Assembly (NCBI RefSeq): GCF_029945925.1
Contig: NZ_JAQSDN010000061.1
Span: forward strand, 62,001 to 126,000
DNA from: Polaromonas sp.
GTDB taxonomy: Bacteria; Pseudomonadota; Gammaproteobacteria; Burkholderiales; Burkholderiaceae_C
Direction: 5' to 3'
DNA: 64,000 bases
In this document: positions 1 through 64,000 of the stretch, piece by piece
Position numbering within the stretch: the stretch's first letter is position 1
Layout of the letters: each line of letters opens with the position of its first letter
The notes under the pieces: generated by a model
Told to the model about the DNA's origin: nothing
What the model saw: the letters and a program-made list of their open reading frames with translations, nothing else
Databases searched by the model: none
Made by a program: the position numbers and the translations under genes

Positions 1-333
1 CTCCGGCGTGGCACTGGCGTCGATGTACAGCGTGCGGAACTCCGCAGCTTCGAGCACGGTGATGTGGTGCTGCGCGCCCGGCGCAATCCACACCGCGCGC
101 GAGGGCGGCACGATGTAGGCGACTTCATCGGCCTTGTGGCGGCTCTGCCCGGCCGTGACCTGCACGATGCCGCTGGCGCAGTAGGCCAGTTGCGCCCAGG
201 CATGGGCATGCGGCTCGAAGTGCGAATCCACCGGCATGGAACGCGCCCGCACGCGCACCGGGCGTTCGCGGCTGGGCGTGAAGGGGTCGGTGTCGCCGAC
301 CGGCATGAAGTGAAGACGCGGCTTGCGGGTCAT
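1..333 (-). CDS. AraC-family transcriptional regulator, N-terminal part (runs off the window)
   Basis: On the reverse strand an open frame begins with ATG at 333 and is still open at base 1, giving 111 codons. The translation looks like the cupin-type sensor half of AraC regulators: a His-rich stretch (HFEPHAHAW), then a glycine turn and YIVPPSRAVWIAPG, a pattern usual in AraC proteins next to efflux genes. The DNA-binding half lies outside the window. It is divergent from the MFS gene starting 95 bp away, so the likely role is control of that transporter and of itself; the effector cannot be told. Confidence 0.75.
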   Translation of the reverse strand, partial: MTRKPRLHFMPVGDTDPFTPSRERPVRVRARSMPVDSHFEPHAHAWAQLAYCASGIVQVTAGQSRHKADEVAYIVPPSRAVWIAPGAQHHITVLEAAEFRTLYIDASATPE

Positions 334-428
334 GGGCTAAAGGGTGGTCGGCGTGTTTTGTCTGAAATTCGCTGAATGATGGCTTTTTGTCGCATTTCAG
401 AAGCCTGCGCCGATACTACGATGGCGCC

Positions 429-1661
429 ATGAATACATCAAGCACCCTCCCGGGCTCCGGCATTGTTCCCTTGCGCAGCGATGCCAGCGTCATTGGCCTG
501 GTCGGGCTGGCGCACTTGATCAGCCATTTCAGCCAGCTGCTGCTGGCGCCGCTGTTTCCCTGGCTCAAGGACGAGTTCAACGTCAGTTATGCCGAGCTGG
601 GGTTTTTGATGACGATTTTTTTCGTGGTGTCCTGCGCCGTTCAGGCCCTGTCCGGGTTCTGGGTGGACCGCTTCGGCCCGCGGCCAATTCTGTTCGCCGG
701 CCTGAGCCTGCTGGGCATCGCGGCCTTCGGTTATTCGGTCAGCACCAGCTACTGGATGATGGCCGGCTTCGCGGTGCTGGCCGGTGTCGGAAACGGCGTG
801 TTTCACCCGGTGGACTACACGCTGCTCAACCGCAAGGTCAGCGCGCCGCGCCTGGGCCACGCCTACAGCGTGCACGGCATCACCGGCAGCCTGGGCTGGG
901 CGCTGGCGCCGGCCCTGGTGGTGTCCCTGACGTTTGCGTATTCCTGGCGGGTGGCACTGGCGGCCGCCGGCGTGCTGGCTTTTGCCGTGCTGGCCGTGTT
1001 GCTGCTGCATCGCGACAAGCTGACGATCAGGATAGCCCCGCCCGTCAAGGGCGCGCCGGCGGCCGACAGCTCGCTGGGCTTTCTGAAGATTCCGGCGGTG
1101 TGGATGTGTTTCGCCTTTTTCTTCTGGTACGCCATCGTGCTCAGCGTGGTGCAGGCCTTCGCGCCCGAAGCCGCACGGCAACTGCACAACGTGCCGCTGG
1201 GCCTGGTGGCCATGTGCCTGACGATTTACATGGTGTGCAGCGCGGGCGGCATGGTGCTGGGCGGCTTCCTCGCGTCGGACCCGGCGCGCTGCGAGCGCAT
1301 CGTGGGCGCCGGCTTCGGGCTCGCGGCGGTGGTGGCGCTGTTGCTGGCCCTGGGCAGTTTTCCGGCGTGGATGGTGCCGGTGCTGTTTGGCGCCATGGGG
1401 TTTGCCTCGGGCATCGCCGGGCCGTCGCGCGACCTGCTGGTCAAACGTTCGACGCCCGACAACGCCTCGGGCCGCGTCTACGGCGTGGTCTACGCGGGCC
1501 TGGACATCGGGCAGGCGGTCTCGCCGCTGATCTTCGGCGTGATGATGGACCACGGGCAGTTCCGCGGCGTGTTGCTGGGCCTGGCGCTGATGCAGGGTGT
1601 GCTGATTGCCAGCGCCTTCAATGTGCGGCGGGTGCGGCGCACGCCGCTGATGGTGGCGTGA
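429..1661 (+). CDS. MFS transporter, probable exporter
   Basis: The protein has 410 residues with about twelve hydrophobic segments, the size and layout of a major facilitator superfamily carrier. The short loop after the second helix reads WVDRFGPRP, the usual MFS loop 2-3 motif. The N-terminal pattern (ISHF, then LFPWLKDEF) recalls the fosmidomycin-resistance branch, but the substrate is unknown. ATG 429 was preferred to a TTG 42 bp upstream because homologous sequence starts near it. The gene is divergent from an AraC regulator, a common arrangement for regulated efflux pumps. Confidence 0.8.
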   Translation: MNTSSTLPGSGIVPLRSDASVIGLVGLAHLISHFSQLLLAPLFPWLKDEFNVSYAELGFLMTIFFVVSCAVQALSGFWVDRFGPRPILFAGLSLLGIAAFGYSVSTSYWMMAGFAVLAGVGNGVFHPVDYTLLNRKVSAPRLGHAYSVHGITGSLGWALAPALVVSLTFAYSWRVALAAAGVLAFAVLAVLLLHRDKLTIRIAPPVKGAPAADSSLGFLKIPAVWMCFAFFFWYAIVLSVVQAFAPEAARQLHNVPLGLVAMCLTIYMVCSAGGMVLGGFLASDPARCERIVGAGFGLAAVVALLLALGSFPAWMVPVLFGAMGFASGIAGPSRDLLVKRSTPDNASGRVYGVVYAGLDIGQAVSPLIFGVMMDHGQFRGVLLGLALMQGVLIASAFNVRRVRRTPLMVA

Positions 1662-1664
1662 GTC

Positions 1665-2228
1665 CTACCTGAAGGGCCGGCTCAGAAAGGGCGAGCCGGC
1701 CAGGCCGAAACGCCAGGGCTGGTCCACCGCTTTGGAAATGCCTATGCGCGGGCCGCTGACCACCTTGACCTTCGGCGGCGCGGGCAGCCACTCGAACGGC
1801 GGCGCGGTCACCGGCAGGCCGTTGTGTTCCCGCGTGATGCCCAGCGCCTGGCCCACGCGGCCGGGCCCGGCGCAGAGCAGCCGCACATCGCCCAGCCCGC
1901 GCCGCGCACGCATGGTGTCCAGCCCGGCCACGGGTTCGATGGCGCGTACCAGCACCCCCGCGCCGTGGCCTGCTTCGCGGCAGACGATGTTTATGCACCA
2001 GTGGATGCCGTAGGAGCGGTAGACATAGGCATGGCCGGGCGGGCCGAACATGGCGGCGTTGCGCGGTGTCGGGCCGGCAAAGCTGTGCGAGGCCGGGTCG
2101 TCGCGGTCGTAGGCCTCGGTCTCAACGATGATCCCGCCCACGCCATCGACCAGCAGCGTGACGCCTATCAGCCGGCGCGCGACCGACGGCGAGGAGGCCA
2201 TGAAATCGATGGATGTGCTGCTGCCCAT
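1665..2228 (-). CDS. 3-methyladenine DNA glycosylase (AAG/MPG family)
   Basis: This 187-residue protein matches the compact AAG/MPG fold of base-excision glycosylases, which remove alkylated purines. Diagnostic parts are [17 protein letters not shown], where the Glu of VETEAY is the catalytic base in the family, followed by the [21 protein letters not shown] block and a late PRIGISKA segment. ATG 2228 is the first start fitting the family N-terminus and lies 8 bp inside the end of the upstream DMT gene, so the two are probably translated from one message. Family membership is clear; substrate range is not. Confidence 0.88.
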
Positions 2229-2235
2229 GCCGTCC

Positions 2236-3141
2236 TCAGTCCGGCGGTGCCGCAGCGGCGGCCGCGGGCAAACGCCGTTTCTCGCTGACCAGCACATACA
2301 GGCCCGAGCCGATCAGCAGCGCGATGCCGAACCAGGCCAGTGTGTTCGGCACCTCGCCCCACACCGCGTAGCCCAGCACCAGCGCAAACAGCAGGCCGCT
2401 GTAACGAAAGGGCGCGACCAGCGTCATCTCGCCGTGGCGCATGCTGCTGATGATGAAGTAGTAGCCGCCGGTCAGGAACACGCTGGCCAGGCCCAGGAGA
2501 CCGAACTCGAACAGGCCGAAGGGCCGCCAGCCCTGCAGCAGCGAGCCCACGCCCGACACCACGGTGACCGCCACCGCAGTGGCCAGCGTGATCAGGATGG
2601 ACGGGATGCCGGCGTGAATGCGGCGCGTCATCAGGTCGCGCGCCGCATGGAACAGCGTGCCCAGCAGGCAGACCAGCGCCCAGCTGTTGAAACCCTGGGC
2701 ACGCGGCTGGATCACCAGCAGGACACCGAGAAAGCCGGCACCGACGGCCAGCCAGCGTGCGCCGCGCACCCGCTCGGCCATGAAGAGCGCGGCAAACATG
2801 GTCATGAACAGCGGCGCCGCCAGGTTGATGGCGGTGGCGTTGCCGATGGGCAGGTGAAACAGCGACCCGAGGTACAGCATGGTGGCGGTCGCATCGACCA
2901 GGGCACGGACGGCGACCCAGCCGCGTGTGGCCTCGCGCAGGCGGGTGGTGGCGCCCAGCGCATGGGCGACGGCCAGCACCAGCAGCACCGACATGGCGCC
3001 GCGGACGAAGATCAGCTGCGCGCTGGGCATGCTCTGGCTGGCGAACTTGACCAGCGCGTCGTTGGTGACGAAGCAGCCCATGGCGCCGACCATGCAGACA
3101 ATGCCGCGTCGGTTGGCGGCGGCGGAAGTGCTCAGGGTCAT
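2236..3141 (-). CDS. DMT-superfamily (EamA-type) membrane transporter
   Basis: The protein has 301 residues and about ten hydrophobic segments arranged as two EamA repeats. The first half carries the typical VRGAMSV and a transition into [18 protein letters not shown]; the second carries [22 protein letters not shown], the common end-of-repeat signature. Such carriers export metabolites or amino acids, but no substrate can be assigned. It begins 11 bp downstream of the DUF6064 gene and its end overlaps the glycosylase start, so 3755 to 1665 reads as one leftward transcription unit. Confidence 0.82.
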
Positions 3142-3152
3142 GGCGGGGGTGT

Positions 3153-3755
3153 TCAATTCACAAAAGTCCAGGCTGTCGCCGCACCCAGCAACAGGCAAAG
3201 CAGGGGAATGGGGAAAAGCAGGGCGCGGCCCGTCCGCGAGGCCGGTCGTCCGCTGAGCAGCAGCAGGCCCAGCGTGAGCGGCGCGGTCGGCTCGGGTGCC
3301 ATGCCGAAGGTTTCGGCCTGCTCCCAGGGGCGGCCGGCGGCCAGTCCCCACAAGGGATACAACAGGCCGGCCACAGCGAGCAGCCCGCCCAGGCCAAGCG
3401 CGGCCGGTCCCGGGGATGCAGCCGTGTGCTTGCGCATCAGGCCCATGCCGGCCAGCAACACCGCCTGCACAGCAAAGGCCAGCGCCACATACTGCGCCGC
3501 CCAGTTGATGGTGGCGTAACGCTCCCAGAGGAAAGCCCAGCCCACCCACAACCAGATGGCTGAGAGTCCAAAGGCGACCCAGCGAAAGGCGTGCGTGCGA
3601 CGGGTGGCGGTCAGCCAGAGCGCGGCCAGGCCGGCCGCCAGCAGCGGCAGATGCAAGGGCCAGAAGTCGCGGTTGTAGAGCTCGACGAGACGCCAGTAGG
3701 TCCTGGGCGAAAACATCAGGAAGTCCGACAGCGTGTAGGTCCACCACTCCGACAT
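3153..3755 (-). CDS. DUF6064-type integral membrane protein
   Basis: A 200-residue protein with about six hydrophobic helices. The start MSEWWTYTLSDFLMFSPRTYWRLVE resembles the conserved beginning of DUF6064 membrane proteins, whose function is not known to me. Its stop and the next start are 11 bp apart, and its own start lies 3 bp from the stop of the aldo/keto reductase gene, so it is likely cotranscribed with both. No catalytic motif is visible. Confidence 0.65.
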   Translation of the reverse strand: MSEWWTYTLSDFLMFSPRTYWRLVELYNRDFWPLHLPLLAAGLAALWLTATRRTHAFRWVAFGLSAIWLWVGWAFLWERYATINWAAQYVALAFAVQAVLLAGMGLMRKHTAASPGPAALGLGGLLAVAGLLYPLWGLAAGRPWEQAETFGMAPEPTAPLTLGLLLLSGRPASRTGRALLFPIPLLCLLLGAATAWTFVN

Positions 3756-3758
3756 GGT

Positions 3759-4661
3759 TCAGAGCCTGGCCACATGGTCGGCCATGCGCTGGCGCAAGGC
3801 CGCGTCCGGCAGGCGGCCGCGCGACGCGCCCATGTTCTCGCGGAGGTGGGCAGGATTGCCGGTGGCCGGAATGGCGCAGGTGACCGCCGGGTGCGAAACG
3901 ATGAACTTCAGCGCGAACTGCGCCCAGCTCGTGCAGTCGATCTCGCCGGCCCAGGCCGGCAGCGGGTGGCGCTGCAACTGGCGCAGCAGCGCGCCTTCGC
4001 GAAACGGCCGGTTCACCAGCACCGCGATGCCGCGCTCGCGCGCCAGCGGCAGCAGGCGCTGCTCGGCCTCGCGGTCCAGCAGGTTGTAGCTGAGCTGCAC
4101 AAAGTCGATGCGCTGGCTGCGCATGATCTGTTCGAACTCGCCGTGGCGCCTTCCCTCGGAGGTGGTGATGCCGACATAACGCAACTGCCCGGCGGCTTTC
4201 ATGGCCTGCAGCAGCGCCAGCTGTTTCTCCCAGGCCAGCAGGTTGTGCACCTGCAGCAGGTCGAAACGCGGCACCTGCCAGAGCTTGCGCGAGGTTTCGA
4301 TCTGCGCGGCGCCGTCCGAAGAGGTCCAGACCTTGTCGGCCGAAAACACGGTGGATTGGGCTCGGAGCTTCTGCAGGGCCTCGCCGATCACGCCCTGCGA
4401 GGAGCCGTACATCGGCGAGGAATCGATCAGCTTGCCGCCGGCTGCAAAAAACTGCCGCATGACCTCGATGCACTGCTCGCGTGCCTGTCTGTCGTTGCCG
4501 ACATTGAACGTGATCCAGCTGCCGAGTCCGATCACCGGAATCTGCTCGCCCGAGGAAGGAATGGGCCTCGTCAGGGGCTGCGGCTGGGCAGGGGTTTGTG
4601 CGAACGCGCCTGCCGCGCCGAGGGCGGGAACAAGCTGCAGCAAAAGGTCGCGGCGTCTCAT
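3759..4661 (-). CDS. Aldo/keto reductase with exported (Tat-like) N-terminus
   Basis: This 300-residue protein starts with MRRRDLLLQLVPALGAAGAFAQ, an arginine cluster followed by a hydrophobic stretch and an Ala-rich cleavage site, suggesting export, possibly by the Tat route. The rest is an aldo/keto reductase barrel; the expected catalytic tetrad is visible as Asp80, Tyr85 (SPMYG), Lys110 and His139 (LLQVHN). Family members reduce carbonyls with NADPH; the substrate here is unknown. It heads the leftward run that continues through DUF6064, the DMT carrier and the glycosylase. Confidence 0.8.
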   Translation of the reverse strand: MRRRDLLLQLVPALGAAGAFAQTPAQPQPLTRPIPSSGEQIPVIGLGSWITFNVGNDRQAREQCIEVMRQFFAAGGKLIDSSPMYGSSQGVIGEALQKLRAQSTVFSADKVWTSSDGAAQIETSRKLWQVPRFDLLQVHNLLAWEKQLALLQAMKAAGQLRYVGITTSEGRRHGEFEQIMRSQRIDFVQLSYNLLDREAEQRLLPLARERGIAVLVNRPFREGALLRQLQRHPLPAWAGEIDCTSWAQFALKFIVSHPAVTCAIPATGNPAHLRENMGASRGRLPDAALRQRMADHVARL

Positions 4662-4732
4662 GGGCTTACCGTATCACATGGGGCGCCGCGTGGCGGGTCG
4701 GTGGCGCCCAAACCCTGAAGCGAAGCCGGGCT

Positions 4733-5635
4733 TCAGACGGCGCTGCGGTGCCGGGCGATGCAGGTGTCCAGCACCTCGGCCGACTCGCGCTGCCACCAGT
4801 TGCCGGACGAAAAAATCTCGACCTCGCTGTAGCCGGCAAAACCCTGGTCCTCCATCCATCCGCGAATCTTCGGGATCTCAATCACGCCGTCGCCCATCAT
4901 GCCGCGGTCGTTGAGCAGGTCGGTGGTCGGGGTCAGCCAGTCGCAGACATGGAAGGCCATCAGGCGGTCCTTGCCGGCGCGCTGGATCTGCGCTTCAAGC
5001 TTGGGGTCCCACCAGACGTGGTACACGTCCACCGCCACACCCAACGCGGCTTGCTGCGTTTTCCCGTCTTCGCCGGTGCGGATCGGGTCGAGTGCGTCGC
5101 AGACGTCCAGTGCCTGCTCCATGGTGTTGATGCAGGCGCGGTCGGCGGCGTACATCGGGTGCAGCGGCTCGATGGCCAGCGGCATCTTGCTGGCTTTGGC
5201 GTACTCCAGCAGTTCGGCAATGCCGTCGCTGACCTGGCTGCGCGACAGCGCGATGTCCTTGTGCGCGGCCTGGCCGGCCAGCGCGCCGGGCAGGGCGCCG
5301 ACCACCAGCACCAGGCAGGCGGCGTTGAGTTCGCAGGCTTCGTCCACTGCGCGGCGGTTGTCCTCACGCGCGGCTTTGAGGCCTGCGGCGTCTGCGGCCG
5401 GAAACATGCCGCCGCGGCAATAGCCCGACAGTTCCAGGCCATGGGTCTTGACCAGTTTCGAGATGGCCGGCAGGCCGGCAGCCGCCACCTGGTCGCGCCA
5501 CGGCGAGATCGCCCGGATACCGCGTTGTGCGCAGGCCTCGATGATGTCGGTCAGCGGCTGCTCGACACCGCGGCTTTTGCGGACGGTCGCGGTGTTGATG
5601 GAGAGCCAGCGGTGGTCGGTGGAGAAGTCGCGCAT
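4733..5635 (-). CDS. Sugar phosphate isomerase/epimerase (xylose-isomerase-like TIM barrel)
   Basis: The 300-residue protein has the metal-binding TIM-barrel pattern of the IolE/hydroxypyruvate isomerase superfamily: PLAIEPLHP gives the first metal Glu, DVYHVWWDP an Asp and His, AFHVCDWL another pair, and YSEVEIFS the last Glu. ATG 5635 is preferred; the longer frame upstream only translates a hairpin repeat (5652-5719). It lies downstream of a DUF993 gene on the same strand with the repeat between, and both sit near a Gfo/Idh dehydrogenase, so it probably acts on a sugar or polyol intermediate. Confidence 0.83.
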   Translation of the reverse strand: MRDFSTDHRWLSINTATVRKSRGVEQPLTDIIEACAQRGIRAISPWRDQVAAAGLPAISKLVKTHGLELSGYCRGGMFPAADAAGLKAAREDNRRAVDEACELNAACLVLVVGALPGALAGQAAHKDIALSRSQVSDGIAELLEYAKASKMPLAIEPLHPMYAADRACINTMEQALDVCDALDPIRTGEDGKTQQAALGVAVDVYHVWWDPKLEAQIQRAGKDRLMAFHVCDWLTPTTDLLNDRGMMGDGVIEIPKIRGWMEDQGFAGYSEVEIFSSGNWWQRESAEVLDTCIARHRSAV

Positions 5636-5651
5636 TGTGTTCCTGGTGTTT

Positions 5652-5719
5652 GTCATTCCGGGCTCGACCCGGAATCCATCGGGTCGCCACCATGGATGCC
5701 GGATCAAGTCCGGCATGAC
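5652..5719. repeat. Hairpin repeat of the GTCATTCCGGACTTGATCC type
   Basis: Two adjacent short palindromes, one reading GTCATTCCGGGCTCGACC and a second ending CAAGTCCGGCATGAC, fill the gap between the TIM-barrel and DUF993 genes. Related copies occur at 53958, 56748, 62759 and 63069. When translated they give the MPDLIRHP or SGLDPES peptides often mis-annotated as gene extensions. Confidence 0.8.
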
Positions 5720-5729
5720 AGCTTGGGGC

Positions 5730-6917
5730 TTAGGGTTCGACGCCATGCAGCGCCAGCAGCGTTTTCATGCGCCGCACGGCCAGCTCCGGTTGCTCCAGCA
5801 GGTTTGCCGCATCGGCCAGCCGGAACAGCTCGGCGAAGTGCTGCAGCGAGCGCGTGCTTTGCTGGCCGCCGACCATGGTGAAGTGACTCTGGTGGCCGTT
5901 GAGCCAGGCCATGAAAACGACACCGGTTTTGTAGAAGCGTGTGGGCGCGGCAAAGATGTGGCGCGACAGCGGCACGGTGGGGCCGAGGATGGCGTGGAAT
6001 TTCTCTACATTGCCCTGTGCGAGTTCGCCCAGCGCGGCGCTGGCTGCCGGTGCAATCGCGTCGAAGATGCCCAGCAGTGCGTCGCTCTGGCCGTGGAACA
6101 GCTCGCTGCCCTGGCCGTCGCCGGCGATCAGCTCGGCGTAGTTGAAGTCGTCGCCGGTGTACATGCGCACGCCGGCTGGCAGGCGCCGGCGCATGGCGAT
6201 TTCCTTGTCCTTGTCGAGCAGGGAGATCTTGATGCCGTCTACCTTGTCGGGGTGCGCGGCGATGATGCCCAGCGCGGTGTCCATGGCGGCATCGACGTCC
6301 TTCGTTCCCCAGTAGCCCGCCAGCGCCGGGTCGAACATCTCGCCCAGCCAGTGCAGCACCACCGGCTGTTTCGCCTGGCTCAGGATGCGGTCATACACGC
6401 GTTCATAGTCGGCCGGGCTTTTGGCAACCCGGGCCAGCGCGCGGCTGGCCATCACGATGAGTTTGCCGCCGAGTTTTTCGATCGCGGCCATCTGCTCCTC
6501 GTAGCCGGCAATCACTTCGTCCACGGTCTTCACGTTGTCCAGCACCAGGTGGTCGGTGCCGCAGCCGGAAGCCACCAACGCGCCCGGCACGTCTTTGGCG
6601 GCTTCCAGCGAGCGCCGGATCAGCTCCAGCGAGGTCGGCCAGTCCAGGCCCATGCCGCGCTGCGCGGTGTCCATGGCCTCGGCCACGCCCAGGCCCAGCG
6701 ACCACAGATGGCGGCGGTAGGCGATGGTCGCGTCCCAATCCACGGCGCAAGTGATCCAGGGATCGACCACGGCCAGCGGGTCGGCCACCACGTGGGCGGC
6801 CGAATAGGCGATGCGGTTGAACTTGACGCCTGCAGGAGGACTGACGGGTGGGGTGCCGCGCAGCGTGTAAGGCTGCAGGCCGCCCGCGACGACGGGCAAG
6901 TGAAGGGCTAAAGCCAT
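5730..6917 (-). CDS. DUF993 / dihydrodipicolinate-synthase-like protein
   Basis: A 395-residue protein whose whole length fits the DUF993 family, a branch of the class I aldolase (DapA-like) barrels. Visible features are the Gly-rich GCGTDHLVLDNVKTVDEVIAGYEEQM block and KVDGIKISLLDK, where the Lys of GIKIS sits in the strand that holds the Schiff-base Lys in DapA-type enzymes. The reaction is not established. It is followed by the TIM-barrel isomerase and preceded by a Gfo/Idh oxidoreductase, a set found together in gene clusters for unusual sugars or cyclitols, which makes an aldolase step plausible. Confidence 0.75.
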   Translation of the reverse strand: MALALHLPVVAGGLQPYTLRGTPPVSPPAGVKFNRIAYSAAHVVADPLAVVDPWITCAVDWDATIAYRRHLWSLGLGVAEAMDTAQRGMGLDWPTSLELIRRSLEAAKDVPGALVASGCGTDHLVLDNVKTVDEVIAGYEEQMAAIEKLGGKLIVMASRALARVAKSPADYERVYDRILSQAKQPVVLHWLGEMFDPALAGYWGTKDVDAAMDTALGIIAAHPDKVDGIKISLLDKDKEIAMRRRLPAGVRMYTGDDFNYAELIAGDGQGSELFHGQSDALLGIFDAIAPAASAALGELAQGNVEKFHAILGPTVPLSRHIFAAPTRFYKTGVVFMAWLNGHQSHFTMVGGQQSTRSLQHFAELFRLADAANLLEQPELAVRRMKTLLALHGVEP

Positions 6918-6953
6918 AAATCTACCTCGTTATGTAAGTACTCAGATCTTGTC

Positions 6954-7057
6954 CCCTCTCCCTCCGGGAGAGGGTTAGGGTGAGGGTCGGCGGCTCTACT
7001 GACATTCCATGCACACGCTGCAGCCCTCACCCCTGCCCTCTCCCGGAGGGAGAGGGT
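6954..7057. repeat. Inverted pair of GGGAGAGGG hairpin repeats
   Basis: Two copies of a short repeat face each other: 6954-6986 reads CCCTCTCCC, GGGAGAGGG, then GGGTGAGGG, and 7024-7057 is its near reverse complement. Each copy can form its own hairpin and the pair a longer one. They occupy the space between the Gfo/Idh and DUF993 genes. The same unit lies inside coding sequence at 23156, 30107 and 44598. Confidence 0.85.
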
Positions 7058-7089
7058 GTAAACCGGTGCAGGCAATGATCCATGAATGA

Positions 7090-7142
7090 AATATGCCTCC
7101 AGCCCTTATCTGGCGGGCGCAAGCAGCTATCAAACCTGTAGC
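7090..7142 (-). repeat. 57-bp dispersed repeat, copy 1 (supplies a stop codon)
   Basis: Read on the reverse strand it starts GCTACAGGTTTGATAGCTGC, continues TTGCGCCCGCC and ends AAGGGCTGGAGGC. It overlaps the last codons of the Gfo/Idh gene; the TGA inside GTTTGATAGC is that gene's stop codon. Confidence 0.8.
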
Positions 7143-8293
7143 GTCGGAACATCCACCCAACGGCGTTCCTTCCAGCTTTCGAGAGCGGCTTCAACCAGCT
7201 GCACGCCCTTGGCGCCTTCGGGCAAGGTCCATTTGTAGGGCTCGTTTTCCACCACGTGGCGGATGAAATGCTCCCACTGGATCTTGAAGCCGTTGTCGTA
7301 GACCTGCGAGTCCGGGATCTCCTGCCACTGGTCCATGAAGTTCATGGTCTGCTTCTCGTCGGGGTTCCAGACCGGGCGCGGCGTGGCCACGCGCGACTGG
7401 GCGCGGCAGGAGGACAGGCCGGCAACGGCCGAGCCGTGGGTGCCGTCCACGTGGAAGGTGACCAGGTCGTCGCGGCGCACGCGGGTGGCCCAGGACATGT
7501 TCATCTGCGCAATCACCGGCTCGCCGTTGTGGCCGATCAGCTCGGCCGTGGCGTAGGCCGCGTCGTCGGCCGTCGCCTTGTAGGGTTTGCCGGCTTCGTC
7601 CCAGCGCTCGGGGATGTGGGTTGCGCCTATGCAGGAGATCGACTTGACCTCGCCGAACAGGTTGTCCAGCACGTAGCGCCAGTGGCACATCATGTCCAGG
7701 ATCATGCCGCCGCCGTCTTCGGTGCGGTAGTTCCAGCTCGGGCGCTGGATGGGCTGCAGGTCGCCTTCGAAGACCCAGTAGCCGAACTCCAGTCGCACCG
7801 ACAGCATCTTGCCGAAGAAGCCGGCGCGGCGCAGCATGTCGAGCTTGCGCAGGCCGGGCAGGAAAAGCTTGTCCTGCACCGCGCCGTGTTTCAGGCCCGA
7901 GCTTTCGGCCAGGCGCGCAATCTCGACGGCTTCGTTGAGGTTGGTGGCAATCGGTTTTTCGCAGTACACATGTTTGCCGGCGCGTATCGCCTTGGCCAGC
8001 AACGTGGGGCGCATCTGCGTGGTGCCGGCGTCAAAGAAGATCGTGTCGTCCTTGTTTTTCAGCGCTTCATCGAGGTCGGTGCCCCAGCGTTCGATGTTCC
8101 AGGTTTTGGCCAGGGCTTCGATTTTTTCGGCATTGCGGCCGATCAGGATCGGGTCCGGCATCACCTTGTCGCCATTGGAGAGCAGCACGCCGCCCTGCTT
8201 GCGGATCGCGACGATGGAGCGGATCAGATGCTGGTTCATGCCCATGCGTCCGGTGACGCCGTGCATGATGAGTCCTAGTCGTTGGGTGGCCAT
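7130..8293 (-). CDS. Gfo/Idh/MocA-family NAD(P)-dependent dehydrogenase
   Basis: The 387-residue protein has an N-terminal Rossmann region (GLIMHGVTGRMG) and the family hallmark CEKPIATNL at residues 111-119, where the EKP Lys is catalytic. The C-terminal half holds the open beta-sheet substrate domain, with GGGMILDMMCHW corresponding to the conserved Asp/His region. These enzymes oxidise or reduce sugars and inositols. The last codons lie in a dispersed repeat that provides the stop, so the original C-terminus may have been altered. It lies 109 bp downstream of a Bug receptor, suggesting that the receptor delivers its substrate or a precursor. Confidence 0.85.
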   Translation of the reverse strand: MATQRLGLIMHGVTGRMGMNQHLIRSIVAIRKQGGVLLSNGDKVMPDPILIGRNAEKIEALAKTWNIERWGTDLDEALKNKDDTIFFDAGTTQMRPTLLAKAIRAGKHVYCEKPIATNLNEAVEIARLAESSGLKHGAVQDKLFLPGLRKLDMLRRAGFFGKMLSVRLEFGYWVFEGDLQPIQRPSWNYRTEDGGGMILDMMCHWRYVLDNLFGEVKSISCIGATHIPERWDEAGKPYKATADDAAYATAELIGHNGEPVIAQMNMSWATRVRRDDLVTFHVDGTHGSAVAGLSSCRAQSRVATPRPVWNPDEKQTMNFMDQWQEIPDSQVYDNGFKIQWEHFIRHVVENEPYKWTLPEGAKGVQLVEAALESWKERRWVDVPTLQV

Positions 8294-8402
8294 GGGGGTC
8301 CTTGTGGTGGCGGTAAAAATGCGGCGGCCGCACCCTGGGTCCGGCGCGGTATCAGGGCAGGTCCGGATCCAGGCCGGGCGCGGCAGTCGCGGGGGTTAAG
8401 AC

Positions 8403-9392
8403 TTACTGGGCCGGGGAGAGGCCGGCGGCCTTGACCAGCACGGCGTTGGTCTTGATTTCATCGCGGAGGTAGGCGTCGAACTGCTCGGGCTTCATGGTCC
8501 AGGCTTCGGCGCCCAGCGCGGCAAAACGCTCCTTGACTTCAGGCGTGGCCAGGGCCTTGACGACTTCGTCGTGCAGGCGGTTGACGATGTCGCGCGGTGT
8601 CTTGCTTGGGGCCATCATGCCGATCCAGAAGTTGAACTCGGAACCGGGAACGCCGGCCTCGGCGGTGGTCGGCACCTGGGGCAGGGCGCTGGCGCGTTTG
8701 GGCGAACCGACTGCCAGTGCCACCAGCTGGCCGTTGCGGATCTGGCCGATCACCGGCGCGATCGGCGAGAAGTAGTAGTCCACCCGGCCGGACATGACTT
8801 CGGTCACGGCTTCTCCTGAGCCTTTGAACGGGATGTTGGTGGCTTCGATTTTGGCCGCGAGCTTGAATTTTTCGGCGTTCAGGTGGGTGGCGCTGCCCTG
8901 TCCGGCCGAGGCGAAGTTCATGCTGCCGGGTTTGGCGCGGGCGGCGGCCAGCAGTTCCTGCAGCGTCTTGATGTTTTTGGATGGCGACATGACCAACACG
9001 TTGGGGGTGCTGGAAATCGGCGTCACGCCGGCGAAGTCGCCCAAGGTGTCGAAGGGCAGCTTCGCAAAAGTGGAGGGGCTGACCGTGTGCGAGGACGAAT
9101 GGACCATGATGGTGTAGCCGTCCGGTGCGGCCTGGGCCACCGCCGCCTGACCTATCGTCCCGCTGGCGCCGCCGCGGTTGTCGATCACCAGGGTCTGGCC
9201 CATGCTCTGTCCCATCTTGTCGGCAATGGCGCGGGCAATGATGTCGGTCGTGCTGCCGGCGGCAAAGGGCACGATCACACGGATCGGCTTGTTCGGGTAG
9301 GCGCCCTGGGCGCTGGCGGCCAGCGGCGAAAGCGCGGCCAGCACGGTGAGGGAAGTGAGCGAAGCCAGGGCGGCGCGGCGTGCAAAGGTCAT
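8403..9392 (-). CDS. Bug-family periplasmic solute receptor (tripartite tricarboxylate transport type)
   Basis: A 329-residue secreted protein: signal peptide to about residue 28 (LAASAQG), then YPNKPIRVIVPFAAGSTTDIIARAIA, the opening beta strand and ligand loop of Bug receptors, and VIDNRGGASGTIGQAAVA. Bug proteins capture carboxylates or other small molecules in the periplasm; many have no dedicated TctAB partner nearby, and none is seen here. A perfect palindrome (9459-9484) lies 67 bp upstream of the start and a TetR gene follows, so TetR control is likely. Confidence 0.88.
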   Translation of the reverse strand: MTFARRAALASLTSLTVLAALSPLAASAQGAYPNKPIRVIVPFAAGSTTDIIARAIADKMGQSMGQTLVIDNRGGASGTIGQAAVAQAAPDGYTIMVHSSSHTVSPSTFAKLPFDTLGDFAGVTPISSTPNVLVMSPSKNIKTLQELLAAARAKPGSMNFASAGQGSATHLNAEKFKLAAKIEATNIPFKGSGEAVTEVMSGRVDYYFSPIAPVIGQIRNGQLVALAVGSPKRASALPQVPTTAEAGVPGSEFNFWIGMMAPSKTPRDIVNRLHDEVVKALATPEVKERFAALGAEAWTMKPEQFDAYLRDEIKTNAVLVKAAGLSPAQ

Positions 9393-9458
9393 GGTTGTCT
9401 CCTGAAGGGCATTTGGAAGAAACGGAAGTCCGGCAACACAAGCAGGCCGGAGTTTACG

Positions 9459-9484
9459 CCTAATTCACCATTAAGTGAATTAGG
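9459..9484. promoter_or_regulatory. Perfect palindrome, probable TetR operator
   Basis: Two 10-bp arms, CCTAATTCAC and GTGAATTAGG, are exact reverse complements separated by the 6-bp spacer CATTAA. The site lies between the Bug receptor and the TetR gene. A matching half-site (GTGAATTA, 10209-10216) lies in the TetR promoter region, which supports binding by that regulator. Confidence 0.7.
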
Positions 9485-9527
9485 AATTGTAAAAACAATG
9501 CCGACCGTGCGTCAATGCGGTGTCGCT

Positions 9528-10187
9528 TCAGTTTCTAAGGACATACCCTAGGATCACCTCGCACATGTGCGAGAGGCGCTCATGGCGGGCCTTGGGCGTC
9601 ATCAGGTCGCGCCCGAAAATCGCCGACAGCGTGTGGTTGTTGGAGAGGTAGAAATACGCCATGCCGGCAATCGACACGTAGAGCTGCACCGGGTCGATGC
9701 CGCCGCGGAACAGGCCTTCGGCGCGCCCGCGTTCCAGGATTTCGGCGAGTGTCTCGATCAGCGGCGAGTTGGTTTCCCGGGCCCGGCTGGACATCGCCAG
9801 ATGCCGGCCCTGGTGCAGGTTCTCACTGTTGAGAAGGGTCAGAAACTCCGGGTGTTCGAGGTAATACTCCCAGGTGAATTCGGTGAGCCGCCGGATCGCC
9901 TGGGCCGGCGGCATGTCGCGCAGGTGCAGCTTTGTTTCCGCCTCGCGGATGTGCGCGTAGGCGTGCTCAAGCACCGCCAGAAACAGCTCGTCCTTGCTCT
10001 TGAAGTAGTAGTAGATCAGCCGTTTGTTGATGTCGGCGCGCTCGGCAATGCGGTCCACCCGCGCTCCGCCCAGGCCGTGCTGGGCGAACTCGTCGCGGGC
10101 GGCCAGCAGGATGGCCTGCTGCGAGCGGTCGGCATCGCGCGAGCGGGTTTCGGCAGGTTTTGCTGTTTTGCTTTTGGGGCTTGGCAT
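9528..10187 (-). CDS. TetR-family transcriptional regulator
   Basis: A 219-residue protein with an N-terminal helix-turn-helix at about residues 25-70 (ILLAARDEFAQHG, then IAERADINKRLIYYYFKSKDEL), the classic TetR pattern, and a helical C-terminal ligand domain. ATG 10187 begins a typical Lys/Pro-rich tail. It sits just upstream of the Bug receptor and Gfo/Idh genes on the same strand with a perfect palindrome between, and its own leader carries a similar half-site. It most likely represses both itself and the uptake genes. Confidence 0.87.
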   Translation of the reverse strand: MPSPKSKTAKPAETRSRDADRSQQAILLAARDEFAQHGLGGARVDRIAERADINKRLIYYYFKSKDELFLAVLEHAYAHIREAETKLHLRDMPPAQAIRRLTEFTWEYYLEHPEFLTLLNSENLHQGRHLAMSSRARETNSPLIETLAEILERGRAEGLFRGGIDPVQLYVSIAGMAYFYLSNNHTLSAIFGRDLMTPKARHERLSHMCEVILGYVLRN

Positions 10188-10208
10188 GGCGGATAATTTA
10201 ACTGTTTG

Positions 10209-10216
10209 GTGAATTA
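10209..10216. promoter_or_regulatory. Half-site matching the TetR palindrome
   Basis: GTGAATTA here equals the inner eight bases of one arm of the 9459-9484 palindrome, 22 bp upstream of the TetR start codon. The opposite arm is degenerate, so binding would be weaker; autoregulation is the simplest reading. Confidence 0.45.
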
Positions 10217-10329
10217 AATCAAGATTCGCAGGTGATGGGTGATAGGCTGACACCGCTGCGCCAAGCGTACCTCCATAATGAAGCAGGGACCGGCCAGCCG
10301 CGCCGGTGCCGACATGCAAGGAGATGGTC

Positions 10330-10638
10330 ATGACGAATTCGGACACCCCCAAAGACGGTGACTTCACACAATGGGTTGATGAGAAGGCCGAGGCGCTGAA
10401 ATTCACGCTGGGCGAAAAATTCCCGGTGCCCCCGACCGAGCTGCATTCACCTTCCGTGCATGTGGAGACCGGCCGGCAGAAACTGGAAGAAGTGTTGCTC
10501 GAGCACGAGCCGCCCACGCCGGAGTTCCTGGAGGAGCTGCGGGCGCTGGAGGAGGCGCCGCCGCTGAGCGAGGAAGAGCTGGCCCGCCAGGCGCTGGAGG
10601 CCGGCGGCGCCGACGGCGACAACACCACGCCCGAATAA
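10330..10638 (+). CDS. Small acidic protein of unknown function
   Basis: A 102-residue soluble protein rich in Glu and Asp, with predicted helices (WVDEKAEALKFTLGEKF, then an acidic C-terminal half with ELHSPSVHVETGRQKLEEVL). I do not recognise a family. ATG 10330 is chosen because AAGGAG lies at 10318-10323, an ideal distance; the GTG at 10306 and ATG 10324 are badly spaced. It is followed by a strong hairpin and stands alone, divergent from the TetR gene. Confidence 0.6.
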   Translation: MTNSDTPKDGDFTQWVDEKAEALKFTLGEKFPVPPTELHSPSVHVETGRQKLEEVLLEHEPPTPEFLEELRALEEAPPLSEEELARQALEAGGADGDNTTPE

Positions 10639-10640
10639 CC

Positions 10641-10672
10641 GCAACGCCTCGCCCTTGGGGGCGAGGCGTTGC
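10641..10672. terminator. Perfect 14-bp hairpin downstream of the acidic protein gene
   Basis: GCAACGCCTCGCCC and its exact complement flank a TTGG loop, starting 2 bp after the stop codon. There is no T-run, so it may act as an mRNA 3' stabiliser or a weak terminator. Confidence 0.5.
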
Positions 10673-10699
10673 GCGCAGTGACAAGCGCGCGGGCTCCCC

Positions 10700-10795
10700 T
10701 TCAAGCAGGGGCCGCGGGTCCGGCTCCGCCGGCCCGCAGGCGCAGCGGCCCCCTCGGGGGGCAGCGACCCGCACGAAGTGGGGGAGCGTGGGGGC
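10700..10795. repeat. About 96-bp GC-rich repeat, left copy
   Basis: Begins TTCAAGCAGGGGCCGCGGGT and ends in a GTGGGGG-like tail containing CCCCTCGGGGGGCAG. A nearly identical copy lies at 12565-12660 in the same direction, so the two bracket the ThDP enzyme gene. Confidence 0.85.
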
Positions 10796-10806
10796 ACAAT
10801 AGTCAG

Positions 10807-12504
10807 ATGACACAACAACTTGCCGGCCATCTTCTTGTTCAATGCCTTGTGGCCCAGGGCGTCACCCACGCTTTCGGCGTGCCGGGTGAAAGTTACCTCG
10901 CGGTGCTCGACGGCTTTCATGCCTGTCGTGACCAGATCAGTTTCATCACCAACCGGCAGGAGGGCGGTGCCGCCTTCATGGCCGAAGCCCACGGCAAGCT
11001 GACCGGGCGGCCCGGCATCTGTTTCGTGACGCGAGGTCCCGGCGCCACCAACGCCTCCATCGGTGTGCACACCGCCTTCCAGGACTCCACGCCGATGATC
11101 CTGTTTGTCGGCGACGTGGCCAGCGACACGCGCGACCGCGAAGCTTTCCAGGAACTGGACTACAGCAGCTTCTTCGGACCTTCCACCAAAGGCATGGCCA
11201 AGCGGGTGGAGCGCATCGACGATGCGCGGCGCATTCCCGAGTACGTGGCGCGTGCGTTTGCGACCGCCATGAACGGCCGGCCCGGCCCGGTGGTGCTGGT
11301 GCTGCCGGAAGACATGCTGACGCAGATGGTGGATGCCCAGCCGCTCCCGCGCGTCGAGGCGGTCGAGGCCTGGAGCGACCCCGGCTCGCTGCGCAAGCTG
11401 CGCGAGCTGCTGCTGCAGTCCGAGCGCCCGCTGGTGATTGCCGGTGGCGGTGGCTGGACGCCGCAGGCCGCGCAGGCCCTGCAGCGTTTTGCCGAGAACT
11501 GGTCGCTGCCGGTGGGCAATGCCTTCCGTTTCCAGGACACCTTCGACAACCACCACCCGCTCTACGCCGGCGACGTTGGTATCGGCCTGAATCCCAAGCT
11601 CGCCGCGCGCATCAAACAGGCCGACCTGATCCTGGCCATCGGCCCGCGCCTGGGCGAGATGACCACCGGCGGCTACACGCTGATCGAAGCGCCGCGGCCG
11701 AAGCAGAAGCTGGTGCACATTCATGCCAGCGCCGAGGAACTCAACCGCGTCTTCCAGGCCGACCTCGCGATCAACGCCACCATGAATGCCGCGGCACGCT
11801 CGCTGGAAGTGCTGACCGCGCCCGTGTCCGTGCCTTGGCAGGCCTGGGCCGGGTCCGCCAACGCGGACTACCTCGCCAACATCGATCCGGCCAACGGCGG
11901 CGTGGTGCTGCCCGGCAGCATCGACATGCCGGCCATCGTCGCCACGCTGAAGAATCTGCTGCCGCAAGACGCCGTGCTGACCAACGGCGCCGGCAACTTT
12001 GCGAGCTGGGTGCACCGCTTCTTCCCGCACCACGGGCTGGTCAAGGGCCTGAAAACGCAGCTCGCACCGACCGTGGGCGCCATGGGTTACGGCGTGCCGG
12101 CCGGCATCGCGGCCAACATCGTGTCGGGCCGCACCGCCTTCACGATTGCCGGCGACGGCGACTTCCTGATGAACGGCCAGGAGCTGGCAACGGCGGTGCA
12201 GCATGGCGCCAAAAGCATCATCGTGCTGCTCAACAACGGCATGTACGGCACCATCCGCATGCACCAGGAGCGCGAGTACCCGCGCCATGTGAGCGGCTCG
12301 CATCTGCAGAACCCCGACTTCTGCGCACTGGCGCGCGCCTACGGCTACAGCGCGACACGCATCACGCGCACCGACGAGTTCGAAGCCGCACTGCGCCAGG
12401 CGCTGGAGGGTAAACAAGGCGCGCTGATCGAGATCATGCTGGACCCCGAAGTCATCAGCACGCGCGGTACGCTGTCGGCGATCACGAACGCGACAAGGCG
12501 CTGA
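10807..12504 (+). CDS. Thiamine-diphosphate-dependent enzyme of the acetolactate synthase type
   Basis: A 565-residue three-domain ThDP enzyme. The N-terminal pyrimidine-binding domain shows FGVPGESYLAVLDG and the cofactor-activating Glu52 (NRQEGGAAFMAEA); the C-terminal domain has the diphosphate/Mg motif GDGDFLMN at residues 449-456 ending in LLNNGMYGTI. Size and motifs fit acetolactate-synthase-like, benzoylformate-decarboxylase-like or glyoxylate-carboligase-like enzymes; no regulatory subunit is nearby, so biosynthetic IlvB is unlikely. ATG 10807 fits the family start. Direct repeats flank it on both sides, and no neighbour indicates its substrate. Confidence 0.85.
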   Translation: MTQQLAGHLLVQCLVAQGVTHAFGVPGESYLAVLDGFHACRDQISFITNRQEGGAAFMAEAHGKLTGRPGICFVTRGPGATNASIGVHTAFQDSTPMILFVGDVASDTRDREAFQELDYSSFFGPSTKGMAKRVERIDDARRIPEYVARAFATAMNGRPGPVVLVLPEDMLTQMVDAQPLPRVEAVEAWSDPGSLRKLRELLLQSERPLVIAGGGGWTPQAAQALQRFAENWSLPVGNAFRFQDTFDNHHPLYAGDVGIGLNPKLAARIKQADLILAIGPRLGEMTTGGYTLIEAPRPKQKLVHIHASAEELNRVFQADLAINATMNAAARSLEVLTAPVSVPWQAWAGSANADYLANIDPANGGVVLPGSIDMPAIVATLKNLLPQDAVLTNGAGNFASWVHRFFPHHGLVKGLKTQLAPTVGAMGYGVPAGIAANIVSGRTAFTIAGDGDFLMNGQELATAVQHGAKSIIVLLNNGMYGTIRMHQEREYPRHVSGSHLQNPDFCALARAYGYSATRITRTDEFEAALRQALEGKQGALIEIMLDPEVISTRGTLSAITNATRR

Positions 12505-12564
12505 CGCCGGCAGGTCGAGCTCGGGACGACCGGAGGTCAGTGAGCGACCGCAAGGGCATCTCTA

Positions 12565-12660
12565 TTCAAGCAGGGGCCGCGGGTCCGGCTTTGCCGGCCC
12601 GCAGGCGCAGCGCCCCCTCGGGGGGCAGGGCGCTACGCGAAGCGAGCGAACGTGGGGGCT
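12565..12660. repeat. About 96-bp GC-rich repeat, right copy
   Basis: Same orientation and nearly the same sequence as 10700-10795 over the first 70 bp, diverging slightly after GGGGGGCAG. It lies just after the ThDP gene. Confidence 0.85.
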
Positions 12661-12674
12661 ATAAGCAGGCATAA

Positions 12675-12702
12675 AAAAAGGGCCACTTGCGTGGCCCTTT
12701 TT
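12675..12702. terminator. Rho-independent terminator, bidirectional
   Basis: AAAAAGGGCCAC and GTGGCCCTTTTT form a 12-bp stem with a TTGC loop, flanked by A- and T-runs that make it work in both directions. On the reverse strand it lies 47 bp after the SWIB gene and ends in seven T; on the forward strand it could end the ThDP gene transcript. Confidence 0.88.
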
Positions 12703-12748
12703 ACCGGGTCCTGTCCCGCGCGAACGCGGGGCAAGCCCCTCGCGTCGT

Positions 12749-13210
12749 TTACTTGACGTGCTTGCCGATCAGGCCAGCCATCTCGAACATCGACACTTGC
12801 GCCTTGCCGAAAACGGCACGCAATTTTTCGTCGGCGTTGACCATGCGCTTGTTGACCTTGTCCTGCAGACCCTTGGCCTTGATGTAGACCCAGAGCTTGC
12901 GCACGATCTCGGTGCGGGGCAGCGCAGCAGCGCCAACCACGGCCGACAAGGCGGGGCTCAGTGTCAGTGGCTTCATGAACGCTGCGTTGGGCGTACGCTT
13001 TTTGGCGGGCGCTTTTTTTGCAGGCGCTTTTTTCGCCACTACTTTTTTTGCAGGAGCCGCTTTCTTTGCTGCTACCTTTTTAGCCGGCGCTGCTTTTTTC
13101 GCAGGAGCCGCCTTCTTCGCAGGAGCTGCTTTTTTCGCAGCTACTTTTTTTGCCGGTGCAGCCTTTTTAGCGGGCGCTTTTTTTGCCGGTGCTTTTTTTG
13201 CAGTTGCCAT
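12749..13210 (-). CDS. SWIB/MDM2-domain protein with histone H1-like Lys/Ala repeats
   Basis: The 153-residue protein has two parts. Residues 1-72 are repeats of AAPAKK/VAAKK/APAKK type, strongly basic and like the tails of bacterial histone H1-like (HC1/HU tail) proteins. Residues 80-153 match a SWIB domain (KPLTLSPALSAVVG, then LWVYIKAKGLQDK and MFEMAGLIGKHVK). In bacteria such proteins are thought to bind nucleic acid and affect chromosome packing. A good ribosome site (AGAAGGA) precedes ATG 13210. The repeat tract is prone to length change between strains. Confidence 0.85.
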   Translation of the reverse strand: MATAKKAPAKKAPAKKAAPAKKVAAKKAAPAKKAAPAKKAAPAKKVAAKKAAPAKKVVAKKAPAKKAPAKKRTPNAAFMKPLTLSPALSAVVGAAALPRTEIVRKLWVYIKAKGLQDKVNKRMVNADEKLRAVFGKAQVSMFEMAGLIGKHVK

Positions 13211-13611
13211 GATTGATTTTCCTTCTAGAAGTTGATAAATCACCAATGCAGATAACTACTCTTCACTGGCAAGGGGGATGCTACTGGAGAAAACAGTGGT
13301 TTCATAGGGAAAACGCAATTTTTTTGGGTCTGGATGTTGCAGATTTACTTCGACAGGATCGAAAACGCTGCACCCGGGGCAACGCAGCGTGCGCGCAAGG
13401 TCGCGTTGCGGCGGATGTCAGAGGCGACAAAGCAGTCGGCAAAGGCTGCGCCGCAGGCAGCGGCACGTGCTCACCCAGCACCGGAGGAAGCCGGCTTAAC
13501 ACCGCGCCAGCACACGGCATTTGCCCCGTAAGGTCCCCGGCTGCACGGTATGCTTGCGCAGTTTTCCTTCCGCATGTTCGCCGCAGCCCGCCCCCTGAAA
13601 GGACACCGCCC
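13211..13611. other. Intergenic region without a recognised gene
   Basis: This 401-bp gap separates the divergent SWIB and RraA-like genes. It holds their leaders, including AGAAGGA before the SWIB start and AAAGGA before the RraA start. A 65-codon frame at 13334-13531 lacks a ribosome site and family resemblance, so I do not call it a gene. Confidence 0.5.
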
Positions 13612-14151
13612 ATGACCAGCCCCTCCGCTACTGCGCGCTTTGCCACCTGTGATTTGTGCGACGCTCATAAAAACGACAGCTCGGGACGATTGCGCGTCCT
13701 GCCCCCGGTGTTCCTGCCTTTTGGCGGTGTTTCCCGCTTCTGCGGGCCGGTCGTCACCCTCAAGTGTTTTGAAGACAATTCGCTGGTCAAGGCCGCGGTC
13801 GATGGCAGCGGCCTTGTGGAAACATCCGCGGGTCGTGTGCCCGCCGTGCTGGTGGTCGACGGCGGCGCCTCGCTGCGCCGCGCCCTGCTGGGCGGCAACC
13901 TCGGTGCAGCGGCTGCCAACAACGGCTGGGCCGGCGTGGTGATCGACGGCTGCGTGCGCGATGTTGCCGAGCTCGCGCAGTGCCAGGTCGGCATACGCGC
14001 ACTCGCCGCCATGCCGCTGCCCACGGAAAAACGAAACGAGGGCCAGCGCGGCGTGGCGGTGCAGATCCAGGGGGTGTGGGTGTACCCCGGCGACTGGCTG
14101 TATGCCGATGAGGACGGCATCGTCGTGATGCCGGCGCCGCTGCAGGCCTGA
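13612..14151 (+). CDS. RraA-like protein (regulator of RNase E / HMG aldolase fold)
   Basis: A 179-residue protein of the RraA-like family. Typical parts are FATCDLCDAH at the start, LGGNLGAAAANNGWAGVVIDGCVRDVAEL in the centre (the DGCVRD motif), and a PGDWLYADEDGIVVMP end. In bacteria with RNase E the family inhibits it, while relatives with the conserved Arg-Asp pair act as aldolases on oxaloacetate or hydroxymethylglutarate; sequence alone does not separate these. AAAGGA at 13598 supports ATG 13612. Older annotations call it demethylmenaquinone methyltransferase, which is wrong for this fold. Confidence 0.8.
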   Translation: MTSPSATARFATCDLCDAHKNDSSGRLRVLPPVFLPFGGVSRFCGPVVTLKCFEDNSLVKAAVDGSGLVETSAGRVPAVLVVDGGASLRRALLGGNLGAAAANNGWAGVVIDGCVRDVAELAQCQVGIRALAAMPLPTEKRNEGQRGVAVQIQGVWVYPGDWLYADEDGIVVMPAPLQA

Positions 14152-14175
14152 GAGGTTGAGCGTCCGGACGTTTTT

Positions 14176-14868
14176 TCAGCCGGACAGCTTGAGGCCCAGG
14201 CGGCTCAAGCGCGCCGTGCCTTCGGTCGTGACCTGCACCACGCGCGAGTGTTTCTTGCGCGTGATCCAGCCCTGCTGCGTGAAATGGCTTGCCAGCGCCG
14301 CTCCGAGCGCGCCACCCAGGTGGTCCCGGCGTTCCGACCAGTCCAGGCAGGCGCAGGCAAACTGCCGGCGCCTGCTGCGCAGTTCGGGCAGGTCCAGGCC
14401 GAGGGCCTGCAGGGCTTTTTCGCCCGTTGCCGTCACCAGCAACTGCCGGGCATCATTGGTGTCGCCCGCCAGCCAGCGTTTGCGCAGCAGCATGGCCAGC
14501 AAGCCGGTGCCCAGGCTGCCGGCGAGGTGGTCGTAGCAGAAGCGGGCCTGGCGTATCGGCTCATTCACCGCCGGAGACTTTTCGCTTTTGCGTTTCGGCG
14601 CGACGCGCATCAGCGACTCGACCAGCTGCGCCACTTCGGCGGAGGCAAAGCGGAAATACTTGTGACGGCCCTGCGCGGTGGCGGCCAGCAGGCCGTCGTC
14701 GAGCAGGCGCTGCAGGTGGGAGGTGGCCGTGCCCGGTGCGATGCCCGCACCCAGCGCGAGCTCCTTGGCTGTCAGCGCGCGGCCTTCCATCAGCAGCACC
14801 AGCATGCGGATGCGGCTGGCGTCGCCGATGGTGGCGGCGATGCGGGTGATGTCGGGTTCCACGGGCAT
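14176..14868 (-). CDS. ArsR-type winged-helix regulator
   Basis: A 230-residue protein whose first 95 residues form an ArsR-like winged helix (IAATIGDASRIRMLVLLMEGRALTA, then GIAPGTATSHLQRLLDDGLL). The longer C-terminal half is less conserved, includes YDHLAGSLGTGLLAMLL, and belongs to ArsR relatives with an added ligand domain. No cysteine metal motif like that of ArsR itself is visible, so the signal is probably not arsenic. It is divergent from the P450 gene and may control it. Confidence 0.78.
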   Translation of the reverse strand: MPVEPDITRIAATIGDASRIRMLVLLMEGRALTAKELALGAGIAPGTATSHLQRLLDDGLLAATAQGRHKYFRFASAEVAQLVESLMRVAPKRKSEKSPAVNEPIRQARFCYDHLAGSLGTGLLAMLLRKRWLAGDTNDARQLLVTATGEKALQALGLDLPELRSRRRQFACACLDWSERRDHLGGALGAALASHFTQQGWITRKKHSRVVQVTTEGTARLSRLGLKLSG

Positions 14869-14931
14869 GGTTCGATGATAGCCAAACTGTTGGCGCTGGA
14901 CAAAGGACGCGCCGCTGGGGACACTGGGTTC

Positions 14932-16044
14932 ATGCTTTTTCCCCTTGATGCCGCCCGTGATGCAGCCTTTCCCCGTGATGCGGTGGAGGCGGTGACCCAC
15001 CCCGACCCCTTTCCCTTCTACCGCCGCCTGCGACAGGAGCGTCCGCTGTTTTTCGACAGGCACCTCGGCCTCTGGGTGGCCAGCAGCCATGCCGCCGTCA
15101 GCGCGGCGCTGGGGCATCCGGCGCTGCGTGTGCGTCCGCCGGCCGAGCCGGTGCCGCCGGCGCTGCAGGGCCGGGCCGCCGGCGAGGTCTTCGCGCAACT
15201 GGTGCGCATGACGGACGGCCCCTTCCATGCCGTCCACAAGCCCGATGTGGAGCGGGTTGCGCGGCGCTGGACGCTGGCCGACGTGGCTTGCGCCGCCGAA
15301 GACGCGGCGCGCGACCTGCGGCCGCGCCTGCCCGCCAACGCGTTCATCGCCGCGTTGCCGGTGCAGACCATGGCACGGCTGCTCGGCGTGCCTGCCGGCG
15401 AACGTGAGGCCACCTGCCGCTGGGCCGCGCAGTTCACGCAAGGCATCGCGCCCGGCGCCGACGCGCAGGCCGTGGCGCAGGCCGACGCGGCGGCCGCGGC
15501 CCTGATGGCGCAGGGTCGGGCGCTGGGCCTGTCTGAGGTGCAGGCGGCCAACCGTATCGCCTTCATGCAGCAGGCCCTCGATGCGGGCAGTGGCCTGCTC
15601 GGCCATGTCGCGCTGCAGCTCGCGCAGGACCCGCGGCAGGCGGCGGCGGCCGACGCGTCACGGGACGCCATGCGCGCCCTGGTGCGCGAGGTCGAGCGCT
15701 GGGCCGCGCCCATCCAGAACACCCGGCGCTTCGCGGCCGAAGCGCTGACACTGCTGGGCCAGCCGATAGCGGCGGGCCAGGCCCTGTTGCTGGTGCTGGC
15801 CAGCGCCAACCGCGACGAAGCCTTCAACACGCAGCCCGACCGTTTGGATGTACACCGTGAAGGCGGACGGAGCACGGGGTTCGGCGCCGGACCCCATGCC
15901 TGCCCCGGCGCTTTGATTGCTATTGAAATGGTAGCTGCCAGCGCAGCATGGATGAGGGCTGCAGGCCAATTTGATCACTATTTCGGGCGCTGCACCGGGT
16001 TCCGGCCGCTGCCCAATGCGCGCATTCCTGTCTTTGAGCATTGA
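14932..16044 (+). CDS. Cytochrome P450
   Basis: A 370-residue protein with the P450 heme-binding loop GFGAGPHACPG, where Cys324 is the axial ligand, and an ExxR helix (EVER). It is shorter than typical P450s (about 400) and the usual I-helix AGxxT motif is hard to find. Residues 330-348, directly after the heme Cys, come from a dispersed repeat that replaces the normal L-helix (see 15919-15975), so activity is uncertain. ATG 14932 is the chosen start; ATG 14875 is possible. A monooxygenase-like gene follows 12 bp downstream. Confidence 0.78.
   Translation: MLFPLDAARDAAFPRDAVEAVTHPDPFPFYRRLRQERPLFFDRHLGLWVASSHAAVSAALGHPALRVRPPAEPVPPALQGRAAGEVFAQLVRMTDGPFHAVHKPDVERVARRWTLADVACAAEDAARDLRPRLPANAFIAALPVQTMARLLGVPAGEREATCRWAAQFTQGIAPGADAQAVAQADAAAAALMAQGRALGLSEVQAANRIAFMQQALDAGSGLLGHVALQLAQDPRQAAAADASRDAMRALVREVERWAAPIQNTRRFAAEALTLLGQPIAAGQALLLVLASANRDEAFNTQPDRLDVHREGGRSTGFGAGPHACPGALIAIEMVAASAAWMRAAGQFDHYFGRCTGFRPLPNARIPVFEH
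15919..15975 (+). repeat. 57-bp dispersed repeat, copy 2 (inside the P450 gene)
   Basis: Starts GCTATTGAAATGGTAGCTGC and ends GGGCTGCAGGCCAATTTGA, close to the other copies. It is translated in-frame as part of the helix just after the heme-ligand loop. Confidence 0.75.
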
Positions 16045-16056
16045 AGGAGAAATCAC

Positions 16057-16401
16057 ATGGTGTCGGTTATTTTTGAAGTCTGGCCCGATCCAGCGCACCG
16101 CGAGGGTTACCTGAACTGGGCTGCCGAGCTCAAGGCCGAGCTGCTGAAGATGGACGGGTTCATCTCGATCGAACGCTTCCAGAGCCTGAGCGATCCCGAC
16201 AAGCTGCTGTCGCTGCAGTTCTGGCGCGACGAGTCCTGCCTGCAGGCCTGGCGCAACCTGGAGGCGCACCGCGCCGCGCAGGCGGCCGGCCGGTCCACCA
16301 TGTTCAGGGATTACCGCCTGCGGATCGCCGAGGTGATCCGCGACTACGGGCTGAGCGAGAGGGGCGAGGCGCCGGCCGATTCACGCCGCGCGCATGGTTG
16401 A
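16057..16401 (+). CDS. Antibiotic-biosynthesis-monooxygenase (ABM) domain protein
   Basis: A 114-residue single-domain protein. VSVIFEVWPDPAHREGYLNWAAELKAEL and DGFISIERFQSLSDPDKLLSLQFWRDE are the beta-alpha-beta ferredoxin-like pattern of ABM proteins, which act as small cofactor-free or heme-handling oxygenases. It starts 12 bp after the P450 stop, so the two are probably cotranscribed and may act in one oxidation pathway. Substrate unknown. The last 15 residues are a loose tail. Confidence 0.77.
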   Translation: MVSVIFEVWPDPAHREGYLNWAAELKAELLKMDGFISIERFQSLSDPDKLLSLQFWRDESCLQAWRNLEAHRAAQAAGRSTMFRDYRLRIAEVIRDYGLSERGEAPADSRRAHG

Positions 16402-16408
16402 GCCGCAG

Positions 16409-17227
16409 CTACAGGCTGCTCAGGCCCTTCCAGAGCATGTAGGCCGCCAGCACGTAGAGGATGCTGGCAAAAACGCGCTTGAGCTTGCTCACCGGCAGCT
16501 TGTGCGCGAGCCTGGCGCCCAGCGGTGCGACAAAAAAACTGCAGGCGGCGATGACCACCAGCGCCGGCAGCCAGATGTAGCCGAAGGAAGCGGGCGGCAG
16601 ACCCTGCACCGACTGCCCGCTGATCACGTAGCCGAGCACATTGGCCACGGCAATCGGAAAGCCCAGCGCGGCCGAGGTGGCCACCGCGTTGTGGATGGCG
16701 ACGTTGCACCAGGTCATGAACGGCACGCTGATGAAGCCGCCGCCCGCACCCACCAGCCCCGAGAGGAAACCGATGCCGCCGCCGGCCGCAAACTGGCCGG
16801 CCGCACCCGGCATCTGGCGCGTGGGTTTGGGCTTCTTGTCCAGAAACATCTGGGTGGCCGAGAAGCTCACGAACAGGCCGAAGAAGATCGCCAGGTAAGA
16901 GCCCTTGAGCAGTGCAAACACGCCCAGGCTGCCGATGATGCTGCCGACCACAATGCCGGGGGCCAGGCGCCGGACGATGTCCCAGCGCACCGCGCCGCGC
17001 TTGTGGTGGGCGCGCACGCTGGAGATGGAGGTGAAGATGATGGTGGCCATCGAGGTGGCAATCGCCATCTTCACGGCCAGGTCCGGCGCCACGCCGCGCT
17101 GCGCCATGATGATGGTGATGAAAGGCACCATCAGCATGCCGCCGCCTATGCCCAGCAGGCCCGCGAGAAAGCCGGTGCCGACGCCCAGCAGGGCAAGTTC
17201 AAGAATGAGCAGGGGTTCGAAGGTCAT
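16409..17227 (-). CDS. TauE/SafE-family sulfite/anion exporter-like permease
   Basis: The 272-residue membrane protein shows two copies of the TauE/SafE motif: GFLAGLLGIGGGMLMVPF near the N-terminus and GFLSGLVGAGGGFISVPF in the middle, with about eight hydrophobic helices. Family members move sulfite, sulfoacetate or related anions; substrate unknown. ATG 17227 is the first start before the hydrophobic region; upstream frame is Pro-rich and unlikely to be translated. It converges with the ABM gene. Confidence 0.82.
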   Translation of the reverse strand: MTFEPLLILELALLGVGTGFLAGLLGIGGGMLMVPFITIIMAQRGVAPDLAVKMAIATSMATIIFTSISSVRAHHKRGAVRWDIVRRLAPGIVVGSIIGSLGVFALLKGSYLAIFFGLFVSFSATQMFLDKKPKPTRQMPGAAGQFAAGGGIGFLSGLVGAGGGFISVPFMTWCNVAIHNAVATSAALGFPIAVANVLGYVISGQSVQGLPPASFGYIWLPALVVIAACSFFVAPLGARLAHKLPVSKLKRVFASILYVLAAYMLWKGLSSL

Positions 17228-17302
17228 GCGGCGTAGGGGCAGGCTGCTCGCCGGGGCAAGCGGGTTGGACGGGGACGGCGGCGGGGGTGTCGACGGGTGA
17301 AA

Positions 17303-17481
17303 AGAGGTGTCTGCGAATACCACCGGACCGTCATCCTGAACCAGGGTTCAGGTGGGCGAGGGCAGTCAGGTTTCGGGTTCGTCTAACGCGAGACGATCAC
17401 GCCTGCCTGACAATTTACCAAGCCCGTGCTCTAAGAGCATTGGTACAAGGAAATATAAAGCCCGGTGTGTACCGCAGACGG
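17303..17481 (-). ncRNA. ssrS: 6S RNA
   Basis: Directly downstream of zapA, as in many proteobacteria, the reverse strand can fold into the long, bulged hairpin of 6S RNA. The closing stem pairs GTCTGCGGTACACACCGG at the 5' end with CCGGTGGTATTCGCAGAC at the 3' end. Near the 3' side CACCTGAACCCTGGTTCAGG resembles the E. coli segment CACCTTGAACCAAGGGTTCA. 6S RNA binds the sigma-70 holoenzyme and lowers transcription in stationary phase. Ends are estimates from the stem and the promoter. Confidence 0.85.
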
Positions 17482-17485
17482 TTTG

Positions 17486-17491
17486 ATTGTA
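17486..17491 (-). promoter_or_regulatory. -10 box of the 6S RNA promoter
   Basis: On the reverse strand TACAAT lies 6-7 bases before the predicted first base of 6S RNA. The -35 region is GC-rich and not clear. This means ssrS can be transcribed independently of zapA. Confidence 0.55.
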
Positions 17492-17529
17492 GGCGTTTGG
17501 CGCGCGCCGCGCTGGCCTGGGGGGCCGCT

Positions 17530-17895
17530 TTACAGCAGGCGGCCGTCCACGCCCAGCGCGTTGTCCAGGCGTTGCAGCAAGGCCGCCAGTTGCGGCTGCG
17601 ACGCGGCCTCTGCAGCCGACACGCCCGCGCCGTAGGACCTGGCTGGAGCAGCGGCCGGCGCCGGGGTGCTGTGCGCCGCCTTCAGCGCATTGGCCTCCAG
17701 CTCGGACAGCTCGAAAGCCAGGTTCAGCGCGGCCAGAACGGCGATGCGGTCACGCGCCTTGATTTTTCCGGCGTCGCGGATCTTGCACATGGCCGCGTCG
17801 ACCTTTTCCACGGCGTCGAGCAGCCTGGCCTCGCCGCCCTCGGGGCAGCCGAGCAGGTAGCTCTGGCCCATGATCTGTACGTCAAGCTGCTTCAT
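17530..17895 (-). CDS. zapA: Cell division protein ZapA
   Basis: A 121-residue protein: the N-terminal domain (KQLDVQIMGQSYLLGCPEGGEARLLDAVEKVD) and following helix (IKARDRIAVLAALNLAFEL) are typical of ZapA, which cross-links FtsZ filaments at midcell. The region after about residue 75 is an Ala/Pro-rich linker followed by a helix (LAALLQRLDNALG). It overlaps the upstream coiled-coil gene by 4 bp (ATGA) and precedes ssrS, the conserved zapB-like/zapA/ssrS order. Confidence 0.92.
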   Translation of the reverse strand: MKQLDVQIMGQSYLLGCPEGGEARLLDAVEKVDAAMCKIRDAGKIKARDRIAVLAALNLAFELSELEANALKAAHSTPAPAAAPARSYGAGVSAAEAASQPQLAALLQRLDNALGVDGRLL

Positions 17896-18152
17896 GAGTC
17901 CGATCCCACGGGTGTCCTGCCACGGGCCGGACCGGCCGCCGACATCGGCGCCGTCGAATCCGGCAGGCGTTCGAGCAGGGCATCGACCCGGGCGCGGGCG
18001 GCGCTCAGGCGCGAGCGCAGCGAATCGCGTTCCTGCGTGAGTTCGTGCACCTGCTCGGTGAGCAGGGCATTGGTGCGCTGCAACTCCTCGTAGCGCAAGA
18101 GGAGCCGCTCGACGCGTTCGGCAATCTGGTCGATGTGGGTTGGGTTCGACAT
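17892..18152 (-). CDS. ZapB-like coiled-coil protein
   Basis: An 86-residue protein that is almost wholly coiled coil: IDQIAERVERLLLRYEELQRTNALLTEQVHELTQERDSLRSRL has a clear heptad pattern. Small coiled-coil genes directly before zapA in beta- and gamma-proteobacteria are taken as ZapB-like partners. Function is inferred from position and shape. The 4-bp overlap implies translational coupling to zapA. Confidence 0.75.
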   Translation of the reverse strand: MSNPTHIDQIAERVERLLLRYEELQRTNALLTEQVHELTQERDSLRSRLSAARARVDALLERLPDSTAPMSAAGPARGRTPVGSDS

Positions 18153-18202
18153 GGCAGCGCCAATTGTAGGGTTTGCACAGTTTTGGCGCGTAGAATCTTG
18201 CC

Positions 18203-18465
18203 TGTTGGTGCTCGCGGTGTGGTTCACACGCTGCAGTTCAACGGGAAGCAGGAGTGAATCAAGACCATCCGCACCGGGTCAGCCCGGGCCGATTGCGCCT
18301 GGATTTTTAACCTGCGCTGCCCCCGCAACGGTAAACGGACGAATTTCGCTCCCCTGACTCAGACTCGGGGCACATTCAGCTTTCATCATCAGCCACTGAG
18401 CGTTCTGAACACGCGCTTGGGAAGGCGATGAGAGCAGTTCCGTCAGCCCGGATACCGGCCAACAA
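18203..18465 (+). ncRNA. Cobalamin (AdoCbl) riboswitch
   Basis: The leader of btuB carries the conserved parts of the B12 riboswitch in order: GTTGGTG near 18205, ACGGGAAGCAGGAGTGAATC (18241-18260), the B12 box GCTGCCCCCGCAACGGTAA (18316-18334), a CACTGAG segment, and GATACCGGCCAACA at the end. A TAGAAT -10-like box at 18191-18196 may mark the promoter. It should shut off the B12 genes below when adenosylcobalamin is plentiful. The region after it (to 18548) probably holds the ribosome-site sequestering hairpin. Confidence 0.93.
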
Positions 18466-18548
18466 GGTGAACGCGCGCGTCTTTTTCTGGACCGGGCGTT
18501 TGTAACGCTCATGCACTGGCGGGGAAGCTGGTGAGGGCCTTTTGTTGA

Positions 18549-20405
18549 ATGTTTCTCCTCATGAAAACCTGTGTATCACATGCACGCTCCGCCGTGCTTT
18601 CGCTGACGGTCGCCGCCGCATGGCCTGCTTTTTCCCAAACCGCTTCATCCCCGCAACTGCGGGAGACCGTGGTCACCGCGACACGCACGGCGCAACCGCT
18701 GTCCGACCTGCTCGCCGACGTGACGGTGGTTGACCGCGACACCATCGAACGCAGCGGCGCCACCGGGCTGGCCGATGTGCTGGCGCGTTTACCGGGCGTC
18801 GAGTTCCAGCGCAACGGCGGACCCGGCACCACCACCGGCGTGTTCCTGCGCGGTTCGGAATCGCGTTTCACGGCGGTCTACATCGACGGCGTGCGCATCG
18901 ACTCGCAGGCCACCGGCGGGGCGGCCTGGGAGAGCATCCCGCTCGGCCAGATCGATCGCATCGAAGTCCTGCGCGGACCGGCTGCCGCGGTGTACGGCTC
19001 CGATGCACTGGGCGGCGTCGTGCAGATCTTCACGAAACGCGGGGAGGGCCCGTTTGCGCCTTTTGTCGGCATCGGGTTTGGTTCGCACGGCACGCGCAAG
19101 GCCGACGCGGGCTTCAGCGGCTCCCAGGGGGCTTTCGACTATTCGCTCGGTCTGGTCGATGAACGCAGCGAGGGCTTCAATTCGCGCACGGCGGCCGGAC
19201 AGAACCCGGATCTCGACGGTTACCGCAGCCGCTCGGCCAACGCCAAGCTGGGCTTCCAGCTCAACCGCGCGCACCGGCTGGAGGCCTCCGTGCTGGCCAA
19301 CGATGTCAACTCCCAGTACGACAGCGCCAGCACGCGCGACGACCGCAACCTGCGCGAGCTGAACACGCTGGGCCTGAACTGGCAGGCACGCTGGACAGAG
19401 GCCTACAGCACCCGGCTGAGCATTTCCGATTCGCGGGACCGCTACCAGACGACACCCTCGCCCTACCTGTCGGTGACCGATCTGCGCAGCTACCTCCTGC
19501 ACAACGAGTTCCGCCTGGGCAGCCACCTGTTCACGGCGGCCCTGGAGCGCAAGGAAGACCACCTGCAGAACGCGCCCATAGACCGTGGCCGCTCGCAGGA
19601 CGCGCTGGCACTGGGCTACGGCTGGAAAAACGGGCCGCACGCGGTCCAGCTCAATGTGCGGCACGACGACGACAGCGAGTTCGGCGCGAAAAAAACCGGC
19701 AGCGCTGGTTACGGATTTGCCATCACCCCGCAGTGGCGCGTCACCGCATCGACTGGCACGGCTTTCCGCGCGCCCACGCTGTACCACCGTTTCAGCATCT
19801 ACGGCGTCTCCACGTTGCAGCCTGAAAGCAGTCGCAACAAAGAGATCGGCTTGCGTTACGAAGACGGCGGCAGCAGCTTTGGCATCGTGGCCTACCAGAA
19901 CAAGGTGTCCAACCTGATCACGTTCACCACCGGCTCCGGCCCCTGCACCAACGGCCGCGCGCCGGTGGCGCTGGCGAACCGGGCCTGCTACAGCAACACC
20001 GCGCAGGCAGAATATTCGGGGGTCACGCTGACGGGCGGCTACAAACTCGGCAACACCCGCCTGTCGGCGTCGCTCGACCTCCAGAATCCGCGTGATCTCG
20101 GTACCGGCCGGACCCTGGCGCGGCGCGCCCGCCAGCATGCCGTGCTGGCGGTCGACACGCGTGTGGGTCCCTGGTCGCTGGGCGCGGAAGCGCAGCTCTC
20201 GGGACGCCGCAACGACAGTGCCACCAATACCGTGGTGCTGGGAGGTTATGGCCTGATCAATTTGAGCGCTAGCACCCTGGTGGCCCGCGACTGGACCTTC
20301 CTGGCCCGCGTCGATAATCTGGCCGACAAATCCTATGAGCTGGCCCAGACCTACGCGACCGGAGGACGGACGGTGTACGTTGGACTGAAATGGGCTCCCC
20401 TGTAA
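18549..20405 (+). CDS. btuB: TonB-dependent outer-membrane cobalamin receptor
   Basis: A 618-residue outer-membrane protein with a signal peptide ending near residue 30 (AAAWPAFSQ), a TonB box (ETVVTATR, residues 39-46), a plug domain (LADVLARLPGVEFQRNGG, then IDRIEVLRGPAAAVYGSDALGGVVQIFTK split over the plug) and a long beta barrel. BtuB brings corrinoids across the outer membrane with TonB energy. It is the first gene after the B12 riboswitch. The final residue is Leu rather than the usual aromatic residue for barrel insertion. ATG 18561 is an alternative start. Confidence 0.9.
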   Translation: MFLLMKTCVSHARSAVLSLTVAAAWPAFSQTASSPQLRETVVTATRTAQPLSDLLADVTVVDRDTIERSGATGLADVLARLPGVEFQRNGGPGTTTGVFLRGSESRFTAVYIDGVRIDSQATGGAAWESIPLGQIDRIEVLRGPAAAVYGSDALGGVVQIFTKRGEGPFAPFVGIGFGSHGTRKADAGFSGSQGAFDYSLGLVDERSEGFNSRTAAGQNPDLDGYRSRSANAKLGFQLNRAHRLEASVLANDVNSQYDSASTRDDRNLRELNTLGLNWQARWTEAYSTRLSISDSRDRYQTTPSPYLSVTDLRSYLLHNEFRLGSHLFTAALERKEDHLQNAPIDRGRSQDALALGYGWKNGPHAVQLNVRHDDDSEFGAKKTGSAGYGFAITPQWRVTASTGTAFRAPTLYHRFSIYGVSTLQPESSRNKEIGLRYEDGGSSFGIVAYQNKVSNLITFTTGSGPCTNGRAPVALANRACYSNTAQAEYSGVTLTGGYKLGNTRLSASLDLQNPRDLGTGRTLARRARQHAVLAVDTRVGPWSLGAEAQLSGRRNDSATNTVVLGGYGLINLSASTLVARDWTFLARVDNLADKSYELAQTYATGGRTVYVGLKWAPL

Positions 20406-20425
20406 ACAGCGCCAAGGGCCGCCAC

Positions 20426-21763
20426 ATGATCGAACCCACCCGCTGTCCCGCAATTCTCATCGCCGCCCCCGCTTCTGGCCAGGGCAAGACCACGGTCGCG
20501 TGTGCGCTGGCGCGTCTGCACACGCGCCAGGGACGGCGTGTGCGGGTCTTCAAGTGCGGGCCGGATTTTCTGGACCCCTACTGGCTGGCGCTGGCCAGCG
20601 GCGCGCCGGTGCACCAGCTCGACCTGTGGATGACCGGCGAGGACGACTGTGCCCGGCGCCTGCAGGCCGCCGCGCAGGAGGCCGACCTGATCATTGTCGA
20701 AGGCGTGATGGGGTTGTTCGACGGGCAGCCGAGCGCGGCCGATCTGGCGCAGCGTTTCGGCCTGCCGGTGCTGGCTGTCATCGACGCCGGCTCCATGGCC
20801 GGCACGTTTGGCGCGCTGGCCTGGGGCCTGCAGCATTACCGGGACGGCCTGCGGTTTGCCGGCGTGCTGGCCAACCGGGTGGCCTCCGACAGCCATGCGC
20901 TGATGCTCCAGGAAAGCCTGCGTGAGCCGGATCACTGGCTGGGCGCCCTCATGCGTAGCAGCGCCATGACGCTGCCCGAGCGGCATCTGGGCCTGGTGAT
21001 GTCCGATGAACTCGGCGACGCCATGCAGCGGCTGGATGCTGCGGCCGATGCGCTGGCCGCCACCCCGCTGGGGCAGATGGCCGGCGGCGACTTGCTGGCC
21101 TGGGCGGTTCCGTTCAAGGCGCCGGATCTGCCGGGGTTTCCGGCTGGTGCATTACAGGGCCGGACCGTTGCGGTGGCACGGGATGCCGCCTTCTGTTTTA
21201 TCTACGCGGCCAACCTGGATTGCCTGCGCGAGTTGGGCGCGCAGCTGGTGTTTTTTTCGCCGCTGGCCGACGCCGCCCTGCCGGACTGCGACGCGCTCTG
21301 GCTGCCCGGCGGTTACCCCGAGTTGCATCTGGGGGCCCTGGCGGCCAACAGCGCCATGAAGGACAGCCTGGCTGCGCATGTGCGCGCCGGCAAGCCGGTC
21401 TGGGCCGAGTGCGGCGGCATGATGGCGCTGTTTGAAGAGCTGCACACCGTCGATGGCCATCGCCACCCAATGTGGGGTCTGCTGCCCGGCAGCGTCAGCA
21501 TGCAAAAACGCCTGGCCGCGCTGGGCCCGCAGCAGCTGGGCGTGGACGGCGGGACCCTGCGCGGCCACACCTTCCACTACTCGACCTGCACCACGCCGCT
21601 GCAGCCCGCCACCCGCACCGAAGCGGCGCCGGGACGCCAGCTGCGCGGCGAGGGCGAGGCGTTGTATGTCTCGGGGTCGGTGCGGGCCAGTTATTTCCAC
21701 GCCTGGTTCGCCTCCAGTCCGGCAGCGACAGCCCGGCTTTTTTCAGCGGAGCCGCAGCCATGA
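20426..21763 (+). CDS. cobB: Cobyrinate a,c-diamide synthase
   Basis: A 445-residue amidotransferase that uses ATP and glutamine to amidate the a and c carboxylates of (hydrogeno)cobyrinate. The P-loop is APASGQGKTT at residues 14-23, followed by KCGPDFLDPYW; the C-terminal glutaminase domain has the Cys motif WAECGGMMALFEEL and GGYPELHL. ATG 20426 has AAGGG 7 bp before it; an earlier ATG at 20390 overlaps btuB. Also known as CbiA; the choice of name depends on aerobic or anaerobic pathway, which this window does not settle. Confidence 0.92.
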   Translation: MIEPTRCPAILIAAPASGQGKTTVACALARLHTRQGRRVRVFKCGPDFLDPYWLALASGAPVHQLDLWMTGEDDCARRLQAAAQEADLIIVEGVMGLFDGQPSAADLAQRFGLPVLAVIDAGSMAGTFGALAWGLQHYRDGLRFAGVLANRVASDSHALMLQESLREPDHWLGALMRSSAMTLPERHLGLVMSDELGDAMQRLDAAADALAATPLGQMAGGDLLAWAVPFKAPDLPGFPAGALQGRTVAVARDAAFCFIYAANLDCLRELGAQLVFFSPLADAALPDCDALWLPGGYPELHLGALAANSAMKDSLAAHVRAGKPVWAECGGMMALFEELHTVDGHRHPMWGLLPGSVSMQKRLAALGPQQLGVDGGTLRGHTFHYSTCTTPLQPATRTEAAPGRQLRGEGEALYVSGSVRASYFHAWFASSPAATARLFSAEPQP

Positions 21764-22560
21764 GCTACGGCCCGCAGCGCATTGTCTGCATGACCGAGGA
21801 AACCACCGAGTGGCTGTACCTGCTCGGGGAAGAGCGCCGCATCGTCGGCATCTCTGGCTACACCGTCCGCCCGCCGCGCGCCCGTGCCGAGAAGCCCCGG
21901 GTCAGTGCTTTTCTCAGCGCCAAAATCGACAAGATATTGGCGCTCAGGCCAGACTGCGTGTTCGGCTTCTCGGACCTGCAGGCCGACATTGCGGCCGAGC
22001 TGATCCGCAAGGGCGTGCAGGTCACGGTGTTCAACCAGCGCAGCATCGCGGAAATTTTCTCCATGATGTACCAGGTGGCGGCGATGGTCGGGCAGGGCGA
22101 GCGCGGCTTGCAGCTGATGCAGGCCATGCAGGACAGGCTGGCCGCCATTGCCCGGGTTGCGGCTGGCCTGAAGCGACGGCCCCGCGTGTTTTTTGAGGAG
22201 TGGGACGAGCCGCACATCAGCGCCATCGCCTGGGTCTCCGAGCTGCTGGGCGTGGCCGGCGGCGACGACTGTTTTCCCGAACTGGCCCGCATGCCCATGG
22301 GCAAGGACCGCATCATTGCCGACAGCGCGCAGATCATCGCGCGCAACCCCGACATCATCATCGGCTCCTGGTGCGGCAAGAAGTTCCGGCCCGAAAAAGT
22401 CGCGGCGCGGCCGGGGTGGGAAAACGTCAACGCCGTCCAAAACGGCCAGTTGTTCGAGATCAAGTCGGCCGACATCCTGCAGCCCGGGCCGGCCGCGCTG
22501 ACCGACGGGGTGGAGCAGTTGCACCGCATCGTTCTGGACTGGAGTGCGACCCATGAATAG
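21760..22560 (+). CDS. BtuF-like corrinoid-binding protein without signal peptide
   Basis: A 266-residue protein of the helical-backbone metal receptor fold: RIVCMTEETTEWLYLLGEERRIVGISGY opens it and NPDIIIGSWCGKKFRPEKV lies near the end, like BtuF. It begins MSYGPQRIVCM with no hydrophobic leader, so it should stay in the cytoplasm unless the start is misjudged. It overlaps cobB by 4 bp and cobU by 8 bp, which fixes the start. A conventional BtuF with a leader is encoded two genes later. A role as a cytoplasmic corrinoid carrier or salvage factor is possible but unproven. Confidence 0.75.
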   Translation: MSYGPQRIVCMTEETTEWLYLLGEERRIVGISGYTVRPPRARAEKPRVSAFLSAKIDKILALRPDCVFGFSDLQADIAAELIRKGVQVTVFNQRSIAEIFSMMYQVAAMVGQGERGLQLMQAMQDRLAAIARVAAGLKRRPRVFFEEWDEPHISAIAWVSELLGVAGGDDCFPELARMPMGKDRIIADSAQIIARNPDIIIGSWCGKKFRPEKVAARPGWENVNAVQNGQLFEIKSADILQPGPAALTDGVEQLHRIVLDWSATHE

Positions 22561-23140
22561 CCCGTCCCTGGTTCGCAGTGAACTGATCCTCGGCGGTCAG
22601 CGCAGCGGCAAATCGCGCCGTGCCGAAAGGCTGGCGCAGGGCTGGCTCGCGCAATCACCCGCGCATCGTGCGGTGCTGATCGCCACCGGCCAGCCCTGGG
22701 ACGACGAGATGCGTCAACGCATCGCGCGCCACCAGCAGGACAGGGCCGAGCGGGTTCCCGGCATGCGCACGGTCGAAGAGCCGCTGCAGCTTGCGCAGGC
22801 GATCACGGCGCACGGCAGCGCGCAGACACTGGTGGTGGTGGACTGCCTGACGCTGTGGCTGACCAACTGGCTCATGCCTGTCGAAGTCTTGGATAAAAAT
22901 ACGACTGCAGCCCAATACCCACGGGCGCAGGCAGCTATGCTTTTGGAAGCAATCGAAAGTTGCCCCGGGCCGCTGGTGCTGGTTGGCAACGAGATCGGGC
23001 TGGGCGTGATTCCGCTCGGGCGCGAGGTGCGCGCCTTTGTTGATGCGCTGGGCCGGCTCAACCAGGACGTGGCGCAGGCCTGTGAACGCGTGACCCTGAT
23101 GGCTGCCGGCTTGCCGCTGGTTTTGAAAGGCCGGCCATGA
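22553..23140 (+). CDS. cobU: Adenosylcobinamide kinase / adenosylcobinamide-phosphate guanylyltransferase
   Basis: A 195-residue CobU/CobP enzyme. It phosphorylates adenosylcobinamide and then attaches GMP. Residues 14-21 (GGQRSGKS) are the P-loop; the guanylylated His is expected in RIARHQQDRAE; VVVDCLTLWLTNW and LVGNEIGLGVIP follow. Residues 114-133 (DKNTTAAQYPRAQAAMLLEA) are encoded by a dispersed repeat that makes a surface helix longer or different from the family. It overlaps its neighbours on both sides. Confidence 0.92.
   Translation: MNSPSLVRSELILGGQRSGKSRRAERLAQGWLAQSPAHRAVLIATGQPWDDEMRQRIARHQQDRAERVPGMRTVEEPLQLAQAITAHGSAQTLVVVDCLTLWLTNWLMPVEVLDKNTTAAQYPRAQAAMLLEAIESCPGPLVLVGNEIGLGVIPLGREVRAFVDALGRLNQDVAQACERVTLMAAGLPLVLKGRP
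22894..22950 (-). repeat. 57-bp dispersed repeat, copy 3 (inside cobU)
   Basis: Reverse strand reads GCTTCCAAAAGCATAGCTGC, then CTGCGCCCGTGGG and TTGGGCTGCAGTCG. It lies in-frame in cobU between LWLTNW and the GNEIG motif and is visibly more AT-rich than its surroundings. Confidence 0.75.
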
Positions 23141-24054
23141 ACTTTCTTTCTTGCTCCCTCGCCCTCTGGGAGAGGGTTGGGGTGAGGGCGGCGCTGCTGC
23201 TTTTTATGGCTTTCCTGGCCGTGGCGCCAGCCCACGCCCTGCAACTGATCGACGACCGCGGTGTCAGCGTGAGTTTTGCGCAAAGCCCGCAGCGCATTGT
23301 CAGCCTGCTGCCTTCGCTGACTGAAAGTGTCTGCGCGATGGAGCAGTGCCAGCGCCTGGTCGGTGTGGACCGGTATTCGAATTACCCCGCCAGCGTGCGC
23401 AGCCTGCCGGTACTGGGCGGCGGGCTGGACCCCAACATCGAAGGCATCGTGGCGCTGCGGCCCGACGTGGTGCTGCTGGCCACGTCGTCACGCGCCAGCC
23501 AGCGCCTGGAGTCGCTCGGCATCAAGGTGGTTGCGCTGGAGCCCAGGAGCCATGCTGACGTCAGGCGTGTGCTCGGGAAAATCGGTGTCCTGCTCGATAT
23601 CCCCGAGGCAGCCGGTGCCGCACGGTTGTGGCGCACCATCGACGCCAGCGTCGAGGCGGCGGCGCAGTCGCTGTCACCCCGGGCCAAACGCGCTCGGGTG
23701 TATTTTGAAGTCAACCGCGGTCCTTATGCCGCGGGCGAGTCCTCCTTCATCGGCGAGACACTCACGCGCCTGGGTGTCAAAAACGTGGTGCCGGCGTCGC
23801 TCGGCCCCTTCCCGCGGCTCAACCCCGAGTTCGTGGTGCGCGCCAACCCCGACGTGATCATGGCCGGCAACCGCAGCATGCAGGGCATGGCGTCTTATCC
23901 CGGCTGGGGCAGCATCAAGGCCGTGAAGGAGCAGCGCATCTGCGCGTTCGGTGTGGACGAGTCCGACGTGGTCGTGCGTCCGGGCCCGCGCATGGCCGAG
24001 GCGGCCCGCCTGATGGCCCGCTGCCTCGAAGACAAGGCGCCGGGCGCACCATGA
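23137..24054 (+). CDS. btuF: Periplasmic cobalamin-binding protein
   Basis: A 305-residue secreted receptor: leader ending at about ALA/QLID near residue 34, then QRIVSLLPSLTESVCAMEQCQRLVGVDRYSNYP, the start of BtuF-type proteins, and a C-terminal lobe with NPDVIMAGNRSMQGM. It passes B12 to the BtuCD pump. The first 17 codons are made by a GGGAGAGGG hairpin repeat; an ATG at 23206 could have been the older start, giving a shorter leader. ATGA overlaps join it to cobU and to the permease gene. Confidence 0.88.
   Translation: MNFLSCSLALWERVGVRAALLLFMAFLAVAPAHALQLIDDRGVSVSFAQSPQRIVSLLPSLTESVCAMEQCQRLVGVDRYSNYPASVRSLPVLGGGLDPNIEGIVALRPDVVLLATSSRASQRLESLGIKVVALEPRSHADVRRVLGKIGVLLDIPEAAGAARLWRTIDASVEAAAQSLSPRAKRARVYFEVNRGPYAAGESSFIGETLTRLGVKNVVPASLGPFPRLNPEFVVRANPDVIMAGNRSMQGMASYPGWGSIKAVKEQRICAFGVDESDVVVRPGPRMAEAARLMARCLEDKAPGAP
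23156..23188. repeat. GGGAGAGGG hairpin repeat inside the btuF leader
   Basis: GCCCTCTGGGAGAGGG then TTGGGGTGAGGG, the same unit as at 6954 and 44598. It encodes part of the signal peptide (LALWERVGVR), which gives a polar start not typical of a leader. Confidence 0.8.
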
Positions 24055-25070
24055 GCCCGGGTTTTTCCAACCAGCACCGCCAGGCCCTGCTGCTGGCCGG
24101 CGGCCTGCTGCTGGCCAGCGCGGCCCTGCTGCTGCTGGGCGTCAGTGTGGGCAGCACCGGTGTCGAGAGTGTGCGCAGCATGTGGCATGACGCGCAGGCC
24201 CTGCAGATCGTCCGCGAGATCCGCTTGCCGCGCACGGTGGGCGCCTGGCTGGCCGGTGCCTTGCTGGGCCTGGCCGGCGCGGTGGCGCAAGGCCTGTTTC
24301 GCAACCCGCTGGCCGACCCCTACCTGCTGGGCAGCGCCTCGGGCGCTTCGCTGGGGGTGGCCCTCGCCATGGCGCTGTTCGGTGTGTCGCCGCTGGCCAT
24401 GCACTGGCTGGCGCGCATCGGGCTCACTGGCGCGGCCTTTGTCGGCGCCGTGCTGGCCGTGCTGCTGACCCTGCTGCTGGCCAAGGGCGTGCAGCACACG
24501 CTGCGCCTGCTGCTGGCCGGCGTGATTGTCGGGGTGGTGCTGGGCGCCTTCACCTCGTTGATTTTGCTGCTCACGCCCGAGATCATGCAGGCCATGCAGT
24601 CCTTCATGCTGGGCAGCACAGGTTTTGTCGGCTGGACTGCCTGCGCCGTGATGGCGGCGGTGCTCGCCTTCAGCGTGCTGGCCGCCTGGATGATGAGCCA
24701 TGTGCTCGACGGCCTGGCGCTGGGCGAAGCCACCGCGCAAAGCCTGGGCCTGCGCCTGCCGCAGATGCGGGTGGCGCTGGTGGCGGTGCTGGCGCTCGCC
24801 ACCGGCACCGCCGTGGCGCAGACCGGGCTGATTGCGTTTGTGGGCCTGGCCGCGCCGCATCTGGTGCGCTCCGTCGTCAAGACCACCCACGGCCGCCTGA
24901 CCGTGCTGGCCGCCCTGATGGGTGCGGTGCTGCTCACGGCCGCCGACATTCTGGCGCGCTGGCTGGTGGCGCCGCAGGAGTTGCCGGTGGGCGTGCTGAC
25001 GGCGGTGCTGGGCGGCGGCTACCTGCTCTGGCTGATGCACCGGCATACCGGAAGAGGGGCGGGGTTGTGA
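24051..25070 (+). CDS. btuC: Cobalamin ABC transporter permease (FecCD family)
   Basis: A 339-residue membrane protein with about ten helices. Family landmarks are REIRLPRTVGAWLAGALLGLAGAVAQGLFRNPLADPYLLG, and GLIAFVGLAAPHLVR near the end, the cytoplasmic loop that touches the ATPase. It forms the channel of the BtuCDF importer. The start overlaps the btuF stop by 4 bp and its stop overlaps the next start. Confidence 0.93.
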   Translation: MSPGFSNQHRQALLLAGGLLLASAALLLLGVSVGSTGVESVRSMWHDAQALQIVREIRLPRTVGAWLAGALLGLAGAVAQGLFRNPLADPYLLGSASGASLGVALAMALFGVSPLAMHWLARIGLTGAAFVGAVLAVLLTLLLAKGVQHTLRLLLAGVIVGVVLGAFTSLILLLTPEIMQAMQSFMLGSTGFVGWTACAVMAAVLAFSVLAAWMMSHVLDGLALGEATAQSLGLRLPQMRVALVAVLALATGTAVAQTGLIAFVGLAAPHLVRSVVKTTHGRLTVLAALMGAVLLTAADILARWLVAPQELPVGVLTAVLGGGYLLWLMHRHTGRGAGL

Positions 25071-25861
25071 TGCCAAACACCGCTTCAGTTGCTATGGATT
25101 CAGTAGCTATTGACGCCCGCTGCATCAGGGCCAGTCTCGGAAATGTCGAGGTATTGCACGGCATGTCCCTGGTGCTGCCGGCCGCGCGCTGGACCAGCAT
25201 CGTCGGCCCCAACGGCGCCGGCAAGTCCACCCTGCTCAAGGTGCTGGCGGGCCTGCTGCCGCATCACGGCGAGGTGGCCTTGCTGGGCCAGCCGCTGGCC
25301 AGCCTGCGCGGGCGCCAGCGTGCGCAGCAGCTGTCCTGGCTGGGCCAGAACGAAAGTTCGGCCGACGACCTGACGGTTTACGACGTGGCCATGCTGGGCC
25401 GCCTGCCGCACCAGGCCTGGCTGGCGCCGCCCAGCGCCGCCGACCATGCCGCCGTCGAACGCGCCCTGCGTGCCACGCAGGCCTGGGACTGGCGCGCCCG
25501 CGCCCTCGGCCAGCTCTCGGGTGGCGAGCGCCAGCGCGTGTTGCTCGCGCGTGCGCTGGCGGTGGAGGCCCAGGTGCTGCTGATGGACGAACCGCTGGCC
25601 AACCTCGATCCGCCGCACCAGACCGACTGGCTGCTGATGGTGCGCGCCCTGGTGGCCGAGGGGAAAACCGTGGTCAGTGTGCTGCATGAAATCTCGTTTG
25701 CACTGCAGGCCGATGAGCTGGTGCTCATGGACCAGGGCCGCATCGTTCACCAGGGGGCCTGCGGCGACGCGGCCACGCATCGCGCGCTGGAAGCCGTGTT
25801 TGACCACCGCATCGCGGTGCACCCGCTGGCCGGCCAGTGGCTGGCCGTGCCCAGGATTTAG
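25070..25861 (+). CDS. btuD: Cobalamin ABC transporter ATP-binding protein
   Basis: A 263-residue ABC ATPase: Walker A GPNGAGKST at residues 46-54, signature LSGGERQRV, Walker B VLLMDEPLANLD and a switch His in SVLHEISFA. It drives the btuC/btuF importer. ATG 25070 directly overlaps the permease stop; a GTG three bases earlier is possible. Residues 8-24, in the first strand, come from a dispersed repeat, yet the catalytic motifs are untouched. Confidence 0.92.
   Translation: MPNTASVAMDSVAIDARCIRASLGNVEVLHGMSLVLPAARWTSIVGPNGAGKSTLLKVLAGLLPHHGEVALLGQPLASLRGRQRAQQLSWLGQNESSADDLTVYDVAMLGRLPHQAWLAPPSAADHAAVERALRATQAWDWRARALGQLSGGERQRVLLARALAVEAQVLLMDEPLANLDPPHQTDWLLMVRALVAEGKTVVSVLHEISFALQADELVLMDQGRIVHQGACGDAATHRALEAVFDHRIAVHPLAGQWLAVPRI
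25091..25140 (+). repeat. 57-bp dispersed repeat, copy 4 (start of btuD)
   Basis: GCTATGGATTCAGTAGCTAT, then GACGCCCGCTGCATCAGGGCCAG follows the family order of motifs with more mismatches than other copies. It encodes the N-terminal residues 8-24 of the ATPase. Confidence 0.6.
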
Positions 25862-25879
25862 ATGGCCATGCACCCCACC

Positions 25880-25953
25880 CCGTTCACCCTGAGCTTGTCG
25901 AAGGGCCCTTGGTCCTTGCTCGGGAGAGGCTTCGACAAGCTCAGCCCGAACGG
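25880..25953. repeat. Inverted repeat of the CCGTTCGGGCTGAGCTTGTC type
   Basis: The left arm contains CCTGAGCTTGTCGAAGGG and the right arm CTTCGACAAGCTCAGCCCG, so the region can fold into a long stem. It sits in the 124-bp gap between btuD and cobO and might attenuate or stabilise the operon message. A partial single copy lies at 55341-55367. Confidence 0.8.
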
Positions 25954-25985
25954 ATTTGAAACCTGATTTTCAATGAGACAACCCC

Positions 25986-26567
25986 ATGCACATCGAAACT
26001 CCCCCGACCGACAAGCCCTACGACAAGCCCGAGGGCGAACGCCGCGGTCTGCTGATCGTCAACACCGGCGACGGCAAGGGTAAAAGCACGGCCGCGTTTG
26101 GCTTGGCGCTGCGCGCGCACGGCCGCCACCATGTGCACGGCAAGGCGGTGAAGATTTTCCAGTTCATGAAGGTGCCGAGTGCACGTTTCGGCGAACACCG
26201 CATGTTCGAGCAGCTGGGCATTCCGATCGAAGGCCTGGGCGACGGCTTCAGCTGGAAAAGCCAGGACCTGGAGCATTCGGCCCAGCTGGCACGCACCGGC
26301 TGGGAAAAAGCCAAAGCCGCCATGTTGAGCGGCGACAACTTCATGGTGGTTCTCGACGAGCTGACCTACCCGCTGATCTACGGCTGGATGCCGTTGGACG
26401 ATGTGCTGCAGACCCTGAAGGACAGGCCGAAGGACGTGCATGTGGTCATCACCGGCCGGCGCTGCCCGCCGGAAATCATCGACCTGGCCGACACCGTGAC
26501 CGAGATGACCTTGGTCAAACATGCGTTCAAGGCCGGCATTCCCGCGCAGCGCGGGATAGAAGATTGA
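25986..26567 (+). CDS. cobO: Cob(I)yrinic acid a,c-diamide adenosyltransferase
   Basis: A 193-residue CobA/CobO-type corrinoid adenosyltransferase. The unusual P-loop [19 protein letters not shown] (from residue 26) binds ATP in the reverse manner of this family; [21 protein letters not shown] and [14 protein letters not shown] follow, and [20 protein letters not shown] is the C-terminal signature. It transfers the adenosyl group to the reduced cobalt. The 4-bp overlap (TTGA) with bluB is consistent with coupling. Confidence 0.94.
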
Positions 26568-27274
26568 GCAATCCGCCTTCCAGTCACGCCTTTTCCGTGC
26601 CCGAAATCGCTGCGGTCTACCGCGCCATTGATGAACGGCGCGACATGCGTCATTTCTCGGGCGGCGCGGTCGCGCCCGAACTGATGCAGCGGCTGCTGCA
26701 GGCGGCGCACCACGCGCCCAGCGTGGGCTTCATGCAACCCTGGCGTTTCATTCGTATCTCGACGCGTCCGCTGCGCGAGGCGCTGCATGCACTGGTGGAG
26801 CAGGAGCGTGTCTTGACGGCGCGCGCCCTTGGCGAGCGCGAGGGCGAGTTCATGCGGCTCAAGGTGGAAGGCCTGCTCAGCGCGGCGGAGGTCTGGGTGG
26901 TGGCGCTGGCCGATGGCCGCGAGAAACACGTGTTTGGCCGCCGCACCCTGCCGCAGATGGACCTGGCTTCCACCGCCTGCGCCATCCAGAACCTCTGGCT
27001 GGCCGCCCGCGCCGAAGGCCTGGGAATGGGCTGGGTGTCGCTGTTTGAGCCGGCGGCTGTCAGTGCGCTGCTGCAGATGCCGGCCGGTGCCGAACCGATA
27101 GCCCTGCTGTGCCTCGGGCCGGTGGATGGCTTCTACGAAGAACCCATGCTGCAGCAGGAGCGCTGGGCCCGGCGTTGCGCGCTGGAAGACCTGGTTTTTG
27201 AGAGCAGCTGGGGTCAGCCGATGGCTCCGGCTTTACCTGTGGCCGTGAGTCCGGTGCTGCTGCAGTCCCGCTGA
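26564..27274 (+). CDS. bluB: 5,6-dimethylbenzimidazole synthase
   Basis: A 236-residue BluB-type nitroreductase-fold enzyme that splits FMNH2 with oxygen to make the lower ligand of B12. [12 protein letters not shown] is the FMN-binding start, [15 protein letters not shown] the family core, and [12 protein letters not shown] the C-terminal signature. Presence of an oxygen-dependent ligand synthase points to aerobic life. The start is TTG at 26564, whose TG forms part of the cobO stop (TTGA), a less common coupled start. Confidence 0.92.
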
Positions 27275-28278
27275 TGCTGCTCGCCCTGTCTGCCCCGCAC
27301 GACCCGATGGGTCTGGCCGTTCTGGCCGCCGGTTCGCTGCTCGCCCTGTGGCTGGCGTTGGGCTTCGATTGGCGCTGGGGCGAGCCCGCTGCGGCCTGGC
27401 ACCCGGTGGTCTGGATGGGGCGTTACCTCGGCGCCTGCGGCAAGCACCTGACGGCCTGGCCGCCGGCTGCGGCTTTTGCCGGCGGAGCGCTGGCCTGGTG
27501 CGCGGGTGCGGCTGCCGTGGGCGGGCTTGCGTTCGGGCTGCAATGGCTGTTCGTGCGCCAGTTGCTGCGCCTTGACATCGCTGCGGTCGGGGACGGGCTT
27601 CCGGGCGCCGCGCTGGTGCTGCTGCTGGCATTGCTGCTCAAACCGCTGCTGGCCTGGCGCATGCTGCGCGATGAGGTGCAGGCCGTGGAAGCCGCCTTGC
27701 AGACCTCGCTTGCGGCGGGGCGTGAGCGCCTGTCGTGGCTGGTCAGCCGCGATGTCAGCCAACTCACGGAAGGCGAGGTGCGTGAAAGCGCGATCGAGTC
27801 GCTCGCCGAAAACCTCAACGACTCGGTGGTGGCGCCGGTCTTCTGGTTTGTGCTGCTGGGTCTGCCCGGGGCGGCCGTTTACCGCTTTGCCAACACGGCC
27901 GACGCGATGTGGGGCTACCGGGGTGAATGGGAATGGGCGGGCAAGTGGGCCGCGCGCGCCGACGATGTCTTGTCCTGGCTGCCCGCGCGCCTGACGGCCT
28001 GGCTGCTGGCCGGGGTGGCGCGCGGCCTGCCGACCGGTGCGCTGCGCCGGGAAGCGGCCAAAACCCCGTCGCCCAACAGCGGCTGGCCGATGGCGGCCAT
28101 GGCGCTGGCCCTCGGGGTGTCGCTGCGCAAGCCGGGAGTCTATGTTCTGAACAAGGCGGGCAGGGCAGCCCAGGGCGCCGACACCCTGCAGGCCCTTCGT
28201 ATGGCATCAAAAGTGGTGATGGCCCTTGCTGCATGTGCGCTACCAGCTACTGTATTGATAGCATTTGGAGTTGCCTGA
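27274..28278 (+). CDS. cbiB: Adenosylcobinamide-phosphate synthase
   Basis: A 334-residue membrane protein that attaches the aminopropanol (phosphate) arm to cobyric acid. Landmarks are HPVVWMGRYLG near the start, SWLVSRDVSQLTEGEVRESAIESLAENLNDSVVAPVFWF in the middle, and MWGYRGEWEWAGKWAARADDVL. The last twenty residues (311-330) come from a dispersed repeat read in reverse, so the C-terminal helix has been rewritten. It overlaps bluB and cobD by one to two bases (TGATG). Confidence 0.92.
   Translation: MLLALSAPHDPMGLAVLAAGSLLALWLALGFDWRWGEPAAAWHPVVWMGRYLGACGKHLTAWPPAAAFAGGALAWCAGAAAVGGLAFGLQWLFVRQLLRLDIAAVGDGLPGAALVLLLALLLKPLLAWRMLRDEVQAVEAALQTSLAAGRERLSWLVSRDVSQLTEGEVRESAIESLAENLNDSVVAPVFWFVLLGLPGAAVYRFANTADAMWGYRGEWEWAGKWAARADDVLSWLPARLTAWLLAGVARGLPTGALRREAAKTPSPNSGWPMAAMALALGVSLRKPGVYVLNKAGRAAQGADTLQALRMASKVVMALAACALPATVLIAFGVA
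28206..28262 (-). repeat. 57-bp dispersed repeat, copy 5 (end of cbiB)
   Basis: Reverse strand: GCTATCAATACAGTAGCTGG, TAGCGCACATGC, AAGGGCCATCACC, then TTTTGAT. It codes the C-terminal helix of CbiB and stops 16 bp before its stop codon. Confidence 0.65.
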
Positions 28279-29294
28279 TGGCCGAAAGCCCTGCCTTCCC
28301 GACGCGCAGCCACGGCGGCCCCGACAGCGAGGGCGTGCCGCTGCATGACTTCTCCACCAACGGCAATACCTGCGGCCCGTGCCCGGCAGCGCTGGCGATG
28401 GTGCAGCTTGCCGATGCAAGCCACTACCCCGATGCCGGGTATGCCGCCTTGCGCCGGCAGCTCGCCGCCTTCCATGAGGTTGATGCGCAGCGTGTGCTGC
28501 TGGCCGGCAGCGCCAGCGAGTTCATCTTCCGCATCACCGCGCTGGCGGTGCAGCGCGGCGCCACAGCGGTCTGGTTGCCGCCGCACAGCTACGGCGACTA
28601 CGCGCAGGCGGCGCAGGCGTGGAAGCTGCCGGTGGCCGCACATGCGCAACACGCGCAACTGCGCTGGGCCTGTGACCCGTCGAGTCCGCTGGGCGCGGCG
28701 CAGTCTCGGCTGGCGGAACTCGCTGAAGGGGCGGCGCTGTGTGTGCTCGACCGGGCGTACGAACCGCTGCGGCTTGAAAGCGCCTTGGCGCTGTCCGGCG
28801 CGGCCCTGCAAGCCTTCTGGCAACTCTGGACACCGAACAAGGCGCTGGGCCTGACGGGTGTACGTGCAGCCTATGTGATTGCGCCACCGCATGCCGGCGA
28901 TGCGGTGGTGCAGCTCGACAACCTGGCGCCGTCGTGGCCGGTGGGTGCGCACGGCGTGGCCATGCTGCAGGCCTGGACCACGCCGGAGGTGCAAGCCTGG
29001 CTGGCCGCCAGCCTGGCCACGCTGCGCGAATGGAAAGCGCGGCAGATCGCGCTGTGTGAAGCGATGGGCTGGACCTGCCTGCCCAGTGCCGCCAATTTTT
29101 TCTGCGCGCGGCCGCTGCTGCCGCACGGCATGAGTCTGCCGCAGTTGCTGGCCGAACTGCGGGGGCAGGGCATCAAGCTGCGCGACACCACGTCCTTCGG
29201 TTTGCCGGGGCAGGTACGCCTGGGCGTGCTGGCGCCGGCGGCGCAGGACGCATTGCACAATGCGTGGCAACACATCATCAGGAAAGCAACATGA
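28278..29294 (+). CDS. cobD: L-threonine-O-3-phosphate decarboxylase
   Basis: A 338-residue class I aminotransferase-fold enzyme that makes the (R)-1-aminopropanol phosphate linker used by CbiB. LHDFSTNGNTCGPCPAAL is the usual start of this family, YPDAGYAALRRQLA and LAGSASEFIFRI follow; Lys188 (TPNKALGLTGVR) is the PLP lysine, and GQVRLGVL holds the carboxylate Arg. Placement between cbiB and cobQ supports the role; P. denitrificans numbering calls it CobC. It overlaps both neighbours. Confidence 0.88.
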   Translation: MAESPAFPTRSHGGPDSEGVPLHDFSTNGNTCGPCPAALAMVQLADASHYPDAGYAALRRQLAAFHEVDAQRVLLAGSASEFIFRITALAVQRGATAVWLPPHSYGDYAQAAQAWKLPVAAHAQHAQLRWACDPSSPLGAAQSRLAELAEGAALCVLDRAYEPLRLESALALSGAALQAFWQLWTPNKALGLTGVRAAYVIAPPHAGDAVVQLDNLAPSWPVGAHGVAMLQAWTTPEVQAWLAASLATLREWKARQIALCEAMGWTCLPSAANFFCARPLLPHGMSLPQLLAELRGQGIKLRDTTSFGLPGQVRLGVLAPAAQDALHNAWQHIIRKAT

Positions 29295-30868
29295 CCGGCA
29301 AAAGCGTGATGGTTCTGGGCACCACCAGCGGCGCCGGCAAAAGCTGGCTGACCACCGCGCTGTGCCGCTACTACGCCAACCAGGGCCTCAAGGTCGCGCC
29401 CTTCAAGGCGCAGAACATGAGCAACAACGCCAGGGTGGTGGCAGGGCGAGAATTTTCCGCCGGGCCGCCCCAAGGAAAATTAGCCCCTCTCCCCGGTGAA
29501 AGGGGCAGCGAGTCGCCGGAGGCTCACGCAGTGACAAGCGTGGGGGGCGAGATAGGCAGCGCCCAATATTTTCAATCGCTGGCGGCAAAAGCTGTACCTG
29601 AAGTCCGCATGAATCCGCTGCTGCTCAAGCCCGAGAAAGACACGCACAGCCAGGTGATCCTGATGGGCCAGGTCAACGCCGAGCTTTCACGCATGGCCTG
29701 GCGCGGCCGCAGTGCCTCGGTCTGGCCGGTGATAACGCAGGCCCTCGACGAACTGCTGGAAGAAAACGACGTCGTCGTGATCGAAGGCGCGGGTTCGCCG
29801 GCCGAGATCAACCTCAAGGCCAGCGACATCGTCAACATGCGGATCGCGCAACACGCGAACGCGGCCTGCCTGCTGGTCACCGACATTGACCGCGGCGGCG
29901 CCTTTGCGCACCTCTATGGCACCTGGGCCATGCTCGACGAGTCGGAACGCCGGTTGATCAGGGGGTTCGTGCTCAACAAGTTCCGCGGCGACGCCAGCCT
30001 GCTCGCCCCCGGCCCGCAGATGCTGCAGGACCTGACCGGTGTGCCCACGGTGGCGACCTTGCCGATGTGGTGGCAACACGGGCTGCCCGAAGAGGATGGT
30101 TTTTTTCACCCTCTCCCCCTGGGAGAGGGCAGGGGTGAGGGCTCCCCGGGCGCACGGTCCCTGACCATCGCCGTCGTCGCTTACCCACGCATCAGCAACC
30201 TCGACGAATTCCAGCCGCTCAAGAATGTGCCGGGCATTCACCTGAAGTGGGTGCGCAGCCCGGGCGAGCTGGCTGGTCTCGCGGCTTCCGACTGGATCAT
30301 CCTGCCCGGCTCCAAACACACGAGCGGCGACCTGGCCTGGCTGCGCACGCAGGGACTGGACAGCGCGATTGCCGCGCATGCCGGCCGCGGCGGGGCGGTG
30401 CTCGGCATTTGCGGCGGGCTGCAGATGCTGGGCGAAGCACTGATCGATCCGTACGGCATCGACGGCAACGGGCCGGGCCTGGGCTTGCTGCCGGTGGTCA
30501 CGCTGTTTGAAGCCGACAAGACCGTGCGGCACCGGCAGGCGCGTTTTGCATCGGTCGGTGGTCCGTGGGCGGCCTTGTCCGGTGTGGAGGTGCAGGGCTA
30601 CGAAATCCACCACGGCCAGACCGCGCCGCACAGCGCCATGGCCGCGGCCGGCGATGGGGCGCACGCCGTGCTGCCCGGCGGGCTGGCCTGGCAAAACGGC
30701 AGCGGTAATGTGTTGGGCGTCTACCTGCACGGACTGTTTGAAGACCCGGCCGTGTTGCACGCGCTGTTCGGGGCCAGCACGCCGACGCTGGAGTCGGTGT
30801 TTGAAGGTCTGGCCGACTACATCACGCAGCATTTCCAGCCCGGGGTGCTGGATGCGCTGATTGGCTGA
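29291..30868 (+). CDS. cobQ: Cobyric acid synthase
   Basis: A 525-residue glutamine amidotransferase that amidates four carboxylates of adenosylcobyrinate a,c-diamide. P-loop GTTSGAGKSWL (residues 9-19), KAQNMSNNARVV, the VIEGAGSPAEINL block, and the glutaminase Cys374 (LGICGGLQMLG). The family is usually about 480-510 residues; the excess is explained by two repeat insertions, near residues 53-86 and residues 273-284 (HPLPLGEGRGEG), both in-frame. Overlaps cobD by 4 bp and ends the B12 operon. Confidence 0.92.
   Translation: MTGKSVMVLGTTSGAGKSWLTTALCRYYANQGLKVAPFKAQNMSNNARVVAGREFSAGPPQGKLAPLPGERGSESPEAHAVTSVGGEIGSAQYFQSLAAKAVPEVRMNPLLLKPEKDTHSQVILMGQVNAELSRMAWRGRSASVWPVITQALDELLEENDVVVIEGAGSPAEINLKASDIVNMRIAQHANAACLLVTDIDRGGAFAHLYGTWAMLDESERRLIRGFVLNKFRGDASLLAPGPQMLQDLTGVPTVATLPMWWQHGLPEEDGFFHPLPLGEGRGEGSPGARSLTIAVVAYPRISNLDEFQPLKNVPGIHLKWVRSPGELAGLAASDWIILPGSKHTSGDLAWLRTQGLDSAIAAHAGRGGAVLGICGGLQMLGEALIDPYGIDGNGPGLGLLPVVTLFEADKTVRHRQARFASVGGPWAALSGVEVQGYEIHHGQTAPHSAMAAAGDGAHAVLPGGLAWQNGSGNVLGVYLHGLFEDPAVLHALFGASTPTLESVFEGLADYITQHFQPGVLDALIG
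29448..29547. repeat. Repeat-derived insertion in cobQ (first)
   Basis: About 100 bp containing CCCCTCTCCCCGGTGAAAGG and GCTCACGCAGTGACAAGCGT interrupts the conserved ARVV/GGEIG junction of cobQ without breaking the frame. Its parts resemble the intergenic GC-rich repeats near 10680 (CAGTGACAAGCG). Confidence 0.7.
30107..30141. repeat. GGGAGAGGG hairpin repeat inside cobQ (second)
   Basis: CACCCTCTCCCCCTGGGAG then AGGGCAGGGGTGAGGG, the same unit as at 6954. It is translated as HPLPLGEGRGEG between the two CobQ domains. Confidence 0.85.
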
Positions 30869-30890
30869 CTGGCTGAGGCGGGGCTATAGT
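30861..30890 (+). promoter_or_regulatory. Possible sigma-70 promoter for the channel gene
   Basis: TTGGCT (30861-30866) and TATAGT (30885-30890) are separated by 18 bp, 76 bp before the potassium-channel start. It would let this gene be expressed apart from the B12 operon. Confidence 0.35.
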
Positions 30891-30966
30891 TCTCTCCGGC
30901 GCACGGCTTGCGTCCAACGCCGGCGCGTCAGCCGCGCAGTCTCCACCTACCCTTTGCAGGTTCCAT

Positions 30967-31392
30967 GTGATCACCATCGTTCTGGTAAATCTTGTCGTTG
31001 TCATGCTGGCCGTGGTCATTCACTACGAATTTCTTTTCCGGCTCACGCTGTGGCTGCCCCAGGTGAAAATCAGGCACCGCCCCCGGGTGCTGCTGGGCGT
31101 GGGCGGCGCACTGGTGGCCCACGCGGTCGAAGTCTGGCTGTTTGCCGCCGTCTATTACCTGATGCACCATGCAAAGGGCTGGGGCCGCCTGACGGGAAGC
31201 TTCGATGGCAGCTTCATGGACTGCGTTTATTTTTCCTTCACGACCTTCACCACGCTGGGCTTCGGCGACATCCAGCCCACCGGTGACCTGCGCTTCCTGA
31301 CGGGCATCGAGTCATTGACCGGCCTGGTGCTGATCACCTGGACGGCATCCTTTCTTTTTGTCGAGATGCAGAAGTTCTGGATCTCCAAGTAA
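30967..31392 (+). CDS. Two-pass potassium-channel-like membrane protein
   Basis: A 141-residue protein with three to four hydrophobic segments. The pore loop FSFTTFTTLGFGDIQPTGDLRF contains the filter TLGFGD, the K+-channel signature with Phe in place of Tyr. It has no cytoplasmic RCK domain, so it resembles minimal channels annotated as ion-channel family proteins. GTG 30967 is the start, since the ATG two bases earlier runs straight into TGA. Function in ion balance is inferred. Confidence 0.77.
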   Translation: MITIVLVNLVVVMLAVVIHYEFLFRLTLWLPQVKIRHRPRVLLGVGGALVAHAVEVWLFAAVYYLMHHAKGWGRLTGSFDGSFMDCVYFSFTTFTTLGFGDIQPTGDLRFLTGIESLTGLVLITWTASFLFVEMQKFWISK

Positions 31393-31473
31393 TTCCCGAA
31401 GGTGCGCCTCCAGGGCGCCACCCGGCCGCGGCGCCATCCCTCGCGGGCGCTGGCCACAATGGTTATTCAGGCT

Positions 31474-31501
31474 TTGAGTTTTGTATCCAATCGAATACAA
31501 T
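31474..31501 (+). promoter_or_regulatory. Toxin-antitoxin promoter overlapped by a palindrome
   Basis: TTGAGT (31474-31479) and TACAAT (31496-31501), 16 bp apart, form a good sigma-70 promoter. Exactly between and over the -10 lies TTGTATCCAATCGAATACAA (31481-31500), an imperfect palindrome, as expected for the operator of an autoregulated toxin-antitoxin operon. Transcription would start within a few bases of the toxin ATG. Confidence 0.6.
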
Positions 31502-31510
31502 CACCGGGCG

Positions 31511-31812
31511 ATGAATGCGTTTCTGCGCTCCGAAGAATTCGACGTCTGGCTGATTGCATTGAAAGACTCTGTCGGACGCGCACGAATCATTCACCGTATT
31601 CGCGCAGCTGAGACGGGCAACTTTGGAGATTGCGAGCCTGTGGGAGGCGGCGTGTCGGAAATGCGTATTCACGTCGGTCCAGGCTATCGTGTTTACTACA
31701 CCCGGCGGGGAAGGTGGTCTATTTGCTCTTGCTGGGTGGTGACAAGGCTGGACAAAAACGCGATATCAAACGCGCACTGGAAATGGCGCGTACTTTGAAG
31801 CAGGAGAAATGA
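31511..31812 (+). pseudogene. HigB/RelE-type toxin gene with a frameshift
   Basis: From ATG 31511 the frame encodes a normal start of a Gp49-like HigB toxin (FLRSEEFDVWLIALKDSVGR, then GNFGDCEPVGGGVSEMRIHV and GYRVYYTRRG). At about 31712 the conserved sequence jumps to the +1 frame, which continues VVYLLLLGGDKAGQKRDIKRALEMA to the TGA at 31810-31812. One base appears missing in the run GGGGAAGG. Either the toxin is inactivated or this is a sequence error; if intact it would be about 100 residues and cleave mRNA on ribosomes. Confidence 0.75.
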
Positions 31813-31814
31813 TC

Positions 31815-32102
31815 ATGACCAGATTTGCACCGTTTGATGCCGCAGACTATCTGACCGACGAGGCGAGTATTGCCGAGTACCTCAGCGCTGCGTTGGAGGA
31901 CCCCAATCCGGACCTGTTTCTGGTGGCAGTGCGTGATGTCGCGCGCGTGCGCGGCATGACACAACTGGCAAAAGACGCCGGGGTAGGACGCGAGAGTCTC
32001 TACAAAGCACTCACGCCGGGCTCCAAACCCCGCTACGACACGGTGGTAAAAATCATGCACGCGCTCGGGGTCAAGCTGACGGCGACGCCACTTCAGGCGT
32101 GA
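31815..32102 (+). CDS. HigA-type antitoxin (addiction module antidote)
   Basis: A 95-residue helix-turn-helix protein: FAPFDAADYLTDEASIAEYLSAALEDPNPDLFLVAVRDVARVRGM is the usual opening of the addiction-module antidote family and QLAKDAGVGRESLYKALTPGSKPRYDTVVKIMHALGV the DNA-binding part. It would bind the toxin and the palindrome upstream. AGGAGA (31802-31807) best fits ATG 31815; ATG 31809 overlaps the toxin stop. Intact although its toxin is frameshifted. Confidence 0.82.
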   Translation: MTRFAPFDAADYLTDEASIAEYLSAALEDPNPDLFLVAVRDVARVRGMTQLAKDAGVGRESLYKALTPGSKPRYDTVVKIMHALGVKLTATPLQA

Positions 32103-32205
32103 GCCAGATGATGCATTTTCCCTCTTGGTACGGTGATGCCGTTTGCCGCGAGGTTCACGACACGCGGATTGGTTGGGATGGGGACGTTTCTTAAGAAGTT
32201 CCTAC

Positions 32206-32709
32206 ATGCGTACGCTTATCTCCCAAACGCGAAAGACAGTTGAGTCAGAGCTGTACTACGTTGCCCTAATGAGCGCATTGGCCATTCCGGACATGGCTGC
32301 AGCCCTGAGTTCGGAAAATGGAAGGTCAAAAAGGGGAGAGTTGGGTGAGCGCTATGCCGCTTGGTACGAGAAATGGATTCGCCCGAGGCTTGCAGAGAAT
32401 CGAGCCAGAGAAAATCCGCTCTCCGGCGTGTCCTGCTGGAAGTTTCGTTGCGCTCTGCTGCATCAGGGTCGTAGTCAAGGTCCAAATGACGAATACAGCA
32501 AGATCATGTTCATTGAGCCTGGACATCAGAACTACAGCATCCACTATTGCTTGATCGGTGACAAAGCACTTCTAATTCAGCTCGACAAATTCGTCGAAGA
32601 AGTTCTGCGCGGTTGTGAACTGTGGCTGGAGTCCGTTGAGGGCACAGAGTCGTTTGAGAAGAACTACAGTCTTTTCGCTAGGCGTCACCCGCAAGGCTTG
32701 GCACCGTAG
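32206..32709 (+). CDS. Hypothetical protein, HEPN-like motif
   Basis: A 167-residue protein I do not recognise. It is mostly helical, with ESELYYVALMSALAIPDMAAAL, RYAAWYEKWIRP and a central WKFRCALLHQGRS that fits the R-x4-H pattern of HEPN RNases. GC content is clearly lower than in the neighbours and codon use includes many rare codons, so recent transfer is likely. It lies next to a toxin-antitoxin pair, a typical place for defence genes. ATG 32206 is one choice; a start at 32143 would add 21 residues. Confidence 0.55.
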   Translation: MRTLISQTRKTVESELYYVALMSALAIPDMAAALSSENGRSKRGELGERYAAWYEKWIRPRLAENRARENPLSGVSCWKFRCALLHQGRSQGPNDEYSKIMFIEPGHQNYSIHYCLIGDKALLIQLDKFVEEVLRGCELWLESVEGTESFEKNYSLFARRHPQGLAP

Positions 32710-32908
32710 TAATTGGGGTGCCAGTAATTGGCTGAGCAGCCTATCCCAGTCCATCTGAACTGAGTCCCTTGTATTGTGAGAAATGACTGCCGGTCTTTTT
32801 TGACCCGCTGGGTTCTATTTGGACGATCGTCTTCAAATGCGATCAGCACCATCGCCGGCTGGCTACAATGCTGGATATTCATACAGCCCCTAGCCAGCAA
32901 GCCCGCCC

Positions 32909-35269
32909 ATGACCGCCGCCGCCCACACGGACAAGCCTTATGTCGTGGCCGTGCGTGCGCTGTGTGAATTCACGGCCAAGCTGGGCGACCTCGATGTGCG
33001 CTTCACGCCCTCACCGTCGGCCCTCGAAGGCATGGCGGGCCACCGCATGGTGGCAATGCGCCGGCCGGCACACTACCAGACCGAAGTCAGCCTGAGCGGG
33101 GTCTACAAGGGCTTGCTGGTGCGTGGCCGCGCCGACGGCTACGACCCCGAACTCGGCCAGCTCGAAGAGGTCAAGACCTTTCGCGGCGACCTGGAGGCCA
33201 TGCGCGCCAACCACCGGCATCTGCACTGGGCGCAGCTCAAGGTTTACGGCCACCTGCTTTGCCAGAAAGAAGGCCTGTCGCAGGTCAAGCTCGCATTGGT
33301 GTATTTCGATATCGCCACGCAGGACGAAACCCTGCTGACCGAAGCCTTCAGCGCTGCCCAGCTGGAAGTATTCTTTGAAGAACAGTGCGACCATTTCCTC
33401 GACTGGGCCCGCCAGGAGATGGCCCACCGCGCGGCGCGCAACGAAGCGCTGCAGACCCTGGCGTTTCCGCACGAGAGTTTTCGCCCCGGCCAGCGCGACC
33501 TGGCCGAAGCCGTCTACAAGTCGGCCAGCAGCGGGCGCTGCCTGATGGCGCAGGCGCCCACCGGCATCGGCAAAACCGTGGGCACGCTGTTTCCGCTGCT
33601 CAAGGCCTGCCCGACGCAGCAGCTCGACAAGGTGTTTTTCCTCGCGGCCAAGACGCCGGGCCGCCAGCTGGCGCTGGACGCCGTGGCCCGCATCCAGCGC
33701 AGCGCGCCGGCGCTGCCGCTGCGTGTGCTGGAACTGGTGGCCAAGGGCAAGGCCTGCGAACACCCGGACAAGGCCTGCCACGGCGACGCCTGCCCGCTGG
33801 CCAAAGGTTTTTACGACCGCCTGCCGGCAGCGCGCCGTGCCGCCGTGGCCATGGCCGGCCCGCTCGACAAGGGCGCGCTGCGCGAGGTGGCGCTGGCGCA
33901 CGGGGTCTGCCCGTATTACCTCGGTCAGGACCTGCTGCACTGGAGCGATGTGGTCATCGGCGACTACAACTACTACTTCGACATCAACGCCATGCTGTAC
34001 GCGCAGACGCTGGCCAACCAGTGGCGCGTCAGCGTGCTGGTCGACGAGGCGCACAACCTGGTCGAGCGCGCGCGCAAGATGTATTCGGCCGAGCTGGACC
34101 CGGCCCGCCTGGCGCTGGCGCGGCAGGGTGCGCCCGTGGCCATCAAACGTGTGCTGGACCGCCTCCAGCGCAGCTGGTACGAGCTGCACCAGGACCAGGC
34201 CGAGGCTTACCAGGTGTACGACGAGGTGCCGCAGGCCTTTCGCGGCGCGCTGCAGCAGACGGCCAGCGCCATCCTGGACCACCTGGCCGATCACCCGGCC
34301 GGCATCGACGGCAGGCTGCAGGATTTTTTCTTCGAGGTGCTGCATTTTTTGCGCATGGCCGAACTGCTCGATACCCATTCGCTGTTCGACATCACCGATG
34401 CCGGGCACAGCGGGGGCGGCGCCGTGTTGTGCCTGCGAAACGTCGTGCCGGCGGGTTTCCTGTCCCAGCGGTTTGCGGCGGCACGTTCGGCGGCGCTGTT
34501 CTCGGCCACCCTGAGCCCCGCGCACTACTACAGCGACATGCTGGGCCTGCCCGAGGACACCGCCTGGATCGATGTGGCCTCGCCGTTCCGGGCCGAGCAG
34601 CTGTCGGTGCAGGTGGTGGACGACGTGTCCACGCGTTTCCAGCACCGCGGGCATTCGCTGTCACCCATGGTCGACCTGATGGCCCGGCAATACACCGCGG
34701 CACCCGGCAACTACCTGAGTTTTGTCAGCAGCTTCGACTACCTGCAGCAACTGGCCGAATTGTTCAAGGCGCGTTACCCGGCCATTCCGGTCTGGGAGCA
34801 GTCGCGCGGCATGGAGGAAAGCGCCAAGCGCGGCTTTCTCGAACGCTTCACGCCGGCTTCGCGCGGCATCGGCTTTGCGGTGCTCGGCGGCGCGTTTGCC
34901 GAGGGCATCGACCTGCCGGGCAAACGCCTGATCGGCGCTTTTGTCGCCACCTTGGGCCTGCCCCAGATCAATCCGGTCAACGAGCAGATCAAGCAACGCA
35001 TGGAGGCCAGCTTCGGCAAGGGCTACGACTACACCTACCTGTACCCGGGCCTGCAAAAAGTGGTGCAGGCCGCGGGCCGGGTGATCCGCACCGAGTCCGA
35101 CCGCGGCGTGGTTTTCCTGATTGACGACCGTTATGCGCAGGCGCAGGTGCGTGAGCTTTTTCCCGGCTGGTGGAAGGTGGAGCGCTTGCAGGCGCGCTTG
35201 CCGCGGGCGGCTGCGGGGGCTGCTGCATCTGCAAAGAGGCAAGGCTTGCCTTCTGTCGACGTTGTTTGA
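32909..35269 (+). CDS. Rad3/XPD/DinG-type DNA helicase with N-terminal nuclease-like domain
   Basis: A 786-residue superfamily 2 helicase. Residues from about 1 to 170 resemble a PD-(D/E)xK nuclease: GRADGYDPELGQLEEVKTF has the Asp and E-x-K pattern. Then APTGIGKTVGT (Walker A), Cys residues spaced CEHPDKACHGDAC plus a later HGVCPYY (probable iron-sulfur cluster), VDEAHNLVERARK (DEAH box), SATLSP, and AAGRVIRTESDRG (motif VI). It should unwind or process DNA ends or replication problems. Stands alone before a convergent Bug gene. Confidence 0.85.
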   Translation: MTAAAHTDKPYVVAVRALCEFTAKLGDLDVRFTPSPSALEGMAGHRMVAMRRPAHYQTEVSLSGVYKGLLVRGRADGYDPELGQLEEVKTFRGDLEAMRANHRHLHWAQLKVYGHLLCQKEGLSQVKLALVYFDIATQDETLLTEAFSAAQLEVFFEEQCDHFLDWARQEMAHRAARNEALQTLAFPHESFRPGQRDLAEAVYKSASSGRCLMAQAPTGIGKTVGTLFPLLKACPTQQLDKVFFLAAKTPGRQLALDAVARIQRSAPALPLRVLELVAKGKACEHPDKACHGDACPLAKGFYDRLPAARRAAVAMAGPLDKGALREVALAHGVCPYYLGQDLLHWSDVVIGDYNYYFDINAMLYAQTLANQWRVSVLVDEAHNLVERARKMYSAELDPARLALARQGAPVAIKRVLDRLQRSWYELHQDQAEAYQVYDEVPQAFRGALQQTASAILDHLADHPAGIDGRLQDFFFEVLHFLRMAELLDTHSLFDITDAGHSGGGAVLCLRNVVPAGFLSQRFAAARSAALFSATLSPAHYYSDMLGLPEDTAWIDVASPFRAEQLSVQVVDDVSTRFQHRGHSLSPMVDLMARQYTAAPGNYLSFVSSFDYLQQLAELFKARYPAIPVWEQSRGMEESAKRGFLERFTPASRGIGFAVLGGAFAEGIDLPGKRLIGAFVATLGLPQINPVNEQIKQRMEASFGKGYDYTYLYPGLQKVVQAAGRVIRTESDRGVVFLIDDRYAQAQVRELFPGWWKVERLQARLPRAAAGAAASAKRQGLPSVDVV

Positions 35270-35341
35270 GTGTTCCTGGTGTGGCCGCTGGCCGGATCTC
35301 GCGACTCATTCCTTCGCACCAGAGCCGGCGCAGAACCCAAG

Positions 35342-36325
35342 TCACTGCGCCTGGAATCCGCTGGCTTTGATGATGCGTGTCCATGTCCGTGTGTAGGTGC
35401 GTTCACGCGCTGCGAGTTGTTGCGGCGGCATGTAGCCCACGCTCAGGCCCATGGCCGTGAGCCTGTCGCGCACGTCGGGCATGGCGATGACCTTGGCCAC
35501 GGCTTCGGCAAAGCGGTCCATGGTGGCCCGGGGTGTGCCGGCCGGCGCGAAGATGCCGTAGTAGGGCACGTCTTCAAACCCGGCCAGGCCCAGCTCGGCG
35601 AAGGTCGGCACATCGGGCAGGGCGGCCTGGCGCTTGCCGCCGAGCACGGCCACCACGCGGATCTTGCCGGCCTTGTGGTTCTCAATGAAGTCGGGGACCG
35701 AGCCGACACCGGCACCAATCTGGTTGCCCAGCATGTCGGCCATCATGGGCGCGCTGCCCCGGTACGGGGCGGCCTGCAGGTCCAGCGCGTACTTCTGGCC
35801 GATCAGCTTGACCAGAAATTCCGGCACCGAGGCGGGCGCGGGCACGCCCACGTTGCCCTTGCTGCCCTGCGTGCGAACCCAGGCCACGTACTCGTTCATG
35901 GAGGCGGCGGGGGTGCCGCCCGACACGGCGAAGGCATTCACAAATGTGGCAAAGCCGGCCACCGCGACAAAATCCTTCGCCGGGTCGAAGCCGGGGTTTT
36001 TGGTCACCAGCGGCAGGATGGAAATGGTGTGGTCGTGCGAGAGGAAAAAAGTCGTGCCGTCCGCCGGCGCCGCCTTCAGGGCCTGGGCCGCAATCTGTCC
36101 GCCCGCACCCGCACGGTTCTCGACAATCACGTTGCTGCCCAGCTGGTCCTTGAGCTTGTCGGCCAGCGTGCGGGCAATCACGTCGGTGCCGCCGCCGGCC
36201 GGAAAACCGACCAGCAGCCGGATGGTGCCGGTTTGAGCCTGTGCGATGCCCGCGAGCAGAAGGGCGCCGACGGCGACGGTGTTGCGCAGCGTGTTCAGGA
36301 CACGCCGGCTTGTTGAGCTGGCCAT
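35342..36325 (-). CDS. Bug-family periplasmic solute receptor
   Basis: A 327-residue secreted protein: leader ending GIAQAQ, then TGTIRLLVGFPAGGGTDVIARTLADKL and VIVENRAGAGGQIAAQAL, the two signature stretches of Bug receptors, followed by the bilobed fold (YRGSAPMMADMLGNQIGAGV). Ligand unknown. ATG 36325 gives a normal leader. No transporter or enzyme genes are adjacent on the same strand, so it is an orphan receptor. Confidence 0.87.
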   Translation of the reverse strand: MASSTSRRVLNTLRNTVAVGALLLAGIAQAQTGTIRLLVGFPAGGGTDVIARTLADKLKDQLGSNVIVENRAGAGGQIAAQALKAAPADGTTFFLSHDHTISILPLVTKNPGFDPAKDFVAVAGFATFVNAFAVSGGTPAASMNEYVAWVRTQGSKGNVGVPAPASVPEFLVKLIGQKYALDLQAAPYRGSAPMMADMLGNQIGAGVGSVPDFIENHKAGKIRVVAVLGGKRQAALPDVPTFAELGLAGFEDVPYYGIFAPAGTPRATMDRFAEAVAKVIAMPDVRDRLTAMGLSVGYMPPQQLAARERTYTRTWTRIIKASGFQAQ

Positions 36326-36450
36326 GGAAGACTCCGGTTCGGGGGTAAAACAAAGCTGGGTATTTTGGCGCAATTACAGTGCCAGCCGCGGGCCGGGACC
36401 TGGCGCGTTTCCGGGGCGGGCCGCAAGCGGCAGTGCGGCCTTCAGGCAGA

Positions 36451-36562
36451 TCAAGTCACGAAGGTGCGCACGAAGTCGAGCGAAGGCACGACACCACGGA
36501 TGTCATTGCCCTCGGCCCCCACCACGTGGTGAATGCCGGAGTCGACCATTAGCGCGGCCCGG
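36451..36562 (-). pseudogene. Remnant of a CBS-domain gene (3' end)
   Basis: On the reverse strand this encodes ALMVDSGIHHVVGAEGN, then DIRGVVPSLDFVRTFVT and a stop. The intact CBS gene at 39551-39928 ends RLMTEGNIHHVVVAEGPDLK then GVVSSLDFVRTFVV. The similarity is obvious at DNA level too, but the rest of the gene is missing here. Either a duplication or a rearrangement placed the FNR/kinase pair between two copies. Confidence 0.75.
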
Positions 36563-36869
36563 TATGTCCCCGAGGCGATTGTCCATGCGCCAGACCTGGT
36601 GGGTGTGACTTGTCATGCATTGAACTTCCCCCAGTCCAGTCCAGTCCAGTCCAACCCGCATTCGTACCGGGAGCCCAGCCTTTCGTGCCATGCAGGATCC
36701 GCCTTGGTCAGGGACGATTTGAGTTATGTCAGTAAATGCTCATTCAGTGACGAGACGCGCAGTTACGCTGGCAATGGTGGATGCAGTGCACAGTGAACTG
36801 GTTTAAACTAAAGTATTAAATTGTAACAAATCGTGCAATTTTTGTCGGGAGAAATGTGAGTCAAATCTT
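36563..36869. other. Intergenic region upstream of the FNR-like gene
   Basis: About 300 bp without a gene. It contains four tandem CCAGT units (36634-36653) and, close to the FNR-like start, an AT-rich stretch with GTTTAAAC that probably holds the promoter. No FNR box of good quality was seen here. Confidence 0.5.
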
Positions 36870-37625
36870 ATGAAACTCAGTGGCTGCGACGCTTCGCCTG
36901 GCGGGTCTGTCGAGAAGGTCGTTGCAGGTTTTGATGCCAGCCCATTGCTGCCCGGAAAATGCGGCAACTGTGCCTCGTATGAGTTTTGCATCACGCGCGG
37001 TCTGTCCCTGAAAGATTCAGTCGATGGCGGAGTACTGATCGAAGAACACAGCTTCAGGAAGGGCGAAATATTAGCGCGGGAAGGCGAGCATGTGCGTCAC
37101 CTGAGGGTCGTCAAGGTCGGGAGCGTGTGTCTGGGCCGCAGTAGCCCCGGCGGACATATCGATCCAGTCGCCATTTTGGGACGTGGCGCGGTCGTTGGTC
37201 TTTGCAGTTACTTCGGGCAACCGAACCAACTGGGAAGCGTTGCCCTGAGCAGCGGCCGGTATTGTGAAATGTCAACGGAGGCGCTGGCCTGTCTGGCGCG
37301 CAGTGACCAGAAGATCTGGGATCAGGTCGGCCGAGCCTGCAGCGTCGCTTTTGGAATGATCGCCGGTTGGACGCAGGCCACCAGTCGTCCGCAGATAGCA
37401 GGACGGGTCGCCCATAGCCTGCTCATGCTGATGGAGGTTCACCACAGTCCGACCGTGACCCTGCCGTCGCACGTTGCGCTGGCGCAGCTGCTGGGCACGA
37501 CCCGCGAATCGGTAGCGCGTGCGTTGGCCTTGCTCGAAGCCCAAGGCTGTATCGCTCGGCGCGGAAGCCGGGTCTGCGAGATCCTGCCCGAGCCCTTGTC
37601 GCAATGGGTGTTCCGGCAACCATGA
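36870..37625 (+). CDS. FNR-like regulator with a four-cysteine pattern
   Basis: A 251-residue Crp/Fnr protein. The N-terminus has Cys31-x2-Cys34-x5-Cys40 (CGNCASYEFC), matching the spacing of FNR, and Cys132 (GRYCEM) aligns with FNR Cys122, so a [4Fe-4S] oxygen sensor is likely. The effector domain follows and the C-terminal helix-turn-helix reads LAQLLGTTRESVARALALLEAQ, with the E-S-x-x-R recognition pattern. It overlaps the histidine kinase start by 4 bp. Likely targets include ppsA nearby (see 42488). Confidence 0.85.
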   Translation: MKLSGCDASPGGSVEKVVAGFDASPLLPGKCGNCASYEFCITRGLSLKDSVDGGVLIEEHSFRKGEILAREGEHVRHLRVVKVGSVCLGRSSPGGHIDPVAILGRGAVVGLCSYFGQPNQLGSVALSSGRYCEMSTEALACLARSDQKIWDQVGRACSVAFGMIAGWTQATSRPQIAGRVAHSLLMLMEVHHSPTVTLPSHVALAQLLGTTRESVARALALLEAQGCIARRGSRVCEILPEPLSQWVFRQP

Positions 37626-39547
37626 GCATGAAATTACCCATCGACAACCCTGACTCCTGGGGCAGTGACCCGGCCAACGCGGCCGCAATGCTGGCAGGCG
37701 TGCTGAACTCGGCCATGGACGCCATCGTCACGGTCGATGAGCAGCAAAGGATCGTTTTGTACAACCGTGCAGCCGAGGAAATATTCGGCTGGCCCCGGCA
37801 CGCCGTCCTGCTGCAACCCCTCGAGAAACTGCTTCCCGGACGTTTTCGCTCAAGCCACGCAGAGAAGGTCAAACGCTACGGCAACACGGGCGTGACGTCG
37901 CGCCGCATGGGCGGACGCAGTGTCGTCTACGGGTTGCGCGCGAGCGGGGAGGAGTTTCCCCTGGAGGTTTCCATCTCCCATTTCGACACTTCAGAAGGCA
38001 GGCTTTTTACGGCGATCGTGCGCGATGTCTCCGAAATGGAGCGGCTGGCGCGCGAACAGGCCGAAAGCCACGCGCGCTTGCAGGAGAGCCAGCGCAGGCT
38101 GCTGAAGGCGCAGCGCATCGGCCGCATTGGCTATTACCAGGTCGACTTCACGACCGGCCTGATGTGGTGGTGCGACGAATCCTGCGACGTGCTCGGTGTT
38201 GATCGCAGCGTTTTCGACAGCAGCTATGACGGTTTTCTCCGGCTGATTCATCCGGCGGACCGCGCTGCTTTCGAAGCCGCGTGCGACGCGGCCGTTCAGG
38301 CCGGCCTGGCCATGGACATCGAGTTCCGGGTCGTCCCGTCTGTGGGCGAGGTGCGCTGGATTCATCTGCTTGGCCAGACCGATGGCGACGGCGAGAGCGG
38401 GCTGCGCAAGCGCCGGACCGGAATGATCCAGGAAATCACGGGCCACAAGCTCGCAGAGCTGGCCATGGTCACCAGCGCCGCGCTGTTGAAGCGCACCGGC
38501 GCGCTGGCCAGAGTGGGCGGGTGGGAAGTGGACGTGGAGACCATGGCGCCTCATTGGTCCGAGGAGATTTACCGCATCTGCGAGATGGATTCAGCAACAG
38601 ACCTGGCGCTTGAAAAACTGGCAGGCCTTTACGCGCCGGAGGCGCAGCCCGTGATACGGGCGGCCTTCATGGCGGCGCTCGAAGAGGGCGCCCCCTGGGA
38701 CCTCGATCTTCCCCTGGTGACGGCAAGAGGGCGGCGCATCTGGGTCCGTACACAGGGTCGCGCGCTGTTGCAGGACGGCAAGGTGGTACGGCTCGTGGGT
38801 GCACTGCAGGACATCACTGAAATCAAGGGGGTTGAAAACAAGTTGAAATTTTCGAATCAGGAGCTTGAAGCCTTCTCCTATTCGGTTTCGCACGATTTGC
38901 GTTCGCCGCTCAACACCATTCATGGCTTTAGCCATTTACTGGCGAAACAGCTCGGTAAGCATGCAGATGAGAAGGCTCAGCACTACCTGTCGCGTATTCA
39001 GGCCGGCGCCATGCAGATGGGGCAGTTGATTGAAGGCCTGCTGTCGCTCTCGCAGATGTTGCGCGTGCAGCTTCGCAGCGAGCGGGTCGACCTGTCGATG
39101 CTGGCGCGAAATAGCCTGGACGCCCGGCAGGCGTTCGAGCCCGAGCGTCAGGTGACGCTTCACATTGAAAGTGGGCTGGTGGCCCATGGTGATGAGCGCC
39201 TGCTCCGGGTGGTGATGGAAAATCTGTTGGGCAACGCGTGGAAGTTCAGCGGGCAACGGGCGCAGGCCGAGATCAGGGTCGGCCAGAGCAGCGACGCCGC
39301 AGGAGAGCCGGTGTTTTTTGTGTGCGACAACGGTGCCGGATTCGATATGGCTTATGTGGACAAGCTTTTCGAGCCCTTCCAGCGCCTGCACGGGGTCTCG
39401 GAGTTTCCCGGAACCGGCATCGGGCTGGCCACGGTGCGCCGCATCATCGGGCGGCACGGTGGCCGGATATGGGCTGAATCCTCCCCCGGAATAGGGGCCT
39501 GCTTCTTCTTTACTTTGCCGGCAGAATCCGCAGGCCAGCAAGCATGA
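37622..39547 (+). CDS. Hybrid-free PAS sensor histidine kinase
   Basis: A 641-residue, apparently soluble kinase without transmembrane helices. Three PAS-like domains occupy about residues 20-400 (first: GVLNSAMDAIVTVDEQQRIVLYN). His424 in SYSVSHDLRSPLNTIHGF is the phosphorylated residue, followed by the ATPase domain with MENLLGNAWKFSG, DNGAGFDM and GTGIGLATV. No response regulator lies beside it. Coupling to an FNR-like gene by an ATGA overlap is unusual and suggests a shared redox signal. PAS1 could bind heme or flavin, which the sequence does not show. Confidence 0.87.
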   Translation: MSMKLPIDNPDSWGSDPANAAAMLAGVLNSAMDAIVTVDEQQRIVLYNRAAEEIFGWPRHAVLLQPLEKLLPGRFRSSHAEKVKRYGNTGVTSRRMGGRSVVYGLRASGEEFPLEVSISHFDTSEGRLFTAIVRDVSEMERLAREQAESHARLQESQRRLLKAQRIGRIGYYQVDFTTGLMWWCDESCDVLGVDRSVFDSSYDGFLRLIHPADRAAFEAACDAAVQAGLAMDIEFRVVPSVGEVRWIHLLGQTDGDGESGLRKRRTGMIQEITGHKLAELAMVTSAALLKRTGALARVGGWEVDVETMAPHWSEEIYRICEMDSATDLALEKLAGLYAPEAQPVIRAAFMAALEEGAPWDLDLPLVTARGRRIWVRTQGRALLQDGKVVRLVGALQDITEIKGVENKLKFSNQELEAFSYSVSHDLRSPLNTIHGFSHLLAKQLGKHADEKAQHYLSRIQAGAMQMGQLIEGLLSLSQMLRVQLRSERVDLSMLARNSLDARQAFEPERQVTLHIESGLVAHGDERLLRVVMENLLGNAWKFSGQRAQAEIRVGQSSDAAGEPVFFVCDNGAGFDMAYVDKLFEPFQRLHGVSEFPGTGIGLATVRRIIGRHGGRIWAESSPGIGACFFFTLPAESAGQQA

Positions 39548-39550
39548 CCC

Positions 39551-39928
39551 CTAAACCACAAAAGTCCGCACGAAGTCGAGTGAGGAGACCACGCCCTTGA
39601 GGTCCGGGCCCTCGGCCACCACCACGTGGTGGATGTTGCCCTCAGTCATCAACCTGGCCACCTCGCTTAGCGGGGCGTCCGGGCCCACGGTGACCGGCTT
39701 GTAGGTGCACAGTTGCCACGCGCTGACCTTGGGGGCTGGTGTGCCCTCGGCATGCGCGCGTATCAGGTCGGTGCTGCTGATCACCCCCATCACCACGCCG
39801 CTGGCATCGACCACTGGCACCCACGACAGGCCTTGGGCCACCAGTTTCGCCTCGACGGCCTGCAGCGTGTCGTCGGGACCGACCTGGGTCACCTCGCGGT
39901 GCATCAATGACGAAATGGTCTGGCTCAT
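39551..39928 (-). CDS. CBS-pair domain protein
   Basis: A 125-residue protein formed by two CBS motifs (ISSLMHREVTQVGPDDTLQAVEAK, WVPVVDASGVVMGVISSTDLIRA; then CTYKPVTVGPDAPLSEVARLM, IHHVVVAEGPDLKGVVSSLDFV). Such small proteins bind adenine nucleotides and regulate partner enzymes. It overlaps the ppsA stop by 4 bp, so it may sense AMP/ATP for that enzyme. A decayed copy lies at 36451. Confidence 0.85.
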   Translation of the reverse strand: MSQTISSLMHREVTQVGPDDTLQAVEAKLVAQGLSWVPVVDASGVVMGVISSTDLIRAHAEGTPAPKVSAWQLCTYKPVTVGPDAPLSEVARLMTEGNIHHVVVAEGPDLKGVVSSLDFVRTFVV

Positions 39929-42417
39929 GAGAGGCTCCTGGCTGCAGTGGTGGGTGTGGGTGGTGTAGCGGGTGTGGAAGAGGGCCGCGCCGCGCTGCGG
40001 GGTGCACGCCCCAGCCGCGCTTCCACGGCCAGCACGTCCACCGTGATTTTCAGCAGGGTATCGGGCGTGACGCTCATGGCGTCGATGCCGAGCTCCACCA
40101 GGTATTGCGCGATCTCGGGATAGTCCGAGGGCGCCTGGCCGCAGATGCCCACGTGGCGGTGGTTGCGGTGCGCGCCTTCTATGGTCTGGCGGATCATCTC
40201 CTTGACACCCGGGTCGCGTTCGTCGAAGTCGAAGGCCACGATGTCCGAGTCGCGGTCCACGCCCAGCACCAGCTGCGTCAGGTCGTTGGAGCCGATGGAG
40301 AAGCCATCGAACAGGCGGGCAAAGGCGTCGATCTGGATCACGTTGTTGGGAATCTCGCACATCACGTAGATCTCCAGGCCATTGACACCGCGCGTCAGAC
40401 CGTGTGTTGCCATGGCCTGCAGCACACGCTCGCCTTCCTCGACACGGCGGCAAAACGGGATCATCAGCTTGACGTTGACCAAGCCCATCTCGCCCCGCAC
40501 GCGTTTCATCGCCGCGCACTCGAGCGCGAAACCCTCGGCATAGGCCGGGTGCGCATAGCGCGAGGCGCCGCGAAAACCGATCATGGGGTTGGCCTCGTCC
40601 GGCTCGAACCAGCGCCCGCCGAGCAGGCTGGCGTATTCGTTGGTCTTGAAGTCGGACATGCGCACGATCACCGGCTTGGGATAGAAGGCCGCGGCGATGG
40701 TCGCCACACCTTCGGACAACTGCCGCACGAAATAGTCGGCCGGCCTGGCATACGAACGCGTGAGGCGGGCGATCTCCTCGCGCACCGCCGCGTCGTCGAT
40801 TTTCTCCGGGTGCACCAGCGCCATCGGGTGCGCGCGTATGTGTTCGGCAACGATGAACTCCATGCGCGCCAGGCCCACGCCGTCATTGGGCAGCAGCGCG
40901 GTCTGGAAGGCCGTGTCGGGGTTGGCGATGTTGACCATCAGGTGTGTCTGCGGCCGCGCCATGCCGGCCACGTCAATGCTGCGTTTCGTGAACGGCAGCA
41001 GGCCGGCGTAGACCCGGCCCTCGCTGCCTTCGGCGCAGGACACCGTGATCTCGTCGCCGGTGCGGATGGCCGTGGTTGCATGGCCGCAGCCGACCACGGC
41101 CGGAATGCCCATCTCTCGCGCCACGATGGCCGCATGGCAGGTGCGTCCGCCGCGGTTGGTCACGACAGCGGACGCGATCTTCAGCACCGTGCCCCAGTCC
41201 GGCATGGTGGTGTCCGCCACCAGCACCTCCCCGGGCTGGAACTGGTTGAGCTCGCTGATGTCGTTGATCACGCGCGCGCGGCCCGTGGTGATTGCGCCGC
41301 CCACGGCGCGGCCGCTGATGCAGAGCTTGCCCCTGGCGTCCAGCCGCCAAGTGTCCACCGTGCCGGGCGGCTTGCGTGAGGCCACGGTTTCGGGCCGGGC
41401 CTGGAGGATGTAGAGCTTGCCGTCGATGCCGTCCCGGGCCCATTCGATGTCCATCGGCATGGCATGCCCGGCCTTGCGGCTGTAGTGGTCCTCGATCCGG
41501 ACGGTGGCGTCGGCCAGTTCCAGCACCTCCTCGTCGCTGATGCAATAACGTGCCTGGTCTTCGGGCGAGGTCGGCAGGTTGTGCGTGGTCTCGCTGCCTT
41601 CGGCCTGCGTGTAGACCATGCGGATTTCCTTGCCGCCGAGCTTGCGCCTGAGCACCGCGCGGTGTCCCTGCTTCAGCGTGGGTTTGAACACATAGAACTC
41701 ATCCGGGTCGACCGTGCCCTGCACCACGTTTTCGCCCAGGCCCCAGGCGCCGGTGATGAACACGACGTCGCGAAAGCCGGTTTCGGTGTCGATCGAAAAG
41801 ATGACGCCGCTGGAGGCGCGATCCGCGCGCACCATCTTCATCACGCCGACCGATTGCAGGACACTGAAATGATCGATGCCGTTTTCAACGCGGTAGGCGA
41901 TGGCGCGGTCATTGAACAGGCTGGCAAAACACCGACGGATCGCTTCGAGCAGGCTGGCCAGGCCGGCCACGTTCAGAAAAGTGTCGTGCTGGCCGGCAAA
42001 GCTGGCGGTGGGCAGGTCTTCGGCGGTGGCTGAACTGCGCACCGCCAGCGTCAACTGCTCACCATAGTCGGACTGCAGGCGCTCATGCGCGGCGGCGATC
42101 TCCGCCACAAGATCGTCCGGCAACACGGCGCCGAGGATGATCTCGCGCGCCCGCCGCGCACGGCGCGCGAGGTCATCGACATCCTGCACGTCCAGGCCGT
42201 CGAGGGCCTCATGCAGGCGCGGCATGGCGCCGGATTGCGCCAGCACATAACGGTAGGCCTGCGCCGTGACGGCAAAACCGTTAGGCACCCGCACGCCCTG
42301 CGCGCCGAGCTCGCGCACCATTTCGCCCAGCGAGGCATTCTTGCCGCCCACCAGGGGAACATCGGCAATGCCCAACTCCGAAAACCAGCGTATGTAAGGT
42401 GTGGTGGTTGTGGTCAT
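39925..42417 (-). CDS. ppsA: Phosphoenolpyruvate synthase
   Basis: An 830-residue enzyme that makes PEP from pyruvate and ATP. N-terminal nucleotide-binding domain (VPLVGGKNASLGEMVREL, then SVGVMKMVRAD), phosphohistidine domain with His428 (GGRTCHAAIVAREMGIPAVVGCG), and the C-terminal barrel with GSNDLTQLVLGVDRDS and GICGQAPSDYPE. About 30 extra Ala/Pro/Thr-rich residues end it, longer than usual. Coupled to the CBS gene. An FNR-box-like site lies 70 bp upstream. Confidence 0.93.
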   Translation of the reverse strand: MTTTTTPYIRWFSELGIADVPLVGGKNASLGEMVRELGAQGVRVPNGFAVTAQAYRYVLAQSGAMPRLHEALDGLDVQDVDDLARRARRAREIILGAVLPDDLVAEIAAAHERLQSDYGEQLTLAVRSSATAEDLPTASFAGQHDTFLNVAGLASLLEAIRRCFASLFNDRAIAYRVENGIDHFSVLQSVGVMKMVRADRASSGVIFSIDTETGFRDVVFITGAWGLGENVVQGTVDPDEFYVFKPTLKQGHRAVLRRKLGGKEIRMVYTQAEGSETTHNLPTSPEDQARYCISDEEVLELADATVRIEDHYSRKAGHAMPMDIEWARDGIDGKLYILQARPETVASRKPPGTVDTWRLDARGKLCISGRAVGGAITTGRARVINDISELNQFQPGEVLVADTTMPDWGTVLKIASAVVTNRGGRTCHAAIVAREMGIPAVVGCGHATTAIRTGDEITVSCAEGSEGRVYAGLLPFTKRSIDVAGMARPQTHLMVNIANPDTAFQTALLPNDGVGLARMEFIVAEHIRAHPMALVHPEKIDDAAVREEIARLTRSYARPADYFVRQLSEGVATIAAAFYPKPVIVRMSDFKTNEYASLLGGRWFEPDEANPMIGFRGASRYAHPAYAEGFALECAAMKRVRGEMGLVNVKLMIPFCRRVEEGERVLQAMATHGLTRGVNGLEIYVMCEIPNNVIQIDAFARLFDGFSIGSNDLTQLVLGVDRDSDIVAFDFDERDPGVKEMIRQTIEGAHRNHRHVGICGQAPSDYPEIAQYLVELGIDAMSVTPDTLLKITVDVLAVEARLGRAPRSAARPSSTPATPPTPTTAARSLS

Positions 42418-42487
42418 ATTCCGGGCGCGCGCGCCGTCTCCTGTGCCTGTCTTGTGCATACGGTAGACGCCGGTCGCCGCTACCGCC

Positions 42488-42501
42488 TTGCGCCAGATCA
42501 A
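42488..42501. promoter_or_regulatory. FNR-box-like site before ppsA
   Basis: TTGCGCCAGATCAA matches the FNR consensus TTGAT-N4-ATCAA at 8 of 10 specific positions. It lies 70 bp upstream of the ppsA start and overlaps the last bases of the PfkB gene, a suitable place for activation. Confidence 0.4.
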
Positions 42502-43448
42502 GCGCCGGCCGGTGTGACGATCACTTCCCTGGCAAGGCGTTCGACATCGGCCGGCTGGCACAGCGCGGTTCCTGCAGACAACAGCGCGGCCGCGGCGGAC
42601 CCCATGGCGTAACGAAAGGCCTGCGCCAGATCGGTCTGCCGGCTCAGTGCCCAGACCAGCCCGCCGACAAAACTGTCGCCCGCGCCTATGGTGCTGGCCA
42701 CGTTGACCGGCACGGCGCTGGCCCGCAGTGCCTGGTCTGCCGTGACGAGCAGGGCGCCGTCCTCGCCGAGCGACAGCGCCACGATCTGCACCTGCCCGGC
42801 CTCGATGATGGTCCGGGCCGCGGCCAGCCGCTGCGTGTCGGTCTCCAGCGGCAGGCCGGTGAGCTCGCGCAATTCCCGCAGGCTGGGCTTGATCAGGTAC
42901 ACGCCTTCAGCGAGCGCCGCTGCGAGCGCCGGCCCCGAGCTGTCCAGCACCACGCGGCTGCCGCGCGTACGCGCCAGCCGCGTGAGCTGCGCATAGAAGT
43001 CAGCCGGCACGCCGGGTGGCAGGCTGCCGCTGGCCACCAGCCAGGACGGCGGCGGCGCCAGGGCGCTGAAAAAATCGAGGCAGGCCTGCCACTCGGTCGC
43101 GCTCAGGGCAGGGCCGGGCAGGACAAAACGAAAGTCCTGCCCGCTGGCCGTTTCGTGGACATGAAAACTCTCGCGCGTCTCGCCTGCAATGGCCAGGCAC
43201 TGGCTGGACACCTGCTCCTGGTCCAGCAACTGGCGCAGCCTTTGCCCGTTCATGCCGCCGGCCGGGTACAGCGCCAGGCAGTTGCTGCCGAGTCGCTGCA
43301 ACACGCGGGCCACGTTGATGCCGCCACCGCCGGGATGGTATTGCGCGGCGGCGCAGCGCAGCTTGTGCGTGTCCGTGACCTTGTCCGTGGACGTTGACAC
43401 GTCCAGGGCGGGGTTCATGGTGAGGGTCAGAATGTCAGTGGTGCGCAT
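42498..43448 (-). CDS. PfkB-type sugar kinase (1-phosphofructokinase / 6-phosphofructokinase 2 like)
   Basis: A 316-residue ribokinase-fold kinase: TMNPALDVSTSTDKV and QYHPGGGGINVARVLQRLG open it like FruK/PfkB proteins, VLDSSGPALAAAL and NVASTIGAGDSFVGGLV (with the anion hole and catalytic Asp) close it. It should phosphorylate a sugar phosphate; fructose-6-P or fructose-1-P are likely. It precedes ppsA by 80 bp on the same strand. Confidence 0.85.
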   Translation of the reverse strand: MRTTDILTLTMNPALDVSTSTDKVTDTHKLRCAAAQYHPGGGGINVARVLQRLGSNCLALYPAGGMNGQRLRQLLDQEQVSSQCLAIAGETRESFHVHETASGQDFRFVLPGPALSATEWQACLDFFSALAPPPSWLVASGSLPPGVPADFYAQLTRLARTRGSRVVLDSSGPALAAALAEGVYLIKPSLRELRELTGLPLETDTQRLAAARTIIEAGQVQIVALSLGEDGALLVTADQALRASAVPVNVASTIGAGDSFVGGLVWALSRQTDLAQAFRYAMGSAAAALLSAGTALCQPADVERLAREVIVTPAGA

Positions 43449-43492
43449 CGCCGCAACTGTACTCCGGCCGTGCCATGCCCCCGCAGCCGGCG

Positions 43493-46400
43493 TCAGGCCC
43501 GCAACTGCTGCGCCATCAACACCGCCACGTGTATGGCTTCGCGCTGCGCGCCATCGCGGATCTGGTGCCGGCAACTGGTGCCGTCGGCCACCACGATGGC
43601 ATCGGGCTGCCGGCGCACGGCGGGCAGCAGGCTCAGTTCGGCCATCTGCATGGACACCTCGTAATGGTTGCTTTCGTAGCCGAAGCTGCCGGCCATGCCG
43701 CAGCAACTGGACTCGATCAGCTCGGGCTTCGCGCCGGGGATCAGCCTGAGCACATCGATGATGGGGCTGACCGCACCAAACGCCTTCTGGTGGCAGTGGC
43801 CATGCAGCAGGATGGCCTGCTCCACCGGCTGCAGTCTGGCTTTGAGCTGGTCGAGCTTGCCGGCTGCGGCCTCGCGCGCCAGAAATTCTTCAAACAGCAG
43901 GGCCTGGTCACTGATGGTTTGAGCCGCTTCACCCAGGCCCATCACCAGCATCTCGTCGCGCATCGTCAGCAGGCAGGACGGTTCCAGCCCGACGATGGCG
44001 ATGCCGCGCTCGGCAAAGGGCAGCAACGCGGCAACCAGCTCCCTGGCCTTGGCCTTCGCTTCATCGACCATGCCGCTGGCCAGGTAGGTCCGGCCGCAGC
44101 ACAGGTGTTTTCCATCTGCTACATTTTTGATAGCTACATGCGCCGTGTATCCGGCGGCTTGCAGTACTTTTAATGCTGAAGCCGCATTGTCCGACTCGAA
44201 GTGGCCATTGAAGGTGTCGACAAACAGCACCACGGGCCTGCTGGCGGCCAGCACCTCCTCGCGCGTGGCGCTCACCGGGGGACGGTTGAAAAAGGTGTGC
44301 CTTTTCCATTGCGGCAAGCTGCGTTTTGCCGAAAAACCGGTGAACTTCTCGCTGAGCGCAGCCAGGCCGGGGATTTTGTCGCGCAGGTTCAGCAGCGGCG
44401 CCAGGCGGCTGGCCCAGTGCGCGTAGTCGGGCAGGTACGCGACCAGCTTGTCTTTCAGCGTGTAGCCATGCTTTGCCTTGTAGTGGTGCAAAAACTCCAC
44501 TTTCATTTTGGCCATGTCCACGCCGGTCGGGCAGTCGCGCTTGCAGCCCTTGCAGCCGACGCAGAGGTCGAGCGCGTCGCGCACGGCTTCGAGCGCGCCC
44601 TCACCCCAGCCCTCTCCCAGAGGGAGAGGGGGAGATTCGGACCGACTCCCTCTCCCTTTGGGAGAGGGTTGGGGTGAGGGTTCCCCTGCACGAGGTGCCT
44701 CCAACTGCCCCGACAGTGCCAGGCGCAAGGTGTTGGCGCGGCCGCGTGTCAGGTGTTGCTCGTCGCGCGTGACGCGGTAGCTGGGGCACATGGTGCCAGC
44801 GTCAAACTTGCGGCAGTGGCCGTTGTTGTTGCACATCTCCACGGCCTTGGCCAGGCCCTGGGCCGGGTCGCCGCCGCTGCCCGGTGCGCTGGTCAGCTCG
44901 GTGACCGGGTCGTTCTGCACGTCCCAGGCGCGCCAGTCGAGCGCGGTCTGGATCGGGATGACCTTGTAGCCCGGTGCGAAACGCATCAGCCGCGTGTCGT
45001 CCATCTTGGGAGGGTTGATCATGCGGCCCGGGCTCAGCAGGTTGATCGGGTCCATGGCCTGCTTGATGGCCGCAAACGCTTCGTTGATCTGCGGGCCGAA
45101 CTGCCACTGGATCCACTCGCCGCGGCACAGTCCGTCGCCGTGTTCGCCACTGTAGGCACCTTTGAACTTGCGTACCAGCTCGGACGCTTCCTCGGCAATC
45201 GCGCGCATCTTGGGCGCGCCCTCGCGCCGCATGTCCAGAATGGGCCGCACATGCAGCGTGCCGACCGAGGCGTGGGCATACCAGGTGCCCTTGCTTCCGT
45301 ATTTGCGGAAGACCTCGGTCAATGCGTCGGTGTATTCGGCCAAGTGCTCCAGCGGCACGGCGCAGTCCTCGATAAAACTCACCGGCTTGCCGTCACCCTT
45401 GAGGCTCATCATGATGTTGAGCCCGGCCTTGCGCACCTCCCACAGGTTTTTCTGCGGGGCGTCGTCCACCATCTCGACGACCGAGTCGGGCAGCAGCAGA
45501 TCGCCCATCAGTTCGCCCAGGCGCTTCAGGTGGGGCAGCAGGTCGGCTTTGCTCGCGCCCGAAAATTCGACCAGCAAAATGGCGGCAGGCTGGCCGATCA
45601 GCGCGCTGCGTATGGTGGGCGCGAAGGCCGGGTTCTGCAGCGACAGGTCAATCATGGTGCGGTCCACCAGCTCGACGGCTGTCAGGCTGCCGTTGCCGAG
45701 TTTGACGATGTGCTGCGCGGCATCCATGGCCCGGTAAAAGGTCGGGAAGTTCACCACGCCCAGCACCTTGGCCCTGGGCAGTTCGCTGAGCTGCAGCGTC
45801 AGTGATTTGGTCAGGGCCAGCGTGCCCTCGCTGCCGATCAGCAGGTGCGCCAGGTTGACCGAGCCGTCGCTCGTGTAGGGGCGCTCGCTCTGCGGGTCGA
45901 AGATGTCCAGGTTGTAGCCGCCCACGCGGCGCATGACCTTGGGCCACATCCGGTTGATGGCCGGGTGCAGCTCCTCGGCCAGCGAGCGAACGTGGTTACC
46001 CAGTTCACGTGCCTTGCCGCTGCTGGCAGCGTAGGGCCCCAGCTGCAGCAACTGGCTGTCCGAAGTCCAGGCCTGCGCGCCCAGCACGTTGTGCACCATG
46101 TTGCCGTAGGCAATGCTGCGGCTGCCGCAGGAGTTGTTGCCGGCCATGCCGCCCAGCGTCGCCTGCGCGCTGGTGGAGACGTCGACCGGGTACCAGAGGC
46201 CGTGCTTTTTCAGCGCGGCGTTCAGGTGGTCCAGCACGATGCCGGGCTCGACCTCGGCGGTCCGCTTGTCCACATCCACATCGATGATGTTGCGTATGTG
46301 TTTCGCATGGTCGATGACCAGCCCGGCGCCCACGGTCTGGCCACACTGGCTGGTGCCGCCGCCGCGCGGAACTATGGGCACGCCCATGTCGCGGCAGATG

Positions 46401-46645
46401 TCGAGCGCGGTTTTGATGTCAGGCGCGCTGCGCGGCACAAAAACACCGACCGGCATCACCTGGTAAATCGATGCGTCGGTAGCGTAGCGGCCGCGGTCTG
46501 CGGCGGAAAAAAGCACCTCGCCACGGGTTTCACTGGCAAGCCGGGCGGCCAGCCGGCCGGCCACTTCGTTACTGATCCGGGCGACGTTGTCGTAGGCGTG
46601 GGCTGCAGTGTCCTGCGTGATTTTCAGGGGCGGAGGGGCGTTCAT
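43493..46645 (-). CDS. FAD/iron-sulfur D-2-hydroxyacid dehydrogenase (YdiJ-like)
   Basis: A 1050-residue fusion of a GlcD-like FAD domain (PRGGGTSQCGQTVGAGLVID, then GSEGTLALTKSLTLQ) and a GlcF-like part with a ferredoxin cluster (CVGCKGCKRDCPTG) and CCG domains (CCGRTYLASGM, CCGMAGSFGYE). E. coli YdiJ, of the same design, oxidises D-2-hydroxyglutarate and has about 1018 residues; the excess here is explained by repeat-encoded residues 656-683 (SPQPSPKGRG, PPLPLGEGWGEG). A second repeat codes residues 824-843. D-lactate or 2-hydroxyglutarate is the likely substrate. Confidence 0.85.
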   Translation of the reverse strand: MNAPPPLKITQDTAAHAYDNVARISNEVAGRLAARLASETRGEVLFSAADRGRYATDASIYQVMPVGVFVPRSAPDIKTALDICRDMGVPIVPRGGGTSQCGQTVGAGLVIDHAKHIRNIIDVDVDKRTAEVEPGIVLDHLNAALKKHGLWYPVDVSTSAQATLGGMAGNNSCGSRSIAYGNMVHNVLGAQAWTSDSQLLQLGPYAASSGKARELGNHVRSLAEELHPAINRMWPKVMRRVGGYNLDIFDPQSERPYTSDGSVNLAHLLIGSEGTLALTKSLTLQLSELPRAKVLGVVNFPTFYRAMDAAQHIVKLGNGSLTAVELVDRTMIDLSLQNPAFAPTIRSALIGQPAAILLVEFSGASKADLLPHLKRLGELMGDLLLPDSVVEMVDDAPQKNLWEVRKAGLNIMMSLKGDGKPVSFIEDCAVPLEHLAEYTDALTEVFRKYGSKGTWYAHASVGTLHVRPILDMRREGAPKMRAIAEEASELVRKFKGAYSGEHGDGLCRGEWIQWQFGPQINEAFAAIKQAMDPINLLSPGRMINPPKMDDTRLMRFAPGYKVIPIQTALDWRAWDVQNDPVTELTSAPGSGGDPAQGLAKAVEMCNNNGHCRKFDAGTMCPSYRVTRDEQHLTRGRANTLRLALSGQLEAPRAGEPSPQPSPKGRGSRSESPPLPLGEGWGEGALEAVRDALDLCVGCKGCKRDCPTGVDMAKMKVEFLHHYKAKHGYTLKDKLVAYLPDYAHWASRLAPLLNLRDKIPGLAALSEKFTGFSAKRSLPQWKRHTFFNRPPVSATREEVLAASRPVVLFVDTFNGHFESDNAASALKVLQAAGYTAHVAIKNVADGKHLCCGRTYLASGMVDEAKAKARELVAALLPFAERGIAIVGLEPSCLLTMRDEMLVMGLGEAAQTISDQALLFEEFLAREAAAGKLDQLKARLQPVEQAILLHGHCHQKAFGAVSPIIDVLRLIPGAKPELIESSCCGMAGSFGYESNHYEVSMQMAELSLLPAVRRQPDAIVVADGTSCRHQIRDGAQREAIHVAVLMAQQLRA
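44118..44174 (+). repeat. 57-bp dispersed repeat, copy 6 (inside the YdiJ-like gene)
   Basis: GCTACATTTTTGATAGCTAC, ATGCGCCGTG, then GGCTTGCAGTACTTTTAAT. It is read on the opposite strand as residues 824-843 (AGYTAHVAIKNVADGK) just before the CCG motif. Confidence 0.7.
44598..44680. repeat. Inverted pair of GGGAGAGGG hairpins inside the YdiJ-like gene
   Basis: Left arm CCCTCACCCCAGCCCTCTCC, right arm with GGGAGAGGGTTGGGGTGAGG, about 20 bp apart; the pair can fold into one long stem. It is translated without a frame break between the FAD and FeS halves. Confidence 0.9.
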
Positions 46646-46667
46646 GGGGCGTTCATGGGGCGTTCAT
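46643..46667 (-). promoter_or_regulatory. Triple 11-bp repeat making chained ATGA start sites
   Basis: On the reverse strand ATGAACGCCCC occurs twice and a third ATGAACGCCC follows. The first ATG overlaps the GntR stop (ATGA), reads four codons and stops at TGA overlapping the second ATG, which does the same into the third; the third is the YdiJ-like start. Two mini-frames M-N-A-P thus lie between gntR and the dehydrogenase. Confidence 0.7.
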
Positions 46668-47359
46668 GCCTTGGCAGGTGTCTGGCGTGCCGATTGGGCC
46701 GCGCGCAATTGTTCGATGACCACGCTGAGCTTGTTGCCCAGGTGGCTGGCCAGCACGGCGCGCATGGCGACCGGGTCGCGTGCACTGAGCGCTTCAATCA
46801 TCATTTCATGTTCTTTCACGGCGGCGCGCCATTTGTCGCCGTCCTGGTTGGAGCGAAAGCGCAGGGCCTGCAGGCGCGCATTGACCTGCTGGTAGGTGGC
46901 CGTGAGCACCGGGTTTTTGGCCGCGGCATTGATGGCCGCGTGGATGGCGGCATTGAGCCGGTAATAGGCGGGCAGGTCGCGGCGGGTGTACGCGGCCAGC
47001 ATCTCGTAATGCATGGCCTTGATCTCGGCCAGCTCGGCATCGGTGATGCGCTTGGCCGCCAGCTCGCCCGACTGTGCTTCCAGGCCGGCCATGACTTCAA
47101 AGGTGTGGAGCACATCGTCTTCGGTCAATTCCACCGCAATCGCGCCGCGATTGGGCAGCAGCTCCACCAGGCCCTCGGCGGCCAGCATCTTGATGGCTTC
47201 CCGCAGCGGCGTGCGTGACACGTTAAGCACTTCCGCGAGCTCGCGCTCATTGAGCTTGGCGCCCGGTGCGATGCGGTTTTCGACCAGCATCTGGCGCAGG
47301 CGGTGCGCCACCTGCTCATGCAGGGCGGCACGCGGGATGGCAAAAATTTCAGCAGTCAT
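46664..47359 (-). CDS. GntR-family regulator, FadR branch
   Basis: A 231-residue protein: winged helix at residues 10-75 (LHEQVAHRLRQMLVENRIAPG, ELAEVLNVSRTPLREAIKMLAAEGLVEL) and an all-helical FCD ligand domain. FCD regulators sense organic acids such as lactate, glycolate or gluconate. It lies head-to-head with the aminotransferase gene with twin operators between and upstream of the YdiJ-like gene, so it probably controls all three. Confidence 0.87.
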   Translation of the reverse strand: MTAEIFAIPRAALHEQVAHRLRQMLVENRIAPGAKLNERELAEVLNVSRTPLREAIKMLAAEGLVELLPNRGAIAVELTEDDVLHTFEVMAGLEAQSGELAAKRITDAELAEIKAMHYEMLAAYTRRDLPAYYRLNAAIHAAINAAAKNPVLTATYQQVNARLQALRFRSNQDGDKWRAAVKEHEMMIEALSARDPVAMRAVLASHLGNKLSVVIEQLRAAQSARQTPAKA

Positions 47360-47365
47360 GGGTAA

Positions 47366-47394
47366 ATTTTGTATGCAAAAAGAAGGCGTGTCAA
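47366..47394 (-). promoter_or_regulatory. gntR promoter
   Basis: On the reverse strand TTGACA (47389-47394) and CAAAAT (47366-47371) are 17 bp apart, a strong sigma-70 pattern. The proximal TTTTGTATGCAAAA operator covers the -10 box, so autorepression is likely. Confidence 0.65.
47367..47380. promoter_or_regulatory. GntR operator, proximal copy
   Basis: TTTTGTATGCAAAA, a near-palindrome, is repeated exactly at 47430-47443. Centres are 63 bp apart, six helical turns. Confidence 0.7.
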
Positions 47395-47429
47395 ATTGAA
47401 ATATAGGGATAAAGCGGTTGACAAATGAA

Positions 47430-47443
47430 TTTTGTATGCAAAA
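47430..47443. promoter_or_regulatory. GntR operator, distal copy
   Basis: Second identical TTTTGTATGCAAAA, 30 bp before the aminotransferase start and 6 bp after a TTGACA (47418-47423) that may be its -35 box. Confidence 0.7.
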
Positions 47444-47473
47444 AATGGTGGTTATTCATGGAGCCCCCGAAAT

Positions 47474-48694
47474 ATGTTGACGCTTGACTTCCATCCCACC
47501 GGCCGCCACTTCCTGCAAATCCCCGGGCCTTCGCCCGTGCCGGACCGCATTTTGCGCGCCATGAGCCTGCCCACCATCGACCACCGCGGCCCCGAGTTCG
47601 GCGCGCTGGGCCTGAAGGTGCTGGCAGATATCCGGAAAATCTTCCAGACCAAACAGCCGGTCATCATTTATCCGGCCTCGGGCACGGGCGCCTGGGAAGC
47701 AGCCCTGGTCAACACGCTGAGCGCCGGCGACCACGTGCTGATGTACGAAACCGGCCACTTTGCCGCCCTGTGGCAAAAGCTGGCCACGCGCATCGGCCTG
47801 AAAACCGAGGTGATGACCGACCCCGGCGCCGAAGTCTGGCGCCACGGCGTGCGCGCCGACCTGATCGAAGAGCGGCTCAAGGCTGACACCCAGCACAGCA
47901 TCAAGGCCGTGTGTGTGGTGCACAACGAAACCTCCACCGGCGTGACCAGCAACATCGCCGCCGTGCGCAAGGCGATTGATGCCGCCAGACACCCGGCGCT
48001 GCTGCTGGTGGACACCATTTCCGGCCTGGCCTCGGCCGAGTACAAACACGACGAGTGGGGCGTGGACGTCAGCATCAGTGGTTCGCAGAAGGGCCTGATG
48101 CTGCCACCCGGCATCAGCTTCAACGCTGTATCAAGCAAGGCGCTGGAGGCCAGCAAGACCGCCAAACTGTCCAAGGCTTTCTGGGCCTGGGACGAGATCA
48201 TCGAGATGAACAAGACCGGCTACTGGCCGTCCACGCCCAACACCAACCTGCTTTACGGCCTCAACGAAGCCTGCGACATGTTGCTCGAGCACGGCCTGGA
48301 CGTGGTGTTTGCGCGGCATCAGCGCTGGGCCGAAGGCGTGCGTGCCGCGGTCAGGGCCTGGGGCCTGCAGATCCAGTGCGCCGATGCATCGGTGTATTCG
48401 CCCATCCTGACCGGCGTGATGACGCCCGAAGGCGTGGACGCCGACGCCGTGCGCAAGATCATTTACGAACGTTTCGACTGCTCGCTGGGCACCGGCCTGG
48501 GCAAGGTCAAGGGCAAGATGTTCCGCATTGGCCACCTCGGCGACTGCAACGACCTGACGCTGATGGCCGCACTGTCGGGCTGCGAGATGGGCCTCAAGCT
48601 CGCCGGCGTCAAGCTGGCCGGCTCGGGGGTGCAGGCCGCGATGGACCATTTTTCCAGCCATGCCGCCGTCGTGCCGCTGCGCAAGGCGGCCTGA
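47474..48694 (+). CDS. Serine-glyoxylate / alanine-glyoxylate-type aminotransferase
   Basis: A 406-residue class V PLP enzyme. IPGPSPVPDRILRAM is the family start, IYPASGTGAWEAAL the PLP-phosphate loop, VVHNETSTGV and VDTISGLAS follow, and Lys206 (SGSQKGLMLPPG) holds PLP. The length and SWNPR-like N-terminus match serine-glyoxylate transaminases of the serine cycle or purine/glyoxylate relatives. Divergent from gntR and preceding a Bug gene, it probably handles glyoxylate or a related oxoacid. Confidence 0.86.
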   Translation: MLTLDFHPTGRHFLQIPGPSPVPDRILRAMSLPTIDHRGPEFGALGLKVLADIRKIFQTKQPVIIYPASGTGAWEAALVNTLSAGDHVLMYETGHFAALWQKLATRIGLKTEVMTDPGAEVWRHGVRADLIEERLKADTQHSIKAVCVVHNETSTGVTSNIAAVRKAIDAARHPALLLVDTISGLASAEYKHDEWGVDVSISGSQKGLMLPPGISFNAVSSKALEASKTAKLSKAFWAWDEIIEMNKTGYWPSTPNTNLLYGLNEACDMLLEHGLDVVFARHQRWAEGVRAAVRAWGLQIQCADASVYSPILTGVMTPEGVDADAVRKIIYERFDCSLGTGLGKVKGKMFRIGHLGDCNDLTLMAALSGCEMGLKLAGVKLAGSGVQAAMDHFSSHAAVVPLRKAA

Positions 48695-48808
48695 CAGCCG
48701 CCGATCGCTGTTTCCCTTTCCTGCTGTCCCTTGCTTTTCCTTCCTTTTCTGCTTTCCCGCGCATCCGCTTCCTTCTGACGATTTCAAAAACACCACTGGA
48801 GACAAACC

Positions 48809-49777
48809 ATGCAACGCAGAACCCTTGTGACCGCCGGCGCCGCAGCCCTGGCCTTTCCCTCCCTGATCCTGGCGCAGAACCTGCCCACCGGGCCGGTGCG
48901 CATCATCGTCGGCTTCGCACCCGGCGGCGGCACCGACATCCTGGCGCGTGTCATCGGCCAGAAGCTCGGTGAGATGTGGAAGACGCAGGTCATCGTCGAG
49001 AACAAGGCAGGCGCGTCGGGAACCATTGCCGCCGACTACGTGGCCAAGCAACCGGGTGACGGCGCCACGCTGCTGATGGCCCACATCAACAGCCAGGCGA
49101 TCACGCCGGCCCTGCAGAAGGTGAACTACGACGCCGCCAGGGACTTCCAGCCGGTCGTGCTGGTCGGCGTCACGCCCAACCTGCTGATCTGCAACGAAAA
49201 CCAGCCGGCCAAGACCGTCAAGGACCTGGTCGAGTTGTGCCGCGCCAACCCCGGCAAGATCAGCTTCGGCTCGGCCGGCACCGGCAGTGCGCAGCACCTG
49301 GCGCTGGAGATGTTCATGCTGGCCGCCAAGGTCAAGGCCATCCACGTGCCCTACAAGGGTTCGGGCCCCATGCTCACCGACCTGATAGGCGGCACCATCC
49401 AGTACAGCTTCGACACCATGACGGCCGCCACGCCGCATGTGAAAAGCGGCAAGGCGATTGCGATTGCGCAAACGCGCCAGCAGCGTGTGCCTGCTTATGC
49501 CAACGTGCCGACCATGGCAGAGTCGGGCTTCCCGGGCTTCGAGGCCACCACCTGGTACGGCCTGGCCGGTCCTGCAAAGATGCCGCTGGCCATGGCCAAA
49601 CGCATGAACGAGGACATCAACAAGGTCATGCTGATGCCCGACGTGATGGAAAAGCTGGCCGCCTCGGGCGCCCAGGACGGCGGCGGCTCAACCGAGAAGT
49701 TCGGCGACTTCATGCGCGCCGAGCAGATCAAGTGGGCCAAGATCATCAAGGACGGCGGCGTCAAGGCCGACGCCTGA
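48809..49777 (+). CDS. Bug-family periplasmic solute receptor
   Basis: A 322-residue secreted protein: leader to about residue 23 (FPSLILAQ), then TGPVRIIVGFAPGGGTDILARVIG and VIVENKAGASGTIAADYVA, clear Bug signatures, and HVPYKGSGPMLTDLIGGTIQY in the second lobe. It should bind a carboxylate used by the enzymes downstream. It follows the aminotransferase by 114 bp and precedes a CaiB transferase by 153 bp, all in one direction. Confidence 0.88.
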   Translation: MQRRTLVTAGAAALAFPSLILAQNLPTGPVRIIVGFAPGGGTDILARVIGQKLGEMWKTQVIVENKAGASGTIAADYVAKQPGDGATLLMAHINSQAITPALQKVNYDAARDFQPVVLVGVTPNLLICNENQPAKTVKDLVELCRANPGKISFGSAGTGSAQHLALEMFMLAAKVKAIHVPYKGSGPMLTDLIGGTIQYSFDTMTAATPHVKSGKAIAIAQTRQQRVPAYANVPTMAESGFPGFEATTWYGLAGPAKMPLAMAKRMNEDINKVMLMPDVMEKLAASGAQDGGGSTEKFGDFMRAEQIKWAKIIKDGGVKADA

Positions 49778-49883
49778 GCCATGTCGTGGGCGGCGGGGGG
49801 CGCTGAGCGGCCCCGCGCGCCTTGCTGTCCTGCCGGCCCGCGCGCCGGCATTTCCGTTGCTCCTCCCATGCCGACGGGGGAGT

Positions 49884-49926
49884 ATTCCCTTTCCGCAAGC
49901 CGCGCAACAGCTATCAACAAGGACTA
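49884..49926 (-). repeat. 57-bp dispersed repeat, degenerate copy 7
   Basis: Reverse strand: CTTGTTGATAGCTGTTGCGC, then GGCTTGCGGAAAGGG. It lies immediately before the GTG start of the CaiB gene and contributes the AAGGA ribosome site. Confidence 0.5.
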
Positions 49927-49930
49927 CTGA

Positions 49931-51169
49931 GTGAAAGAAGCGTCAACCAACGAACAGGCGAACAAGGCGGCGCGGCCCCTGCCGCTGGCCGGTGTCCGCG
50001 TGCTGGACATCAGCCAGGTGATGGCCGGCCCCTACGCCTGCATGCTGCTGGCGGACATGGGTGCTGACGTGATCAAGATCGAACCGCCGGGCAGCGGCGA
50101 CCAGACACGCGGCGCCATGGGCTTCAAGATGAAGGGGCCGGATTCACTGGGCTTCCTGAACATGAACCGCAACAAGCGCAGCGTCGCGCTCAACCTCAAG
50201 TCCGAGGCGGGCAAGGCCTTGCTGCTGCGGCTGGCGAAAGATGCCGACATCCTGCTGGAGAACTACCGCCCGGGCGCGATGAAGAAGCTGGGCCTGGGCT
50301 ACGAGGTGCTCAAGGAGGTGAACCCGCGCCTGGTCTACACCAGCATCTCGGGCTTCGGCCAGACCGGCCCCTGGTCCGACCGGCCCGGGTTCGACCTGAT
50401 GGCGCAGGCCATGTCCGGGGTGATGAGTGTGACCGGTTACCCGGGTGGTCCGCCGGTGAAAGCCGGTGTGCCGGTGGCCGACATCGGCTGCGCGCTGTTT
50501 GCGGTGTATGCCACCCTCTCCGCCTACATTGGCGCCAAAGCCAGCGGGCAGGGCCAGCATGTGGATGCGTCGCTGTTTGACTCGGCGCTGGCCTTCTCGG
50601 TCTGGGACATCTGCGACTACTGGGGCACGGGCAAGGAGCCTGAGCCGCTCGGCACCTCGAACAAGATGACCGCGCCCTACCAGGCGATGGCCTGCTCGGA
50701 CGGCTACTTCGTGATGGGCGCGAACAACCAGAAGCTCTGGCTGCAGCTGTGCAAGCTGATGGGCCGTGAAGAGCTGCTGGCCGACGAACGCTTTTCCACC
50801 ATCTCGCTGCGCCTGGCAAATCGCCACGCGCTGGAGGTGGAACTGGAGAAGTCTTTCCGCCTGCAGCCCAAGGACTATTGGGTCAGCACTTTTCTCGAGG
50901 CCGGTATTCCTGCCGGCCCCATCCTGACTTATCCAGAAGCCTTCGCCAGCGACCATGCCAAGGCCCGCGAGATGCGCATGGAAATTGATCATCCTGTCGA
51001 GGGCAAGGTGCCCAACATTGGCTTTGCGGTCAAGATGTCCGGCACGCCGCAGCAGGTTCGCCGCCATCCGCCGCGCCTGGGCGAACACACGGCCGAGGTG
51101 CTGGCGGAGCTGGGTATCAGCGCCGAGGAACAGGTCGCGCTCGGCGAGCAGGGCGCTTTCGCAGCATGA
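49931..51169 (+). CDS. CaiB/BaiF-type (class III) CoA-transferase
   Basis: A 412-residue class III CoA-transferase. LAGVRVLDISQVMAGPYACM and ADMGADVIKIEPPG are the CoA-binding start; Asp155 (PGFDLMAQAMSG) is the catalytic residue that carries the acyl and CoA. It moves CoA between organic acids. The start is GTG 49931, preceded by AAGGA. It overlaps the enoyl-CoA hydratase by 4 bp, so the two probably act in series. Confidence 0.88.
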   Translation: MKEASTNEQANKAARPLPLAGVRVLDISQVMAGPYACMLLADMGADVIKIEPPGSGDQTRGAMGFKMKGPDSLGFLNMNRNKRSVALNLKSEAGKALLLRLAKDADILLENYRPGAMKKLGLGYEVLKEVNPRLVYTSISGFGQTGPWSDRPGFDLMAQAMSGVMSVTGYPGGPPVKAGVPVADIGCALFAVYATLSAYIGAKASGQGQHVDASLFDSALAFSVWDICDYWGTGKEPEPLGTSNKMTAPYQAMACSDGYFVMGANNQKLWLQLCKLMGREELLADERFSTISLRLANRHALEVELEKSFRLQPKDYWVSTFLEAGIPAGPILTYPEAFASDHAKAREMRMEIDHPVEGKVPNIGFAVKMSGTPQQVRRHPPRLGEHTAEVLAELGISAEEQVALGEQGAFAA

Positions 51170-51954
51170 ACGAGCTGAACGACAAAGGCAGCGTCCATCT
51201 GGCCATCAGCGCCGGCGTGGCCTCGGTGGTATTCGATCGCCCCGCCGCGCGCAATGCCATGACATGGGCCATGTACGAACGGCTCAACGAAATCTGCGAG
51301 CAGCTGGCAGCCGAGACCTCGGTGCGCGTGGTGACCTTTCGCGGCGCCGGCGGCCAGGCCTTTGTGGCCGGCACCGACATCGAGCAGTTCACCACCTTCC
51401 GCAGCGGCGAGGACGGCGTGGCTTACGAAAAGCAGATCGACCAGTGCATCGCCCGGCTGGAGTCATTGCCCATGCCGACGGTCGCCGCCATTGAGGGCTG
51501 GACCATAGGCGGCGGCCTGGCGATTGCCACGGCCTGCGACTTCCGCATCGCCACACCAGGCTCACGTTTCGGCGTGCCGATCGCCCGAACCCTGGGCAAT
51601 TGCCTGTCGGTGGCCAACCTGGCGCGGCTCAGCGCCGTGTTCGGCATTCCCCGCGTCAAACGCTTGCTGATGCTGGCCGACATCGTGACGGCCGACGAAG
51701 CGCTGGCTTGCGGGTTTCTCACGCAGATCAGCGAGGCCGGCGAGATCGACGCGGTGCTGGCGAGCCTGTGCGAACGCTTGGCCGCCCTGGCGCCGGTGAC
51801 CCAGCGGGTCAGCAAGGAAGGCCTGCGCCGGCTGGTCAACCATGCGTTGCCGTCCGACGAGGACCTGATTCGCCGTTGTTACGGCAGCGACGATTTTCGC
51901 GAGGGTGTGTCGGCGTTTCTTGCCAAAAGAAGCCCGGCCTGGAAGGGTTCCTAG
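51166..51954 (+). CDS. Enoyl-CoA hydratase/isomerase-family protein
   Basis: A 262-residue crotonase-fold enzyme: ASVVFDRPAARNAMTWAMYERL, oxyanion-hole parts RGAGGQAFVAGTDIEQF and IEGWTIGGGLAIATACDFRIA. The usual catalytic Glu positions are not obvious, so the reaction could be hydration, isomerisation or hydrolysis. Translationally coupled to the CoA-transferase, it should act on the CoA ester it makes. Confidence 0.85.
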   Translation: MNELNDKGSVHLAISAGVASVVFDRPAARNAMTWAMYERLNEICEQLAAETSVRVVTFRGAGGQAFVAGTDIEQFTTFRSGEDGVAYEKQIDQCIARLESLPMPTVAAIEGWTIGGGLAIATACDFRIATPGSRFGVPIARTLGNCLSVANLARLSAVFGIPRVKRLLMLADIVTADEALACGFLTQISEAGEIDAVLASLCERLAALAPVTQRVSKEGLRRLVNHALPSDEDLIRRCYGSDDFREGVSAFLAKRSPAWKGS

Positions 51955-51963
51955 CAAAATTCC

Positions 51964-52863
51964 TCAGGCGCCATCGCGGTAATGCGCGCACAGCGTTTCG
52001 ATCAGCGACTCGGCATAACGCGGCAGCGCATCGCGCTTGCGCACCAGGATGTAGCGCTCCCGCACGCTCCAGGGCTCCAGCAGCTCCACCAGCGCGATGC
52101 CCATGGCCTCCTGGTTGCGCCGCGCGGCCGATTCCGGAACGATGCCGACGCCCACGCCCGCACCTATCATGCGGCACATCGCGTCAAAGCTCGAGAGCTG
52201 GATGCGCAGCTTCAGCGGCTTGCCCAGGCTTTCAACCACCTGCGCCAGAAAGGTCTGCAGCGTGCTGCCCGACTGCATGCCCACCGCGTCTTCGTCCAGG
52301 GTTTCGGCAAAGGCAATTTTCTTGCGGCGCGCAAAACGGTGGTTTTTGGCCGTGGCCAGCACCAGCCGGTCGGTGCTGAAGTGAATCGCTTCCAGTCCCA
52401 GCGTGTCCACCTGGCCGGCCACGATGCCGATGTCGGCGCGGCCGTCGAGCACGCCGCGCGCAATTTCCGGGTTGGGTTTTTCCTGCAGGTCGATGTTGAT
52501 CTTCGGGTTGTCCGCCAGAAAGCCCGGCAGGATCTCCGGCAAAAAGTCCGTCACCGCGGTGGTGTTGGCAAACACGCGCAAATGCCCGCGCAGGCCGCCG
52601 CCGTATTCCTGCAGGTCGGTGCGCAACTGTTCGGTCTGCCGCAACACCCCGCGAGCGTGGAACAAGAAGGCTTCGCCGGGCGGCGTCAGGCGCACGCCGC
52701 GTGCCTCGCGGTAGAGCAGGCTCAGGCCCGACTGGGCTTCGAGCGACTTGATACGCGCACTGGCCGCCGCCAGCGAGAGGTGCTGACGTTCGGCGGCGCG
52801 GGTCATGTTGCCTTCGTCGGCGGTCGCCACAAAAAGCCGCAGGTCCGTCAGGTCGAATTGCAT
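51964..52863 (-). CDS. LysR-family regulator
   Basis: A 299-residue protein: N-terminal winged helix (FDLTDLRLFVATADEGNMTRAAERQHLSLAAASARIKSLE, positions 3-42) and a periplasmic-binding-like effector domain. LysR proteins usually sense a pathway compound and control a divergent gene; here the MaoC-like hydratase starts 186 bp away in the opposite direction. It converges on the hydratase/isomerase gene. Confidence 0.88.
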   Translation of the reverse strand: MQFDLTDLRLFVATADEGNMTRAAERQHLSLAAASARIKSLEAQSGLSLLYREARGVRLTPPGEAFLFHARGVLRQTEQLRTDLQEYGGGLRGHLRVFANTTAVTDFLPEILPGFLADNPKINIDLQEKPNPEIARGVLDGRADIGIVAGQVDTLGLEAIHFSTDRLVLATAKNHRFARRKKIAFAETLDEDAVGMQSGSTLQTFLAQVVESLGKPLKLRIQLSSFDAMCRMIGAGVGVGIVPESAARRNQEAMGIALVELLEPWSVRERYILVRKRDALPRYAESLIETLCAHYRDGA

Positions 52864-53048
52864 GGCAGCATGCTACCGCAAGTCGGTCAAGCCTTCCGTT
52901 TGGACGAAGCCTTGCACCAGGCTGTTCCCCAGTAAGTAAGGATCAACACCAGGACGTGCAAAGGGATTTCAGGCTTCGGAATTGGCGAAGGCTGGCTGTT
53001 GAAATGGCTGATTGCTTTGTGGCCCGTCCTGCGCCACCATCTCAAATC

Positions 53049-53930
53049 ATGACGCCTGACATTCGCACGATAGACGCCGCCACGCTGGCCCACCTGCAAA
53101 GCTGGGTTGGCCGTACCGAAACCCTGGTGGACGACATCACGGCCGCGCCGCTGCGCGGGCTTTCGGCCACGCTGGACCGCGATGACCCGCAGCAGGTGGC
53201 CGGCACGGCCGTGCCGCCGCTGTGGCATTGGCTGTACTTTTTGCCGCAACCGCGCCGTTCCGAGATCGGTCCCGATGGCCATGCCAGACGCGGCGGCTTC
53301 CTGCCGCCCGTGCCCTTGCCGCGCCGCATGTGGGCCGGGGGGCGGCTGCACTGGCACCAGCAGGTGCTGCAGGTCGGCGATGCGGTCAAGCGCCTTTCGC
53401 GCATCGAGTCGGTCACCCACAAGGCCGGGCGCACCGGTGACCTGGTGTTTGTGCTGGTCCGCCACGAGATCCACAACGCGCAGGGCCTGACCCTCAGCGA
53501 AGAACACGACATTGTTTACCGCGCCAACCCGCAGCCTGGTGATCCGGTGCCGCCGCCCCAGCCGGCCGACAAAGAGGCAGCCTGGACGGAAACCATCACG
53601 CCCGACGACGTGTTGCTGTTCCGTTATTCGGCGCTGACCTTCAACGGCCACCGCATTCACTACGACCGGCGCTACGTCACGGAGGTCGAGGGTTACCCCG
53701 GCCTCATCGTGCACGGCCCGCTGATCGCCACGCTGCTGGTGGAACTGGTGCGCAAACACCTGCCCGGTGCCCGTCTGTTGAAGTTCGAGTTCCGCGCGGT
53801 GCGGCCGGTGTTTGATCTGTGGCCCTTCAAGTTGCACGGGTTGCCGTCGGCCGACGGCAAGAGCGTCAGCCTCTGGACCGAAGACCACCAAGGCTGGCTC
53901 ACCATGCAGGCTACGGCGACGCTGGTCTGA
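53049..53930 (+). CDS. MaoC-like CoA-ester hydratase (mesaconyl-C4-CoA or itaconyl-CoA hydratase type)
   Basis: A 293-residue protein with a FAS1-type N-terminal hot-dog domain and a C-terminal MaoC-like one. LHWHQQVLQVGDAVKRLSRIESV and LFRYSALTFNGHRIHYDRRYVTEVEGYPGLIVHGPLIATLL (the His/Asp hydratase loop) resemble the mesaconyl-C4-CoA and itaconyl-CoA hydratases that make citramalyl-CoA. ATG 53049 is chosen as first good start after the LysR gene. The CitE-like lyase further down fits the next step. Confidence 0.82.
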   Translation: MTPDIRTIDAATLAHLQSWVGRTETLVDDITAAPLRGLSATLDRDDPQQVAGTAVPPLWHWLYFLPQPRRSEIGPDGHARRGGFLPPVPLPRRMWAGGRLHWHQQVLQVGDAVKRLSRIESVTHKAGRTGDLVFVLVRHEIHNAQGLTLSEEHDIVYRANPQPGDPVPPPQPADKEAAWTETITPDDVLLFRYSALTFNGHRIHYDRRYVTEVEGYPGLIVHGPLIATLLVELVRKHLPGARLLKFEFRAVRPVFDLWPFKLHGLPSADGKSVSLWTEDHQGWLTMQATATLV

Positions 53931-53957
53931 GGCTGGAGAAACATCGCCCACCCTTCT

Positions 53958-54046
53958 GTCATTGCGGACTTGATTCGCCATCCATGCCGGCACACCTGCG
54001 TGGGTGGTCAGTAAGGCATGAATCCCGGATCAGGTCCGGGATGACA
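53958..54046. repeat. Hairpin repeats of the CATTGCGGACTTGAT type
   Basis: Two palindromic units between the hydratase and acyl-CoA dehydrogenase genes: CATTGCGGACTTGATTCGCC and AATCCCGGATCAGGTCCGGG. Same family as 5652. Confidence 0.75.
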
Positions 54047-54072
54047 CCGAATTCCAACCGTAGAAGAGTTTC

Positions 54073-55242
54073 ATGAAAACACAAATCCCCACCCCCGACG
54101 CCTACCAGGACATGCGCGAAGCGCTGCGCGGCATGCTTGCATCGTTTGACTCCGCCTACTGGCAGAAAGTCGACCACGAGCGCGGCTACCCCGAAACCTT
54201 TGTCAACGCCCTGACCGAAGCCGGCTGGCTGGCGGCGCTGATCCCCGCCGAGTACGGTGGCTCGGGCCTGGGCCTGGCCGAAGCCTCGGTCATCATGGAA
54301 GAGATCAACTTCGCCGGCGGCAATGCCGGCGCCTGCCACGGCCAGATGTACAACATGGGCACCTTGCTGCGCCATGGTTCGGACGCGCAGAAAAAGCTGT
54401 ACCTGCCCCGGATTGCCAGCGGCGAGCTGCGCCTGCAGTCCATGGCCGTGACCGAGCCGACGACAGGCACCGACACCACGCAACTCAAGACCACCGCGGT
54501 GAAGAAGGGCGACAAATACGTGGTCAATGGCCAGAAGGTCTGGATCTCGCGCATCCAGCATTCCGACCTGATGATCCTGCTGGCCCGCACCACACCGCTG
54601 GCCGAGGTGAAGAAAAAATCCGAAGGCATGTCCATCTTCATCGTCAACCTGAAAGATGCGATCGGCCACGGCATGGCGGTGCAGCCGATTGCCAACATGG
54701 TCAACCACGAGACAAACGAAGTCTTTTTCGACAACCTGGAAATTCCTGCGGAAAACCTGATCGGCGAGGAAGGCAAGGGTTTCAAGTACATCCTCGACGG
54801 CCTCAATGCCGAACGCACGCTGATTGCCGCCGAATGTATTGGCGACGCCTACTGGTTTGTCGACAAGGCACGCAACTACGCGAGCGAACGCGTGGTGTTC
54901 AACCGCCCCATCGGCCAGAACCAGGGCGTGCAGTTCCCGATTGCCGACGCCTACATCGAAACCGAAGCCGCCAACCTGATGCGCTTCAGGGCCTGTGAGC
55001 TGTTCGACGCCGGCAAGCCCTGCGGCGCCGAGGCCAACATGGCGAAGTACCTGGCCGCAAAAGCCTCGTGGGAAGCGGCCAACGTGTGCCTGCAGACCCA
55101 TGGCGGTTTTGGGTTTGCCAATGAATACGACGTGGAACGCAAGTTCCGCGAGACCCGGCTGTACCAGGTGGCGCCGATTTCCACGAATCTGATTTATTCG
55201 TATGTGGCGGAGCATTTGCTTGGGTTGCCGAGGTCGTTCTGA
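54073..55242 (+). CDS. Acyl-CoA dehydrogenase
   Basis: A 389-residue flavoprotein with the three-domain acyl-CoA dehydrogenase layout: SMAVTEPTTGTDTTQLKTTA is the FAD/substrate block, NGQKVWISRIQHSDLMILLART the middle, and GGFGFANEYDVERKFRETR the C-terminal signature region, where Glu near ANEYDVER could be the base. It oxidises a CoA ester to the enoyl form; in this context methylsuccinyl- or a similar dicarboxylyl-CoA is possible but not shown. Confidence 0.85.
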   Translation: MKTQIPTPDAYQDMREALRGMLASFDSAYWQKVDHERGYPETFVNALTEAGWLAALIPAEYGGSGLGLAEASVIMEEINFAGGNAGACHGQMYNMGTLLRHGSDAQKKLYLPRIASGELRLQSMAVTEPTTGTDTTQLKTTAVKKGDKYVVNGQKVWISRIQHSDLMILLARTTPLAEVKKKSEGMSIFIVNLKDAIGHGMAVQPIANMVNHETNEVFFDNLEIPAENLIGEEGKGFKYILDGLNAERTLIAAECIGDAYWFVDKARNYASERVVFNRPIGQNQGVQFPIADAYIETEAANLMRFRACELFDAGKPCGAEANMAKYLAAKASWEAANVCLQTHGGFGFANEYDVERKFRETRLYQVAPISTNLIYSYVAEHLLGLPRSF

Positions 55243-55340
55243 ACGTCGGACTGCATTCATGAAGTATTCTCCAGCGGTGTTGTTCGCCAGCAAGCCGGGT
55301 CTCGTCCCGGCGGGCGAGGTTCGGCCAAGGCTGCGTTCAA

Positions 55341-55367
55341 TCACCGTTCGGGCTGAGCCTGTCGAAG
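55341..55367. repeat. Partial CCGTTCGGGCTGAGC repeat
   Basis: ACCGTTCGGGCTGAGCCTGT followed by CGAAGC is a single copy of the unit found as an inverted pair at 25880. It lies in the 246-bp gap between the dehydrogenase and CoA-transferase genes, where no other feature is seen. Confidence 0.6.
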
Positions 55368-55488
55368 CCGCCTTTGCCGCGTGCATTGGAGGTTCACCAG
55401 CAAGCCGGGCTACCCCCGGCTTGTCGGCAAACAACCACCGGCACCTCAATGCCGCGGCCCGGGCGATTCATGTCCGAACGGACGAACT

Positions 55489-56679
55489 ATGAACAAACAA
55501 ACAAGACCCCTCGACGGCATCACCGTCATCTCCCTGGAACACGCCATCGCCGCGCCGTTCTGCACCAGGCAGCTCGCCGACCTGGGCGCACGCGTGATCA
55601 AGGTCGAACGTCCCGGCGTCGGCGACTTTGCGCGGGCTTACGACCAGCGTGTGGACGGCATGGCCTCGCATTTTGTCTGGGTGAACCGCTCCAAGGAAAG
55701 CCTGACGCTGGACTTGAAGCAACCCGGCGCACTGGCCGTGCTCAAACAGCTGCTGGAAACCGCCGACGTGCTGGTGCAAAACCTCGCGCCGGGCGCGGCC
55801 GCGCGCATGGGCCTGGGTTATGACGACCTCCGTGTCGCCAACCCCAAACTGATCGTCTGCGACATTTCGGGTTATGGCGACGACGGCCCCTACCGCGACA
55901 AGAAAGCCTACGACCTGCTGATCCAGAGCGAGGCCGGTTTCCTGTCGGTGACCGGCACGCCTGACGAACCCTGCAAGGCGGGCAACTCGGTGGCCGACAT
56001 TGCCGCCGGCATGTATGCCTACAGCAGCATCCTGGCCGCGCTGCTGCAACGCGGCAAGACCGGCCAGGGCTCGCACATCGACGTGTCCATGCTCGAGTCG
56101 CTGGCCGAGTGGATGGGTTACCCCATGTATTACGCCTACGCCGGTGCCACGCCGCCGCCGCGCAGCGCGGCATCCCACGCGACGATTTATCCCTACGGCC
56201 CGTTTGCGGCTGGTGACGGCGGCACTGTCATGCTCGGGCTGCAGAACGAACGTGAATGGGTGATTTTCTGCAAGGTTGTGTTGCAACAGCCCGGGCTGGC
56301 GACCGATCCGCGTTTTGACAGCAACGCGCGACGCAACGAACACCGCGATGCACTCAAGGCCATCATCCTTGCGGCCTTTGCCGGCATGAGCACCGCCGAG
56401 GTGACCACCCGGCTCGACGAGGCGCAGATTGCCAACGCCCGCATGAACAGCATGGCCGAACTCTGGGCGCATCCGCAGCTCAAGGCGCGTGACCGCTGGC
56501 GCCAGGTGGCGTCGCCGGTCGGCGACCTTCCCGCACTGCTGCCGCCGGGCCGCATCAACAGCTTTGACTACCGCATGGACCCCATCCCTGCAGTCGGCCA
56601 GCACACGCACGCCATCCTGCGGGAACTGGGGCAGGGCGATGACGCCGTTGCCGCGCTGCAGCAGACAAATGCTATTTAA
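55489..56679 (+). CDS. CaiB/BaiF-type CoA-transferase, second copy
   Basis: A 396-residue class III CoA-transferase. LDGITVISLEHAIAAPFCTRQL and VIKVERPGVGDFARAYD open it; catalytic Asp142 lies in KAYDLLIQSEAG. It differs widely from the copy at 49931, so the substrate is probably different; the HAIAAPFCTRQLADLGA start is typical of the mesaconyl/succinyl-CoA transferase group. The stop codon is created by a dispersed repeat (GCTATTTAA). Confidence 0.86.
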   Translation: MNKQTRPLDGITVISLEHAIAAPFCTRQLADLGARVIKVERPGVGDFARAYDQRVDGMASHFVWVNRSKESLTLDLKQPGALAVLKQLLETADVLVQNLAPGAAARMGLGYDDLRVANPKLIVCDISGYGDDGPYRDKKAYDLLIQSEAGFLSVTGTPDEPCKAGNSVADIAAGMYAYSSILAALLQRGKTGQGSHIDVSMLESLAEWMGYPMYYAYAGATPPPRSAASHATIYPYGPFAAGDGGTVMLGLQNEREWVIFCKVVLQQPGLATDPRFDSNARRNEHRDALKAIILAAFAGMSTAEVTTRLDEAQIANARMNSMAELWAHPQLKARDRWRQVASPVGDLPALLPPGRINSFDYRMDPIPAVGQHTHAILRELGQGDDAVAALQQTNAI

Positions 56680-56729
56680 TTGATAGCTGCTTGCGCTTAT
56701 AAATAAAGGGCTGGAGGCGATTTTGTTAT
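56671..56729 (+). repeat. 57-bp dispersed repeat, copy 8 (supplies a stop codon)
   Basis: The best-preserved forward copy: GCTATTTAATTGATAGCTGC, TTGCGCTTATAAATAAAGGG, CTGGAGGCGATTTTG. Its TAA ends the CoA-transferase gene. Confidence 0.85.
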
Positions 56730-56747
56730 CAAAGCCATCCCCGTTTG

Positions 56748-56870
56748 CCATTGCGGGCCCGACCCGCAATCCATGCCCCGGCTGCCCGCGACTGTGGTTC
56801 ATGCGGCATGGATCCCGGGTCACGCCCGGGATGACAAGCCAGGGTCCGGGATGACAGTCAGGATGACAGG
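56748..56870. repeat. Cluster of CATTGCGGGCCCGACCCG-type hairpin repeats
   Basis: Several GGATGACA- or CATTGC-ended palindromes fill the gap before the MmgE/PrpD gene, e.g. ATCCCGGGTCACGCCCGGGA. Same family as 5652. Confidence 0.75.
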
Positions 56871-56912
56871 CCGGGGCCCTTGCCCGATTTTGAAATGATT
56901 TGAGGAAGCACC

Positions 56913-58277
56913 ATGAACACCACACCTACCGCCGAACTTGCCGCCTTCGCCGCTGGCCTGAGCTTCGACGCCATTCCCGCACCTGTCGTGCGCAAGGCCG
57001 AAGACCTGCTGGTGGACTGGTTCGGTTCGGCAATCGCGGGCAAGGGCTCGCGCCCGGTCGAGACCATCACGCGTTTTGCCGCCAGCATGGGGCCGGCGGG
57101 CGGCGCGGCCGAAGTGCTGATCAACCGCAGCCGGACCAGCGCCTACTTTGCCGCCATGGCCAACGCGGCCGCCTCGCATGTCGCCGAGCAGGACGACGTG
57201 CACAACGGCTCGGTGTTCCACCCCGCCACGGTGGTGTTTCCGGTGGCGCTGGCGATGGCGCAGACCTTGGGCAGCAGCGGCAGGCAGATGCTCACCGCCG
57301 CGGTCGCCGGTTACGAGGTCGGCATCCGTGTCGGCGAGTTTCTGGGCCGCTCGCACTACAAGGTGTTTCATACCACCGGCACCGCCGGCACGCTGGCGGC
57401 GGCAGCCACGGCGGGCAGCCTGCTGGGCCTGAGCCCGGCGCAGATGCAGCACGCCTTCGGCTCGGCCGGCACGCAGTCGGCCGGGCTCTGGGAGTTTTTG
57501 CGCACGGCCGCCGACTCCAAACAACTGCACACCGCGCACGCTGCCGCCGCCGGCCTGATGTCGGCCTGCCTGGCACAGGACGGTTTCACCGGCGCGGCGC
57601 AGATTCTCGAAGGCCCGCAAGGCATGGCCGCCGGCATGTCCAGCGACGCCGATCCGGCCCGGCTGACCGCCGGCCTCGGTTCACGCTGGGCCACGGCCGA
57701 GACCTCGTTCAAGTACCACGCGTCCTGCCGCCACACCCACCCGGCGGCCGACGCGCTGCTGCAGGTCATGCAGGCCCACCAGCTGGCACCGGCCGACATT
57801 GCCAGGGTGGTCACCCATGTGCACCAGGGCGCCATCGACGTGCTGGGCCCGGTGCTGGACCCGGCCACGGTGCACCAGAGCAAGTTCTCCATGGGCACGG
57901 TGCTGGCGCTGGTCGCGCGGTTCGGCCACGCCGGCCTGGTCGAGTTCGACCAACATTTTCGCGAAGACGCCACCACGGTCCTGCGCGACCGGGTCACGAT
58001 GGTGCTCGATGCCGAGGTGGACGCCGCCTATCCGCAGCGCTGGATTGGCAAGGTCACCGTCACCACGCTGGATGGCCGCGTGCTGCAGGGCAGGGTGGAC
58101 GAACCCAAGGGCGACCCCGGCAACACCCTGAGCCGCGAAGAGATCACCGCCAAGGCGCTGCGGCTGGCCGCCTTCAGCGGCGGCGCCACGCCGGGCGACA
58201 TGCAGGCAGCCGTCGATGCCTTGTGGCAAGTCGCGTCATGGACGCGCGTGGGCCTGCTGCTGGAAGGCAAGGCATGA
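56913..58277 (+). CDS. MmgE/PrpD-family protein
   Basis: A 454-residue protein of the MmgE/PrpD group: VVRKAEDLLVDWFGSAIAGK, ASHVAEQDDVHNGSVFHPATVVFPVALAMA, and SFKYHASCRHTHPAADALL are family blocks. Members dehydrate 2-methylcitrate or decarboxylate cis-aconitate to itaconate; many are unassigned. It overlaps the CitE-like lyase by 4 bp, so the two probably treat related acids. Confidence 0.85.
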   Translation: MNTTPTAELAAFAAGLSFDAIPAPVVRKAEDLLVDWFGSAIAGKGSRPVETITRFAASMGPAGGAAEVLINRSRTSAYFAAMANAAASHVAEQDDVHNGSVFHPATVVFPVALAMAQTLGSSGRQMLTAAVAGYEVGIRVGEFLGRSHYKVFHTTGTAGTLAAAATAGSLLGLSPAQMQHAFGSAGTQSAGLWEFLRTAADSKQLHTAHAAAAGLMSACLAQDGFTGAAQILEGPQGMAAGMSSDADPARLTAGLGSRWATAETSFKYHASCRHTHPAADALLQVMQAHQLAPADIARVVTHVHQGAIDVLGPVLDPATVHQSKFSMGTVLALVARFGHAGLVEFDQHFREDATTVLRDRVTMVLDAEVDAAYPQRWIGKVTVTTLDGRVLQGRVDEPKGDPGNTLSREEITAKALRLAAFSGGATPGDMQAAVDALWQVASWTRVGLLLEGKA

Positions 58278-59182
58278 GTGGGTCCGCCGGCCAGCCGCTG
58301 GCGCTGGCCCGCTCCTTCCTGTTCGTGCCTGCGACCCGGCCCGAGCGCTTCGCCAAGGCGCTGGCCTCGGGCGCCGACGCCGTCATCATCGACCTCGAAG
58401 ACGCGGTCGCCCCCGGCGAGAAGGCGCAGGCGCGGCAACTGCTGGCGCAGGCCTGGGCTGGCCTCGCGCCGGCCGGGCGCGCACGCGTGCTGGTGCGTGT
58501 GAATGCGGGCCATACGGTTTGGCATGGCGATGACCTGAACCTGCTGGGCGGGCTGGTTGGGCTGGGCGTGGCCGGCGTGGTGCTGTCCAAGGCTGAACAT
58601 GCGGCCCAGCTCTCGCATGTAGCGGCGGTGCTGGGCTCTGGGTGCGCGCTGGTGCCGCTGATTGAATCTGTTGCCGGCCTCGATGCCGCCGACGCACTGG
58701 CGCGTTGCCCCCAGGTGCTGCGGCTGGCTTTTGGCAACCTCGACTTTCAGGCCGATGCCGGCCTGGCTTGCGGACCCGACGAATCCGAACTGACGGCGGT
58801 TCGGCTGGCGGTGCTGCTGGCTTCGCGCCGCGCGCAGCTCCCTTCACCGATCGACGGTGTGACGGCGGACACGCAGGACACGGAACAACTCGCGCGCGAT
58901 CTGCTGCGCAGCCGCCGCGGCGGCTTTGGTGCCAAGCTGTGTATTCATCCCTCGCAGGTGGCGGCGGTCAATGCTGCATTCACCCCCAGCCCGACCGAGA
59001 TCGACTGGGCGCGTCGCGTGCTGGCTGCCAGTGATGCCGCAGGCGGTGGCGTGGTCAGCCTCGACGGCCGCATGGTGGATGCGCCGGTGTTGCTGCTCGC
59101 GCAGCGCACGCTGGCCCGTGCAGCCGATGCAGCCAATGCAGCCGATGCAGCGCATGGGCATGGAGGGCCGGACCATGCCTGA
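58274..59182 (+). CDS. CitE-like CoA-ester lyase (citramalyl/malyl-CoA lyase type)
   Basis: A 302-residue TIM-barrel enzyme: ARSFLFVPATRPERFAKAL and DAVIIDLEDAVAPGEKAQAR are the CitE start with the LEDAV acid, RVNAGHTVWHGDD an active-site Arg, LVPLIESVAGL and LAFGNLDFQADAG the metal-binding Glu and Asp, and KLCIHPSQVAAV the end. It would split a CoA ester such as citramalyl-CoA into acetyl-CoA and pyruvate. The C-terminus has a tandem AADAANAADAAHG, coded by 9-bp repeats. Confidence 0.86.
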   Translation: MSGSAGQPLALARSFLFVPATRPERFAKALASGADAVIIDLEDAVAPGEKAQARQLLAQAWAGLAPAGRARVLVRVNAGHTVWHGDDLNLLGGLVGLGVAGVVLSKAEHAAQLSHVAAVLGSGCALVPLIESVAGLDAADALARCPQVLRLAFGNLDFQADAGLACGPDESELTAVRLAVLLASRRAQLPSPIDGVTADTQDTEQLARDLLRSRRGGFGAKLCIHPSQVAAVNAAFTPSPTEIDWARRVLAASDAAGGGVVSLDGRMVDAPVLLLAQRTLARAADAANAADAAHGHGGPDHA

Positions 59183-59364
59183 GAAGGGTTTGTCCGAATG
59201 TTTTCCGGAGCCGCTCGCCGCAAGATGGGCGCTGTACCTCCAACCGGCGACACGGGGCATTTCCCCAGCGGGAGACCCGACGCGACGCTGCTGCACATCC
59301 CTACCCGGGCATCGGTTTGTACGTATGGAGATCGAGCGCTGACAAGCCTATATTCCCATCCAGA

Positions 59365-59390
59365 CGGATGTTCAATCCGCCCCTTTTTTT
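59365..59390 (+). terminator. Possible weak terminator before dctP
   Basis: CGGAT-GTTCA-ATCCG forms a short 5-bp stem followed by CCCCTTTTTTT, 14 bp before the dctP start. It might trim read-through from the lyase gene. The rest of the 59183-59404 gap shows nothing convincing. Confidence 0.3.
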
Positions 59391-59392
59391 AA

Positions 59393-60415
<1,023 letters not shown>

Positions 60416-60423
60416 CCACAAGG

Positions 60424-60448
60424 AAAGGGCCCGCCTGGCGGGCCCTTT
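60424..60448 (+). terminator. Intra-operon hairpin between dctP and dctQ
   Basis: AAAGGGCCCG and CGGGCCCTTT form a perfect 10-bp stem with a CCTGG loop, 8 bp after the dctP stop, followed only by GT. It could end part of the transcripts or protect the dctP message so more receptor than permease is made. Confidence 0.6.
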
Positions 60449-60456
60449 GTACATTT

Positions 60457-60993
60457 ATGCGTTGGCTAGAACATTTCGAGGAAGGCCTGATCACCTTCCT
60501 GATGGCGGCGATGACCCTGGTCACCTTCATGCAGGTGATTGCGCGTTACGTTTTCAACTACAGCTTTGTCTGGGCGCTGGAACTCACCGGCGTCATGTTT
60601 GCGTGGCTGATTTTTGTGGGCATGTCCTACGGCGTGCGCGTCGGTGCGCATATCGGCGTTGATGCCGCGGTCAAGTCGCTGGGGGCCGGCGCTGCACGCG
60701 TGGTCAGCTCCATCGCCATCGTGCTTTGCATCGCCTATGCGCTCATCGTCGCTTTCGGCAGCTTTCAGTATGTGCACAAGATATACAGCGTTGGCATCCT
60801 GATGCAGGACATTCCGATCCAGACCTGGATACCGCGCATCATCCTGCCGCTGGGTTTTCTGCTGCTCGCCTTCCGCTTTTCCCAGGTGTTGTGGCGGCTG
60901 GCCACCGGCCAGGACGCCCACCTGCTGGGCGACGAAGCCGAGCAAGCCCTCAAGCTCAAGGACGACCCCTCTTTTGGCGAGGTGCGGAAATGA
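60457..60993 (+). CDS. dctQ: TRAP transporter small permease
   Basis: A 178-residue membrane protein with four hydrophobic helices, the DctQ layout: FEEGLITFLMAAMTLVTFMQVIARYVFNYSFVWALELTG is the usual start. It forms the transporter with DctM and is fed by DctP. It overlaps dctM by 4 bp (ATGA). Confidence 0.9.
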   Translation: MRWLEHFEEGLITFLMAAMTLVTFMQVIARYVFNYSFVWALELTGVMFAWLIFVGMSYGVRVGAHIGVDAAVKSLGAGAARVVSSIAIVLCIAYALIVAFGSFQYVHKIYSVGILMQDIPIQTWIPRIILPLGFLLLAFRFSQVLWRLATGQDAHLLGDEAEQALKLKDDPSFGEVRK

Positions 60994-62267
60994 CCATTGC
61001 CGCGCTCTTCATTCTTCTGTTTGCCTTCATGGCGGTGGGCATGCCGGTCGCGGTGGCGCTCGGCCTGTCCTCCATCCTGACCATCCTGCTGTTTGCACAG
61101 GACTCGCTGGCCTCGCTGACGCTCAAGCTGTTCGAGACTTCCGAGCTGTACACCCTGCTGGCCATTCCGTTTTTCATTCTCGGCGGCAACTTCATGACGA
61201 CGGGTGGTGTGGCGCGCCGCATGATACGGTTCGCCAATGCCTGCATCGGGCACTTTCGTGGTGGCCTGGCCATGGCGTCGGTGCTGGCCTGCATGTTGTT
61301 CGCAGCGGTGTCGGGCTCATCGCCCGCCACGGTCGTGGCGGTGGGTGCCATCGTGATCGCCGGCATGGTCAAGGCCGGCTACCCGCAGAACTTTGCCGCG
61401 GGGGTCATCTGCAACGCCGGCACGCTCGGCATCCTGATCCCGCCCTCCATCGTGATGGTGGTCTACGGCGCCGCCACCGAGACCTCGGTCGGCAAGCTCT
61501 TCATGGCCGGCGTCATACCGGGCATCCTGCTCGGCCTGATGCTCATGCTGGCCATTTACGTGCGTGCCCGCATGCTCGACCTGCCGCGCCAGCCGCGTGC
61601 GCCCCTGGGCGAGATCCTGAAAGCCGGCCGCGACTCGCTCTGGGGCCTGCTGCTGATCGTCATCATCCTGGGCGGCATCTACGGCGGCATCTTCACGCCG
61701 ACCGAAGCCGCGGCGGTGGCCGCGATCTACGCCTTCTTCATTGCCGTGTTCGTCTACCGCGACATCGGCATGAAACAGGTGCCCAAGGTACTGCTGGATT
61801 CCGGCAAGGTCACCATCATGCTGATGTTCATCGTGGCCAATGCACTGCTGTTTGCGCATGTGCTGACGACCGAACGCATTCCGCAGACCATTGCCGAAAC
61901 CATCATCGGCTGGGGCATGCCGGCCTGGCAGTTCCTCGTGGTGGTCAACATCCTGTTGCTGATCGCCGGCATGTTCATGGAGCCGACCGGCATCATCCTG
62001 ATCATGGCGCCCATCCTGTTTCCCATTGCCACGCGGCTGGGCATAGACCCTGTTCACCTGGGCATCATCATGGTGGTGAACCTGGAGATAGGCATGGTGA
62101 CGCCGCCCATAGGGTTGAACCTGTTTGTCACCGCGGGCATCACCAAGATGTCCATCCTCGGTGTGGCGCGCGCGGCCCTGCCGTGGACGCTGGTGCTGTT
62201 GCTGTTCCTGATGATCATCACCTACGTGCCGGCCATCACCATGTTCCTGCCCAACATGCTGTTCTGA
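60990..62267 (+). CDS. dctM: TRAP transporter large permease
   Basis: A 425-residue protein with about twelve helices. FAAVSGSSPATVVAVGAIVIAGMVKAGY and GTLGILIPPSIVMVVYG are the first family blocks, and MEPTGIILIMAPILFP, MVTPPIGLNLFV the second. It carries out sodium-driven uptake. It ends the long rightward run and is followed by a strong terminator. Confidence 0.94.
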   Translation: MTIAALFILLFAFMAVGMPVAVALGLSSILTILLFAQDSLASLTLKLFETSELYTLLAIPFFILGGNFMTTGGVARRMIRFANACIGHFRGGLAMASVLACMLFAAVSGSSPATVVAVGAIVIAGMVKAGYPQNFAAGVICNAGTLGILIPPSIVMVVYGAATETSVGKLFMAGVIPGILLGLMLMLAIYVRARMLDLPRQPRAPLGEILKAGRDSLWGLLLIVIILGGIYGGIFTPTEAAAVAAIYAFFIAVFVYRDIGMKQVPKVLLDSGKVTIMLMFIVANALLFAHVLTTERIPQTIAETIIGWGMPAWQFLVVVNILLLIAGMFMEPTGIILIMAPILFPIATRLGIDPVHLGIIMVVNLEIGMVTPPIGLNLFVTAGITKMSILGVARAALPWTLVLLLFLMIITYVPAITMFLPNMLF

Positions 62268-62298
62268 GCCGCGCCGGACCTGCCGGCGAACCGATGAG

Positions 62299-62323
62299 CG
62301 CCGCCCCCATGGGCGGCGTTTTT
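62299..62323 (+). terminator. Rho-independent terminator after dctM
   Basis: CGCCGCCC-CCAT-GGGCGGCG followed by five T, 31 bp after the dctM stop. An unambiguous end of the TRAP operon. Confidence 0.88.
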
Positions 62324-62336
62324 CGTGGAGGCTTGA

Positions 62337-62395
62337 TATAAAATCGGCCTCCAGCCCAGGCGGGATAAGCGCAGGCAGCTATAAAAACAGTAGTA
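62337..62395 (-). repeat. 57-bp dispersed repeat, copy 9
   Basis: Reverse strand: TACTACTGTTTTTATAGCTG, CCTGCGCTTATCCCGCCTGG, GCTGGAGGCCGATTTTATAT. Intergenic, close to the family consensus. Confidence 0.8.
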
Positions 62396-62451
62396 AATCT
62401 TCTGGAGCTGCCTCCACGGTAGCCAGGTGATGCTTCGCAGGGCATGTATCG

Positions 62452-62736
62452 TTAAGGCAGCGTCCCGTACAGGTCCCGCCACTCCGGGTTGGACTTTTCG
62501 ATCATCGCCACCTTCCACTCCCGCTTCCAGTTCTTGAGCTGCTTTTCCTTGTGGATGGCCGCTTCGATGGATGGTGTGATCTCGAACCACACGAGTTGAT
62601 CAACAGCGTAGCGGCTCGTGAAGCTCTCGATGGCTGCATTTTTGTGCTCATACACGCGGCGAACCAGGTCGTTGGTAACGCCGATGTACAAGGTGCCGTT
62701 TTTCCCGCTGGCCATGAGATAGACGAAGTAGTCCAT
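62452..62736 (-). CDS. GIY-YIG nuclease-superfamily protein
   Basis: A 94-residue single-domain protein: FVYLMASGKNGTLYIGVTNDLVRRVYEHK carries the GIY-YIG half (YLM and YIGVT), the Arg and the HK; a later Glu (HKEKQLKNWKREWKVAMI) completes the domain. Proteins of this kind are structure-specific nucleases of unknown role. It stands alone between the TRAP terminator and the repeat region. Confidence 0.85.
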   Translation of the reverse strand: MDYFVYLMASGKNGTLYIGVTNDLVRRVYEHKNAAIESFTSRYAVDQLVWFEITPSIEAAIHKEKQLKNWKREWKVAMIEKSNPEWRDLYGTLP

Positions 62737-62758
62737 GGCGCATTGTTGCTGGAATTGT

Positions 62759-62945
62759 CATCTCAGCCCCCAGTCTGTCATCCTGGCTCCCGTTTGTCAT
62801 CCCGGACTCGATCCGGGATCCATGCTGCATGAACCACGGTCGCTGGCAGGCGTGACATGGATTGCGGGTCACGCCCGCAATGACAGGCGAGAGAGGCCTT
62901 CCGGATCTGTCATGCCGGACTTGATCCGGGATCCATGCGACGCAG
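62759..62945. repeat. Cluster of TCATCCCGGACTCGATCCGGG-type hairpin repeats
   Basis: Three or more palindromic units, such as ATTGCGGGTCACGCCCGCAA and GTCATGCCGGACTTGATCCG, in tandem. Same family as 5652; the 62740-63215 gap holds only such repeats. Confidence 0.8.
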
Positions 62946-62979
62946 ACCACCTGCGCAGGGGTGCAGGCTTGGATGGCGG

Positions 62980-63194
62980 GTTAAGTCGAATGGCACTTAC
63001 TTAAGCCGCGAATACCAGGAAACCTGCCAGTCGGGATGACAGGCGGGGACGTGGATGACGCCTGAAGTTGTCATTGCGGACTTGATCCGCAATCCATGCC
63101 TCGCGGGCCTGCCCGGTGGAACATGCGGCATGGATCCCGGCTCAAGGCCGGGATGACAGACTTTTTGGCTTATGTAAGTGCCATTCGGGTTAAG
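62980..63194. repeat. Possible small element with inverted ends
   Basis: The ends TTAAGTCGAATGGCACTTAC (from 62981) and GTAAGTGCCATTCGGGTTAA (to 63193) are imperfect inverted repeats. Between them lies another pair of hairpin units (63069-63160). At about 215 bp with no frame it resembles a non-autonomous element, but no target duplication was established. Confidence 0.45.
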
Positions 63195-63215
63195 TCCGTG
63201 ACGGCCACCCCGGCT

Positions 63216-63857
63216 TCAGCCCGGTTGCGGCGTCTTCGGCGTGTAGTCACAATACGGCGCCACCGCGCACTGCCAGCACAGCGGCTTGCGCGCCAGACAC
63301 ACATAACGCCCGTGCAGGATCAGCCAGTGGTGCGCGTCCACCAGGTACTCGGGCGGAATGCGCTTGAGCAGTGTCAGCTCGACTTCCAGCGGCGTCTTGC
63401 CCGGCGCCAGCCCGGTGCGGTTGCCCATGCGGAAGATATGCGTGTCCACCGCCATGGTCGCCTCGCCAAACGCGGAGTTGAGCACCACGTTGGCCGTCTT
63501 GCGGCCCACGCCGGGCAGGGCCTGCAGTGCTTCGCGGCTGCGCGGTACCTGGCCGCCGTGGTTCTCCACCAGCATGCGGCAGGCTTGCATCAGGTGTTTG
63601 GCCTTGCTCCGGTACAGGCCGATGGTCTTGATGTAGCCCTCCAGCCCTTCCTGGCCCAGGTCCAGAATTTTCTGCGGCGTGTTGGCCACCGGGAACAGCT
63701 TGCGCGTGGCCTTGTTCACGCTCACGTCGGTGGCCTGGGCGCTCAGCAACACGGCCGCCAGCAGCTCGAACACGCTGGTGTATTCCAGTTCGGTCACCGG
63801 CAGGGGGTTGGCGGCTTGGAGCGTGGCAAAAAACGGGGCGATGTCGGCGGTTTTCAT
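63216..63857 (-). CDS. nth: Endonuclease III
   Basis: A 213-residue HhH-GPD glycosylase/AP lyase that removes oxidised pyrimidines. Lys120 (LPGVGRKTANVVL) and Asp138 (AVDTHIFR) sit at the E. coli numbering of the catalytic pair; the C-terminal Cys-x6-Cys-x2-Cys-x5-Cys (CLARKPLCWQCAVAPYC) holds the [4Fe-4S] cluster. ATG 63857 gives a standard start. Length matches the family. Confidence 0.95.
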   Translation of the reverse strand: MKTADIAPFFATLQAANPLPVTELEYTSVFELLAAVLLSAQATDVSVNKATRKLFPVANTPQKILDLGQEGLEGYIKTIGLYRSKAKHLMQACRMLVENHGGQVPRSREALQALPGVGRKTANVVLNSAFGEATMAVDTHIFRMGNRTGLAPGKTPLEVELTLLKRIPPEYLVDAHHWLILHGRYVCLARKPLCWQCAVAPYCDYTPKTPQPG

Positions 63858-63946
63858 GCCCTGCAGTGTATGAGCTGCCCGCGAAGGGAATAAAATGGTG
63901 GGGGTGCTTCAGGTGACCCCGGGCCGGCGTGGCGCCTGGGCGGGGC

Positions 63947-64000
63947 ATGAAAACCCTCGGACGCCCTCAACATTTCACAAGGATTGCCGTTATCCATGGA
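63947..64000 (+). other. Possible start of a gene running off the window
   Basis: An ATG at 63947 opens 18 codons to the window end without a stop, and another ATG at 63997 follows an AAGGA. Too little is visible to assign a family or to be sure that either is used. Confidence 0.2.

Follow-up and report, generated by a model that had tools for sequence, protein, structure and literature searches.

A motif of about 65 bp is dispersed in hundreds of copies over the chromosomes of many members of a single bacterial family, the Comamonadaceae, where it lies in both orientations and mostly as single copies. Our preferred reading, held with a little less than even confidence, is that the motif is a double-stranded DNA signal recognized in trans, most likely of the uptake-signal type, and not a transposing repeat. 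The trans-acting reader would presumably be the uptake machinery of natural transformation.

The motif was characterized in a Polaromonas draft genome of 71 contigs (G000), of which a 64,000-nt stretch, here called the window, had been described in a first-pass annotation as carrying nine copies of a 57-bp repeat. As shown in Table 1, eight of these copies match a 72-column profile, the one at 44113 weakly, and the profile search gave no match at E ≤ 10 at position 49884. The element proved longer than 57 bp, with conserved columns extending over ~65 to 70 bp and an information content of ~61 bits over the 72 columns. Other parts of the description were borne out: the family is dispersed and read in frame inside enzymes, the window copies lie on both strands, two of them supply the stop codons of the Gfo/Idh and second CaiB genes, and copies are AT-richer than their surroundings (GC 0.498 versus 0.648 in the flanks, the copy being lower in 140 of 141 cases). 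The sole match of the window to Rfam at gathering thresholds was a cobalamin riboswitch.

Table 1. Motif copies in the 64,000-nt window, with E values from the 72-column profile. Genes were named by Pfam: Gfo/Idh, CaiB (CoA-transferase III), CobU, ABC ATPase, CobD/CbiB, P450 and FAD-oxidase/Fe-S protein.
Copy	Position	Strand	Basis	Observations
3′ end of Gfo/Idh gene (7130-8293, −)	7082..7145	−	E 5.7e-17; Pfam	Stop codon TGA (7132-7130) lies in the copy; orthologous copy in relative G004, L073
In frame near the C-terminus, cytochrome P450 gene	15915..15980	+	E 1.8e-12; translation	Directly after FGxGxxxCxG, which we take to be the heme signature; kept in G004, 67/72 identical
In frame in cobU, variable-length loop	22889..22955	−	E 2.4e-10	Five relatives have an orthologous copy, E 0.007 to 1.5e-14
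5′ part of copy over start of btuD-like ABC ATPase ORF (25067-25861)	25086..25132	+	E 1.3e-4	E 7.4e-7 with a second profile model; kept in G004, 68/72
Over cbiB 3′ end	28206..28267	−	E 3.9e-7	Encodes the last ~20 residues of CbiB; copy common to several genera
Weak copy (5′ half) inside large FAD-oxidase/Fe-S (YdiJ-like) gene	44113..44144	+	E 0.005	Kept in G004, 66/72, E 0.005
3′ end of second CaiB gene (55381-56679)	56668..56733	+	E 3.2e-14	Stop codon TAA (56677-56679) lies in the copy; orthologue in P. naphthalenivorans, spelled that species' way
Intergenic, downstream of + strand ORF ending at 62267	62332..62398	−	E 1.5e-13	

A search of the whole genome, as the first-pass annotation had proposed, established that the motif is real and genome-wide. 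The string given there, GCTATNNAANNNNTAGCTGC, has 40 exact matches in G000, and the pattern ATAGCTGCN2GCGCN9AAGGGCTN2AGGC has 318 copies in the draft at ≤3 mismatches; the reversed controls gave 0 in both searches. Extrapolation from 35 copies in 224 kb yields ~750 (747) per whole genome. Spacing within the motif is fixed in 153 of 156 profile matches, and no terminal inverted repeats are visible in the consensus. Within one genus, 0 to 195 copies per genome were counted at ≤2 mismatches, a count in which the pattern used underestimates dialects such as that of P. naphthalenivorans CJ2. As a negative control, Variovorax (240.6 kb), Hydrogenophaga (78.1 kb) and Ramlibacter (44.4 kb) sequences gave 0 profile matches at E ≤ 0.1. 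Coding matches with E near 1e-3 may include chance resemblance, for example a segment in L039 that is presumably AroA-like.

The first-pass annotation attributed the in-frame copies to repeated insertion, with selection keeping the frames readable; comparison with motif-less orthologues does not support this as a general mechanism. In LigA, RarA and the FAD oxidase, motif-bearing and motif-less relatives align without a gap able to hold the motif, the exception being a 3-residue deletion in three more distant RarA sequences, and no such gap occurs across genera at the cbiB 3′ end. In these four cases, identical or similar residues occupy the aligned columns in the motif-less orthologues, which agrees in part with what the annotation had named as a sign of convergence rather than insertion. 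Among the first three proteins, bearers match 22 to 29 of the 35 core letters and most non-bearers match 9 to 18, with higher values for RarA of G003 (21) and G010 (23) and for the FAD oxidase of G010 (22). For cbiB of several Polaromonas (KJH2, UBA5171, and bin7), no profile match was found among the matches listed, and the codons are partly motif-like. DapE departs from this picture, with a clear length gain of +10 to +15 residues at its copy that is not a clean 66-bp unit. LACC1 is longer at its copy by 9 residues than in G032, by 6 than in G129 and by 2 than in G003, with no difference from G023 and G013, and relatives of the MetG linker are shorter or longer with no consistent pattern; the lengths of these two are unusable as proof of insertion. 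The alignments thus suggest that repeated in-frame insertion mostly did not happen, with DapE as the clear exception.

These are old copies under constraint. In each of the 24 usable orthologous pairs, the profile still finds the copy, at E 0.032 in the weakest case; the pairs represent 23 copies, with 19 pairs in G004 and 5 in G026, after 11 partial alignments were set aside. Change is 2- to 3-fold rarer in core columns than in variable ones, both in intergenic or edge copies (35/510 mismatches in core columns versus 50/322 in low-information columns; Fisher p 9e-5) and in coding copies (15/256 versus 33/167; p 1.6e-5). The A-tract columns avoid TpA steps at 6 of 7 column pairs, the effect being weak at columns 68-69 (7 seen, 10.2 expected).

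Spelling differs between species in a concerted manner. At nine orthologous places, P. naphthalenivorans CJ2 has GCGCAAA where G000 has GGGCTGG. At column 45, 90 of 92 non-overlapping CJ2 copies have C and 93% of the copies in G000 have G, and all 9 same-orientation orthologous pairs lying within 60 bp differ as C/G at this column. This species-own spelling at shared places indicated that copies change in place, in concert. In other genera, the spelling AAGCGCT is frequent. The motif center is near-palindromic in CJ2 and in the AAGCGCT genera, which suggests a two-fold symmetric reader, something that a dimer binding the chromosome would explain at least as well as uptake; a test for a global dyad in the profile of G000 gave no significance (a fraction of 0.42 of the shuffles did as well). 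Among CJ2 matches with an aligned G000 context, 13 of 28 have no G000 copy within 300 bp; thus, copies come and go between distant congeners.

Copies crowd at the 3′ ends of genes. In an 862-kb sample with 153 ungapped copies, 64 touch genes (35 wholly inside, 25 over a 3′ end, and 4 over a start) and 89 lie between genes; this placement rests on script-predicted genes, by which the btuD copy counts as intergenic although an ORF covers it. Convergent gaps are strongly enriched (38/104 copies versus a length share of 0.126) and divergent gaps depleted (12/104 versus 0.280). Orientation showed no bias in tandem gaps (30 same, 24 opposite) and no clear link to replication strand as judged by local GC skew (G>C, 14 plus and 23 minus; C>G, 14 plus and 12 minus; 78 weak). 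The G322 match listing, viewed by eye, hinted at replication-strand polarity. Some uptake signals tend to form closely spaced inverted pairs; of the close pairs of this motif, 4 of 4 were inverted in G000 but 3 of 7 in CJ2 (3 inverted, 4 direct), and no trend was apparent.

The motif is depleted on mobile elements, as judged from two plasmids: pPNAP01 (353 kb) has 1 copy versus 175 in the whole CJ2 genome, where the density in CJ2 predicts ~12 (Poisson p 7e-5), and JS666 plasmid 1 (360 kb), counted on its own, has 0 copies by pattern. IMG/VR contained 52 exact-pattern stretches, and a phage and plasmid blastn search gave no match with a single 67-mer query, which is too insensitive. These data bear on the possibility that the motif is an old MITE-like mobile repeat whose many insertions were often in frame and which is now decaying. 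Such a history would account for the DapE length gain, for the predominance of copies between genes and for the CJ2 matches that lack a G000 neighbor, but it is at odds with the gapless orthologues, the pairs common to sister species, the species-specific spelling, the scarcity on the two native plasmids together with the IMG/VR result, and the consensus free of visible terminal inverted repeats. We disfavor it and regard it as improbable. Still more remote is a hairpin element of the REP/RAYT, attC or terminator type acting as RNA or single-stranded DNA. The location at 3′ ends and in convergent gaps and the palindromic center of some dialects would suit it, whereas folding of the 60 best copies showed no clear excess (z −0.5 and −0.4), with pairing equal to independence, there is no covariation in G000 or at pair 27-49 of 60 G342 copies (p 0.21), and no orientation bias was seen. 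RNA or single-strand structure was rejected on these grounds, as was REP/RAYT, since no hairpin is conserved and the 3.3-kb locus of the sole Y1 transposase match in G000 is free of copies.

The main rival is of another kind, namely that the motif is bound on the chromosome by a protein specific to the lineage, which would serve nucleoid organization, the relief of supercoils or the control of traffic at the ends of genes, with each site kept by ordinary purifying selection and the specificity shifted between lineages. Constraint, concerted dialects, fixed spacing, A-tracts that avoid TpA, the near-palindromic center of CJ2 and the AAGCGCT genera, the bias toward convergent and away from divergent gaps, and an own draft without a ComEC match all agree with a protein site. 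However, ~750 sites of ~61 bits would place a very heavy burden on selection acting site by site, copy number ranges widely within one genus in counts that underestimate dialects, many copies lie inside unrelated genes, and the dyad test in G000 was not significant. We consider this explanation credible but rather doubtful.

The DUS of Neisseria and the USS of Pasteurellaceae probably build up through biased uptake and recombination; they occur in hundreds to thousands of chromosomal copies, on both strands, in and between genes, and are poor in mobile elements. Their core is 9 to 12 bp, or ~30 bp with the USS flanks, and AT tracts lie beside the USS core. The Comamonadaceae motif resembles them in its hundreds of chromosomal copies in and between genes and on both strands, in its scarcity on mobile elements and in its clade dialects, which are also described for the Neisseriaceae DUS (PMC3630211). 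It differs in its length of ~65 bp, its 61 bits, the own draft without a ComEC match and an uptake role read here from sequence. Given this size against a short core, the motif was therefore not filed as DUS or USS and is compared with them only.

REP/BIME elements are abundant, at gene 3′ ends and between convergent genes, and in this the motif is like them; unlike REP/BIME with RAYT, it has no hairpin or RAYT link, often lies inside genes and is spelled by species at shared places. Rickettsia palindromic elements encode in-frame peptides, as motif copies do, but several of the genes tested here show no insertion; these elements were set apart by their description. The same holds for BRE, another dispersed betaproteobacterial repeat, known from Bordetella and others including Polaromonas, which is ~90 bp, GC-rich and often tandem (PMC3110155), whereas the motif has a higher AT content than the sequence around it and occurs mostly as single copies. 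In a Rhodoferax genome paper, the passages about repeats deal with CRISPR alone (PMC2755013). Pieces of the motif appear to have been reported before: ATAGCT(N)22CAAAAG, with 125 copies in P. naphthalenivorans CJ2, and GCTTAT(N)5AAGCG, with 114 copies in Acidovorax ebreus (BMC Genomics 2017, PMC5217627). By our reading, the former corresponds to CJ2-dialect columns 19-24 and 47-52 and the latter to the AAGCGCT dialect. Many copies of these motif pairs lie between convergent genes, and the section on motifs presents them as separate 'potential novel motifs' with no function, compared only by closeness to genes and without the full motif, orthology, constraint or a dialect link (PMC5217627).

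If the motif is an uptake signal, fragments bearing it would be preferentially taken up by the cell, and recombination would therefore keep copying signal-bearing alleles through the population. Copies would accumulate where sequence tolerates them, as in gene ends, convergent gaps, loops and codons with freedom; individual copies would need no site-specific function, and dialects would follow the specificity of a putative receptor. Acidovorax temperans is transformed by conspecific DNA only, Verminephrobacter data suggest selective DNA binding, and no transformation was detected for A. defluvii (PMC4212676). The relation of Acidovorax competence to motif presence is not clean, because copies occur in A. 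defluvii as well (2 in 12.9 kb). G000 gave no match to ComEC (PF03772); as it is a draft of 71 contigs, a gap or recent loss is possible. ComEC matched in 380 of 399 family genomes, and among the 19 without it only G000 has at least 20 copies. Being near universal, its presence elsewhere proves little. The missing ComEC match, the length far beyond that of known uptake signals, the near-palindromic center, the DapE gain, the lack of an inverted-pair trend, the A. defluvii copies and the 13 unmatched CJ2 sites all count against uptake.

Taken together, we tentatively suggest, while leaning slightly toward doubt, that the Comamonadaceae signal may be a third natural self-DNA uptake signal family, exceptionally long at ~65 bp, with dialects at genus and species level, maintained through biased transformation and having rewritten codons of such genes as ligA, rarA and cbiB in frame. 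Under either reading, a peptide encoded by an in-frame repeat is not necessarily the result of insertion, as a coding sequence can bend to a DNA signal. A protein site would mean a very large load of one DNA motif on a bacterial chromosome, core genes included. An uptake signal could explain why Acidovorax temperans and Verminephrobacter are reported to prefer their own DNA and would offer a new, easily tested system for signal origin and dialect change within one genus.

The draft genome from which the window derives comprises 4.78 Mb in 71 contigs, and the consensus of the 57-bp repeat described in a first-pass annotation was found in it as 40 exact matches versus none in a reversed control. 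A longer pattern allowing up to 3 mismatches gave 318 copies (175 forward and 143 reverse; control, 0). A 72-column profile made from 80 seeds was used on an 862-kb sample, consisting of the window and 40 stretches, some of them picked for holding copies. The second-round profile yielded 156 matches at E ≤ 0.1, 153 of them ungapped, versus 1 in reversed sequence. The conserved columns extend over ~65 to 70 bp, with an information content of ~61 bits over the profile columns, and the consensus reads TTGCTATnnAWTTnATAGCTGCyTGCGCccgynnnayAAGGGCTggAGGCcnATTTgac followed by an A-rich tail. Extrapolation from the 35 copies in 224 kb of contiguous DNA picked independently of copies gives ~747 per genome. 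Eight of the nine window copies listed in the annotation match the profile, the one at 44113 weakly, and that at 49884 does not.

Genes were called with our own ORF and codon-usage predictor (832 genes; coding fraction, 0.877), which placed 89 of 153 motif copies between genes, 25 across a 3′ end, 4 across a start, and 35 within genes, far fewer within genes than the coding share predicts (binomial p = 2e-75). The 104 gap copies were distributed over convergent (38), tandem (54), and divergent (12) gaps, whose length shares are 0.126, 0.594, and 0.280, respectively, and the median distance to the adjacent stop codon was 19 to 24 bp. Inside genes, opposite-strand copies occupied phase 1 in 18 of 20 cases and same-strand copies phase 0 in 10 of 15; the reading frame of these copies is constrained, and the remaining frames across the motif tend to run into stop codons. 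The copy-derived stop codons noted in the Gfo/Idh gene and the second CaiB gene are indeed present.

Coordinates of features in the window (G000:C61:62001-126000) and, where named, in loci (L) or genomes (G) of the family
Feature	Location	Observation
Second repeat family, TGTCATnCCGG..CCGGnATCCATG	5651-5702, 53957-54046, 56731-56837, 62794-63158	Palindromic; several copies and clusters; one adjoins the 56668 motif copy
Third dispersed repeat, CCCTCTCCC..GGGAGAGGGTTGGGGTGAGGG	6952-7062, 23154, 30103-30150, 44596-44689	Both orientations
61-nt copy pair	10700-10795, 12565-12659	90% alike, with a CCCCCTCGGGGGG stretch; ~1.9 kb apart
15- and 18-nt tandem units	12983-13216	Minus strand Lys/Ala-rich; presumably a histone-H1-like tail
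Cobalamin riboswitch RF00174	18190-18477	E 7e-14; precedes the cobalamin gene cluster
Local clusters of motif copies	L295 near 5942-6397; G286:C1:3768436-3771522	Several copies, all on one strand, spanning a few hundred bases up to a few thousand
Additional motif copy near the cbiB start	L132, L144, L150, L163, near 6190	Common to four Acidovorax loci; profile E 5e-4 to 2e-7
Apparent decayed motif copy in DapE	L264 (G010:C22:4700-5400)	In frame; 21 of 35 core letters

The first-pass annotation took the copies within genes for repeated in-frame insertions, an explanation that was not borne out as a general route in genes hand-picked, not randomly, from the 35 intragenic copies. Alignments of LigA, RarA, and an FAD oxidase were gapless, bar the loss of 3 residues in three RarA sequences from more distant relatives, and the core letters matched (of 35) were 22 to 25 in four bearers versus 10 to 18 in five nonbearers for LigA, 23 to 27 in four versus 9 to 23 in six for RarA, and 25 to 29 in three versus 12 to 22 in five for the FAD oxidase. 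The overlap stems from G010, a Polaromonas, and the family genome G003, which look like holders of decayed copies. The P450 of locus L058 likewise aligned without gaps to that of G032, which holds a mere trace of the motif (E = 0.041). DapE, by comparison, does gain 10 to 15 residues at its copy; the difference at the LACC1 copy lies between +9 and zero according to the relative compared, and the MetG linker varies in both directions. The cobU copy, found in five relatives, lies in a loop that is four residues longer in the outgroup. For cbiB, whose best named relative, from Polaromonas sp. AER18D-145 (89%), puts the genome in Polaromonas, the matches listed include Polaromonas, Rhodoferax, Simplicispira metamorpha, and Acidovorax temperans sequences with the 3′-end copy at the same site in the same unusual AT-rich codons, and Polaromonas CF318, three other Acidovorax, Variovorax, Hydrogenophaga, and Ramlibacter sequences with GC-rich codons at near-equal protein length. 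These comparisons indicate that in several of the tested genes the motif is spelled within pre-existing sequence. Part of the pattern may be loss instead of gain, since bearers and nonbearers are unpolarized on a tree. G010 contains no strict-pattern copy by genome count, and its apparently decayed DapE copy is as expected from loss of a putative reader of the motif.

Once 11 partial alignments were excluded, all 24 usable pairs (23 copies) in stretches of the sister species G004 and G026 aligning to the sample had a counterpart (weakest E, 0.032). Differences affected 35 of 510 core columns versus 50 of 322 low-information columns in intergenic and gene-edge copies, and 15 of 256 versus 33 of 167 in intragenic ones, even though the flanks barely align in several gaps; choosing our copies by match quality should bias against, not toward, this result.

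Genome G024, taken to be Polaromonas naphthalenivorans CJ2 since its contig C1 yields a match identical to that of pPNAP01, has at least 175 copies in its own spelling, with GCGCAAAAGGC in place of GGGCTGGAGGC. In 400 kb selected around listed copies, 128 ungapped matches were reduced to 92 by removing overlaps from the near-palindromic centre, of which 90 have C at column 45. Among 28 CJ2 matches with context alignable to our sample, 15 had a copy of our genome within 300 bp and 13 had none. Since paired copies are just 30 to 46 of 72 identical, orthology was judged by flanking genes. All nine same-orientation pairs within 60 bp, one of which involves the 56668 copy of the window, have C in CJ2 versus G in our genome at column 45; column 48 is A in CJ2 and T in seven of our nine. 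The AAGCGCT spelling is frequent in other genera. Motif copies thus shift jointly at fixed sites, species by species.

At least one match occurred in 131 of 399 family genomes and 64 of 141 genera, counts that may include single chance matches and that underrepresent other dialects; the pattern was present in 22 of 61 genomes of a first relative set. One genome from each of 24 other families gave no match, nor did the Variovorax, Hydrogenophaga, and Ramlibacter loci at E ≤ 0.1. Of two native plasmids, pPNAP01 carries 1 copy in 353 kb and JS666 plasmid 1 none in 360 kb; the exact pattern is present in 52 IMG/VR stretches. Two fragments, from CJ2 and A. ebreus, entered in the catalog of PMC5217627 as potential novel motifs appear to belong to this family; the paper notes convergent gaps and gives no function. 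A word search of open-licence PubMed Central, not made by sequence, returned no description of the whole motif or of coding copies.

An RNA element was ruled out by a folding z of about −0.5 (60 best copies), pairing the same as under independence, and no orientation bias (68 same versus 62 opposite at 3′ ends). Dependence between columns is local only, in TTT or AAA runs, where TpA steps are avoided (columns 58 and 59: expected, 19.1; seen, 0), which suggests DNA-shape recognition. The simplest reading of the motif data is a trans-acting reader with shifting specificity. As that reader, DNA uptake in natural transformation stands narrowly ahead of a chromosome-structure protein. Against uptake stand the absence of a ComEC match from our own draft genome, the great length of the motif, its copies in A. 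defluvii, and, in some dialects, a centre with two-fold symmetry. Uptake is nevertheless the likeliest candidate because of its summed traits: dialects, intragenic copies, plasmids almost free of the motif, AT tracts flanking a core, and reports of self-DNA preference in this bacterial family. Dialects are described for a known uptake signal, the Neisseriaceae DUS (PMC3630211). According to excerpts of PMC4212676, A. temperans is transformed solely by conspecific DNA, and data on V. eiseniae point to selective binding of DNA; the DUS is named there as the model, with no sequence proposed in those excerpts.
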